From assembly GCF_000003815.2 (NCBI RefSeq), contig NC_049985.1, positions 11,756,251-11,820,250 on the forward strand: DNA of 64,000 nucleotides. The letters run 5' to 3'. The notes under the pieces were generated by a model. It saw only the letters and a list, made by a program, of their open reading frames with translations. It was not told the origin of the DNA and did no database searches. How positions within the stretch are numbered: position 1 is the first letter of the stretch; the number at the start of each line of letters is the position of its first letter. Shown here piece by piece: positions 1 through 64,000 of this stretch. The position numbers and the translations under genes are program-made. The DNA comes from Branchiostoma floridae. Its lineage: Eukaryota > Chordata > Leptocardii > Amphioxiformes > Branchiostomatidae.

Positions 1-839
1 AAAATTAATATGGCATTTTGAATCTATTTGAATGCCTTTGAATACTTTGGAAACATTTTGAAAGAGATCACACAAAAATCTCTTTATTTACAATAATTTT
101 CAAACATTTGCAGGATTCTTTCACTTTTACAAATATTTACAAAATAAAAATGGTAAACCTTGCTAAATGGTAGAATTAATTTATTGGCCAATTAAAGTTA
201 GCCCCTTTTGTCTGCCTGGTATATTTTTAGATTTCACTGGTGGGCACTGATGGGTTCTTTGTGGTAGGGCATAGACATGACACCTTACTATACTTTGCAA
301 GGATGTGTGAATTGCTTTCTTCCTAGCCCACTGAACCAATATTACAAAAAATGGTAGAAAATGGTAAATAATGGCAAAATGCTGTCACCATTGTTTACAA
401 ACTGTTAGAAGTATTCTGTTCCACATCATGAATATTTCAAAGGTTTTTACAGACCAGGGAAAATATGTAGTTAGTTCAAATAGCATTAGAAATATTTCAA
501 AAGTATAAAATCTCCTGGCCATATAATTTAAAACAATTGAAAACATTTGTAAACTAGAGTTCGGCGATCTCATACCTCCATGAAAATTCAGAGCTTTTGT
601 AAATTTCATGCAATTGACTAACACATTAAACATGATTTATGCATGGTGTTGTTCAGCATTGACTAACGTACACATCTCACAATTATAAAATTCCCATTAT
701 TAATCATAAAGCGGTTTTGCAATTTTTACATAAATTATGCAAATAAGTTCCTCATTGCCATATTTGGTATCTGCTTATATTCCACCTATCATAATTGACA
801 TGTGTTACATTTTTTGAAGTCCAGTTATTGAAAACAACG

Positions 840-1630
840 GAATTATACAATTTCCTCATTAATTATGCAAATTAACTCGCCATTTGCATAACACGTATAT
901 CATTATGAACATCTTTGCCTAAGGTACCCGCATGCCTAATATGATGCCAATCCGTCACTCCTTTCTGCATTTATCCTCTTTGGAATGTCTTGACAAAAAT
1001 GCCCCTGCAGTTCCTAAATTAAATGTTAGGGGGCTGAAACTAGCCCCACTTTGTCATGACCCTAAAAGCTATCTACCACCCAAATGTCTCGACCATATCA
1101 CGTCCGGGACAAGAGATACATTGAAAAAACTGCTATGATAGAATGTTCTCATTAATTATGCAAATGTATTCCTATTTTGCATAATTAGTATCTTATCTTG
1201 TACAACATTGTCTAAGGTACCTACATACCAAAAATCATGAAAATCCGTTGTTCCCTTCTTGAGTTATCGTCTTCAGAAGTTTTTGACAAAAATGCCCCTG
1301 CTATCCCAAAACTAGACGCTAGGGGGCCCAAACTTATGTCACTTTTTTCTGAACACAAGAGCTATCTAATACTCAAAAATCGTGACCATAGCATGTTCAG
1401 AATACCGAGATAGCAAAACCGGAAGTGGCGCTGCAGTACCAAGGGGGGCCGCTAGATGGCCCAAAATCTAATCATTTCCAGCTTTCATCATACCCTACCA
1501 ACACACCAAGTATGAAACCAATCCATCCAGCCGTTCTTGAGTTATCTTGTTTACACACACACAGACAGACAGACAGACAGACAAACGCTGGGTAAAATAT
1601 AACCTCCATGATATTTCATGGAGGTAATGA
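840..1630 (+). repeat. Two copies of an interspersed repeat ending in a hairpin
   Basis: Two adjacent diverged copies share ordered blocks: 'attaattatgcaaat', 'ctaaggtacc.acat', 'gacaaaaatgcccctgc', 'agggggc' and 'agctatcta'. The second copy continues into a cagaca microsatellite and ends with ACCTCCATG / CATGGAGGT, which can fold into a hairpin, followed by AAT. Related blocks and hairpin ends recur at about 14.88-15.13, 15.8-15.99, 16.9-17.1 and 17.39-18.01 kb. The internal microsatellite plus terminal hairpin resembles Helitron-like non-autonomous elements; that class assignment is inference. Confidence 0.55.
1549..1583. repeat. (AC)n/(ACAG)n microsatellite
   Basis: A run of ac dinucleotides passes into acag tetranucleotides within the 3' part of the interspersed repeat copy. 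Confidence 0.85.
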
Positions 1631-2050
1631 TGACAATGGCAACCCTCGTGGTGACTTGGAATCGACTCTATCCTTATCACCATGAAATAGTGAATGCCAC
1701 CCCCTCCCCCTTTATCGACCAATCACCCCACATAATCAAGCTGTTTCGGTCAGAATAAACAGGGTTTAGACATAAGCAATAAAAGAAAACATTGTTGTTA
1801 CCAGCATTTCTTGGCTCTGAAGTGTAAATACAAAAAACAAGCAGCTTTCAGCAATTTCAGACCACCCGATGGCCATATTCTTATTTTTTTTCAACCAAAT
1901 TGAAACCTGAACTGAAACTAGCAGACAATTCAGATCATCGTGTCGGATTTACCTCAGTCTCCTTTCAATCTTCGTCAAAAGCAGGATATTAAGGAATGTT
2001 TATATGCTTGTCTGAGGTTAGTTAAACGCGTGTTTGTTTCTTTAAATATT

Positions 2051-2091
2051 CTGTTTGTTTGTTTGTTTGTTTGTTTGTTTGTTTGTTTGTT
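2051..2091. repeat. (GTTT)n microsatellite
   Basis: About ten uninterrupted gttt units. Confidence 0.9.
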
Positions 2092-2194
2092 AAGAACCGG
2101 TATAATCGAAGAATCTATTAGGTACCGGTATGAGGGTAACTTAAGATATTAACGTTAACTTAACATACAGATTCGGAACCAACTATGATGATAT

Positions 2195-2615
2195 GGATGT
2201 TATGTTCAGCACCAAGGGCAGGTCAGGCAGTGCGGCTGCAATTTACAACAACAGGGGCACAGGTCTGACAGTGCGGATGTTATATTCAGCACTAATTATA
2301 AGGACAGATCTGAAAGTGCGGCTGTTATATTCAGCACTAAGGACAGGTTAGGCAATGCGGGTGTTATGTTCAGCACTAAGGACAGGCCAGGTAGTACGGA
2401 TGTTATGTTCAGCACCAAGGACAGGTCTGACAGTGCGGATGTAATATTCTGTACTAAGGGCAGGTAAGACAGTGCGGCTTCAATGCACAATAACAGGGGT
2501 AGGTCTGACAGTGCGGATGTTATGTTCAGCATTAAGGACAGGTGTGGCTGCAAAGTACTGCAACCGGGGCAGGTCTGACAGTGTGGATGTAATGTTCAGC
2601 ACCGGGGAAAGGTCA
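2195..2615 (+). repeat. Minisatellite (~39-bp unit) carrying an RE1-like motif
   Basis: Diverged tandem units contain 'acagtgcggatgttatg' followed by a TTCAGCACCAAGGACAG-type core. The core is exact at 2408-2424. It has one or two changes at 2205, 2330, 2369 and 2525, is disrupted at 2285, and is more diverged at 2595. The core differs at one position from the first 17 bases of the vertebrate RE1/NRSE consensus as I know it. The same core is found at 33.5-33.7 kb and, on the other strand, at 52.1-52.7 kb. Confidence 0.8.
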
Positions 2616-3737
2616 TGCTAGCACAAGGGGGGGGGGGTACATTCTGGCTTCCTGGAACTTTCCTTTGGTACTCTAGAGAAATGATAATGTACTTCTTAGG
2701 GGTTCCTCTTTTCTATCTGATTCACACAACGCCAAACTCTTACAATCATTCATTATGTACAATGTACAAATCATGAATATAAACCAATCTTCCTACCAAA
2801 CCGACTTGGAAGTACTTGCGCACAATTAAGCTGTGACGTTATATAAAATTCACTTTCCTTACACGACACGTCATAACATGAATTATGTTACACTATGGTT
2901 CATCCTACATTTCTTTGTCATTCTATTGCTTTGCCTGTCTGTATTTGTTTTCAGTGTTACTGCATTTTGTTTTGATGTCATACGCAAATAAACATTGAGC
3001 TTGAGTGTGTCATTTTGTCTTTTAAATGTTGCAATAAAAAGAACTGTTGTAGATGAAAGGTGGCGTTTTAACATTAAAGTGATACACAGAATGACGCACA
3101 TCGGCGCTCTTTAGACAGTAAATTGCAGGTGGTATATGTGCATGGATGGCACAAAATGTTAGTATGATTCACATCATACTTCATTGGAAGTTTTGTGGAC
3201 TGTAGGGTAAGGCTGCTATCTTACGCTTGGTACGTGTAACTTTCAACTGTGCAACGACAAACTGCGGATATACACGGAATTGCACAGAACGCCCTATTAT
3301 TCCATCATTCTACCTTTCGCTCATGTACATGATACATTTCACTTGTTGCCCTATAGTTTGTTATTTGTCTAATCTCTGGAAACGGCTTTCATTTAAGACA
3401 AAGAAAATCCCCACAAACGAATGATTGAACCGACAGAACTTGTGTGACCGGGCTACTTTTTTTTTACACAAACACGCACAGTAAATGTTTTCTTGGTTCC
3501 CAATACCATTATTATTATTTTTATTTATCTGTTCACGTGGCCTCAATATACTGTATATTTCTTCGTATTTTGTTCAATAGTTGCACATTGTCAAGTTACA
3601 GTTACCGTAAAGACGATGGCTGTAACATTCTTTAATTAGGTTTCGATATTCTCTTGTTGATTTGGATCGTATTATTAAAATCTTCATAACGTTATTTAAG
3701 CTATCGTAGTCCTAAACAACCACACATGTGCGCGCGC

Positions 3738-3789
3738 CACACACACATACATACATACATACATACATACATACATACACACACACACG
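3738..3789. repeat. (AC)n/(ATAC)n microsatellite
   Basis: An acac run, then about nine catа-type tetranucleotide units, then acac again. Confidence 0.9.
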
Positions 3790-5330
3790 TGTAAATGTAA
3801 ATATTACGTACGTTACTTCATATTGATTCATGAATTTTTAAATGATCATTTAATTCTGAAGAAAATCCTTGCTAAAATTAAGCTTTCGTTCGGTAAGTTA
3901 TGCGTTTCCTCACACAAGATTCCTTTACACTTGCTTCACCTCATGTAGTCAAACCATGATGTCACAATTTTATTGGTTCTACTACGTAACCTTCTCACTG
4001 TTGTCTACCCCTTAGCCAATACAACTTTGATGTCAAACAGCTACCTTTGCGTGCTAAGGGTTAACTGTCCTGATTTCACACTTTTCCCTGTGTATAACAT
4101 CTATATAGCTATACAGCTATAACATCCAATCATGATGCACGGATTCATTACTTCTTACATTATCACCCACACACCGAAAATCCTGGCTACAAACACGACT
4201 CCCTACAGAAAGATGTTACTTAAAAATGGAAAATAAAAACATAAATGAATAGATAAATGAAGTATAACTGTATTGATGTATTATCAGTACACCTATACAT
4301 TAATAGAAGAATGATAATAATCCGTTAATAAAACAATAAATGAATCAATAGATTAATTAGCTATGATTTATCGATGGTTAATTGATATTTCAAGTCGTAA
4401 GATTTCACATTGTTAATGAAACAATAATTGCATTGTTAAATCATTAACATATTTAAAGAACTATAAATTGATAGCTTAATGAATGAACTGAATTGACTAG
4501 AAATTTAATGAATGAAATATAAGCAATTGTTAATTCGTTTTGTCCTTTTAGTTATTTATCGATTTCAATGTATTCATTGAACCATTAACTAATTCATCAG
4601 TCATTCATTTTAGTTGATCCATTTACTGTTTTAGAAATCGATCGATGTTAAATCATTGTATTTATCAAATGGACTGTGTCATCATTGATTGATAATTAAG
4701 CTATAAGATCATAAATTTATTTGCTGTATCTTTAACGTTAAGGGGTGGGAAAATGGCACTAAATGTTTCTCCCGCCTATATGCATGTTAAGCACTACGAC
4801 TTGTGGTCCATTACGGAGTTTATCATATAGATCCCAAACGTGTAAAACATCTACAGTTGAACCATTTATAAACAAATGTATAATTTTACAACTGTTAAGG
4901 CTCAGCTCAACTCAGACCCGTCAAATCTGTATTGGTGAAAGCTGTTAGTAAAAATGTTGAAAAGACACACTTATAAGTACACTTTATCTGTAATTTCAAT
5001 ACATGGTGTCCGCTTTGCTACATTGAAATGAAGATCAATTCTACTTCAAATACGGAATACACTTATTAGTATATGTCTTAAGTAGCAGACCTTGCCATAT
5101 TTTATATTATTGTTGAGCAAAATTATTTGTCATTTCTACAACTGCGTTATCACCACCAGAACATTCCCATAATGTTCACAAGTCACAATTAACACTGTTG
5201 TCCTAAGTTTCGGATTTCGAACAAATTCTTTGCTATGATCATAGGGTCTTCAACAAGGTGACTTCCATTCACTATTAAGACACTGAAGTCAACCCTTTCT
5301 TTGAAATCTTGTTGCCATTCTTTACTTGGC

Positions 5331-6539
5331 TTAAGGTGGCCGTTTTGTGCGAGCCTTGCACACGAAGGGATAGGGCTCGTCACAGTAAGCGTCGTTCCAG
5401 TGGCCTTGCTTCTTCTTCTTTCCAGTCCAGGAGTTATAGGTCTGTGGAAAATATTACAAACATCGTGTTATTCAGGCCATTTTTGTATATTCATTTTTGG
5501 AATGACATTCATCAGTTTCCTTACTTTTGAAAAGAAGGTCTCTTGCTGAGCTATTAATGACATTTTGATACGGTGTAAGAAAACCAGCAGAAACGATTTC
5601 AATCTTTGATCTGTACATGTATGTACTGAGAGATTCTAGAAATCGTACAAAATAAAAACAACAAGAATATACCACATGGCACAGACATAATCTTAATCTA
5701 ATTCATCTAACCATCAGTACCATATGCATAATTCGCCATCTTCTTGCATTATAACAAGTTAAACATTGTGTTATTCTGACCAGCTTTCCCTGTTGTGTTG
5801 GGAATGCAGGCCACTTTTGCCAGAGACGAGTAGAAATTAAAGAGCAGCACACACCTTGATGTACATAGCGCCACAGTGCTCTCCGCGGAACAGAGACATT
5901 ATCTTCAAGTTGTTAGGTTCACCAGGGGCCCAGTTCTTGTAGACAACACGTGACCCATCCGTCCACATCAATGGTCCTTTCTTGTGTATACCCGTCAGTC
6001 CGAGCCAAACCATTTTTTGCCTCCCTTCAGGAGCTAAAATGAAGAAAAACGTCTCGAGTTTTGTCAGTCAGCCGGGCACATCTGTAAGAGTCTGACTAGA
6101 ATAAATTTAGTAAGATAGATACAGCTGCAAAATAGTCATGTTAACGTTGTCTACAAATGCTAGACAAGAGGAGTATCTATCAATACATATGCATTATTGG
6201 GAGTTCGAAGGAAGATTTGCTTTTTTTCTCGTTTGAAGTATGGTTTCTTTGACATTAAAGGTAAAAGGTGGCAATAAGGATTTCTGACTGGTTGGTTTAC
6301 GAAAATGTTGGGCCTACTGGTGATAAGGTAAGACTCAAGATCCATCATCATTGTTATGTATGACCCACCTTTGGTGACGAAGGATGCAATGAAGTTGTTC
6401 TCTTGTGAGTTCTTGACAGACGCAAGATGTGCACTCATTATTTTGCACCTATCATTCGCATTACTCCAGCCGACTTTGCGTTTCACCAGCATGTAGCAGT
6501 AGTTGTTGTGCTCTTTCCACCCAGGAGAACATCGCAGGG
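5331..6539 (-). other. C-type lectin domain (three exons)
   Basis: Exons 6539-6369, 6033-5855 and 5441-5331 encode a long-form C-type lectin domain. All six expected cysteines are present (RCSPGW, YCY, DRC, EHC, AYC, VCK), along with the WLGL core, an EPN motif and a WND motif. EPN plus WND are calcium- and sugar-binding positions that in known family members prefer mannose, GlcNAc or fucose. The protein ends with a basic KARTKRPP tail and TAA at 5333-5331. The acceptor TTTCCACAG at 5442 was preferred to a later AAAG because it has a pyrimidine tract and keeps phase 0. Confidence 0.9.
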
Positions 6540-9500
6540 CTGTGAACAACGAGAGTGTAGTATGGCGTGGGCAAAGGCTCCTAATGGAGTTAAATTGTCA
6601 ATTTTTTCTCAAATGAATTGCAGCTACATAAACATGACTTCAAACCCAATCAAGTCTTTTGGTTCAACTGGACTAACTCAAGTCGAGTGGCAATGAATTT
6701 CCCATAGATATTTGTATGTGTCCTGAAAATAGAAAATCCTAGATCCTACAAACAACCGTTAAAGGGTACGAGTTCACCATACAATTGACAATTGATAAAC
6801 AATAACCTACCACGTTGGCAAGTAGGTCCGGTCCAACCAGATGAGCACGAACATTTGTAGCGTCCACGCCTGTTCATGCACTTCCCATGCCGGCAAGGCG
6901 TGGGCTTCTTCATGCACTCGTTGATATCTGTGACAGACGACAGAGGGGTTGTTATTGTTGTTAATTTAGGTATAGAAGCTCATCTTTATAATCAGAATTT
7001 GCACCGCCAGATTTTAGTCCAAGTTAGACCTTAAGGAAAGAAAAGAAAGGGGGAAAAGGACAATTAAAACATTTCAGATATAAGAAGTGAAAATAAGAAG
7101 ACAGGATACCTTGGTGACAGTTCTGTCCAGTCCATCCAGGCGAGCAGGTACATTTGTATCCGCCATCTTTGTTCACACAGCGTCCATGTTGACAAGGATT
7201 CTTGGTACATGCATTTATATCTGTGTGATAATGGTGGAATATCATATCTGTGTGATAATGCCGTAAATATCTTCTCGTAAAAAGATTTAATTCAGTTGCA
7301 GCTTGTCATGATTATCAATTCAAGTCATTTCCATATATAGTCTTGACTAGTTTACCAAAATGAAGAAAATGTCAAAGTATGGCTTGCCTTTCCTCAAAGA
7401 ATAATATCCAGCCTTTTACATGAAGGGTTCTCACCTTGCTGACAGTTCTGCCCAGTCCATCCAGGCAAGCAGATACATTTGTATCCGCCATCTTTGTTCA
7501 CACAGTGTCCATGAAGACAAGGCTTTCTGGTACACTCATCTGTGTCTGTGTGAAAATGGTGGAATATCTTCAGTCTTTGAAAAAGCAAATAGTGATCTCG
7601 TTTAGATGTAATTCGCAATTCAATGTTTCATTTTGGTTTCCTCAGAACTAAGAAGATATTAGCTTGGAATACTTTTCAACCAAGAAAAGCACTATTGGCA
7701 TTACCAATATCTTTCAAATTATAACAAGATAAAAACTAACCTTGCTGACAGTTTTGTCCAGTCCATCCAGGCGAGCAGGTACATTTGTATCCGCCATCTT
7801 TGTTAACACAGTGTCCATGTAGACAAGGCTTCCGGGTACACTCGTTTATGTCTGTGTGATAATGGTGGGATATCTTTTCATTAAGAAACAAAAACAAAAA
7901 CGATTCGAGATCATTGAGTTGCAGAAAAGTGCCTTTACGAAAGATTCCCATATGGGGAAAAAAAGTTTCGCAATTTAAGTGTCGAAAACCAATTTTCAAA
8001 ATTCAATCCTGATTTTAATTTGGACTTGGTATTTGATAAGTTTCATGTTGTCTTATATTATTACGTTAAGTTTACACTCGTCAGTTGTTCCACTCGTTTG
8101 GTTGTATGACATGTTATGTTATCCGGCTTTGCTTTAATTCGGTTTTGTTTAACTTGAACCGGCATCAGGACGTTCCTATAACATATTTAGCTTCACAGTA
8201 ATATACGCTCGTTTGTCTGAGTTCAGACATGGCTTTTGGTCAAATCTTGGTAAATACAGGAAGTCTGAAAAACAACTTGTTTGGTTTACTTTATTCAAAA
8301 GTGAAACCAAACACTACTGTTACTTACTGTAGCAGTTTAGGTTGCATGGACAACCGGCAACAAAAATGATATTTCCTTACCTGATGAAATTCTGAAAAGG
8401 TTCAGTTCTGTGAGATATGGCTGATAGCCCGAGTGGGTCCGAGTGATGAGGAACCTCCAGTACCGCGCTGTTCCCCGGAACCCGCCGAACTCCTGCCGCC
8501 GGTACGTCCCTCTTTGTACGTTAGTAACGGTCAGGACATCCTCCCAGTTGTACGGACTCCCAACCTGCGACTTTTGCAGCGTGAATGCTGCGATGTCATG
8601 GGTGGTGTCACCGTAGTTGTTGACTGCGATGCGGGTCAGAGTTTGGGGCACTGTGAGATCGAATGCGATGTACCAGTTGTGGTTTTCGTCGGTACCTTGA
8701 GGGTTCCAGTAGGTTCCAATATCGCCATCCAAGGCCTTTGCGGCATCATATGTCACTCCATTCTTGACCCACGGTGTGCCAGTGGACCCCACAACCCATG
8801 ACGAGTGCCGTGTTAACCATCCCCAGGAACACGCATTACAACCATCGAAATGCCTTTCATCTAGTCGAATAAGAAACAGAGGTGCAAATAAGGCATATGA
8901 TGATGGACAATTCTCACCTTCTTCAGTGCAATTCTGACTGGTTCACATTGTACTGCAGGACAGATGTCGCTGCTCACAGTTCAGATGCGGTCCTGAAGAA
9001 GGTGACAGACGGTCACCGAGCACTGGTTGTGTAAAAAGAGTCTCTTTATTCAGTGACGTACCAACCTGATGAAACTGTTCACGGATAGTAGATCTAGAGT
9101 TTGGGGCTTTGTTAACTGTTACATCATATCATATCATATCATATATCATATCATATCATATCATATCATATCACATCACATCATATATCATATCATATCA
9201 TATCATATCATATCATCCTGCCTCATTATGGAAATAACCGTTGTAATTAGCATGCTCTATCATAATTGATGTTTTCTCTGCCTAACAGCCAAATTACATA
9301 ATTGTGCGTGAAAAAGTACTATCATTTGGCAAGATTGTGCATCCGTTTTCATTTTAGATTAAATTCTTTTAGAAAAAAAGCAATACATGAGTGAGACCTG
9401 AAAATAATTTGCGATGTGTGTAAGATGCACGCAGCGTTTTAGGAGGGGTAGATATAATCTAATGTCTCACGTAATCATAGTAACATTTGTTTAGTGTTTA

Positions 9501-12500
9501 TAGATCACAAAAAAGAGTACCAGAAGAATGAAAACGAGAAGAATTTGATGAATGCAGTGTAAACGTCGGCCCTTTGAACGGCAAATCAAGCACACCAACA
9601 TAGTGCCCAACACCTGCCTGCTATGTTGATAAGGAAGCTCTATACATTATGCATGACCATGTAAACTAAATGTAGTAAATGCCTACCAGAGAATACTTGG
9701 ACTTCACACAGGGTCAGTATTCGGTAAGGTCCGGGAAGACGGACGCCCACATAGCGACCCTTCATCCCCTGACAGGAGACGGAAATGGACGGCTGGTTCA
9801 GGTTCATTTGATGATTACCTCCACACTTGGGGTTCGCGCTGACCTGGTCGGAATCCCCGATGTGGATGTTGAAGGGGTTGAGTCGTTTGGAGCAACAGTC
9901 CTGGCGGTTGAAGATGACCACTCTGTAGATATTGGAGACAAAGCAGTGGCATTTGCTTTTCATACACGGTGTATGTTCTAATGAATGTCCTTATACCCCT
10001 GTCACATTTGGCAAAAAAGTTTTTTGCACAACAATTATACAAGGTACAAAGTATGGCCTATATGTGACAGGGACGGTTTTCAGGTGAAAAATACGCACAA
10101 TTCTCTGTCGATCTTAAATATGGCCGACCTTCCATCGATACGCCTGAAGATCGTGGATAATGTGACAGGGGTATTTTGAAACCCACTTAATACTTGTAAA
10201 CCTTTATATATACATAGTCACTTAAATTACTAATGATACTGGAACCTGCAGATCAAGCTTTTCGTTTATCAGGTATTGACTGATTCATCTACGTAAATTG
10301 CCGATTCAAATCAGAACGAAATACATGTATATAGACACGCATATAAGGCAAATTAATGCTAATGCTAATAATCACACATTCACAGACACACAAAAACTCA
10401 CACGCCTGCACACACACACACACACACACCTGTCTACAGTGAACACTCGGGGACTATAAGAAAATGGTCATGTGTGTTTGTGTGTGCGTCTGTCTGAGTG
10501 GACTTAATTCTTCGGCATATTTACTGTAATGTCGATATTTGATATTTCAGACTGTATTTAAAGATTTATCTAATGCTTCAGGATATTCAGTGTATCAATG
10601 TCATGTGTATATGTTTATGTGTTTATGTGTGTTTGTCATAGCGCCAACAACCGCTGCCTGTGACACTTGTATTGTTCACAATCCGAATAAAGACAAAGTC
10701 ATTAATGATATATTAACCTAGTGTACATCTATATATACGTACCTGTCAATCACATACGATTGCCCAAGATCCACCCACCAGCTCGGGTTAGCCTCCCCCG
10801 GGAAACCTTTAGTGTGTGTACAGGAACCATGGTGGTAGTGGGTATCGGTGTTTCCGTCTACGGCAAGACTCGCAGCCCCGTCCGGACGGCTGCTTGTTTG
10901 GAACGCTGTCTTCCCCAGGGCGACATTCATTCCTACCTCAGACGAGAGGACTGTCATTAGCACTCTAACTTTTCTGTCAATAGTCCAAGCTGAAGAAAAT
11001 GTTCTATTCCTAACAAAAAATACTATTCCCAGGTGCAGTACACCAAGTCAACTTAATTGGCCACCAGACATGGCGGCAGAGGGACATGTAAGATAACGAT
11101 GATTTGACTTTCAAGTGGGACATAATCATGTTTGAATAGGGGAAGGGAAAGGTGCCGAAAGGCTAATGAACAATGCTTTAAGTATAGAACAAACGAAATA
11201 TAACCTTATTGTCTGTCCAATGTCACTTATCGCAAGGCCATGTTGACTTGATTTTGTGTATGACATCCTCTGGGGACCCCAAAACTGATGCGAGCGTGGA
11301 AATAAAAAAAGGCCCCCGCCCAAAAATCTCTCTTCATTATGAAATCTAAGTTGTCAGGAAGACTGAAAAATGACTAAACACACAGTATGGTATTCCAAAC
11401 ACTAACTATAGATTTTTCATTTTGTTCTTTGACTTCGTCTTCTTTGACTCTGAAATTTACTTTGATATTCTAAGACACTAAGCTTCTTTTTTTGTGATAT
11501 ATTTTTTGTTTACAAGAAAAAAGCTAACCTTCCTGACAGTTCTGTCCAGTCCATCCAGGGTAACAGGTACATTTGTATCCGCCATCTTTGTTCACACAGC
11601 GTCCATGTTGACAAGGGTTCCTGGTACACTCGTTTATATCTGTATGGTAATGACGGGATATCTTGTCATTAAAAACAATTAGTGCTCCTTCAGATACACT
11701 TAACTATTCAATAATTCTTTTGGTGGGGTTTTACCCATAAGAAATATTTCTGGAACACTTCTCAACCTTCAGCAAGAAACTGCTAACCTTGCTGACAGTT
11801 GTGTCCAGTCCATCCAGGCGAGCAGGTACATTTGTATCCGCCATCTTTGTTCACACAGCGTCCATGTTGACAAGGGTTCCTGGTACACTCGTTTATATCT
11901 GTATGGTAATAACGGGATATCTTGTCATTAAAAACAATTAGTGCTTCTTCAGATACACTTAACTATTCAATATTTTTTTTTTTTTGGTTTTACCCATAAG
12001 AAATATTTCTGGAACACTTTTCAACCTTCAGCAAGAATATGCTAACCTTGCTTACAGTTCTGTCCAGTCCATCCAGGTGAACAGGTACATTTGTATCCGC
12101 CATCTTTGTTCACACAGCGTCCATGTTGACAAGGTTTCCTGGCACAGTTATTAATGCCTGAATGATAATAATTATTTTATTTTATGGTGTTATTATCAAC
12201 TGTTTGTCTGTTGTTTTATTAATACAAAAGCAGAATCACTGTCGTACAAGGAAGGCATGAAGAAAGAAAAGGGAAATCAAATTATCCTTTGACGTTTGTT
12301 ATTCATATGTAGAGATCATTTGCATAATCAATGATGCCAAATTGTTAAATTTGGCCGAAGGACTATCATTAAAATCCTCTCCATCAACGTTAGGTAATTA
12401 GAAACGCAACGGGCCAAACAAATCCCTCATGCACATGTATGCTCACCATCCTGTTCAATGCTACTTTCCTGTCTGGTACTGGCTGTGTACGTCTTGTTCC

Positions 12501-15500
12501 CGTAGACGTCATCTCGCAAACCCTGGGCAACAAATCCAGACGGCTGTGCCTTCACGGCAAAGCCTCCTGTGGCTGTCAAAGCAGCAATGTCTTTGAATTA
12601 GCATGGAAGTACACCTGTATTGGCATAGCTAAAACTAAATTAGTTCAAAAGAAAAGTTATCATTTTGAATTCAACATCACGAATCACATATATTACAGAC
12701 AAAAAGGGGGTGAGCACTCGTTACCTGTAATTGGCCCTGAGGTAAGAATTTGCGATAAACTTTGCACAATTGAATTGAAGAAAAGAAACAGGATTGTTGT
12801 TTGTGATAAGAAAGTGAGAACATACCATACTGACAGTTCTGTCCAGTCCATCCAGGCGAGCAGGTACATTTGTATCCGCCATCTTTGTTCACACAGCGTC
12901 CATGTTCACAGGGGTTCCTGGCACACTCATTCATATCTGTGTGGTCAAACATTCCTGTCATGGAACAGCATATCAACTAATTATCGGCTCAGTTTTTCAG
13001 CTCACAGAGAGGACGCTATTACTTACAACACAATACAAAAAGGAAACAGCATCATCTTTAGTTAGAGGAAAGAGGTGACCCACCTTGCTTGCAGTTCTGT
13101 CCAGTCCCTCCAGGCGAGCAGGTAGAGCCTTCATCTTTGTTCACACAGCGTCCATGTCCACATCCATCAATGTCTGTATAATGAGGAAAATAATTATAGT
13201 CTCAAATAGTCCCATGCAAAGCAATAGCATTTGAAATGTTATACACATAAATGTCTATATCTGCTTTTTGAAAAGCAGCTAACAGGTAATTTGAGCAAGA
13301 AAGATAACCAGACCAGACAAAGTATTCTTAATTGTGATGCTTTAAGAAAGGTACTTACCTTCTGTAAAGTTTGGTCTAGTCCATCCAGGGAAACAATCGC
13401 AGCCATAACCAGAATCATGGTTCACACAAGTCCCATGTTGACATGGTTTTGTGATACAACCATTTATGTCTATGTTGGAGGAACGTATCAAAATGACTTA
13501 TCTGATGAAGAATTTCAATAACTCGTTAACGTTATATGTATCTGAATATAGTACTCACCGCAAAATTTTCTTCTTTATTTTGGCTTATTCATAGAAACTG
13601 TCTGTAAGACCTTGTCTGACTTAGCCTGGGTACCATCCGGTTAATAACTCGCTCCTATGTTAGCTTCTTCTATATTTATGTAACGTTATGTATCATAAAC
13701 GACGAGCTGTTATCCGGGTGGTACCCAGGCTATGTCTGACTGTAGATTCAAGGACATTGCAGAGGATCAAGTTCAAGTTATGCTGACACATGGGTCCTAC
13801 GCATCTACACAATGTATTAACATTGTTTACCCGTGGTTGATAGGTATGTGCTCATTGTTGGTAAGGCCATGGTGTTCACAGTGGCGACAGTTGAGCTATT
13901 TGACATCGGGAGAGTCGTCATCAGTAGAGGACCTGCCCCCATCAGGGCGTCCTGCTGATACATTGGGTCATGTGGTGCCTACCACGGGTCAACAAAGTTT
14001 GAGTTTATTTCGATATCCTTATGGGGCTAATCCTGTAAAGGTTAAGTCAGAAGCAAACTAAGATACGAAATGTACATACATTTACACCGATATGTACAGG
14101 TGTCAGAGAATGACAATGCACACAAAAAATACGAGAAAAATAAAAAGTCATTCAACTTTTACGATATCAATCATTTGCCGGTGAACTATTAACCATTGGA
14201 TACGGTCTCTACACCAGTAGGTAGTCGATTCCAGAGCTTTACAGATCTAGGCACAATCGTCCTCTTTCCATTCTTACTTTTGGGTTTGGGTAATAAAAAT
14301 TGTACAATAACAGTCTTGTTACATGCCATCGCGTTCGTGCATTGAAACGTTGTATTTGTTGGTGTCCCTCGATTCGCCTGTAGCAACAATTCTAAACAGT
14401 AGTTTCAAAGTACGTAAACTTGGTTTTATATTTTACCAGTATGTAGCCTAAATCCACCATGTCAATTTGGAAAGTTACATTTAGATATCACTATTGTTGT
14501 CTGATATATGGGAAGTTCATAATCAATCAAAGAAGACGGTAATACTTTGGCCCACCTTGCCTCCAGGTAAGAGATGAGTTGCCAGGACCACAGTAATGAC
14601 AACTGTGACTACCACAAGGAGACCACAACCGGTACCCAGCGCTAGCCAGAAGACTCTGTTAGATGTCAACTTTTGCCACATGTCCCAGACGCGCTCTGAG
14701 ATGGAAGGAATTTGATTGACATTTATTCACCAGCTATGTGGCCTGATAATTAAAATATGTCACATAATGCCTAGGAGATACATTGTACAAGCTTTGCAAT
14801 AATAGTTCCAGATGAAATTAACGTTCTACGACCTCATGCCGCGTAATGTTAACCTTTTGAGTGATGCAACGTAAATGTTTCTCATTGATTATGCAAATAA
14901 GGCGTGTTTCCAAAGAAAGCAGCTAGGGGGCCAGACTTTGTCACCTCTTTGTAGGCACAAGAGCTATCTGCCACCAAAAAAGTCCATTCCTTTGATAAGC
15001 GCTAAGCCAAGATCTAACCACACACTAAGCTCATATCAATCCATTGATAGCATCTTGAGTTAGGCAGCCAAACCACCAACACTAGTACGGCAAACGGTAA
15101 CAAAAACATAACCACCTTGGCAAAGTAACGTTTTGCAAAGTACACCTCAGGAACTTTTTATTTCTGTTCAAGCTGTGGCATTGACATGCATGTAAAATAT
15201 GGTCCCAGTTTTCAGAAAGCACTTGTGACTACAGCTAGACTAGATTATATTTCGACGGACAATAGTTAATGTTTGCCCTCCCACTCTGTTTAACAAGCCC
15301 GTCAAAAAAGAGATTCTAACTTTTCATCACAGAGCGTCGCCTGCAATGTAACGACCAAAATTTGTTGAGTTTTATATATTCATAAAAGGCTTCATATACA
15401 TTACACTCAAGCCTGAAAATGTGAGTTGTAACGTTACTTCTTGTTTCTGGGTGGCGGCATTGGACGCCCTTCCTAATGCAGATAAATAAATTTAAATAAG

Positions 15501-18500
15501 ATAAACTACGCAGCGTCATTATACTAGTACGCGCACTGTTTGCCTCTGTTTACCACACCTTCGTCATTCGGAGGCCTTTTTTAAATGATACGCATATTGC
15601 GGTACATCTCATGCCAAAATAGTCGAGAAAATTTGACCCCCCAAAAAACGACTGATTCTCCAGTAGTCCCAATCCTCAACATTGACCACACTCTTGTAAA
15701 TCCACTTAGGGGAACACATGAAAAATACATTCATGAGGACAAATGAAAAATCAACCATTGGTTAACCGTTTATGGTCCATACATATACTTCCAGAAGAAC
15801 GATGTCGAACGGTAAGCAACTCTGCTTCCAAATCATATCCAGGCAACAACAGCCTTTCATAGGCCGAGACTATCTAACCACACAGTAAATTTCAATGAAT
15901 CCAGCCATTCATAGCTTCCTGAGTTATGCAGCTAAACTGCTACCAACACTGCTACAAACGCTAAGAAAAACATGACCTCCCTGGCGAAGTAACGATACAT
16001 ATCTACAAGTGTTGCAAAATATGCATGGGGAACATTATTTTAAAGTTTCTGACGTTTTGTGGATCACTGACTTCAAATGCTTGCAATTGCCTTTCTGTAA
16101 TAAGTAAAACATTAACATAAAATATGGTCTCAGTCTCCAGGAAGCACATATGACTATACTAGACGTCTGACTAGAACATATTTCGACTGACAATAGCTAA
16201 TGTTTGCCCTCCCACTCCGTTTAACAAGCCCGTCAAATTAGTTGATGGAAAAAGCGATCTGAGAAATTCATCACACTGATTCTAGCACACAAGGCTTGCG
16301 TAACGCTTAATTAGTTCTCAGCCTCACCCAAACTCCAGGGGCACAACTCAAATCTAAGGGCATAGTTATTAAGTATGAAACCATTAATGCACGCCGACCA
16401 AAACTCAACCAGTTCTGATCATCTGTGACGTTGTAGGTGATAAAGACGAAAAACATTGGCAACTTAGCTGCGATCCGAGGTGTCTTGGTCAACTTTAGGG
16501 CTCTTCTTGGTCTACTTACAGTCATCCGCCCACTTCTTTACGGTTAAAATATGGAGAGATTCCGCATCAAGCATTTTGACAATGTCGTTGTAGATATATT
16601 CGAAAGGGTGTCGCCTGCAATGAAACGACTACAGCCTTTTGAGATTTGGATATTCTTAAAAATGCTTCATACTTAATATGCAAGCCCAGAGGCGTAAGCT
16701 GTGATTCAGGGTGGATGCATTGAACGCCCGTTGTACAGATAACTATAACTGAAATAAGATAAAACTAGAGTTCCACGAAACACATACCTTCGCCAGACAA
16801 TCAAGGGTTGTTATGGAGAATGCCTTTATCAATGACTTAAAGGTTTTATAGCTTCTCAAGTTATGTTATCCGCACTCACACACACTCACACAGAGCCCGC
16901 TGCAGTACCGACGAAAGATAAAGAGCGAACCATTTTCAAACTCAACCTTTGTTTCTGCGACCGCTACTCAATACCAAGTATCATGAAGATCCATCAATCA
17001 GTTCTCCAGTTATACTGCTGACCTACATAAAGACTCACCTAACACTATGGCTTAAGCCTTAACCAAAAGTTTAATCTTCTTGGCGAAGGTAATGAAAAGG
17101 CCACAAACCACCAAGCTTCCACTTTTCCCTGCCACATAAGCATCACCAAAATAAGGGGGAAAACACCCCTTCACATCAAAATGGAGAAACCCCTTCCCAT
17201 AGTGCACAAACAAACAACATGGCGCTTGCAAAGTGAGAACTAATAAACAATGTGTTAGCAACAATAACATCTATGTTTTGCTGACACAAATATGTCATGA
17301 CCTCCACAAGCCTGGAGCACAGATGTAGTTACCGACACTGAGCACTGATTGTCCAGAAAAGAGGTCGATTGAAGGATTTACACATTCTTCTAATTATCAT
17401 GTAAATTAAGCCCCGATTTGCATACAATACATTTCAGGATTTTAATCATTACCTAAGGTATGTACATACCAAAAATAATGCAAATCCGCCAACCCCTCCT
17501 AGACTTATACTATACCAAAGATAATGACAAAATCGCCCGGTGCAGTACAAAACAAGCCGCCAGGAGGCCAAAATTTGCACTACTTAATCCCTGCCCAGAG
17601 ACGTATCCACTACCCAAAAAGCGTAAACCTGACACTTCAGGATAACTATAACGCCAACTTCGGCACTCCGCTGCAGTACCGCAACTTGTCGCCAGGATGC
17701 CCATTATCGAACTTGACCGTCGTTTTCCAAACCCCTAAATAACTACCGAATATAATGCAAAACGATCCACAGCGTCAAAAGTTATCTTGTACGCAAATAC
17801 ACACACACACACACTCACCCCGCTGCACTCACGACAGAAAGCGCCAACAGTACCATTTTCGTACAAAACCTCGCTATACGCAACCGCAACTCAAATACCA
17901 AATATCGCGACATTCCATCCACAGCTACCAAAGTTATTTGAGATTGACCTATATACTGGGACACAAAAAAATTTTCTAACCATAACATGACCTTCTTGGC
18001 GAAGGTAATAAACTACGCAGCGTCTTTGTACTTGTAAATGCATTTTCTGCCTTTGTTTACTGTACATTCATTATTCGGATTGCTCTTCTAAATTGTTTCG
18101 CATATTGTGATATATTCAATCCCAAAATCCGCGAAGACATTCGACAGAAAAACGACTGATTCTCCAGCAGTGCCTTTATCCTCAACAAGGACCAGGTTCT
18201 TGCAAATCCTCTTTGTTTACTGTCCACTTACCTCAAGATACATTTATGTGGTCACAAGAAAAATCGACCATAGCCTATGCCATATAGGTTAACCCATAAG
18301 CCCACAGAACGCTATGCAACTATCCAAATCATATTCAGACAACAACAAAATACCACGAAATAGGTTCAATACAATGTGCATGACAATACAATGTGTGTAT
18401 GACGCATATCGTCAAAGTATCGCCTTAAGCCAGATAACCATATCACCGTGAGCTCAGTGGGAATAACGCGGTCCTGGGGTGGTGCCCGTCCGCCCAGTCA

Positions 18501-19360
18501 TTGGAGTAAGCCGGGGGATTTTACGGGGTTGGTTTTCAATCACTTTGCTCACGAAAGGGCGGCAGTAATTAAACGGGCCGGGTGGAAAGTTGAGCTAGCA
18601 TAAAGAGACTAATGCTTAGTAGAACTGGGGCCGGTAAAAACCATTAAGCCTGCGTCACAATTTAAGCGAACGCCGGTCGAATTTTAAGATCGGCTGGAGC
18701 TCGCCTAATTTCAAAATCGCCCGAGCGTCGACCGTATTTTTCGCTGAAAACTTGCCCCGTCAAAAATTGGTCTGGGCTTGGTATTTCATTCCAGAAAGTT
18801 TAAGTTATGTCTTTTCTGCTTTTTGGTGCACAGCTGACATCACAAGGAGGTTAAAAAAGATCCCAACAGACGGGGTGCTAAAAGTCACCCGAAGCCCTAG
18901 CAATCGTCAGGACGCCGGCCGTACATGTACTTTAGCCTAAAATGCCCCTTTGGAGCTTGCCGACACGTCGGCTGAGCTAAGTTCTTTATTTGTGACAGGA
19001 ACTTTAAGGCGTCGGGTACAGAGGTGTTTACAATTGTTTCAAAGCAATATGGACTTGCTTCCAGTAAAGAATTTGCTATCAGATTGTTTTCACCATTTTG
19101 TAGTATAACGGCATGGATCTGGACGTACCTTGAACCCTGTAGCCCGGGCCAACCTCCTCAGCCTGTTTGTAGGGATGTTCGCGCTCCGGTTCGGGCAGGT
19201 TATCCGAGGACGACTCCGTTTTTGCGCCCAAGTGGAGAACATGGGAGTGGTCACCACCCACTGCTGGACCAGTGCACGCCTCTTTCATGGTGGATGGGCG
19301 GCGTTTTACACCTGCCATTTTGTCCTCATCACCAGCCGTCGATACTTTTGTATCCGCCAT
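5331..19360 (-). CDS. Type II membrane protein with EGF, F-type lectin, F5/8C and C-type lectin domains
   Basis: Twenty phase-consistent exons give 1041 residues: 19360-19129, 14695-14556, 13978-13831, 13469-13359, 13173-13084, 12936-12826, 12590-12447, 12157-12047, 11898-11788, 11639-11529, 10932-10743, 9922-9687, 8860-8381, 7851-7741, 7545-7435, 7220-7110, 6927-6811, 6539-6369, 6033-5855 and 5441-5331. The start ATG (19360) has an in-frame TGA five codons upstream. Order: tail with RRPST (1-91), TM helix (about 92-118), Ser/Thr-rich stalk (to 173), EGF modules and one unassigned linker exon (174-436), F-type lectin (437-578), F5/8C domain (579-738), four EGF modules (739-888), C-type lectin domain (889-1041). 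The protein should sit in the plasma membrane with its sugar-binding domains outside. Known for the families: F-type domains bind fucose, and EPN C-type domains bind mannose-type sugars with calcium. Ligand and role are unknown. I do not recognise a named orthologue. The stalk exon is the least certain join; its phase (0 to 1) is what links TM to EGF. Confidence 0.8.
6811..7851 (-). other. Four membrane-proximal-to-lectin EGF exons
   Basis: Four phase 1-1 exons (7851-7741, 7545-7435, 7220-7110 and 6927-6811) each encode one EGF module with six cysteines. Three are near-identical ([14 protein letters not shown]). The last is six bases longer and more diverged ([17 protein letters not shown]). 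DINEC or DTDEC starts suggest calcium-binding EGF modules. The symmetrical phase lets modules be duplicated or lost without a frameshift. Confidence 0.92.
8381..8860 (-). other. F5/8 type C (discoidin-like) domain exon
   Basis: A single 480-base phase 1-1 exon begins [15 protein letters not shown] and continues through [39 protein letters not shown]. Alternation of these blocks with a YWRFLIT strand is typical of galactose-binding/discoidin folds. It follows the F-type domain directly, so the protein carries two consecutive jelly-roll domains of different subfamilies. Confidence 0.85.
8958..9040. repeat. Probable retroelement 3'-end fragment in an intron
   Basis: The segment 'gaagaaggtgacagacggtc' followed by an 'accgagcactggttgtg'-like block resembles the 3' ends of non-LTR elements that I have seen in marine invertebrate genomes. 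It has no coding content. The assignment is weak. Confidence 0.25.
9123..9216. repeat. (TCATA)n microsatellite
   Basis: A near-perfect atcat/tcata pentanucleotide array with a few shorter units, in the intron between the F-type and F5/8C exons. Confidence 0.92.
9994..10173. mobile_element. Short inverted-repeat element (MITE-like)
   Basis: About 180 bp bounded by perfect 15-bp inverted termini TACCCCTGTCACATT / AATGTGACAGGGGTA. A partial internal copy of the terminus lies near 10062. It sits in the intron between the two F-type lectin exons. No clear target duplication is visible. Confidence 0.6.
10408..10430. repeat. (CA)n microsatellite
   Basis: Uninterrupted ca dinucleotides in an intron of the lectin gene. 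Confidence 0.85.
11529..12157 (-). repeat. Tandemly duplicated EGF exon-intron units
   Basis: Three EGF exons (12157-12047, 11898-11788, 11639-11529) are spaced exactly 259 bases apart. The two introns between them are nearly identical over their whole length (for example 'aaaacaattagtgct' and 'ttacccataagaaatatttc' in both). This indicates recent unequal crossing-over or ongoing homogenisation. All three encode intact six-cysteine EGF modules. Confidence 0.9.
12447..12590 (-). other. Unassigned linker exon of the lectin gene
   Basis: A 144-base phase 1-1 exon starts [10 protein letters not shown] and ends SSIEQD. It has no cysteines, so it is not an EGF module. It lies between EGF exons 3 and 4, with an AAAG acceptor and a GTGAGC donor. 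An NKT sequon could be glycosylated. I do not recognise a domain; it may be a spacer. Confidence 0.55.
12826..13469 (-). other. First three EGF exons, two of them degenerate
   Basis: Exon 12936-12826 encodes a normal EGF module. Exon 13173-13084 is only 90 bases and keeps four of six cysteines. Exon 13469-13359 ends WTRPNFTEG, where the last cysteine has become Phe. All keep phase 1-1, so the frame is preserved despite module decay. Confidence 0.8.
13622..13732. mobile_element. MITE with target-site duplication
   Basis: A 111-bp element begins TAGCCTGGGTACCATCCGG and ends CCGGGTGGTACCCAGGCTA, imperfect inverted termini of about 25-30 bp. The flanks carry an identical 9-bp direct repeat TGTCTGACT (13613-13621 and 13733-13741). 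An 8-9 bp duplication with such termini suits a hAT-like or Mutator-like non-autonomous element. It lies in an intron of the lectin gene. Confidence 0.85.
13831..13978 (-). other. Ser/Thr-rich stalk exon of the lectin gene
   Basis: A 148-base exon enters in phase 0 and leaves in phase 1, which joins the TM exon to the phase-1 EGF exons. The peptide is rich in Ser, Thr and Met ([19 protein letters not shown]), as expected for an O-glycosylated stalk. The acceptor has a poor pyrimidine tract, so this exon is less certain than its neighbours. Confidence 0.55.
14195..14390 (-). pseudogene. Remnant of a non-LTR retrotransposon reverse transcriptase C-terminus
   Basis: A short open frame contains [22 protein letters not shown]. 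The block GKRT...VKLWN.LP is typical of the extreme C-terminus of LINE-type endonuclease/reverse transcriptase proteins in invertebrates. No upstream reverse transcriptase domain is visible, so this is a 5'-truncated copy inside an intron. Confidence 0.5.
14556..14695 (-). other. Transmembrane exon of the lectin gene
   Basis: A 140-base exon (phase 1 in, phase 0 out) encodes WQKLTSNR, then a hydrophobic stretch [20 protein letters not shown] continuing TVVLATHLL. There is no upstream signal peptide and positive charge precedes the helix, so a type II orientation (N-terminus inside) is predicted. Confidence 0.85.
14880..18310. repeat. Triplicated segments and dispersed repeat copies in intron 1 of the lectin gene
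   Basis: Blocks at about 15.09-15.79, 16.0-16.77 and 18.0-18.30 kb repeat one another in pieces. 'tgtttgccctcccactc' then 'gtttaacaagcccgtcaaa' occurs at about 15.27 and 16.20. 'aaactacgcagcgtc' and 'aacgactgattctccag' occur at about 15.5 and 18.0. Repeat copies ending in hairpins such as ACCTTC-ttggc-GAAGGT lie between them. No coding exon is seen in this 4.4-kb intron. Confidence 0.7.
19129..19360 (-). other. First coding exon (cytoplasmic tail) of the lectin gene
   Basis: Begins [17 protein letters not shown] and is hydrophilic throughout, with KRRPST, a possible basophilic-kinase site. The donor CAAG|GTACGT lies at 19129/19128. An in-frame TGA just upstream of the ATG marks the start. 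Any upstream 5' UTR exon is not resolved. Confidence 0.75.
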
Positions 19361-22300
19361 TTCTGGGTGCAATCAACAATGCCCACTTGTTACATATAAA
19401 ACAATGATTATATTTTCTCGCCTCATATTTCCTGAGTGTCAAGGCCAGAGAATATACTGGCGCGATGTCTTCACGGTGAGAGATTAACGTTACATCTATA
19501 CATTATGTTACTGGACAAGACCGTTTGCGTCGACAAAACAAAGAAAATTTGTGCAATAAATTATGTGTATGACCGCACTATAAGAGCCCGATACACACTA
19601 AGCTACAATACCTGCTGTTGATGCTGTAGCTCTGAATGTTCTATCAATGAGCTTTTATCCTTGGTTAATTATGTCAAATAACTGCTCTTGTGGAAAAGCC
19701 AACTCTGTAAGTATTTGTGCTGCAAGTAAATAGTATCGGTCGATTCGGCAAATATTACTGATTATGTCCTGGACAAAATACAGCCGGATTATTTTTACAT
19801 TTTGTCACAACAACAACAACAACAACTACAACAACAACCCAACAGAAACCTGTTTCTTACTGAAAGGATAACAAAAACAACAAGACACACCTTATCGGTC
19901 TGTCCCCATGCTGACAGCGAAGGTCTGAGTTCTGTATGCAGCAGAATATTGGAAACTGAATGAACTGAATTCCTGGCGTTTAAGATTTTGTGATGCTCAG
20001 CACCAATCACAAGTAAGTTCGTGTAAATGATATGCCGAAAACAACAACTCTAGACTAATTTTCAAGAACTAACAAATGCATGAATCTCTTAGGATCACGT
20101 AAGATATGCATGTATATAGTCGTGCGTTTCTGCGTCACAACTTTTTATCGTGCGAACAGAAACACTTTGCTGGGCACAAATAAAAGATTTATACTGACGC
20201 TGAAAAACGGGTTGGCGTTGAAGATACCGTTATTTGCATTTGGTTGAGGCTTTCCTTGTCAATCCCTGAAGACCCGTCGGACTTTAAACGGCCTATTCAT
20301 CCTTTCCTTTGGTGTAGACGAAAGTCAGTTAAGGGCAAGCTTCGTCTTTTATCCGTCAGTTAGACATGCATATTCTTTCCTTCACATTTATATTGTATCC
20401 GTGCGTACTGACTGTTGTATGTCATCTATCATAATACCTATTTTACATATTCCCATGGCAAAACTGAAAAAGGAATTGTCCTAGTACCGTGCCAATGAAT
20501 GGCTGCTAAAGGAAATAAAAGGTGTATCAAAATAAACAAATACGTTGCCATTATGAAAAAAAACGACAGACACATAAGATATAGGTCCTTTGAGAACTAC
20601 ATGTCCATTATTCATACACCGACGTATGTTGTGTCATTGGGAAGGGCACTTAACACAGGTGAAAATAAATATCCTGACTAAACAGTGAAAACGTGTACAT
20701 TATCTACATAGCTTCGGTTAGGGACGGCTGTAGCTATAGGATAGGACTTTAAATGGAGGCCCGCGTATGAGGAGACCGACACATTGAACACGTTTAAGAT
20801 TTCGCCACACTTACCAAAAAGATTATAATTCTACACCATGGGGGTGTATCAAACATTACAGTCTGGTATCCGGGTTGAGATCTTGATATAGGTGTTTTCA
20901 CAATTCTTAGTGGCAATGTTGGCACGTACGTGTGAATATTGGCACACCACATCCGTGTGTACTTTTGGCAGATTAGCCGAAAAGGCTCTATGGGCGTCAC
21001 TCCACCGCCAGGGAAACTCGTGTAAACTTACGGTGCCGTTCCCAGGGGCACAACACCAGGGGCATGGCAAGTACCGAGCCCAGGACCGCTAGGTTCCGAG
21101 CCTAACACTCCACTAGCTACGCCACACACAACTATGTAGGTGATCACCTGTTATCCTTTCAAGAAATGTGTGCATCTCAATGAATAAATAGATGAATGAA
21201 TACAGTATACTAGACTAAAGATACGTGAATACAAAGTAAGTGAAAAAAGTCTAGCAGTTTTTGTTGCATTTTTGCTGCATATATACGCTTCGTATATTTG
21301 ATTTTGATTTTTGATTTGATTTTTGTATATGTTATGTGTCCATGTGTAATTATCACTCCTGGAAGAGTAGATGTTGCAGTTATAAGCCGTACATGTCAAC
21401 AACTAATAAATAAAGGAGTCAATAAACAATAAACAATCTGGCTTTCGCGCCATGTACGCATGATCCCTATTCTATGTTACACACGAATTACTGCAGAAAC
21501 TGAATTGTTTACCAATTCGTCACGGTAACTGCGTTACATCCTCAAAGCAAACAGGTGTCATTCTCTCTTCTGACAGCCATTACAGATGTTTTCATATCGA
21601 TAGTAATGGAAAATGTTGTTGAAAATGGGGCAATATGGCGTAAGAACATAGGATCACCCAGTAAAAAACATCAATACGTGTACTACAGTGCCGACTGAAA
21701 AGCCTGATATGGAGGCTATCTACTATCTATTCTTTATGTGTTTTGTTTGCTAAACCTGTTCAACCGCTTTTGGTCAAAGGTCACGGGTGACAATGCGAGT
21801 CAATTCCTCTGGAACAAATTTGGTGACTACAGCACAAAACTCTTGCCAGACTGTTGCAAATGTATCATACTTATTATTTTCGAACCTGGTTTGACTTCGT
21901 CGACAGCGACAAGAAAGGATTAACGTTAATGTAGTAGCGTGCTTGGTGAGACTACCTACTGGACGAGGCAACACACTGACAGCTATTGTGTGAGAGTCAT
22001 TGTCTATACAGGTATGGCACACACGCCCATGGAACACACCTTTTACCCTCATTTCATATTTTTGACAGCTTTTTACACGACTTAAGTATAATTTAGAACA
22101 GAAATGAGTTGTGAAAGTCCGCATATCTTCTATTTGCTTGGTCCAGTACACGAAGGTGCAATATATTTTAAGTGACTTGGATTTCTCTGGTAATAATAGG
22201 TATGCCGCCATTTTGTCCGGTTTAAAAAGGCTCCGCCCAGAATTATCAGGCATGAAGCCAACATATACAGGATACGAGAACAATGATTTATATTACGGTG

Positions 22301-23366
22301 TTGTTGTCATGGACGTATTTTAGATTTTTCTGGCTATACCTTGGTCAATTTTAGCAAGATAGGGTATCATACCAACAAAGAGAGTATATGTTAAAATCAA
22401 ACCTTTGAGAATATGTTTAAGTTGATCAGTTCGGTATATAGGTCTGCTATAGACGCTTAACATGTGGAACGTTTGCCACAACGGCAGCGGAAGCCATGTG
22501 TATATCTATTTGGACACAGGTAGAAGGCAACATAACTGCCGCAGGCGTTTGACATAGTGACCCAAATTGCGTGAAAACGTAACCTGGCGTATCTGTTGTT
22601 TATTAGTCATGTTAAAAGTATTCCATACGTGTTCTCCACTGAAGAGACATAAAGGTCAGGCAATAGCAACATTTGAGAAACTCGAGCTCAGATGATTGAG
22701 ACTCAAATCACTGCTGGCTTCAACCACTATTGCATCATGAATAGTATAATAGATACAATATATCATAATTCCTACATCCTCACAACTCCGTAGACTCATT
22801 AATGTAAAACTGAATGGTTTAGCATCATTTCAAATCATCTATATTGATAGATCCGTACTGCTTATGCTGTCTTTAATTCTCAGCTGCTTATTATAAGCAG
22901 CTGAGAATTAAAGACAGCATAAGCAGTACGGATCAACATGGTTGTAGTCAACAACAACGAATCTAGATATAAGATCATCCATTTTTTATGTCTAAAGGAA
23001 TAGAACCTACACTATAAATCTGCATGGAGAGCCTTTTGCATTAAGCGTGGATACAACAATTGACTTTTTAACAACTTATTCCCAGTGGAAAATGTTATGA
23101 ATTAAGTGAAAAAGTTATTCCCACTGGTGCATACTTGTTATTAAATATGGATAGGATAAAGACGTGTTGAGCACTTCATGCGACATGCATAGACATCCAA
23201 AGCGACTTTCACACGAACGTCTTACACCTCTTATAACGAAAACGATGAAAATGGATGTTAATCAAAACCTTACAAATGTAACTTAATCATTTAGATCATA
23301 CGAAACCATAATAGAAAGATAACATGTTCTCTGTTTTTCTCACAGTGTACATAACTGGGTTTAATA
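19361..23366. other. Intergenic region between the divergently transcribed lectin and E-Syt genes
   Basis: The lectin gene runs left and the synaptotagmin gene runs right, so promoters of both should lie here. A minus-strand open frame of 169 codons (22283-21774) has no recognisable domain and is overlapped by a plus-strand frame; I do not call it a gene. The region contains an ACA-rich stretch near 19806 and the large palindrome at 22850-22934. Confidence 0.5.
22850..22934. repeat. 85-bp palindrome with perfect 41-bp arms
   Basis: The left arm 22850-22890 and right arm 22894-22934 are exact reverse complements, separated by tta. It can form a cruciform or a long RNA hairpin. It lies 433 bp upstream of the E-Syt start codon. 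Confidence 0.95.
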
Positions 23367-26300
23367 ATGGAGCCGGAAGAACCCAAAGTTGAGACGGACC
23401 GTAGTTGGAGGGACTTATGGGATACCTACCATCCCACCACGGACTCCATCCGGATCTACGTCCTGTCGCTGGGCGTGCTGGCCCTGGTGTGGCTGGTGGG
23501 GTACTGGGGCTTCAGCGTCACCTGGGTCATGCTGGGGCTCTTCATCTGGATGTGGCGCGAAAAGAAGATCAAGAAGAAGAACTACAAGATCCGCACGGCT
23601 CGCGGGGTGGCGCAGAACGAGCAGGCCACCATACTGTCCTGTGTACAAGATCTGCCGTCATGGGTACGAGAGTTTCGTGTTCTTGAGACAAGCCAAGCGG
23701 TCAATGATCATTTCATATCGAATTTTTTCGATGTCAAACTTATCTATTTGGCTCATATCAACAAATGCAAAATGACCAGGAAAATAGACGAGGAAAAAGC
23801 CTACATAAACTTTTTTTATTTTTTTTTTTATTTATTTGAACTTCACCATATGTGTTTACAAAATGGTAGGGAGGCAAAAACAGGTACTTTGTAACCTTTA
23901 CTAGTTGCCTCCCGTGCAACTAAATTATACAATAATAGAAAAATAATCATAATGATAACAAATAATAACAATTGTACAATCAAATAATAATGATTGTGTC
24001 AACGACAATAAAAGCAAATATACAATAATAACAAATATAAAGAAATAAATCATAGAAATAATGGTAAGATGAAATATGAAATATCTAGAAAGGTGTACAA
24101 CTGGGACACTGACAGTGTTTACCAATACATGAAAGCAGCTGTAAACTTTACCAATACATGAAAATTACATGTAAAAACTAAGTTGATGCAATGCTTCCAG
24201 AGTTTGCTTTGAATAACGGTAAGCTGGTTGTTTCAGGTTTACTTCCCAGATGTGGAGAAAGCAGAATGGCTAAACAAGGTAAGACTCAAAGATTTCAGAA
24301 TCTTAAAGGATCTTCTCTAGGATACAAGATGTTGGCAATTGCACTTGTACCATCAAGTTTTATACGAACACATTTTTTTCTGAAATACCACAAGTTATGT
24401 GTGAAATACCATTAGTTATATGATTGGTTTAGATGTGGGAGAAGGGATATAAAATCGTTTCTCTGATAATCTTGCAGATTTTGGCTCAAGTCTGGCCGAA
24501 TCTGGACCGTTACGTAGAGGAGACACTGCGCATGTCCGTGGAGCCGGCTGTACAGCAGGCGAACGAGATGCTGAGGTCATTCCAGTTCAGTAAGATCGAC
24601 CTGGGGGATGAGGTGGGTGGTTGCATTGAGCTATAAGGCCATGTTGATTTGATTATATGGGCGACATCCACACGCGCATCAATGTTCCGCCGTTTCCAAA
24701 AATAAAAAAAAATAAAGTTTTCAACTATACTGCAAAACGTACAAAGCAGCTGTAAAATGAGTTAACACATGCCGTAGATCCAAAAAGAAATATCGGAAAA
24801 AGCTTACTAATGTCATAGAATGTCTACAATTACGATATCTTGATTTTACAATGTTGCCTTTTTAAGTATATTATGACGTGAAAACAATTACGTGGCCTCT
24901 GCATTTGACAAGAAACGTATTGTTAAAGTTGTCAAAGTCACATCATCATCATCAACATCATGAGCTCACCGAAGTGACAGACACTTTTTAACATCACATT
25001 AACGTAAAACATGCTGGGAAACACTTAGATTCAATAACTAAACCTTGGATAATATACCATTCTCCAGCCACCTCGGGTAGCAGGTGTTCAAGTCTACACC
25101 GAGTATGTCAAGAAGAACGAAATCGTCATGGACATGGATCTCATGTAAGCACATTTTCTCCTTTATAGAGTAGGGTTAGATGTATGCTATGCATATAACA
25201 TACAAAAATGACTCAATTACCTTTCCTCAAAGTAGAACACAGTGATGGTCTCTCCGGAATATGTCATAAGGCCCGTTGTGCTTTAAGTCTCTGTTACCCT
25301 GTATGTTATATGTATAGATACACTTATCTGAAATCAAAATTCATAATGGACTTTTCATATTTCTATTGTGTTTTTGTAAGTGGCTTCAGTTTGAGCTGGA
25401 GTGATTTTGTTTATCAGTTACATACGAGTGAGGGACGACAGAGAAATTTAATAATTCTGTTCTACCTCAGGTACTCCGGAGACTGTGACATTCAAATTCG
25501 CATCAAGCGTTTCCTGGCTGGTGTCCAAGATCTACAGGTAAGTCTTATAAAATTTGTCCTCACCGCGTCCTTTCTTTTGACAAGTAAAAGAGCGCGTCAA
25601 AGATTTTGTTCCTTGACGTAACGTTAACGTGTCATACAAGCCTTCATAACTACTGCTCACAAGCATCTCCTAGCATAGTCACCTTTATCTCCCGCCGATG
25701 TGAAGTGGTCTTGCACAGAACCTTACGGTCGGAAGCAATTTCATTGCCATTGACGCACTTGACAATTCAAGAAACAAAGAACATAGAGATTATTTTCCGA
25801 CATTATTATAAACAGACTTTCAGATGTATACGGGCTGGAAAACGTTTCTTTCAGCAGCCAGTCTTCCGTGAAAGAAATTCGGGGTTTTGTTTCAGGTCCA
25901 GGGTACCGTCCGAGTAGTGATGAAACCGCTGATGAGTCAACATCCGCTGGTGGGAGGAATCACCGTGTTTTTCCTTAATAGACCGGTGAGAGACATTCGT
26001 TAGAAAATAGTATGTCAATAAAGCTACAACGTAATATTTTGCATAATATATGTAGTCAATAGGTCGGAATTTAAGTCAGCAAAGAGTGTTCAAGAAAACT
26101 ACTACATAGTGTATATACATATGCAGATAGGAATGTATTCTTATCTTATTGTGCTATTCTCTTTACTGTTTTGGGACTATCATCATCCATTAACACGTAC
26201 GCACCGATACCCACAGGATATCAACTTCAATCTCAGTAACATTGGAGAGGTGTTGAATTTTCCTGGCTTAAGGTAGGATTTTCTTCCATGTGGCAAAGGT

Positions 26301-29300
26301 CGTTCGCACTTGAGACTTCTTATCTAGCTACGAAAGAGCATGGTCACTAAAATCACACTTCTTTCATGTGCAAAGCAGTATGTGTGATAAACTCATGAGA
26401 GTTGTGGAGTTATAATCACTACCACTATATCAAGGTGACCACCAAGTTACCCACTAAATCGCTCATACAAATACTGATTTTTTAAACTCGGCGATTAAAG
26501 TGTTAATATAATTTCATTCAGTTCTCCCTTTGCTTTCATTTATGTTCACATTTTCAAGCTACGTCCATGCTAGATCAACATAATAACAAACTTTATCCAT
26601 ATTTTCAAGTTATTATTACTTCCATTGTTTACAATATGTCAAACAAAGGAATTCCTGCATTTACGACGAAACATTTTTATTTGGTCCCCCATGTTTGTCT
26701 ATAATCAACAGCTCCATGCTGAAGGGTGTTGTAGCTGACCAAGTAGCGGCGTTCATGGTCCTGCCGAACCGTTTCCCCATCCCTCTCGTACCGGACCTGG
26801 ACATCAGCAGGCTCAGGTATCCCATGCCTAAGGTAAGCTCAAAACAACAGTTTTCCGGATGACGTTTGCTTGTTATCGGTGTAAAAAGTAACCAGGGAAC
26901 TAGCAACACTTAACTACCATCTGCTTAACACTTGAGCCAAAGGCAACAAGCTGAAAAACTACTCCAGGACATTAACTGGTACTAACTCTTTGGTACACAC
27001 TGCCATTGCATGCACGCAAGAACTACTTATGAATAAATGGACATCTATCGTAGGCAATATACCCATGACGTGCAAACATAACATTCCAGTTTTGATCTAA
27101 TGATCTGTGTAATATATGCACTTTTTGTTTTTTAAACGTTATCAGAAGAGTCCCTCCTGATATATTTGTTCTGATGAACAGTCCGATGATGTTTTCAGGG
27201 AGTACTGCGTATCCAGTTGAAGGAGGCGAAACAATTGATGTCAGCTGATCCGGATTTCTTCACCAAGAAGGGCAAATCAGATCCTTACTGTACTCTACAT
27301 GGTAAGTGTCGATATAAAATGTATTTACTACGTCAACTGAAGTCGAAGGAAAAATCATAACTCACGAACTATTCGAAACTCAGATGACACGATTTGAATT
27401 ACTACCTATTATGAGTATAAGGTTATTATTATCTGCATGATGTTACTAGGGATAATCTATGAGTATAATATATGATTTATGTTTTTCAGTTGGAGCTCAG
27501 TTCTTCAAGAGTAAGGTAATTCAGAGGACACTGGACCCGAAGTGGAACCAGTATTTTGAGGTATGGGAAAATGAAAGTAGAATACTAGTAGAGCCTCTGG
27601 CTTTCCTAATGGTGTTCTATGACTGATATGTCAACGGTTGAAGTTTCTCCGTATCTATTGTTGTATTCCTATTCAAGCGCGGATATACATTAATGACATG
27701 TAATGGTCTCGTTACTCCAGGCTGTGGTGTACGAAGTGGAAGGACAGACTATGCAGGTCAACGTCTTTGATGAGGACCCCGGAGTTAAAGATGATCCTCT
27801 TGGAAAGTGAGTTTTTCACTATGCTTGTAGTTCATAACGAGTGAACCATCCTGGACATCAGCGGTAAACATCATTATTTACCACAAATTTCACTGTTGCT
27901 TTTTATCATTGCAGTGCAGCAGTGAGTATCGGACAAGTCGCCAAGGAAGGTTTCACGGATGTGGTAAGCTTGGGTTTACATTTGACGACTTTTCTGGGAA
28001 CCATTCTAAGGCCTGTTACTGCAACAGGAACGCGTGTCCTCCAACATTCCTACGTAAACTGGAGCTTAAAGGTAGAGATCACCAAGTCCTTCTATAGCTA
28101 TTTATGTGTTATTTATTTCTTCTTCAGTGGCTACCGCTGGAGGACGCCACGAGCGGACAAGTGCGCTTGCGGATGACTTGGCTTGGACTAAGTTCCCAAA
28201 GGGAGGCTCTGGAAAAGGTAAGGGCAGCATGGCACTAATAGAAAACTCCGGATCCGTAAGGTGTCTCAAGGAAGGTGGCAATAGATTTGTTTGATCGTTC
28301 TCATTTTATTAGGAAATCACTTTCAGTTTTAGTTGGTGCTATGCCTTTGTGTGTTTTTTGAATGTGTAGAACTAGCATGGTGGACATCATCAGCACATGA
28401 GCTAAAGTCTTGTATCCCTTTACCTTTCTCCTTCATATACTTGTGTTGATGACGGCATGTCGACCTGATCTGCACGCAAAATGACATCCTGGTGAGTTTT
28501 ATGTCACAGATCACACTTTTACATCACTGAGTAGCTCCAATGATAACCTTAAGAGGTGTTTATCTCCTGATGTCCGGCATGATATTGACTGTTTTCTTTC
28601 ACTATTGATTACTAGCAATGGATACGACGATTTCGTAGGGCACCATGTAAGATTAAATAAACATGGTGAGAAACATTATGGACGCTATCTCACGCATATA
28701 GTAGACAGAGACAGGCACACACATATTGAAGAGTGATTACCTCATATCAATTTACGACGGATATTTCTGCTTGCGTTGACAGATGTACACACAGATGGAA
28801 AACATGAAAAGAGTGACTGACATGGATGACATGTCGTCTGCTCTTCTCTTCGTTCGTGTGGATTCTGCATCCGGTCTGCCGGTGAGTCATTTACCTGCAC
28901 TCTATAACTGTAATTACTCTCTAGACATTTGCTACGTAACCGCTCTTTGCATCTAGAATTGATATTGGCTTCCTGCCAACCATTATACGGTAGTAGTAAT
29001 TGGTGATCAATGCTTTGTGTTGGATATTGGACTTTGTGTTGAACGCGCAATGTCAAATCTGTGTGTTTATCTTTCAGAGTAAGAAGAAGGTTGAGGACAT
29101 GAATACCTATGTGGAACTGACGATGGGGAAGAAGCACGAAAAGTCATGGGTGAGTTCGGTCACGTTGTATTCTGGTCAAGCAGCAACAAACGGTCACGTT
29201 TTGATGTATGTCTGGAATGTTTATTAGAGCGATAATGTGCATAACCCATCGATGTGAATAACCAAGTTCCTTTTTTTATCTCTCAATGTTAGATTCAATG

Positions 29301-32300
29301 GGGTACGGACAAACCAGTGTGGGGACAAGGGTTTACTTTTCTTGTGAAGGACCCTCACTCTGAAGAACTGCTGATTGAGGTACGGATTCCAGAGAATTAT
29401 AATTTCTTCCTTCTGTTCATGTACTGGATTGTGTAGTTACGAAGATTCTGCACAGTATCTACTAACCATGTACATGTAGGGTATAAAAAACAATGACCAA
29501 TTTTCGATACATTAAAGAATCTTTGGAGTCGCCCTCTCTCACAATATGAATGACTTATGAGTAACTCTCAACTTCGACAATCGTTCCTCAGATCAAGGAT
29601 GAGAAGTCCAAGAAGATGATGGGCAAGAAAATCGTTCCGGTGGCGACGGTGTTGGAGAAGATGAAGTCCAGTGATCCTGTCTTCCTAGAAGGCCCCAAAG
29701 GAGTCAAGATCGAGCTAAAAATGGAGCTGATTCTCCGGGTACAAAACTTCATATTCTAGCAACTTTGTTAGTCTGTAGTCGTACATTTGCTATCAACCTT
29801 TATCACCATTTGGTATACCTTGTTTTTAAGGGTTGCTTTCTAATGCCTCGGTATTTTTCTGGTCGAGAATGCACAATATGCATTTTTACCAGAAAAAGAA
29901 GAAATCAAACATTCCCATTGTTTTAGATTCTGTCCTCCGAAGTTGGAGAGGAGTCGTTGGAAGAGGAGGAGATTCCCCTGACGCCGACCCTGACCCCTCC
30001 CTCCACACCTGACGGCGGACCGCCCGGCAGCCCCCTGATGATCCCGGAGATCCGGCTGGCCAGCATCTCCGAGACGGAACTGTCCTCTACTCCGGAGTAG
30101 GTTACTCGTACCGACATACTCAATACTATCGACGAGTGTAGTAACAACAAATAAGAAATGTACGGTCACGATAAGGCTTAGGTCCTATTGGAAAAAGGGC
30201 CCTGCCGGGCAGTTCACGTGCTATATCCCAAGAGCGGCCTATCCCAGATTCATCCGAAACAGGGACGCAAACGGGACGTGTCCGGAATATCCCGAACACG
30301 TCCCAAGCCGTCAGAGGGATGGAGACGAGATTGGGTTACAACAGCACGGACTGTTTTTTGGCACTTTCGGGCGTGACACCCACGCGGCCCCGTGGGACAC
30401 CTTGAGGATCCCGGGGTATTTTGAGCCCGGTCTGACACCGGGTTGAATGTAAGTCTTAAAATGAACCCGGGACCCGGTAACAAATAGACACCGTTGGAAA
30501 CACCAAGGGTTACCCCTGGTATCCGGCTATCCACCGGGATAAATTTGTGACTTCGGTGCCCAGCCGGGGCTACATCGCTGACGGGCACCAATGTAATTAG
30601 GACCTAGGCCTTAGACGATTCAGTTTAAACATTTTAAAGGTTGATTAATCAGCCGCAAAGATTTCTGAAAAAGCGTTCAATTTATCTTGCCATTACCCTG
30701 TCAGTTCACCGGTTACACCAATGGCCAAGGGAGAAGCAGGTCAACTCCTGATGACGATCTACCATAGCCTGAACAGCAGCAAGGTGTTGGTCACCGTGCA
30801 TAAGGCCAGGTGAGGACGAACTATACATGAAACTTCTGTGGTCATCTCATGTCACTTACATTTGAGTGCGATTCGCGGGGACTCTTGTTAGGGACGCATA
30901 CAAAATGTAGCATCACGTTTAACGTGATCTTATAAGAACAACACAATATCATACATTGTTTTGGGTGCGTCTGTGTGTGTGCGCGCGTCTGTGTGTGCGA
31001 TTGTGTTTCTGGATCTTGGTAGACTGCATAACCTGCAAGTACCTCTTGATGGATTACCTTTTTGACAAGAAGCAATGGTCTCACAAAGGTGTTATCATCT
31101 ATGTTTTAGACATTTGGTAGTATGGTGTATCATAGGACAATTACTCGGGCACATTCGTCATATGTCAAAGTGACTGTCAATTTGTTTATCTTGTATTCTA
31201 AAGAACTGTATGACGTTTTTTCTTCCAGGAATCTCCTTCCACCGCGTGGATCAAAGATCTGTGACGCGTATGTGCGCATGCGCTTTTGCGCTGGTCAGAA
31301 GAAGTCAGAGATAAAGAAAACAGGCGTCGTCAAGCAGAACCTTAACCCTGCCTGGGATGAAACGTGAGCATTATGATCTGGTGACGTCTGCAAATCTGAA
31401 AATGGTTTCATTTTTGCAAAACTCAAAATGTGTGTTTCCAATGTATTACTACAGAATCGCTTCAGAAAGTGAAAACCTCTTCCCTCCAATAATGCAAAAT
31501 AAGACCACAAAACTAAATGAATTCACTGTACTACATGATAGTTACTGAACCTCCAAGCCCTGTCATGTTCATCAATTACAATAAGTTTATGACGGCAGGT
31601 TATTTGGGGGAGAGTTAGAGCTGAACTGTCTTGTGACAGAACAGATTGTCATATATCCTAGTTGACCGTGAGGTCTGTTACAGCCTTACTGATTGTTGTA
31701 CGAGAAATGTGACTGCATCTCTTAAGATGAAAGAAAATGTTTGACTAAAGTCATGTTGAAATCATAGACATCAGTTACCCTGATGACTATTACTCCATCA
31801 TTTATGTTCTGTACTGTAATCATGTATTACTCAGGCTCGGCTTTCCTGCCAGTCTTGCTGAGGCCAAGCAGGGTCGTCTGGAAGTGGCCGTGAAACACAA
31901 GAGGTCCCTACTGAAGAGCTTCCGTGGAACTGATGCCTGGTTCCTCGGAGAGGTGAGGTAGTTTTGATAGTTGGTTCAGATTACCATCACTGAATGTGAT
32001 ACATTTTGTACATGTGTCATGAGCCACAACTTACATGTGCATGCAGTACATCACTGCTGTATCATCACTCAAAACAGTTTCCATCAATAAATGATGTTGA
32101 GTGAAGTGGTCATGTACATTTTAAGTAACTTGCTCTCACTTCCTACTAACAATGCATACTGTCAATAAGTGAAACATTATTGTTTTTGTTTAGTCTAGAA
32201 ATAATCTGGTAAGCCTCACAAATAGGACAAGATGTAGAAATGCACAAAAACATAATCATTAAGTTCTTGTTCTTGTTCTGCTGCTCCAGGTGGAGGTGGA

Positions 32301-32919
32301 CCTTTCAAAAGTGGAGCGACTGGAGATTAAAGGCCAGCCTCAATGGTAGTGTCTGCATTTGGCATCTTTCTTCATCCAAACTTACGATGCTGGTTTTATA
32401 GCAACTGCATTAACACATGATCAATAACTTATTCAATCTTCACTTAATCTGATATTAGTTTAGAATACAAGTAAACTTCACATGCATGAGGAGAGGTAGG
32501 CAGATTTATGGGAATCTGGGAGATTACCTGTATGGAAAATGCACCACATGGGGGATATGGGAATCTCTCCCTGGGGAAGCAAGGGTTCCAGCACGGGAAT
32601 CTCTCCAAAGGTTCCCGGATGGGAATTTCACAACTCACACTGGACACTGTACCTACATTGTAGGTACATAAAATTTCCCGTCAACGCCGGAAGTTGCTGC
32701 TGGGAATCTCTCCAACTCCCGTAGCTCGGCTTACATGACGAGGAACGGAGCACAACCATGTAGGAACTCTCTCATTATGTGAACTGAACCACACAAACAT
32801 TTTCAGTATTGATCAGTATGGTTCTGTTATTCTCTAGGTTTGACCTGAAGAGGGATGCTGGAGCAAAGCTGTCCAGATATGCCTCCTTCATGAGCACAAG
32901 ATCGGGGGCGGAGTCGTAA
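23367..32919 (+). CDS. ESYT: Extended synaptotagmin (ER-plasma membrane tether)
   Basis: Twenty-three exons join in phase to 784 residues: 23367-23663, 24237-24278, 24478-24612, 25068-25144, 25471-25537, 25896-25985, 26217-26272, 26712-26832, 27199-27301, 27490-27560, 27721-27806, 27915-27963, 28128-28217, 28783-28881, 29078-29149, 29293-29379, 29592-29738, 29927-30096, 30705-30809, 31229-31363, 31835-31952, 32290-32345 and 32838-32919. Domains: hydrophobic membrane hairpin (28-63), SMP lipid-transfer domain (about 100-295; WLNKIL, LPNRFPIPL), C2A (296-430), C2B (445-565), Pro/Thr/Ser linker (575-635), C2C (635-765). Family knowledge: E-Syts anchor in the ER, bridge to plasma-membrane phosphoinositides through C2 domains and move lipids. 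C2A keeps the acidic calcium sites (GKSDPY, FDEDPGVKDDPLG). C2B has MNTYVEL where Asp is expected. The length is slightly below vertebrate E-Syt2/3. It probably represents the single invertebrate E-Syt rather than a specific vertebrate paralogue. Confidence 0.93.
30172..30613. mobile_element. GC-rich inverted-repeat element in an E-Syt intron
   Basis: A 442-bp segment bounded by near-perfect inverted termini TAAGGCTTAGGTCCTA and TAGGACCTAGGCCTTA. It is much richer in G+C than the surrounding intron and contains many cccg/cggg words. No open frame resembles a transposase, so it would be non-autonomous. A target duplication is not clear. Confidence 0.65.
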
Positions 32920-33416
32920 TGTGGACACTGCGGATGGACTCTCCTGCTATTGGAGAGCAGACTGACTAGGGGCACATAAGGTCTCAAGTCCTAGATTTGT
33001 GATCAAAAGTTGTGGGTGTTCTGAGATGGTTCACAAATGTACAGAATTCAGCTGTTTTAAGAGAAAAAAGGATATCAAATAGTCAGTTCTGTGAAAATTC
33101 TACAACAAAAACATCATATTACGAATGTGACTAAAAGATGACAGATGCGGAATACATGGCCCTATGACTATGGCATACCACAATGTGATAAGTAGTTTAT
33201 ACATGATATATGAAATAATGAAACAAATGGTTGTAAGATATTGATGTTGTGTTTCTAGCTGTTAAGATATTGTAAATTTGTAGTACCGAATAGTGGCAAC
33301 ATACAACGCAATCATTAGCTTATGTAAGAATCAGAGTAGTGATTTAAAAAGTTAGACAACATTTCATTACAGACTCTACCATTGGTCAGTCTTCCTGTCC
33401 TTAAGGAGAATATATC

Positions 33417-33735
33417 AAGTTATAAAAATCAATGTTGACAGGTCTGTGATTTTCAAATTTCGAATCCATCACAGAAAACAATACCAGTGGACTGAGCATA
33501 TCAAAACGATTCTTCCATAGTTGACATGAAAGTAATTCAGCACCAAGGACAGCATAAATATTAAGTTATTATAACCAATGTTGACAGGTCTGTGATCTTC
33601 AAATGCAATAATTTCAAATCAAATCTCACAGAAAGCAATACTAGTGGACTGAGTACATCAAAATGTTTCTTCTGTCCTTTATTTGGGACTAGTTGATAAG
33701 AAAGTAATTCAGCACCAAGGACAGAATATATTAAT
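33417..33735 (+). repeat. Tandem duplication carrying two RE1-like motifs
   Basis: Two units (about 33417-33562 and 33563-33735) share 'aatgttgacaggtctgtgat', 'agtggactgag' and 'gtaattcagcaccaaggaca'. Each contains an exact TTCAGCACCAAGGACAG (33536-33552 and 33708-33724). Unit 2 has an extra insertion of about 20 bases. Confidence 0.85.
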
Positions 33736-34822
33736 GGCCTTTGCAAGACCAATGAGATAAGCTGCAAGAGACCCCACAGCTACCATGCTGCTTAAATGAA
33801 CCTGAAAAAGTCAGACATACAGTTTTGCATGTCTACAATGTCATGTACAATGTTATGGTTAAGTTGCTGTTATTACAAAATGTACATGTACAGATCTAAA
33901 TTTACCTGGCAGCTTCCTGGTTTAACCATCCAGCTTGGTAAAATATTTGTCAGGCACAAAAACTTTATAGATAGCATATTGATGTGACTTCTGCATGAGC
34001 ATGTTTGTACAGTCACTGGATTCAGAAAAATGATCCTAGGTCACCCCTACTCTTCTCCATAAGTGCGTTCTTGGAAAATATCCCCCCTCCCCATTTTATG
34101 AATGGAATAGTCCTGTCTACATTCATTTCTCTCCAAATGTAATTATAGCCCATGAAGTCCTGGGGTAGAACAGGACTGCTCATCTATTTTCATCTGTGAG
34201 TACACTGATGGAGGAAGAAATATCGGTAAGAAAATAACAAGTAGGGGACAAACCGCTAGACATATAGGGGATGAGGCAGGAATCTAGTTTATTACAAAAA
34301 AAACACTTATTACATGTAGGGATGGTGAACTCGACAAACAATACACCCAACAGTTTTCATGTGAAATGCTTGGAAACAGAATGGATACAACAAAGTTTGC
34401 ATTAAGATCATCCATCAAGATCGGCCATGCAAGCAGCCAATGCTTACAAACATCATGGTGGAAATCACATAATATTCATTCAAGAGCTACTAGTACCTTG
34501 CATTAAGATTATAGATATTCATTTTTATGGCAAAAGTTTCAGAAAAACTATGAATCAAAGAAAGTGAAAAAATTCTGTGTACTTGTGAGTGTATTAGTCT
34601 ATGAAAACTCATTTCAGTGCCATTTCTTCAATTTGTAACTACAAGAGTTTTAGCTATGTACATGTAGCTACAAACCATAAACATCCTCTGAAACCCCCTT
34701 TCCACAATACAGGGATAACTCAGCGAGTTGGGTTTTTCCTTTCATATTTTGAAATATGACATAATATGTAGATATATGATTTCAAAGAAAACACAGCAAA
34801 AACATTTAAAAATTTTTTTTTT

Positions 34823-35018
34823 TTAATCTACATTCATGACGTTCATGGAAAAATCTTTCAAACCCTTGTCCCAGGCTCTAGTGTAAGAAGCACCATATTT
34901 GGACATGACAGGTGCATATCTATCAGCAAGTCCAGAATGTGTGCCTGGACTGAAATATGTGAGCTTGAGCCTGGATGCCTGTAGGGTTTCCCAGATCAAA
35001 TGCCCAACCACTGGGGAC
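34823..35018 (-). pseudogene. Possible orphan terminal exon (unrecognised)
   Basis: After an acceptor-like TGTATGCAG at 35019, one frame reads SPVVGHLIWETLQASRLK and ends KDFSMNVMNVD with TAA at 34823. The composition looks protein-like and the frame is open to a natural stop. I found no matching upstream exon on the minus strand before the TRIM gene, so it may be a gene fragment, a lone exon of an unresolved gene, or chance. Confidence 0.25.
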
Positions 35019-38000
35019 CTGCATACATGAATATGTAACAAGTACATGTAGACTATTACAGCATCTGTTCTGCCTGGGTGGAGCCCCACCAGAATACAAT
35101 ACAAGCTGAGTCTGGACAGCCACAAAATCACTGAGCCCCAATTTTCAACTGTGCCCCAGTGTTCAACTGTGCCCCAATTTTTCAACTGAGCCCCAATTTT
35201 CAGGAGCTTGCCAATTGAGGTCCCTGTGGTAATTGTGAATTAAGATATTCAAACCCACATTGACAGTTCTGAATGCGTATTATTACTTTTATGATTTAAA
35301 TTTCAGTGTAAAATAAAAATGAGTTAAAGTGGTGAGTTGCATAGTGCACATGGCTGAGAATTTTCCATCGATTTGATTTTTTACTTATTTAAGGGTCTAA
35401 AAATTTCAAATGCTCGATGCTTGATTTATGAGTGGATAGTAATTTTTGGGGCACCCCTAGAGAGACACCCCAGCATTAGTGACTCTCCCCCATGAGGGAA
35501 GGTCTAGAGATAAGAGCAGCATGTTGGATGGCTTCCAGATCCTTGCCAGTCATGGGGTACAGCCTGATTAATTTGCATGGTCAGGTGACCAGGTCTGACC
35601 TCCATAGATGTAGGGTAGGCGTTGGCGGAGAGGCTGTCACACATACTGGGGAGGTACATGCTATACACATCTCAGGAAGATGACCAGCAGTCGCAAAAGG
35701 TAAATCACACCAGTTAACCTTCTTATATCTCATATTTGTCAAGGGATATTTATATGGTTACTGTGTAATTCTACACCACATGTATCAAACATTGGGATTT
35801 GTTGCACGGCGGGTTTAAATGTAAATGATAGTGCCGGTATGATGGCAGTCTCGTATCCACGTTATCTGCCACTGTATGATGATACATGTTGAACCTTGAA
35901 TCTTAATTTCACAGATTCTTCATTTCCCTTTTCAACCATTAACATTTCTATATAATATGTTACTATACATATGTAAAATAATCAATAGCTATATATGATA
36001 TCATACAGCACCATTTGCAGCTTAGCATCTTCAATACATTTTCTCATATAGTTAGATGATGTGAATCGGAATAATAATACCCTTCCTTTGAAACAGGAAA
36101 AGCCTTAGATTTAAAGGGAAATAGAATGGGAAGGGGGAAGGATATCATTTGTCTGTTTTGCAACATGATACATGGGCCCTTAGCTCAGCCTTCAATGTGG
36201 AATTTGAGAACCAACATGTTGTTCATTACAGGCTGTATGCAAACAAACACATCGTATAGCATGGTGGGGGAGGGGGGCACATTCTGTCCGACAATATATA
36301 ATACATTGTGTCTGCATGCATGATACCATCACATTAATTTTGCAGAAAGGTCAATTAGTGGAGGCAAAGTATGTGAAATGCAAGCTAAGCATATTTCTCT
36401 CAGCAATGCTCAGCTGACTATTCGATATATCATGACCTCTACAAATTGACAGAATGACCATACCTAAAAAAATGTGTATTAGCTACCAGCATTTGTAACA
36501 TATAGCATATATGACAGTTATGATACAGTCGCAGTGGTGTCTACCATGTGGCGTTCTCTTCCAATTTTGCCCTTTCAGTAGACTCCATTAGGGTCAGCAG
36601 TCATCACTGCATGTCTCTGCTAATCCATTCAGTCCCCCATTGATCAAGAATATTAAACATGAGGTCATTCTCTTGTGTTATGAATTATTCATATTCATTG
36701 CCCCCCCCAAAATGCCACATATATGAGGGCATGATGAAACAATTCCAGTAGTCACTAATTCTGCAGATATGTCACTTTCAAACAATTGTGGAAGGCTAAT
36801 GTAATGATAAATGCTTATCCTATTGTTTAGTTGTTGACTTACAGGAGACAATTGTCTAATACTGTATTTTAACAGGTGTTTTATTTCTTACATCATACAA
36901 ATAATTCCTAATATCAGACATATTACCTTGTAATATTATCAATTTGAAGAGCAAAATATTTATCAGATTACTTTCCTATAGCTAAAAGACCAAAATCATA
37001 ATTCAACTATTGAACCTATACCTATACAAACAAATTGTTTATTCACATTGAATTCACAATCCGATGATGGTGGCAATTTATTCCAAACGTTTGTTGACCC
37101 AAACGTAGGGTTCCTTATTTAAAATACAACATCCAGTTGTAAGATTTGGTGACAGATGGGTCTATAATACCCTCCAGGTCGGAGTCCAAGTCTTTTGTGT
37201 CTCACTGCTTGTTGAAGAACAAAACATTCCAACATTTGAATTATAGCTCAATCCAAAGTGTGTTACATGCTTGGCCCAGTTTTGACCTTACCATCTGTAC
37301 TAACATACTCTTTCACTGCAAATATGCCAAAGCTAGAGCAGCTGCTATGTATCTTTGTGATAGTTTAGAGTGCTGACAATTATAAGTATTCAGATTTCTA
37401 CTTAGCATTCATTGAAATATTTTATCTACAAAATTGCTTTCATTTATATTCTTAAGAACGTAACATTATTTAACTATCTTGGATATCATCCAGTAAATAA
37501 CAAGCAAGATAACCCAATGTCAAGAGTATTTACAAGTCAATGTTGAACTTCACAGCACCCTCTAAGAACTGTTTGTACAGTAAACCAGACCTAGACCCCC
37601 CAGGGGTTCAGGTTGGGTGAACATCAATTTCATAGTGGTATGTTGGGTTTACAAAATACAAAGAGACTGTAGCTAAGCTAAAAGTAAACTTGTTTTGACA
37701 CTAACATTTTCAAGTGTCTATCCTGACAAACTGTTATCTGTTTGGCTGGACATTAGCTCCTTGAATTATAGATTTATCTGGCTAGAAGGTTATATATATA
37801 GGAAAACAATTTTCTTGTGATGCGACATAGACCATAATTAGCTGTCCAACATTCATTTACCTTTAGGCCAGCTGCTGGCAAAGGTAGGCTGGTACTTTTT
37901 TTCTGTGTGCAAATATAATAATTTTGCTACAGTTTGAATTATCAGAAATTTGTTACCATAATGCAATTCATCCTTTTCTATCAGGCTGAGCATTACTATG

Positions 38001-41000
38001 CATATGTACATCCAAATGCAATAGGTTGATAACTCAGAAATGCACCCCCCCATCCCCCTTTCACTCACCTCTTGACTACAAATTACCCCTTATTATGTAA
38101 CAAGTGTGTCATTCAGTGATTCAGCCAGGTGATGACAAATCCAGTGAGTATAACCCTAGCAGTAACTCCCCAAACAAGTCAGACCACATGAGTGGGTCCT
38201 TTGACATTACATGTTCAGAGGTGACTCAGGTTCACTGCACCTAGCAGTCACTTACAGCTACCAGGTGTCTGGCAGGGAAGGAGGTAAAGTTACTGTAGTT
38301 ACAATTTTCTCTGATACAATTACTGTCCTCTTGTGGTAAGAGTCCTTTTTGACCACCTGCTAGGACTGTGTAGTGTATGATTGCAGTAATATCATATAAT
38401 TTTGTTCAATCACAATCCTCTAGGATGACACATAGTGCTGTGTGAATGTTGCAGCTAGGCAATGATAAGCTTTAAATTTTTGCCATCATCATTCTATGAT
38501 TTGAGAAAGGAGATGGTGACCAAAAAGAAGTTCACCCTGCAGGTTTGAGAAGGAATCCCTGTAAATCTAGGTGGGGCATGATTTTCTTTCTTGATATTTA
38601 CCCCATACAGATTTAGGTTCCTGAAAGACCTAGCAAGAATGCCCCAAGTAATTTCCCTTAAAGCTTCCCTTTCAAGTTAAAGGTCTTATTCCCAAGGCTT
38701 TACCAGCTGTTTCTTTGATTCTTCTTCCAGAAAAGGAAGGAATTAGGGGTCAATCATTTTTCACCCTTGCAGACGGGGAACTAGGGGTCACTCATTTGTC
38801 TCCTTTAAGAAGACCAATTAGGGAGGAACCATTTGCAACTTCAACATTGTATAGTCGATACGTGTGCATACATACATGGCAGCCATTGCAATCTCGTTTC
38901 CTTCAGTGTTTGAACAAAGATTTTTTTAATTCAAATTCTGTCAAAATGAAAACAAAATATTCTTTATGAAGCTTGGAGGAGAGTTTTGGGTACTCAATCT
39001 CTGTCAGCCTTCTTTATATTTCATTATTCTCTGGTATTCAATCCCTTCTCTTCAGGACATCAATTGTACCACCCCTTTAGTTTATGAAGGATCATACCCA
39101 GTCTGGAGATACATGCTTGTCCCAGCCTTTTGGGATTGAACAAATTTTACACCTGAATGATGGATGCCCCAGTTCTTCCTCATCACCAAAACTCCAAATT
39201 ACATTCTTATTTGCATCACGTCAATCAATTGTGATGGACTGTCACCAGAATTGCAATTTGGGTGTAGATTAGCTGCTGCTGTGTTTGATGGAACAAACGA
39301 GGTCAATCAATCGGCAGCAGTGATTGGTCAGGCATTTTATGTGCAAGAACAGATGTAAGCAGTGATGACTCCCATAATAGTGCACATTCCGTGCAATATA
39401 TCTTCCGGCTCGAAATATTCTTTTATGCATGCCTGCACTTGGGCAAGTCACATTCAAGATTGCTTGTACCACTCATTTTCTTTCCCATCAAAAATAATGT
39501 CCATTGTATACATATCATATTACCGCACATTGTTTAGTGCAGGTCAGAGGTAGACATCAGACACACCTGTACAATCTAACTGCACCATCCTGTATATGTA
39601 GGTGGCATTTGGAGTCCTATAATACGAATAATTGATATTATGCTTCCTTTCATACATCTTCTTTAGCCAGAATTGAATAATTCATTATGATAGCTTAATC
39701 CCAAAAGAGATCATTATCAAATCAGAGTAAGTCACAAGATGTATAGAGAATTTCAATGAAAGCTGTAACTTGTGTATAAGATTATTACTATAGCTAGCCA
39801 TTAGTAGGTAAACATATTTCACCAGAATATAGCCCGTAAGTTGCTGTTTGCTCAAATGTAGCGTTATAAGTCTCATCCAAAATTTGTAACTGGTTAAGAA
39901 ACTGCTCAACAATCAAACCTATACCCCATGATTCCTTTAGTCCTTGAAGGGGTGTTAAGGCCTGTGGTTGCTCCCATATTTGAGAAAAGCAACACTTTCA
40001 GCATGTTTAAAGGACCCACCAGACTGATAACACTGAGTATGCCCTGATGTATGAAGGACGAAACCCAATTCAGTTTCCAACTCACTGCTAGCCCCTTAGA
40101 AAGGCTTATTGGCTTGTGGCTTATTGGTTTGGCTGTGTGTCACTCAAACCAATAGAATACAGTACAAGCTATTATGACCTGCTGTAGCTATATTTGGTCA
40201 TGAAATATCAACAGTTACTGTAAAATAGAAATTTGACCCTAGCAGCCGATCAGATACAATATACAGTCACTATCTTGTAATTTTGCATGTAATAGTAATG
40301 CTCACATATACCACTAAAATGCAGACAGGAAGACAATACAATTTTAGTAAGTCATAGACTAATGCACTGTAACAAATGTATTTCTGGAATTACAATTATA
40401 AGATTTAAGACCTAATGATTTAATTCCTCATGCCGAACTTAATTTCAAATTCTGTGGCACATACCTTGTATAATGATATGAATGATATACAATGTAAAAC
40501 TACATTATATATATATTATGATATGATATAGACTATGACATAAAATATTATCAAAGTTGACTGGTGGATTTATTTTCTTGCAATATTAGACCAGTCTGAG
40601 ACTTGTGTATCCCACAGGGCTGGCTGCAGAATGTTTCACACATTGCTGGCAATCCGATGGCATGACGGCTAAGAGAATCTTGTACACACTGTATACATGT
40701 ACATACAATGTACCCATATGAAACTGGCTTAATGTCCCTTGGATTTTGGAGATAAAGATATATGAAGTTCTGCCTTTTTGACACTTGCTTTAAGTCTTGG
40801 ATATTGGATATAGAGACAGGGCCTGGTACTTTTTGTACTTAGCTTTCTTGTTCTTATTGACTTTATAACAAGACAAAGATTGACTAGTGTACCCCACTGC
40901 TGCAGGGTATGACATAACTGACAAATTCCAATCATTTCTGTTAATACACTGCTGGTTTCAACCAGTCTTGGATTTTGAACATAGAGACAGGTTCATACCA

Positions 41001-41200
41001 GATAGATATTCTATCTTGATGTAATATGAAACTTGAAGCCCCGAAAAGCAATTTTGTCAAAGTTGGGGGATATCTTGTTGGAACAAGGCAATAGTGTACT
41101 GAGTTGATTGTTGGAAAATTTGTAACAAGTCATATAATTTTTATATGATGCATTGTCTGTGATTTTGACAGCAAATCTCACTTTTCTTGTTCTTTTCAGA

Positions 41201-41381
41201 ACTGAAGTTTGATCATAGGACGTCCAAGTTTCATACATCTGATGTGCCTCCCAGTGCCGACTGTGAAGTGACAAGTTTGAAAACTTTAATGCTTGTAAGC
41301 ATTCTTGTGAATTCTGGAGCAGAGGTGGGGACCGCATCGTCTCTCTGACCAAGGCTTCCACACCCGAGATCGAGTTTTACA
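41201..41381 (+). other. Probable 5' UTR part of the TRIM-NHL gene
   Basis: A good acceptor (TTGTTCTTTTCAG) ends at 41200, followed by 181 bases to the start ATG at 41382. This suggests an upstream non-coding first exon that I could not place. Confidence 0.45.
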
Positions 41382-44017
41382 ATGGCCAGCAACATCCCTG
41401 TAGTCAAGCAGATTGACAAGCAGTTCCTGATCTGCGGAATTTGTCTGGAGCGTTATAAAACTCCCAAGGTCCTCCCCTGCCTTCACACCTTTTGTGAATG
41501 CTGCTTACAAACTTACATTCCTCAAGAGAGTCTGTCCCTGTCTTGTCCCGTCTGTCGACAGACGTCCATCCTCCCACAGAAGGGAGTGTCGGCTCTCCAG
41601 AACAACTTCTTCATCACCGGCCTGATGGAGGTGCTGGAGCGACCGGAGGAGGACTCGGAAGATCCGCCAGAAGCGATGAAACCCCAGCCGCTGTCGTGTC
41701 CCAGTCACGAGGGACAGGATCTGGAGTACTACTGCCAGTCCTGCGAAACGGCCGTGTGCCAAAACTGCACCGCAGTGGAGCACAACGAACACACCACTGT
41801 ACAGCTGAAAGATGTGGTGCAGGATCACAAGGCAGCCCTGCAGCAGCGGTTAGAGATAGCCAAGTCCCAGCTCCCCAGCATTGGGGAGGCCATCAAGAAT
41901 ATCGCAGAGATCAGCCAACATCTTGCCACCAAGAAAAGCGATGCAGAGATCGAAATCACCAGTGCATTTGAGGAGCTGGAGAAGGCCATCAGCCAACGAA
42001 AAACTGCACTGTTCTCTGAGTTGGAGACTGTATACAGTGCCAAGAACCAAGTTCTACATGACCAGAAAGAAGCTCTGAATTCCGCACTAGCGAACATCAG
42101 CAGCAGCTGTGAGTTTACAGAACAGGCCCTCAGCCACGGAAATGAGACAGAAGTTCTGTTGATTAAGAAACAGATGAGTGACAGACTTACAGAACTGGCA
42201 TCCATTAAGTACCCTTTAAAACCAGAACAGAATGATTTTGTACTGTTCCAAGCAGAGTTAGATAACATCAAACGGTCCATTGCAAACATGGGCTGTATAT
42301 TGACCAACCACTCAGTTGGACACGAGACTGTAGCAAGTGGGGAAGGGCTCAGACAAGGAGTGATTGGTCGACAAATGTCAGTTACGATAACAACTAAGGA
42401 TCGTCTTGGCAGCTTGATCAAGACTGGACATGCGGACATTTCTGTGGAGATAGCCAGTCCAGAGGGCAGCGTGATTGATGGTGAGGTAGCTGATAACAAG
42501 AATGGAACATACGAGCTGACGTACCTACCTCAGAAAGAAGGCAAATACAGCATGGCTCTGAGGCTGTTCGGTGAACATGTCAGAGGCAGTCCATTTGATT
42601 TAAAAGTCATACCCGAGTCTCAACTTCCCGACCAGTCCGTCAAAACGAAAATCATCAAGACTGGTACCGTGCGACAGAAAGCGTACAAGCGCCCAGCCAG
42701 CAGTAGGTCTAAAGGCTCGCGACCGAGAAGCAACCCAATCGAAGACGATCTAGTAATGCGTGTTGGGGTTAAAGGTCGGAACAAGGGTGAGTTCACTAAT
42801 CCTCAAGGGGTGGCCACGTGTCCGGGAAAGATCATAGTTGCAGACAGCAACAACCAAGTTATACAGGTGTTCAGTAACATGGGAGACTTCAAGCTGAAGT
42901 TTGGTGCTCGGGGTCGCAATGCCGGGCAGCTTCAAAGACCAACGGGAGTCACAGTTTCGCACAACGGGAATTACATCGTGGCTGACTACGACAACAAGTG
43001 GGTCAGCGTGTTCGGACCGGACGGAAAGTTCATCAACAAGTTTGGCTCAGGAAAACTTCTCGGCCCCAAGGGGGTGGCAGTAGACAAGAACGGACACATC
43101 ATCGTCGTAGACAACAAGGCCAGCTGTGTTTTCATCTTCCAGTCCAATGGAAAGTTTCTGCAGAAATTCGGTTCAAGAGGAAATGACGACAAGCAGTTTG
43201 CAGGACCACACTTTGTAGCTGTTAGTCCAGCGAACAACATTGTGGTGTCAGACTTCCATAACCATTGCGTTAAGGTGTTTGATCCAAACGGGACGTTTCT
43301 GTACCGTTTCGGATCAAATGGAGAGGGCAATGGACAGTTCAATGCACCAACAGGTGTTGCTGTGGACTCGTCAGGTAACATCATTGTTGCAGACTGGGGA
43401 AACAGCAGAATACAGGTGAGATTAGTATGCTTGTTACAGGTCTTTAAAAATAGGGTTATGGATCTTAAGAACAGGGTCCTGTGTGTGAATTTGAAATCAA
43501 AATAAAAAGCAGGTTGGAATGGACATTAAAATAAACTTCTTCCTCATTAAATAATTGGGTTGGAAAAAAGTCACCCTGCATGGAGCTTCCTATGAAACAG
43601 CCCATAATAATTCCAAGATAGGAAAAGAACATCAACTTCAGATTTTGCTTCTTGACACTACCGTAGTTTTGGTACACAATGTACTGAACCTTGTTGTACA
43701 CAGTGTTACTGGTCTTAGCAAGCACACATTAAAAATTGAACATTCAAAAGAAACAGCATCTCTATTTAAAAATATATATACCTTTGAGAGAAAACAGAAT
43801 GATTATTGTGTCAAAACTTTTGAAGTAAGTTTACAGCATTCAGATTGTTCATTCTGTTCTGTAGGTATTTGACTGTACGGGATCGTTCCTGTCTTATGTG
43901 AACACCATGGCGGATCCACTGTATGGACCACAGGGGCTGTGCCTCACTGCTGATGGCTATGTGGCAGTGGCCGACTCAGGAAACCACTGCTTCAAGATAT
44001 ACAAGTATCTACAATAA
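41382..44017 (+). CDS. TRIM2/3-like RING, B-box, filamin, NHL-repeat protein
   Basis: Exons 41382-43415 and 43865-44017 give 728 residues, close to the ~744 of vertebrate TRIM2/TRIM3. The RING finger is complete (C18, C21, C33, H35, C38, C41, C55, C58). A B-box 2 follows ([13 protein letters not shown]...C..C), then a coiled coil (about 135-300), a filamin/ABP280 repeat (about 320-415; [33 protein letters not shown]), a basic linker and an NHL beta-propeller (about 455-728). The last strand is on exon 2 (FDCTGSF...FKIYKYLQ). Family knowledge: RING gives E3 ubiquitin ligase activity, and NHL propellers bind RNA or protein partners. Vertebrate TRIM2/3 act in neurons. The single-exon body could reflect ancient retroposition. 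Open reading past the donor at 43415 ends quickly and is not the natural C-terminus. Candidate poly(A) signals: AATAAA at 44267. Confidence 0.93.
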
Positions 44018-47000
44018 CAATGCGAGGTCATTACCTTGCTTCTTATCATTCTCCTAGGTACCTAATTACCTGCAACCTATACAATATATATTGGGAAACC
44101 TGTACAATTTATCTTAAGATTAGATATCTTAAGATTATTCTCTATCTTGGGGAGGCTCCACTACTTTGTGGTAGTGGTCTCTAACCAATCAACCAATCAG
44201 TCTGCCAATCAGACAATCATCTATTCTTTAGGTAAAGCTGATTCTCTGATTGGCGTCAATGGCTTGAATAAAAAACAGCGTACAGGCTGATTTGAGAACG
44301 CCATGAAAGGCGTACAGGCCAATTTGAGCATGTCACGAAGAAACAAAGGTTTAAACAGCCTCCACAAGGTATATTGTGTTGGCTGTGGGTAAGGTACTGC
44401 GTAGGAGAATCGTTGTAATAGGATCAAGGCATAAATAAAAAGCATAATGCATACAACAAGAATCAACTGTACTGTTATTCACTTGATAATGGATAGACGA
44501 TTTCATGGACTGTATCAGACATCATTTCCATGTTATCACTTCATCTCATGCTTGCCATCGAAATAAAAGCTACAGGATTGTGAAATTGACTCGGCTACAC
44601 GTACATGCTCTTGTGGCCATCTCCTATCCAGTCTAGAACACAAAGGTAGTCACAAAACTAAAATGCCCCCCCCCCCAATAAATGTTGCTTAAAATAAAAC
44701 ATGCAGACTACCTAAGAAAGAAAAAGCATCCTTAGCTTTAATTAGCCAATACAGTGAAAGCATTATTCCAAAAAGAGGACCCTGCCAAATGACAGTACCA
44801 CATATACATGTACCTTTTAGAGACAACCCAAAAATGTATAACATGCTTTGATGTGAATTACAAATTCATAAACAGTATGAGATTATGACTCAACACTGTT
44901 TGCTGTGTTGCAATGTGGCAAGTGCAAACTCACATATATCGTGAAAGGCTGACTGTAGGAATGCGCTGAGTAAGAGAGCTGAAACATTGCTGTACAAGTT
45001 GTTCCCACCAGACATGGTAACATGCATGGAGCCCATGTACTGATCATCTATGCTGCAAAACCACCACTGCATGGTTCAATTGTAAATGCAACGTTGTCAA
45101 ATGTGCAATGAAACTGAAAGGAGTTTTATGAAAAAACCATATGAAGTTGGTCCTAAGTACTGACAAAAACATGTTTTAAATTTTGATAGTGATGTTTCTT
45201 AAGTTATTACATGATTGTGTATATGTATATTATTTTATAACATTGCTAGTAACAAAATCACTATTACTTCTCAATGTACAGGTGTCATGTTTAATTGGTT
45301 AAGAATTTATCATTTAGAGTAATTAAAGTAATAGGATGGGCAATGCATTTCAAGAGTGTTACCGTGTATTTGGACTTATTCAGGAATTGCAGTTCATGCT
45401 TATGCTGTTTGATTCAAACAGTTTGAGTTCTAGAAAAGATATAAGGACATAGAAAGTAACTAGACATGTAGTTTGCAAAGATCCTACATTATTGTTGCAC
45501 CATATTCTGTTCTCTGAATCATTAAACACGACAGCTCCATATAAGAAAGTCACTCATATTTTTTTTTTAATTACATGAGTATTTTATTACTGAATAAAAT
45601 AGACTGACAATTTCATCAACAACTGTTCCCATGGACTCACAATACTCCTTCACCTGGATCTCAAAGATACATTGATACGAAAGACATTGTGAGGACCAGA
45701 TATTTGAAACAGTTACAGGATAGCAACCAGTTTTGTGCCTTTTAATAGTTATTGGTAATTCTTGGGTGATTCTGATTTTCGGTTACAAATTTGTCTTTAT
45801 CCAAACTGTACAATTATAGAGAAGTGGATGAAAGGCTCTCTCCAGCTTGTAACTTTTCTCTATTGTCTTTGACATGCATTCAGTCCTGTATTGATTTGCA
45901 AAGGTACCATCACGTTATGTTGGGGAAGGGGGGTGTCCAGATTAATGCAGGCATGCTTCCCTTTGAAGTTTTGAACTTCTTAACCCTCATATTTTTTTTT
46001 TTTATGCTACTTCCTGCAATGCTGTTGCAATCAACCCTGCTTTCAACATTTTGAGCGATTACTTTCAAATGACTGCATTCTTATACAGTTAAGTTGACGT
46101 TCTGTAGTATTTTTGACCACAAAAGAATATTAATTTCTGTTTGTCAACGCAACGATTGAAATTTCGCCAGCAGCTAAATTCTGTCCAGGCTATGGACGGG
46201 AGAATGCTGGAGAGAGCCCTGAACTGCAGACATGAAAGTCGGTTTTGACTATGCACACCGCAACATGATGCCAAGTAGAAACTAAAATACAGTCTGAACT
46301 GAAAAATAGATAGCATGGTATCTTGACAAATAAGTTGTCAACTTGGTGTGGCTTATCCTTTGTAGTAATTGTTCTTGACTTTCGTGTTGTATTTGTAGAT
46401 AAAAGTCTAGGTATGCAAAAAGTGTCACGGCACAGGCGAGGCAAAATTTAGCTCACTGATTGATCTGAGTACTAGTGGTTGTTGCTGCAAAATGTTTGTA
46501 AGAGCTAACTTAAAGGGTTTTTTTATGACGAGATACATGAATTGCGCACTAACTCTTGTCCCATGGCTGCTACATGTATTTAGATATTTAAGATTACTTG
46601 CAGGAAGATATTAAACATTTGCGGATTCCTTGTCTATAGTAAGAAAATTGTAGACATTCCTTGTTGATAAGTCTTTGAAAAATAATCTTGAAGTGCTTTC
46701 TGCAGGAATTGCATGCATACTGGCATATATAATTCTCTTTTGTTTCCAATGCAATGCAAAGGTTTGTTTATCGTTGTTCTAGGCTAGTAGAAACTTTGTG
46801 CCATGTGGCAAGTACTGAAGGTTGAATATTGTATATATTTATCATTAATAGTTCAGTAACCTCAATACTATTGTTTACTTGGATATATATTAATAAGACA
46901 AAGTAGAATTTTCCTTTTGACAGTGTAATGCTAGTTCACCTTTATCCGCGGTGTAACCTTTATCCGTTGTTTAAAAAAACTGGGTATTTAGGGGTGTCAA

Positions 47001-47873
47001 TGGGACGGACGGTGGTTTTAAATCGGTAAACATGCAGGCTGTATTTTAAAAACGTTGCACCTTGAAACCACTGTCTATCCACTTGATATCCCTAAACACC
47101 CCCTGGTTTTAAAACAACGGATATAGGTTACTCCGCGGATAAAGGTGAACTAGCGTTATAAGCTTTTGAAAATGCCTGGTGAAGCAGGTTTGTCATGGAT
47201 TCACACCATCTCCATGTGTTCAAAGAAAGTTAATGTTTGCTTCTAGAATTTGAATAACAGAAGTTAAAAGCAGAACCAACACATGAAGTAGACTTGTTCA
47301 AGCAAGACAAAAACAATTTTGTGTGCAATGCTACTTGCTTTGAGAAGCCATAAATGTGCGATTTTTTTACACATGTATTATGAGGCTTCTTTTTTGCGTG
47401 AATGGTAGTTAGACTTAGCTACTCTCTAGCTTTCTAATTTTTGTCTGACACAGTATTCTAATCTTTAGGGGGGGGGGGGGGCAGTGAGTGTAAAAGGTTA
47501 CACTTGTGGTAAAAATAGATTTTTGTCCCTCCTCAGGAATAGGCAGGGTGAAATGTTTATGTCCCCACAACCACATTTCCATCCTAAGACATAGAGAATT
47601 TTTCTAGAGGCAGCCCTGTACTTAATATATCTGCAGTACAAGATGTTATTGATTGTTAAAAAATATTCTTCACCAGCCCAGACTTTTGACACGTTTATTA
47701 CCTCATGATTCTAACATATGTTTCGACCATTCAAGACAATCCAGACCATTGTCTTCAATCAAAGTTTCTTTCAAAGTTTTGTTGACTGTACTGAACTCCA
47801 TGACTTAAACAAACAACATAAAATAAAATAAAATGTAACACCTATCTGTAGCACACACTGCTCACAAAACACC
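44018..47873. other. Intergenic region between the convergent TRIM and AtuA genes
   Basis: Holds both 3' UTRs. AATAAA at 44267-44272 fits the plus-strand gene. TTTATT at 47694-47699 is an AATAAA on the minus strand, about 175 bases past the AtuA stop. A fold-back element lies at 46926-47158 and a poly-G run at about 47469-47480. No coding exon is supported. Confidence 0.55.
46926..47158. mobile_element. Fold-back (long inverted repeat) element
   Basis: Left arm 'gctagttcacctttatccgc' (46930 on) and the reverse complement of the right end (to 47154) match for about 45 bp with few changes. Similarity continues inward (gtatttaggggtgtcaa against ggtgtttagggatatcaa), so most of the 233 bp can fold on itself. 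Outer bases TAATGC/GCGTTA leave room for a TA target duplication. Confidence 0.75.
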
Positions 47874-50800
47874 TTACTGCACCAGTTTTGGTACATTTGT
47901 TATCTTGAAATCCAGCAGCATCTGTCCATAGGCTTTACCCTGGAAAAAGAAAAAAAAACACTGTAAATTCAATCATATTCGATATTTTTCCAAATCCCTT
48001 GCATTTCCTGAATACAATAGAAACATTTATTTTTGCCTTTATCTGATTTTATTTGGATCCACATCAGAAGTGGAACTGAGCTTTGACATAAGGCCTGAAA
48101 CCAGAGCTACCATTATCACCATGCATATATAGAAAAGTGATATCAAGAATAATACTTTCTTACACGTGATATCTAGTATATAGTCCTACGTACCTGTGGG
48201 TCACTCCTGAGTGAAGCCACCCCTCCGCCTCCCAGAGAGTTCTTCAGCACAAAGTTCAACGCATGGATTCCTGGAACATCATATCTACAGCAAGGAGAAC
48301 GGTAACACATATTAGATGTGAAATGTGATCTTGCCATAGTACTGGCCATATGGTTCAAGGAAATATGATGTTTATGTTTATATCTATATACAATTATGTA
48401 ACATTTGACAGAAAAGTATTCCAATCATCTTGTGGCGGAAACCATTCAGGAAGAAACAAAATAATTGGAGAGCACAATATCAGACAATGTACAACAAATT
48501 GTTTTACTTGTACTTGGCAATCTTAATACTAAGAGACAGTATATCTTCTTTTTTGGGAGGGGAAACTGAGACAAAGGAACATCAAAAACAATTTTTTTTC
48601 TTTAAAAAAGGGGATACTCCTGGCATTGACTACAACTGTCATAAAATACATAGAAATCTTGATGTAAAATGATACTTTTTCGACCCTTGGCTAAAATGTA
48701 TTTCTATCACTGCATTACCTGATGACTTGGGGTGACCCATCCTCCATGGGGTCCAGCAGGTGCTGGAAATACTGTTGAACAGCTTCAGGTGTCAGGGCAG
48801 CTCGCAGGTACGGCAGGTAAGATGGACTCCTGGCCACCACACCTGTGAAAATACAGGATAGTATGGACACAATCTCACAAGCGCCACCCTACAACTTGAA
48901 TCAGAACTGATCAGCATGAAATGTATCAGTACTGAAAGAATGAATAAGAAGGCATTTTTGGTAGTGGTACATATAGCAGCACCCACCAATGTTGCAGGAA
49001 TTTCCTTTATCTCCACTCCTGGTGTAGGCAAGGTCCTCTAGCCTGTATGTGCAGGGTCCACTCTCCAACGATTCTGTGTCAAGGCAAACAAAAATAAGCC
49101 CATATAATATTACTTCAGATAATCCTACAGTCTAGGCCACACTGACTTACATGTGTAATTTTATAAAATAATATTTACCTCTGCAGACGCATTGATTTTT
49201 GCCCACTCTAAAAAACCTGTGACCGCATGTGACCCATGAGGGCTTACCAGAGGATCTGCTCACCAGGGTAAAGGAGAACAATTCAGAATGGCAATGACTG
49301 TCTCCTACAGTCTTACTAGAGGTGAAAATAAGACAAACCAAGCCTGGCAAAGAATGGACTGCATGGATGTTTTGTCCTGTGGTTTAGCAGTGTTTTTTTT
49401 TTGCTGGATTTTTTTCTCACCCTTACGCATTAGTTTTGGGGTCTCCAGAATGTCATCCATAAAATCAAGTCAGTGTGGCCTTATAGTCAAACAGTGGCGT
49501 TTTGATAGCTGTAGAAATTGTTCAATAAAATAATCATTCTCCATAAAATTATATACTCGGCAATACCTGACTCCACTGGCTGGGCTTCCTGTTGCTGACC
49601 ATCAGCCCCATGGTCATCTATCATAGTCTCTACTTCCTGCCCATCCACATGGATGTCAATCTGGGGAAAAGAAAAGTGCAGTTTGAATAAAAAAATCCTT
49701 CAAATGTGACAACTGCATTTTAAAGTTAAGTATCCTTTATTCTTTCAAAAAGTTAGATGTGGCAAACTCACCTTCAGATTTTCTTTGTTGTACAGGAAAG
49801 AAAACAGTTTCAACACTGGAGACCTGAAATCATGGCAAAGAGCTTTTGATTTCATTTGGATGTATTCATTTCAAAATAAAAAAAGTCATCTATCTGATTA
49901 AAATTTGAATTTAATCATAAATGCATGTCAGCCATGAGGTACAATAAAACATACAACATACTTACACTCTTGGTCTGCCTCCGACAATCCCTGTCAAACC
50001 AGGTGCTGCAGAAAGGAACAAAATCTGTGGTATATTTATCAGAAATAAGTAAACATCTCGGACCATACAATGTACTTTCACTAAGCAATTTAAACTTTTT
50101 ACGGTATAAATGATGTGCAACACAGAGTATCTTATTTTCTCCTTTTCCAAATTACATGTTACAAAAAGTCTTGTTCTTCTGAAAGCTGTTGCAGCATATC
50201 TGCTTTAATTATGCAAATGATATCAAAATTGACTTTATCTAACCTACATGAAGCACTGCTATGATTAAATTATGCTTTCATTATCTACCACTAAGAATTA
50301 TACAATTTTCAAATTGAAAATTGGGTCTTGAAGAAGAAGTTACATAATGTAATGAGTATGATGCTGTCCTTCACCAAAATCAAACTATAAATTTTTAACA
50401 TTTATACGTTTTTCAACATTAAGGGTTGCAAATTGAGAAAATACACAAAGTTCAGCTGTTTTGTGACAATAACTTAAAAGGTGATCTTTGTCATGACCTT
50501 GCTGAATATTCTACAACAAATATACTGTCCAAGAAATGTGACTGTGAACAAACCCATGCCAGTGCCAGCAGGAGCGATCTCCCCAGCAAACAGCTGCAGG
50601 GCTCTTCTATCATTGTGCTGCACCCCAAACCAGAGGGCAACTTCACGCTGGGCCTGTGAGGTGGACAGTGGAGGGGAGGGAGACACCTTTTGTAAAAGCC
50701 CAGTTACAACAGAAAGTGAGGGACTGGAAAGAACTTTAAAAATCTGACTGTTTTCTGGTTGAGGCATTGGCACTTTACATGTAGCTTTCTTGGAGGTTGT

Positions 50801-52184
50801 AAAAGGCTAAAATGTTTATCATAATACACAATGAAACATATTTTCTGTGATTCTTAAAGAACAGTAGGAGACTTTACAAAAGCCCTCAAGAAGGATTTGA
50901 TAAGTTAGCAACACTAACCTTGGATAGTGTTGGGTTGGCATGTGGCCCATATGTTTCTTCTGCTCCAATAACCTGCAAAACAGGAAAAGGAACAGAACTT
51001 TAAAAGAAGTAGTGCATATTATACCATCTTATCAATCAATGCACATGTGATGAGTTGTTGAGCTCAGTACAGAAAAAGACAACTGGTATTTTGCACATAT
51101 CAATAAGAAATTTGATGTAAATTGTAATGATATGGTGTTAAAGTCGTCGTAAAGAGGGAATCTTATGTTTTAATTTATCTTAATATTTTGTAACACAACT
51201 ATGTCTATTCACAAATCTGTGAAAAATTATTATCTAACTTCTACAATTGCAAAATTCTCTTTGAGCAAGGTGATGAACTATAAGATAATACATTTTACAA
51301 TGTTACCTGTATGTGTACTTTCTTGAAGTCATCCATTCCAAGTTGCTTGTATATCCTTCTAACTCTGTAAATATAAGCACCAAGGGACAGAGAAAAATTC
51401 AAGGTTGTCATCATGAATGAATTTGATCCTTTTTTTTGGACCCAAAATGTATTATTCTGCCATTTTTAAATCCATGCAAAAATGTGGTAGATAAATTGAA
51501 ATACGAAATGATACAAATATTATGTACCTGAACTTTCCTATTTGAACTAACCTCTTCAGGATACTCTCTGCTGTTCTCCTGGCCTTGTCTGCAGACCTGG
51601 GTCCTCCCACAGCGCACACTGCCAGCGCTCGGTAACCATCAAAATATGTCGCACTCACCTACAAACACAAAACACTACTGGTATCTGCTTGGGCTTTTCT
51701 ACATTTGTGTTTTATGATCATTTAGAAATAGTGCAGGAAGGACTGTGGAGGTGCTATAATTCTTTGTTATGTCACTTTTTTGTAAACATTTCCTGAAATA
51801 TAATTGTTTCCTTAGATATCAAGTTTCTAGCCAAAAATATTTTTCATCTTCCTTCCACAGGAAATTTTGCAAGCGCATCCAACTACCATTCATGCCTTAC
51901 AACAGAAAGGAAACAGTGGGAGGGGGAGGAACAGAGGACAGATGAAAAATAGAGGTACCTTAGCATGTTTGGAAGGAGGTTTTCCTTTTGCCCCAGTGAC
52001 CAACACAGCACCTCCATCCTGACCTGAGTAAGAAAAACATATTTGAGATTGAAACATTACCTGAAAATATCACAATCCTGTCCTTGGTGCTGAACACTAT
52101 CCACACAAACACAGATATGCACATGCATACAGAATAGACTTGTTCTTGATGTTGAACACTATACACACAAATCTCCACACATAC

Positions 52185-52215
<31 letters not shown>

Positions 52216-55200
52216 CAGAACAGATCTGCCCTTGAAGCTGAATACTATTCACATACACATAAATATGAAGCAAGCCTGTCCTTGGTGCTGAACACTATTT
52301 ATACACATGGAATAGACTTGTTCTTGGTGTTGCACACTATCCACATACACAGAAAAGACCTGTCCTTGGTGCTGAACACCATTCTTACCTGTATCCATAC
52401 AAACCTATCCTGTATCCATACAACCTATCCTTAGTGCTGAACACCGTAAACACACAGAGATTAAGAACATATTTGTCTGTTTCTCCGTCAATCTCATACA
52501 CACAGAACAGACCTGTCCTTAGTGCTGAGCATTGTCCATACACACCACTGACCTGTCCTTGGTGCTGAACACTCTTTATACACACAGAACAGACCTGTCC
52601 TTAGTGCTGAATACTTTTCATGCACACAGAACAGACCTGTCCTTGGTGCTGAACACTCCTCATACACACAGAACCGACATGTCCTTGGTGCTGAACACTT
52701 TTCATGCACACAGAACAGACCTGTCCTTGGTGCTGTACACGATCCACATAGTTACACAGAATAGACCTTACCATCTCCACGCACAGTTTTAATGCTATCT
52801 ATTTTTCCAGTGGAATCTGTAAAATACACTTGATAATTCCACTAACCATCGATTTCCTTCAGTGTCACATCTGTAAAGTCACACGACACATCTGGAAGTA
52901 GGTACGCGCGTGGATCACCGATCTCGTACACAATCTGCTCGGCAACAGTCGGCGCAGACACCAAGCCACCAGTCCCTGGAGGCTTGCTCACAACAAACTG
53001 GCCATCAGAAGCAACCTCTACAATAGGGAAACCCATCTTGTCCCTGAGAACAATGCAAATATAGCTCATACATGGAGGTGTAAAAAGTTTCTGTCATTTT
53101 GCTTTTGTTTTGTATCATTTTTACTTCTGTATAATCTTCCCTAATTAAATCAGCAAACTCCAAAATTCTTTTTTTTTACATTTCTATCCTGCTACAATAC
53201 ATGTATCTTTCTGGTGCATTTCCTAGTAGGATGTAATGGGGCATGATGTCTTCTGTTGTCAAAAGCATAGACAAGTGCAGGTTACTTCCATTGACATTAA
53301 TGTACTTTTCAAAGGTGTTGACATAACATTATGCTGAATCTGGGACTACTAGTAATCTCTGTTGCATCCTAATAACCTACTGTTCAGAAGAAAGTAAGAC
53401 CAACCAGACTTACCAATCTGGTATTGTGTGCCAGTCAGTAAATATCCCACCAGTTCCTTGAGCACCACACTCAACAATATGGCCTGCAAGGCTGCAAAAA
53501 CATAAACACAATCACTTGTCTGAAATATATCTGCAATATGTAGCACTGAAATATGAACAAGAAAAAGGCCTCTTAGATCTTGTGAAGATGACTTGATCCA
53601 GTGCTCAAAGCATATCAGGGGACTTGACCCTACACCCTCTGGGTTAGACCCTTTAAGCCAAACATCCTAAAATTACATTACCCAATGCTACGTGATTCAG
53701 GTCTGTAACTGACTGGACTTGAAGAGGATGTCAGTGACCTTCGCAAAATACATGTAAATCAACATGGAAAACAAGGAGAGTTTAACAAAGAACACTAATT
53801 GTTATGGTTTGACTTTTTTTACCTTCCTGCTGCAAGAAGATCATAGTCTGTTGTCTTCCAGCCAAACTGTGGGACAGTAGGACAGATCATATTACAAAAT
53901 ATGACTACAAATATGAAATAAAAACTTGATAAGCAATTATTACAGATGAAGTGTTCATTAATCAAACAACATCTTTATTTTAAAACCAGTCCTAAGTGAC
54001 TACCAACAGTGCAAGAACACTTACAGAGTGTACCAACAGTGCCATAAACACTTACAGAGTGCAGCAATGGTCCCAGCACCACAGCGCTGTCCACACACCT
54101 CCCTGTGATCACTACATCAGCTCCATGGTCTAGAGCTCTGCTGATTGGCCGAGCCCTACAGAAATGACCAAATAAGGCTTTAGGCTGTTATGCTAATGAG
54201 TTGGGGGACAGAAGTTTCAAGGCCTAGGGCTCTGTTGATTGACTGAGCCCTACAGAAATGACCAAATAAGGCTGCTAAGTTAATAGAGTTGGTGGGAACT
54301 GCAGATTAATGGTCTAGGGCTCTGTTGACTGGCCAAGCCCCACAGAAATGACCAAATAAGGCTGCTATGTTTATAAGGATAGGGAGAGGCAACACAACTA
54401 AAACTAGGCCTGTATGCACTGATATTATTTTCAATCTGTAGCAGTTTTTCTATGATATTTCAAACAGGACAATTCACATATGAATGTTGACTTTGCAGAT
54501 GTATGTTACCTTACCCTAGNNNNNNNNNNNNNNNNNNNNNNNNNNNNNNNNNNNNNNNNNNNNNNNNNNNNNNNNNNNNNNNNNNNNNNNNNNNNNNNNN
54601 NNNNNNNNNNNNNNNNNNNAGCAATGAGAGTTAGATGCAAGTTACAATTACATAATGATTGTGATAAATGATACAGATGCAGATATGGACCTGGTGTGAT
54701 ATAGAATATACATCCTACTGTTGGTAGAACTACAGTAGACAGACGGAGGAGCAAACCTTTCTTTTTGATGTCCTTTATGAAAGGTCCAATAGCTGTTCGG
54801 ACAAAATCTGGAGCATAGCCAAAATTCTGCGAAGGAAAAATACAATTATGCTTTAAATTGATTCACCTTGATTTACCTTGAAAATTAACACAGATGCAAA
54901 CACACACACACACCAATAGACAAACGCATAGACACATACAGACACACATGGACAATGCATTAAATCTTAGCTTTCTTTCAGTTACATTTTAGAATGACCC
55001 TGACAAAAACAACAACAACAAAAAAAAACACCTGATCTTTCTGCTTTGCGGCGGCCAGGAGAGACATGGTGATCTCTGCCAGGTAGTCAAACACCAGGAA
55101 CTCAATATTGCCCTGGTGGATCAGCTGTGGAGCTGCAGTATACAACATCATCATTATTGCTTAACAAGCATCAGATGTACAAAAACAACTGGCTCTAATC

Positions 55201-55610
55201 TTGGGAATATATTTTCATAATTACATGTAACGGTTACCAGTGCATGCAGTCATTGTTTCTTAAACTGCTCAGTATTGCCAGCTCAATTGCTGATAACAGT
55301 TACATCAAGGGCGTCAATATTGATATGCACCCTCAAGGTGCCCTAAAGGTACTAATAGACTAGTATTATATCAAATTCTGGCGGGTTCAACTTCAAGCGC
55401 CCCCCTCCCCCTCTCAGCAAAGTTGTCACACCCACCTGCCGTCGCTGTATCGCCCCAGAACCCAGATGCGCAGCCAATTCGCACGGTTTTCCCCGACAGA
55501 GGAGAGGAACTTCCGTTTGCATTGCTGTAGTTTCTTTGGCAAGCCGCTAAACATCTGAAATGGAACCTCGAAAGAGGGAGAACTACTTTTGTGGCAAGTA
55601 CGGTCGCCAT
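47874..55610 (-). CDS. AtuA-family (acyclic terpene utilisation) protein, probably mitochondrial; one exon lost in a gap
   Basis: Visible exons: 55610-55436, 55132-55032, 54826-54757, [missing], 54155-54056, 53866-53823, 53491-53414, 53043-52847, 52023-51959, 51658-51552, 51364-51307, 50972-50919, 50653-50554, 50005-49966, 49823-49772, 49660-49567, 49073-48987, 48842-48719, 48284-48194 and 47939-47874. They give about 567 residues plus the gap. Diagnostic blocks: [94 protein letters not shown], then the C-terminal AtuA-like domain ([39 protein letters not shown]). The leader [19 protein letters not shown] is amphipathic and basic, which suggests mitochondrial import. In Pseudomonas, AtuA belongs to the citronellol/geranyl-CoA degradation cluster; its own reaction is not firmly established. 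Phase 1 at 54757 and phase 2 at 54155 require a missing exon of about 60-70 codons by comparison with the family. Confidence 0.88.
52076..52760 (-). repeat. Minisatellite (42-bp unit) carrying RE1-like motifs in an AtuA intron
   Basis: About a dozen units with core CTGTCCTTGGTGCTGAA on the plus strand. Exact cores lie at 52078, 52276, 52360, 52553 and 52637. Single-change cores lie at 52513, 52595, 52679 and 52721. The last five are spaced exactly 42 bases. Between cores lie acacacagaacaga and tttatacacac-type spacers. On the minus strand, the coding strand of this gene, the core reads TTCAGCACCAAGGACAG. Confidence 0.9.
52182..52217. repeat. (ATAC)n microsatellite
   Basis: About nine ataс-type tetranucleotides embedded in the 52-kb minisatellite. 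Confidence 0.9.
54056..54365 (-). repeat. Partial tandem copies of an AtuA exon's splice sites
   Basis: The exon 54155-54056 has its 5' end and acceptor copied twice more upstream: around 54228-54280 and 54318-54365, each with a gctctgttga.tg...gagccc.acagaaatgacc-type block. The donor region is also duplicated 31 bases apart (acacttacagagtg at about 54018 and 54049). Only the innermost acceptor and donor flank a full exon. Confidence 0.75.
54520..54619. other. Assembly gap (100 N)
   Basis: Exactly 100 N, so a placeholder of unknown true length. On the minus strand the sequence just after the gap reads CTAGG|GTAAGG, a good donor. The missing AtuA exon may therefore end at the gap edge. Confidence 0.98.
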
Positions 55611-57127
55611 GTTGTGTTGACGCTCCACATGTGACCTGACCTGACCCCTATAAGGTTAGGGGCCGTACATTTTGCTAACGGGGGAACATCACATGAAGGA
55701 TTTTACCCGTCACAAAAGCATTGATTATCAAGGAACATATTCCACCCAAAGAAAAACATTGTATAAACGTGAACTAATTAACACTGTCTTGATCTTTTTC
55801 ACCATCGTCAAGGTATGACACCCCTGTGTCAATAATGCCTGGAACGCCCCTTACTCCGTGTCTGAAACTGAAAATCGCTTCCGCGTTTCTAACTTTCAGT
55901 TCAGTTCAGGTAACGTTTACACATATTGTCCTCTCCAAAAGTGTTACCTCAAAGGTAAGAAGTATTTTCCGTAGCTCAGACATTAGTGATAACCTTTGAG
56001 CTATTGTGGCGACAGACTTTGATGAAAAGAACCTGCTTTAATAATGGATGAATAACTTCAGGTAACTGACTTGACTTGACTTGACTTGACTTGATTTTAT
56101 TCAGATCCACTTTTAGCTATTACAACAATGTCAAACATTATGTTGCCAGCTATTCTTCCAGTGGTCTACATAAAATACATTAATACACGCACAACATTAC
56201 ATAAATACAAAACATAATATGTACAATGCAAACTATACAACTGAGAGAAAAACAAGTTCATTTAGTAACTGTGTTCCAGTGGCACTGTTGTAACTAGTTG
56301 TGTTAACTAAGGTTTAATGTTGTTTTGGACTTTGTTTCGTGCCCATAGCTACTGACGTAAGTGTCATAAGATTTGTTGCACTATTGAGAGCACAGGAATA
56401 TTCGTCAATAAGAGTTTTTTTATTTGTTTTACTATTGATAGGATGTTCCTTTTTGGCGACGCCTCAGAGGCGAGCCAAATGGTATATTATTAATTATATT
56501 TCATATGATGGTTTTCATACGTTTGTTTTGTTGAATAAAAAAAAAATAAAAAAAAAATAATATTTCAGTCACACCACAGGTATGGTGAAATAAATTGTAT
56601 TCGTACTGTTTCTTCTTTCTTCTTCATCTTTCTCCTGTCAAATCTTCAGAACGCGTTATCTCAGTCGTTACTGGACCGAAATGTTTAAATTTGGCACAAG
56701 GGTAGAGTGGGCCAATACCCACGGGCGTTTTTCTTAATTTTTTTCATATCTGCCCCTAAAATGATTTTATTGAGTTTTTTTTGTCAATTTTAGACCAAAA
56801 CTGTATATGTCGGACCCCTGTGGTATTACAACCGGGTGACATGAAATTTTGCACAGAGGTGCCTTGAATATATGCCCACATAGATTCAATAACAGTTTTG
56901 ACACCGCTGCCGCACCACTGCCCGGGACTGAATTGATAATAATTGTAGCTTTGATTGGATGTGTAATGTTACTGATGCAAAAATAATTGCAGTGCTTGAA
57001 TTGTCAATGAGACTATATTGACAGGTAAGAAATGGTGTGGCAAAACTGTTGATTATTAGTCAGTCACCAGTGAGTTATACCAAGCTGTAATTTTCACAAT
57101 TTCTTTGTTTTGGATTTGGTCTTCAGG
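55611..57127. promoter_or_regulatory. Probable shared promoter region of divergent AtuA and NTase-TPR genes
   Basis: The AtuA start codon is at 55610 (minus) and the first recognised NTase-TPR coding exon begins at 57128 (plus). No other gene fits between. A possible non-coding first exon of the plus gene ends with CAGTTCAG|GTAACG at about 55910. A CTTGA pentanucleotide array lies at 56067-56094. The rest of the interval is AT-rich and repeat-like, so much of the 1.5 kb may be intron 1 of the plus gene. Confidence 0.4.
56067..56094. repeat. (CTTGA)n microsatellite
   Basis: About five perfect pentanucleotide units. Confidence 0.9.
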
Positions 57128-57199
57128 TTTAAAAGCAACTTGGTCAACCATTGTCTAGGACATAAAATATGCAGGAAGCAGAAGCACCATACAGTTGAC

Positions 57200-60100
57200 A
57201 TGAAGTCGGACAAGACATTTGATGGAGGAGCTGGTGTTGAAATAGAGGCTATGAAGAGGAGCCATACAGCAGCACTGGTACAAGCCATTGCAAATCAAGA
57301 CAAGACACGTGAAGTTGATGCTTTGAGGAGTCTTGGCGATGCAAGTTTTCAAGAAGGCTGTGCAAACAAGACTGTGGCAGACTTAAAGAAATCATCAGCT
57401 CTGTACAGCGCTGCTCTAAGAAAATGCAAAGATGCTGGTACAAGAGAGGCACTTGAAGGTCGAGTCAAAGAGGCAGACAATAAAGTCACCACACTCCTAT
57501 CCATTGACAAAAGCCAAAAGCACAAGATGACCAAATCCCAGTCACAAGGAATGACAATATCAAACGTCTCTGAAATACTGTGCTCCTTAGACAGTGTACT
57601 GGAGAACGGAAGTGACTTGGATCTAGTCAAAATTGGCTATGAAGATGTCTTAGTGTCTGCCATAGTGAACGACCACACATTGCTTGAAGTTGAAGCCTTA
57701 AAAAGTATTGCTGATGTAGATCTTGAAGTAGGTCAAATTTCTTGTGATAGAAACATGTTAGCAGGTGCGATCAAGCTGTATAAAGCTGCATTAGAGTGGT
57801 GTAATGATAGTGATGGCCAAGTGTCTTTGGTACACAGGATAAGGTTTGCAGAAAAGGTCAAAGAATCAGCTATCCAAAGGACTAATACACATTGTAAACA
57901 ACAAAGGGTCATTCAGAAGTCAAACTTCAAACTAGCCACAGTTGCAGAGGAGTTGCTTGAGTTAGATCTGAGTCTCGAAAGTGGCTTTTGTCTTGACGTT
58001 GTGGAGCGGGGTTATGCAAGTAAGCTTATCCAGGCCTTAAGCAGGGGGAATGGAGTCCTGGAGCGTGAAGCATTGAAAAGTCTTGGAGATTTGTACCTAC
58101 AGAAGGCTAAGATTAGCAAGGATAAGGAAGAATACTTTAAGAAAGCATGTGCCTTGTACAGTGAAGTCTTGCAACAGTGTGTTGATGAGAAGGACCAACT
58201 AATCATGGAGCACCGCATCAAATATGCAGAGAAGTGCACAAAGCTCACATACTGCCCTGAAGATGAAATCTTAGAGACTAAAAGTTCAGTTTCAAACATA
58301 TTGGATGTGATGATGGCACTTCATGAAGTGAGAGAGAAGTACAAGCTTAGAGGGGAGGGGGTTCAACCATTGATAGAAGGTTACACACATGCATTCCTCC
58401 GAGCAATCATGGAGAGAAACCAATGGTTTAAAACAGAAGCATTGAAAAGCCTTGGGGATATGTATGTAGAGAGAGGACAAATTAATGAGGATGAAGTAGA
58501 CTTTGACAAAGCCAAAGGGCTGTATGGGGCTGCACTGAAAATATGCAAAGATTCCAGCCGCTCAGACCAAAGCATCCTGAAGGACCGCATCCAGGATGTA
58601 AACAGGGTCATGCAAGAGCAACAGAAGGTATGTATTGTTATCATCATCTTTCATTGTCTTATAGAAATGCAACATTCACAAACTTTAGTCTACAATGCAG
58701 TGAAGTAGCTATAAATTTTTTTTTCCATTTTAACTTGTTCTTTGACTGCCACGCATGTAAAATAGATAGGTGTGAATTGTCATTCAGTCGAATAAAACTT
58801 CCTTTATCACTTTCCCCTGTCTCTCTATCATTAAGGTTTCCAACCTATTGAAAATAGTCATTTGTAAATTAACTTTATAGCATTCTAAAACAAAGATATC
58901 AATTGTTTTTGTATAGGTCTGGTGCAATGATATTTTGTATTTTGTACCTGTCCATTGAAAATAGTCATTGCATTTGTCACATTTTGCAACAAAGAATGAT
59001 GGTGTGTTGGATGTCACAAACCTGTCCATGATTACTAATATATAGTGTCCTAAATCATTCTGTTGAGGTACTTTCTGTAATGTTCTTGTTTTGATGTTGA
59101 ACTCCAGCAGCAGCAGAGGACATCATTGCAGAGTAGAAGTGAAGAGAATGTCAGCCTCATTCCTTCCCTGGCCACAAGTGAAGTTGTCAATCAGCATTCA
59201 ACAAGTCACAGCATTGGGGAAAGGTATGTATCACCTCCACAGAAAGCCCCAATATCTTTTTCACACTCCTTTTGACACACTATAACTGTTGGTGTTATGG
59301 CACTGTCAGCACAATGTAATTCATGAATATATGCTCAACAAACAATTGGCATTTTCTTTGCAGCTTCCATGCTGCACTGTCTGCAAGCAGCAGCATAGAA
59401 GCACACAAATCAAAGAATACAGACAGGTAAGGGACTCATGTCAAATAAAGGTTGTTTTTTTTTGGTTTCTATTTTTCTAGCTACATTTTTGCTCGCAATA
59501 TAAGTCATTTGTAACTTAATTTGCTTTTTTATTGGTTTGGCAATGAAAGACAGCCAGGGCTATCCAACCACCCAAGCTTATAATCTTTACAAAGGGCAAT
59601 ACAGCAGATAAGAATTGAACAATAAACTGTGTTCCTCAATCCTTTGCATTTTCATGTTCTTACAGGCTGTACAAAGAACATCTACAGCAGGGTAAAGAGG
59701 CACTGAAGAGAGAAGACTTAGACATGGCAGAAGAGCACTTTGCTACTGCACTCAAGACTGTACATATGAGAGGTAAGTTTGGGGTTGTGTACTCACAGCT
59801 ATGTCATTGATTATGATATGACATTGCTAGTTCACAGAGTTATGTTGAATTATTGTCTTATTCAGATTCAAGTGCAGTCCAGTACCAAAAAGAGGCAGAA
59901 CCTTTGTACAAGTTAGCCAATGTCTATCTCAAGAGAGGGCAGAGAACAAAAGATGGAGGTAACTTCACCAAAGCTGCGGCACTTTGTAATGCGGCATCGG
60001 TTAGGGCAGGAACAGATGTAGAGGACAATCAGCTCACAATGCAGACCATAACAACAGCATTTTGTAAGCATGTTTTGGAGATTGACATCAAAGCAGATCC

Positions 60101-63092
60101 TTGTGAAGCAAAGGAACACAAGAAGCAACTGAAAGAGATGCGAGAAGATGCTGAGAAAGGAATCAAGGCATTAGATCAACAGGATGCTCCATATTCACTT
60201 GGCGAGGGTGACCCAAAGAGAATGGAAATGGAAACAAACAGGGTGGACTTGATCAGGACATTGTTTGAAAGAATCACAGAAAGCCGTAGGGCTTTCATAG
60301 CGGAGTTAGTTGATGAGTGTATTAAAGAGATGGGTGCCCCTCCCTGCAAGTATGCTCTGATAGGTCTAGGGTCTCAAGCTATAGGCTTGGTTACTCCGTA
60401 CTCTGATCTGGAATTTGCCATCCTTGTAGAGGATGAGAAAGAGAGCAATGTCATCTATTTCCGCAACCTTACTCATTATCTACATCTCAAAGTGATCAAC
60501 CTGGGGGAAACCATTCTACCAGCAATGGGGATCAAGTCACTCAATGATTTTTACTCAGATGACCCTGCAGACAATTGGTTCTATGATTCTGTTACACCCA
60601 GAGGATTTGCATTTGATGGAGCAATGCCAAAAGCCAGCAAGACTCCACTTGGGAGAGGCAAGACTCTAACAAAACCAGCCAGTGAACTTATTCTGAGACC
60701 ACAAAATATGGCCAAGTTGTTGGAGAGAGATGCTAGCCAATATCTGAAAGAAGGCTACCATCTTGCCCTTATCCTTGGAAATGTTTCATTAATTCATGGA
60801 GATCCAGAATTGGTTGACAGATACAACAACCTATTGGATATGTCACTTGATGACAAAGATATGTCTACCCAGTTGGCGCAGGTCATAGTGAGTGACAATG
60901 AGGCACAGTTTAAAACTAAAGAGGTGACTGCCCGCCTGTTAGATGTCAAAAAAGAAATCTACAGGCTACCTACTTTATCAGTAACCTACCTGGCACTTTT
61001 TCATGGTATCAAACCCACAACAATATGGTCAACTATCACAGACCTAGAAAGAGTTGTAGGGCTTGAAAATGCACAGCATGTGAGAGTGTTAGTTGGCATC
61101 TCAGCAGAAGTCAGGCTACGGACGTACCTCAGCAATGGTGGGCAGAAGGAAAACATGTCCGCCTTGTCATCAATGCAGGTGGGTGGAGCAAGCAGTGAGG
61201 AACTAAGGAAGGTGTTTTACTACTCAAACAAAAGACAGCTTTTGAGGTACTATCACACAGCTATGCCCCTAAAGAGGTTCATTTGGAACCTTTCTACAGA
61301 CCACATGAAGAATGTCCCTCCATGTCTTTATGACACGTCTCCTCAAGTGCAAGCAGCCATATACCAGAGGCTGTGCATCTATCAAGAGGCCATCAGCTAT
61401 TATGAAGAGGCATTGCAGATGAGGCAAAGTGTCTATGGCAAGAGTGCTGCACATCCTGCTATTGCAACTACAATGAGCAACTTGGCATCAGCCTGGCATG
61501 ATCTTGGGGATGACAGGAAGGTTGTTCGTTACCATGAACACACGTTGGCTATGCTACAAATCATCTATGGGCAAAACAGTACACATCCCGATATTGCCAC
61601 TACCCTTAACAACTTGGGGTCAACCTGGAGCAGTCTTGGAGATAAGAGAAAAGCCATCAGTTACCACAAGCACGCACTTAAGATGTTCAAAGAGATTCAT
61701 GGTGAGAGTGCCGCACATCCTCACATTGCTATCTCAATCAACAACCTTGGGTCTGCCTGGCACGGGCTTGATAAAAGAAAGGCAATCAACTTCCATGAGC
61801 AAGCGCTACAGATGAGACGAAACATCTTGAGTGACAGCAGTGGACATCCTGACATAGCAACTTCACTGCACAACTTGGGATCTGCTTGGGAGGATCTTGG
61901 CGACTACAGGAAGGCCATTGTGTACTATGAGCAGGCCTTACAGATGAGATGTACCATCTATGGTAAAGATGCTGCATATCCTGACATAGCTGCCTCACTC
62001 AACAATCTTGGAACAGCTTGGGATAGCCTTGGTGACAAGAGAAAGGCCATCAACTACCATGAACAGGCACTACAGATGAGGCAAAAGATCTATGGGAAGA
62101 GTTCTACACATCCTGATATTGCTGCCTCACTCAACAATCTGGGATCGGCTTGGGATGATGTGGGTGATCATAAGAAATCCATTGACTACTATCAAATGGC
62201 ACTACAGATATGGAAGGTCATGTATGGCAAGAGTGCTGTACATCCTGACATTTCTGCATCATTGAACAATTTAGGGCTTGCCTGGGGTCATCTAGGTGAT
62301 CATGAGAAGGCTATCAGCTATCATGAACAGGCACTTCAGATGAGGTTTGATATCTATGGCAACAGTACTGCACATCGTGACATTGCAACTTCACTAAACA
62401 ATTTAGGGGCTGCATGGAGTCGTCTTGAGGGTGTGAGAAAGTTGAATGCCATCAGCTACTATGAACAGGCATTGAATGTAAACCGACAAATTCATGGAGT
62501 AAATGCTGTACATTCTGATGTAGCAACGTCCCTAAGCAACCTGGGTTCATTATGGCAAGACCTTGGTGATGTTAAAGAGGCCATTACCTACTATGAACAG
62601 TCACTACAGATGAAGCAAAAAATCTTTGGGGAAGGATCTGACCATCCCAGCATTGCTGCCTCACTTAACAATCTGGGTACTGCTTGGGGTGCACTTGGTG
62701 ATAAGAGGAAGGCCATCAGTTATCAGGAACAAGCATTACAGATGAATAGAAATATATATGGCCAGAGTGCAGCACGTCCTGACATTGCATCTAACCTAAG
62801 CTTCCTGGGGTCAGCCTGGGAAGATCTTGGTGACTTGAAAAAGTCAATCAGCTATAGAGAGCAGGCACTACAGACATGGCAGAAGATCCTTGGTGAGAAC
62901 TCTGTACATCCTGTCCTTGCTATCTCATTGAACAACCTTGGCTGGGCCTGGGAGGAACTAGATCGGGAGAAATCAATCTGTTACTACAGACAGGCCTTAT
63001 CCATGATGAAGGCTCTGCATCAAGGGGACAGCAGTCATCCACACATCACAGGCATTGAAGAAAACCTCCAGCGCTTGATCAATAATGAATAG
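57200..63092 (+). CDS. Nucleotidyltransferase-like protein with helical repeats and TPR array
   Basis: Exons 57200-58627 (acceptor at 57127, 5' UTR before the ATG), 59108-59223, 59364-59426, 59666-59772 and 59866-63092 join in phase to 1646 residues. Residues 1-475 and about 540-640 contain five copies of a ~110-120 residue unit with EALKSLGD..., A..LY.AAL..C.D and R...A. A middle domain (about 690-960) carries [18 protein letters not shown], a GS...DxE pattern (G740-S741, D752, E754) like the active site of PII-uridylyltransferase/DUF294-type nucleotidyltransferases. Residues about 1065-1646 are 13 tandem 43-46-residue TPRs ([31 protein letters not shown]), of kinesin light chain/nephrocystin-3 type. 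TPRs imply a scaffold or sensor role. The enzymatic product, if any, is unknown. Poly(A) signal AATAAA at 63654. An upstream in-frame extension through 57128 is possible if a coding first exon exists. Confidence 0.85.
57224..60090 (+). other. N-terminal ~115-residue helical repeat array
   Basis: Five diverged repeats, the first four within exon 1 and the fifth across exons 4-5. Aligned anchors: [60 protein letters not shown] and [15 protein letters not shown]. Each is followed about 20 residues later by [40 protein letters not shown] and [12 protein letters not shown] do not know a named family. The heptad-like spacing suggests paired helices related to TPR. Confidence 0.7.
61330..63089 (+). 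repeat. TPR-encoding tandem repeat (about 132-bp unit)
   Basis: Thirteen units of about 44 codons lie in one exon. Most start CATCCTGACATTGC-like and continue AACAATCTGGG and GAACAGGCACTACAGATG. Protein and DNA similarity between units is high, so copy number could vary by unequal exchange. Two units have small length changes (HGLDKRK lacks a Gly; EGVRKLNA has an extra two residues). Confidence 0.88.
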
Positions 63093-64000
63093 AGTCAACC
63101 CACATTTAAAGTCATCTTTATCAGCACATCTGTTATTAGCAAAATATGTTTAGTGTTTGAGGTAAATAGACATATACCCACAGATGAAGTGATGTATATA
63201 TTATGCACAGATTGGCAGGCCAGTTGCAGTTTTGTACATGCAAGTAGACTCAGATTGATTTTTAAAGCACAATGGTGTGCAGTGCCACTGGTCAATTCTA
63301 CTTCAGAATCTGATACCTGTTACATAAAATATTAGGAATTGATGATATTGTGTATAATTACCAGTAAGTATTGTATGCTCCTAAATGATCTAATGTGTGA
63401 TTTTTTAGTCCATGTTTGATTCAATTCAAAAGGCGTCAGTTTACCCCATTACCTTATCATATTTTAACAATGAAAAACCTTATTAAGGCAATATTCATGC
63501 TGTGTAGTAGTTCATTGGTTACTTGTAGTTATGGTTTACTGATTCTGGTTTTTATTAATTTCACAACACAAGACTGGCATGTAAAACACAATCTCCTTGG
63601 AATGGTTAACGCTTTTCTGATTATATACATCAAGAATCATCACTTTTTCACCAAATAAAAACAGCTTCTTGGTTTGATTAAATGTCTTGTTCTTTATTCT
63701 ATGACAGCTTGAGGCCAAAGATAATTGCTTAATTACTTGATTGCAATTAACACGTATCAATTCAATGTCGTGATGGTCATGGATGGCACGTACATAAAAT
63801 ACTAGGTCCTCTACATGGTACTGTATTGTTGTCTTTCAAATTATCAAACCAGCACCACATAACATGAAAACCTCAATTTCATACTTGTATTTGACAACAA
63901 TTTCCAACTACCTGATATGTAACATCATTTTCTTGGAATAATAAAATCTTGTACAGGACAGTTGGTTGCCTTTGCAATTGCCCACTGTAAAGGTTGTACT
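63093..64000. other. 3' UTR and downstream sequence
   Basis: The 3' UTR of the NTase-TPR gene probably ends shortly after the AATAAA at 63654-63659. Beyond it the sequence is AT-rich and I see no further exon. Confidence 0.55.

Follow-up and report, generated by a model that had tools for sequence, protein, structure and literature searches.

An RE1-like 17-bp word dispersed through the genome of the amphioxus Branchiostoma floridae and tandemly amplified at a minority of loci

The RE1/NRSE element, the target of REST/NRSF, is part of a well-known vertebrate system that keeps neuronal genes silent. According to PMC4777549, the element consists of conserved 9- and 10-bp motifs with a 2-bp linker between them, and NRSEs also occur in human LINE2 retrotransposons. 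The word described here comes from B. floridae, an invertebrate chordate, and shares with RE1 the 9-bp left half TTCAGCACC, a free 2-bp linker, a fixed spacing, a right half starting with GGACAG and dispersion in thousands of copies. It differs in the missing CGCC 3′ end, in the thousands of letter-identical copies and in the frequent tandem arrays. The multi-copy state is shared with the LINE2 elements, but isolated amphioxus copies have no transposon flanks.

The word was found in a stretch of 64,000 nucleotides (the window). Here TTCAGCACCAAGGACAG occurs 19 times with three or fewer mismatches, eight times exactly, while 100 dinucleotide shuffles gave a mean of 0.23 and a maximum of 2. Loci 1, 2 and 3 hold 6, 2 and 11 of these copies (1, 2 and 5 exact), which confirms the recurrence reported in the earlier note (about 7, 2 and about 10-12). 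Locus 1 is a plus-strand minisatellite (2195-2611) with a main period of 39 bp; its six cores lie at 2205-2611 and the only exact one at 2408-2424. At locus 2 two exact plus-strand cores (33536-33552 and 33708-33724) stand 172 bp apart in a block that, read by eye, is duplicated in part. The string TTCTGTCCTT (33670-33679), upstream of the second core, can pair with it in a weak hairpin (z -1.5). Locus 3 is a minus-strand minisatellite (52078-52740) with a main period of 42 bp and its eleven cores at 52078-52737. Some units of loci 1 and 3 have 24 bp, TGTTCAGCACCAAGGACAGGTCTG, in common, while the likeness is limited to the 17-mer at locus 2 and among the isolated copies elsewhere in the genome.

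The word agrees with the RE1 consensus in each of its 15 half-site letters and in the 2 bp between the halves, and the match of 16 of 17 bases given in the earlier note is correct. The resemblance ends early in the right half. At 33 isolated sites the 10-bp right half GGACAGCGCC was not found: GGACAG is kept, positions 18-21 are not CGCC, and the 3′ side has nothing beyond a slight preference for G at 18 and a tendency towards pyrimidines at 21. An estimate from base composition puts the genome count of TTCAGCACCNNGGACAGCGCC at about 15 for an unconstrained 3′ end. The RE1 reading stands for the half-site architecture, with its linker and the held letters 4-5 of the left half, and falls short at the 3′ end; the name RE1-like is supported for this variant, with a putative reader.

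A genome scan, proposed in the earlier note, covered 513 Mb with the reversed word as control. It returned thousands of copies: 4,344 exact ones with none for the control, and 20,139 with up to two mismatches with 78 for the control. With a copy counted as isolated when no other copy of up to four mismatches lies within 400 bp, the first 100 exact copies include 33 isolated ones. Their 500-bp flanks are similar (E 1e-5) in only 1 of 528 pairs, and the likeness among them starts and stops at the boundaries of the 17-mer. Isolated flanks are unrelated, which argues against spread by transposable elements, the route that had been suggested, and a transposon origin was rejected for these isolated copies, whose flanks do not align. 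The view that the loci share a source is not borne out either, given the same flanks and the differences between array units. Adjacent short direct repeats are slightly in excess at isolated sites (mean 2.06 versus 1.65, p 0.04). The reverse complement of the 17-mer also occurs in three papers on heart cells or mice, where we take it to be a primer.

How strictly are the letters of this word held? With any 2-bp linker at positions 10-11 the genome has 7,427 sites, that is, 3,083 beyond the 4,344 with AA, whereas an even spread of all mismatches in the two-mismatch set would give at most 1,858 linker variants. Freeing letters 4-5 of the left half gave 4,517 sites, an addition of 173. By locus, the AA linker is absent from 22 of 43 (C1:0.417-8.73 Mb) and AG at 4-5 from 2 of 54 (C1:0.84-14.9 Mb). 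Single sites make up 33 of the 43 linker-scored loci, and the majority linkers are AA (20), AG (10), AC (4), TT and AT (2 each) and GC, CA, GA, GT and TG (1 each). The linker sequence is thus free to vary, and letters 4-5 are strongly held. Constant parts around two free middle letters are what is expected of a site read by a protein. In 18 of 20 groups of copies the core also differs less from copy to copy than either flank does, a count favoured by the picking of units by core similarity. Among those 20 are loose-match groups (up to five mismatches) in L001, L013 (twice), L014 and L020 that are probably due to chance.

Some vertebrate RE1 sites have an expanded spacing between the half-sites. 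Summed over spacings of 3-14 bp, the amphioxus genome has 171 sites (control 3) against the 7,427 at 2 bp, which shows the linker length to be fixed, and 75 of 100 among the matches listed carry a near-canonical site anyway. The other 25 of these 100 are without a near-canonical right half, and 10 of the 25 have spacers of 7-9 bp, a weak bump; expanded spacing was rejected.

The picture at single positions is less even. We compared 80 distinct variants from the window and from genome loci that had been picked because they hold exact AA copies; many of these loci are arrays. Position 14 varied in 20 of them, 11 in 18, 6 and 9 in 13 each, 3 and 15 in 12 each and 17 in 10; linker position 10 varied in 8, and the least varied were 4, 5 and 16 (3, 3 and 2). 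Changes therefore fall on half-site positions as well as on the linker. The control pair 4-5 ranks among the steadiest positions of this sample. All the half-site letters may be constrained.

Taken together, the 17-mer is probably a dispersed protein-binding site of RE1/NRSE architecture, with the left half, the 2-bp linker of free sequence and the right half GGACAG as its layout, that has been tandemly amplified at a minority of loci. A putative repressor, most likely with multiple zinc fingers, would read the word at a few thousand places of the amphioxus genome, and TTCAGCACCNNGGACAG would have a sequence-specific binder. The candidate reader may be a diverged relative of REST or a protein of equivalent function, as Charlatan is in the fly, and its action would presumably be silencing. 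At some loci tandem amplification has turned the site and its surroundings into minisatellites whose units measure about 35-160 bp; loci 1 and 3 are two of them.

In the search for such a reader no REST gene stood out among the 147-150 of 3,719-5,701 candidates scored in each search, a further difference from the vertebrate system. The top match to REST fingers ZF1-8 was a generic poly-finger protein (45%), and that to ZF2-4 reached 40%. The Pfam model zf-C2H2_REST found dozens of generic fingers above its 27-bit cut-off, the best at 32.7 bits versus 93 for the human region, and the contact residues of 20 finger loci coincide with those of REST at 4-10 positions out of as many as 32. Among the candidates scored no REST orthologue emerged, those recovered looking like generic finger proteins. 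Solved structures queried with the REST fingers gave no REST-named entry in the best 60 of 207. Linkage to mir-124 came down to a single sub-threshold match, at a locus without the string AAGGCACGC. Neither RE1 sites in amphioxus nor miR-2060 are mentioned in the portions consulted of the literature on PGBD5, huntingtin, neuroglobin, neural miRNAs and amphioxus miRNAs.

That no REST gene stood out among the candidates scored speaks for another view, in which the site resembles RE1 by convergence, is read by an unrelated protein, zinc-finger or other, and has no role in neural silencing. Gene fragments near the sites are also of mixed kinds: 4 of 10 have Pfam matches, to FN3, LRR, MoCoBD and, below threshold, a nuclear receptor. 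However, agreement with the RE1 consensus in 15 of 15 half-site letters and in the 2-bp spacing is hard to reach by chance, and the vertebrate linker form AC is present at single-site loci. We consider convergence unlikely.

About equally improbable is the suggestion that the core, together with its binder, is itself a cause of tandem duplication, perhaps by acting as a replication barrier or break site, and that minisatellites arise around it again and again; this is compatible with the binding-site reading. Array-type copies were present in 25 of the 57 genome stretches examined, and core-bearing groups have periods of about 35, 39, 42-45, 57, about 100 and about 160 bp with partly different spacers, as this suggestion would have it. 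On the other side, unstable minisatellites lie at several amphioxus genes, and the passages of PMC3087553 that describe them do not mention the core, so some overlap is expected. The 'mirage' minisatellites of that paper (Adh3 and globin genes) are likewise tandem repeats in amphioxus genes, but they span exon-intron boundaries, while the core of locus 3 is intronic and recurs at thousands of other places. Locus 3 lies on the sense strand within one intron (about 52846-52024) of a minus-strand gene segment (51959-53491) for an AtuA-domain protein (PF07287), with three exons at about 53491-53414, 53043-52847 and 52023-51959 (boundaries read by eye), and its array crosses no exon-intron boundary.

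It is rather doubtful that the repeat is the miR-2060 family born from a minisatellite, with hairpins of adjacent units processed from the AtuA intron and from similar arrays. The mature bbe-miR-2060c-3p (gttcagcaccaaggacaggc), which PMC5650284 gives as reduced in B. belcheri after poly(I:C), is identical over 20 of 20 nt to positions 52293-52274 of the minus strand, and a precedent is human miR-941, said to come from an unstable tandem repeat (PMC4949557); the amphioxus repeat differs from the latter in that its core is a genome-wide word resembling a binding site. Adjacent units of locus 3 form a long pre-miRNA-like hairpin (52540-52655, minus strand; -44.5 kcal/mol, z -4.0), and the locus folds better in sense (-35.9) than in antisense (-22.4). 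The hairpin is only modestly unusual once the tandem structure is preserved (z -2.4; 9 of 400 controls do as well), and the units of locus 1 (158 of 400) and of L034 (317 of 400) are ordinary. At gathering scores, Rfam had no match in the window. The 33 isolated copies have no flank in common and so lack a common hairpin, and a free 2-bp linker is not predicted by a miRNA. As the whole explanation a miRNA was rejected on these unshared flanks and the modest tandem-preserving control.

Very unlikely is a neutral dispersed repeat, one transposon or mobile minisatellite copied with its core surviving by chance: the left flank like GTGGATAGTG common to many 42-44 bp arrays, the slight direct-repeat excess and the variants at several half-site positions speak for it, and the last keep it from being closed, but the isolated flanks largely refute it for isolated sites, and even decay predicts equal numbers of variants at 4-5 and at 10-11, against the 173 and 3,083 seen and the 2 of 54 and 22 of 43 loci changed.

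With the binding-site reading as the preferred one, we tentatively propose, at less than even confidence, an invertebrate chordate with a genome-wide RE1 code of a few thousand loci, many letter-identical, and no recognisable REST, in which independent amplifications of the word produced minisatellites with many different unit lengths, and some of these give small RNAs annotated as miR-2060. For amphioxus miRNA annotation this is a caution, as miR-2060c may be a repeat product. If the proposal is true, the silencer site is older than vertebrate REST or independent of it, and itself seeds tandem repeats; the same half-site architecture at thousands of places in an invertebrate chordate would mean either that the code originated earlier or that this word is recognised by a second protein. 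One could then also test by what route binding sites disperse when no transposon carries them, and how a binding site gives rise to minisatellites and lineage-specific miRNAs.

The 17-base word TTCAGCACCAAGGACAG, which had been read as an RE1/NRSE-like binding site of REST/NRSF, is present in the window in 19 copies at up to three mismatches, eight of them exact (shuffles: mean 0.23). Six copies lie at 2.2-2.6 kb in a 39-bp minisatellite (2195..2611, plus strand), two at 33.5-33.7 kb in a partly duplicated block (cores at 33536 and 33708, plus strand), and 11, minus strand, at 52.1-52.7 kb in a second minisatellite with a 42-bp period (52078..52740). The third array is intronic, within a minus-strand AtuA-domain gene (PF07287, E 2.6e-51). 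By eye, the segments 33393-33402 (TCCTGTCCTT) and 33670-33679 (TTCTGTCCTT), upstream of the two cores of the second locus, could pair with AAGGACAG; the corresponding segment is absent immediately upstream of the first of these cores.

The recurrence at three loci is real and far larger than the earlier note saw. Across 513,431,437 bases in 431 contigs the exact word occurs 4,344 times (1,970 + 2,374), whereas the same word read backwards occurs 0 times; with up to two mismatches the counts are 20,139 and 78. The number of loci in the genome is roughly estimated to be of the order of 2,600, extrapolated from 43 loci in 8.3 Mb, part of one contig. Loci are mildly clustered, with 12 gaps below 20 kb among 60 start points where 4.4 were expected.

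Other features of the window include genes for a RING/B-box/filamin/NHL protein, TPR repeats, an F5/8-type-C domain and a C-type lectin domain. An open frame of 1,091 aa (59817-63089) has TPR repeats with a DUF294 match and contains internal 132-bp tandem repeats. A 259-bp unit in 2.4 tandem copies with 93% matches (11513-12146) resembles by eye duplicated EGF-type exons on the minus strand, and a 293-bp unit in 1.8 copies (855-1390), starting near a TATGCAAAT/ATTTGCATA palindrome, is possibly a small DNA transposon. About 100 unknown bases (N) fall in 54509-54862 (minus strand).

Some arrays may yield small RNAs. PMC5650284 gives gttcagcaccaaggacaggc as bbe-miR-2060c-3p of Branchiostoma belcheri, down after poly(I:C), and this was the sole text with the exact word in a full-text search of 5.39 million papers; the reverse complement occurs in three others. 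Window positions 52293-52274 (minus strand), in the third locus, are identical to this microRNA over 20 of 20 bases. Neighbouring units there form one long hairpin (-44.5 kcal/mol, z -4.0 by ordinary shuffles), but under a tandem-preserving control nine of 400 shuffled units are its equal, and units of the first locus and of the fetched stretch L034 are ordinary. A precedent for a microRNA derived from tandem repeats is miR-941 (PMC4949557, in extract). A microRNA does not account for the dispersed sites.

Descent of the loci from a shared source and spread by transposons, both proposed in the earlier note, are not supported. We examined 100 listed copies of the 4,344 at the sequence level, in 57 stretches of contig C1, and 33 of the 100 were isolated, with no other copy (up to four mismatches) inside 400 bp. 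Flanks of these 33 look random, with low information at all positions outside the word; the strongest signals there are a preference for G at position 18 and for C or T at 21. Only one of 528 pairs of their 500-bp flanks was similar (BLAST, E 1e-5), and GC was alike near and far from the copies. Adjacent direct repeats were slightly in excess (2.06 vs 1.65, p 0.04). Immediately before one isolated exact core (L060 around 1500, minus strand) stands another site, whose linker is AT (TTCAGCACCATGGACA).

Tandem arrays around the core are diverse: in 20 core groups, five of which are probably chance matches, the periods are ~35, 39, 42-45, 57, ~100 and ~160 bp. Many 42-44 bp arrays have a common left flank like GTGGATAGTG and may therefore be related; spacers in L037, L041, L046 and the first window locus differ from these. 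Units of a group resemble each other more in the core than in either flank in 18 of the 20, an outcome favoured by choosing units by core similarity; the exceptions are the first window locus (core 0.80, left flank 0.81) and L009 (core and right flank both 0.92). Since unstable minisatellites have been reported from amphioxus (PMC3087553, in extract), amplification around a site is not strange by itself; the strange part is that it recurs around one single word. At L012:322-1336 (minus strand), next to a core, a long open frame encodes repeated peptides and is itself a tandem array unrelated to that core.

Even decay of repeat copies would be expected to leave every position equally variable. 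With any linker allowed we found 7,427 sites genome-wide, 3,083 of them non-AA; with any letters at left-half positions 4-5 there were 4,517, and 173 were variant. If all mismatches in the two-mismatch set were spread evenly, variants confined to the linker would number at most 1,858. Of 43 loci on C1:0.417-8.73 Mb, 33 of them single sites, 22 had no AA linker; of 54 loci on C1:0.84-14.9 Mb, two lacked AG at 4-5. Majority linkers at the 43 loci were AA in 20, AG in 10, AC in four, TT and AT in two each, and GC, CA, GA, GT and TG in one each. Half-sites 3-14 bp apart numbered 171 in total against three for the control, and a near-canonical site also lay within 75 of 100 listed matches of this kind. 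Given the 3,083 linker variants and only 171 sites at 3-14 bp, the half-sites keep their distance and the linker sequence can vary freely. This agrees with a published account of RE1 as two conserved motifs, of 9 and 10 bp, with a 2-bp linker between them (PMC4777549). A tally of 80 distinct variants from the fetched loci and the window, biased because the loci had been selected on exact AA copies and arrays contributed many of the variants, gave 20 changes at position 14, 18 at 11, 13 each at 6 and 9, 12 each at 3 and 15, 10 at 17, eight at linker position 10, and three, three and two at 4, 5 and 16. The control pair 4-5 is among the steadiest positions, and therefore the half-sites are shown to be constrained at letters 4-5, with constraint on their remaining letters putative.

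The RE1 reading is thus supported in its architecture, a free linker and a held distance, and not in protein or function. We infer a silencing role solely from the likeness to RE1. Pfam matches in four of 10 gene fragments near sites were mixed (FN3, LRR, MoCoBD, a sub-threshold nuclear receptor). A Vsx/Chx10-like homeobox fragment, recognised by eye, lies at L024:2070-2459, 0.6-1 kb from an isolated core, with no Pfam match in that frame. Among the open-licence papers listed in our literature searches, none had a title or displayed abstract concerned with RE1 sites in amphioxus.

The putative reader would most naturally be a zinc-finger protein. Our query was the human REST fingers, in which Pfam zf-C2H2_REST was recognised at 93 bits. 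Among the 147-150 scored of 3,719-5,701 candidates, these fingers matched generic-looking finger arrays alone (top 45%), ZF2-4 gave a top match of 40%, again to generic-looking fingers, and dozens passed the 27-bit cut-off of the REST-specific Pfam model (best 32.7 bits) with no standout. In 20 fetched loci, 4-10 of up to 32 contact residues in the fingers were the same as in REST. The amphioxus word lacks the CGCC end that vertebrate RE1 has; its absence would fit a protein with N-terminal fingers unlike those of REST. Charlatan of flies is treated as the arthropod NRSF in the extract of PMC4777549, and the amphioxus reader could be either a REST that has diverged or, as with Charlatan, a counterpart of it.
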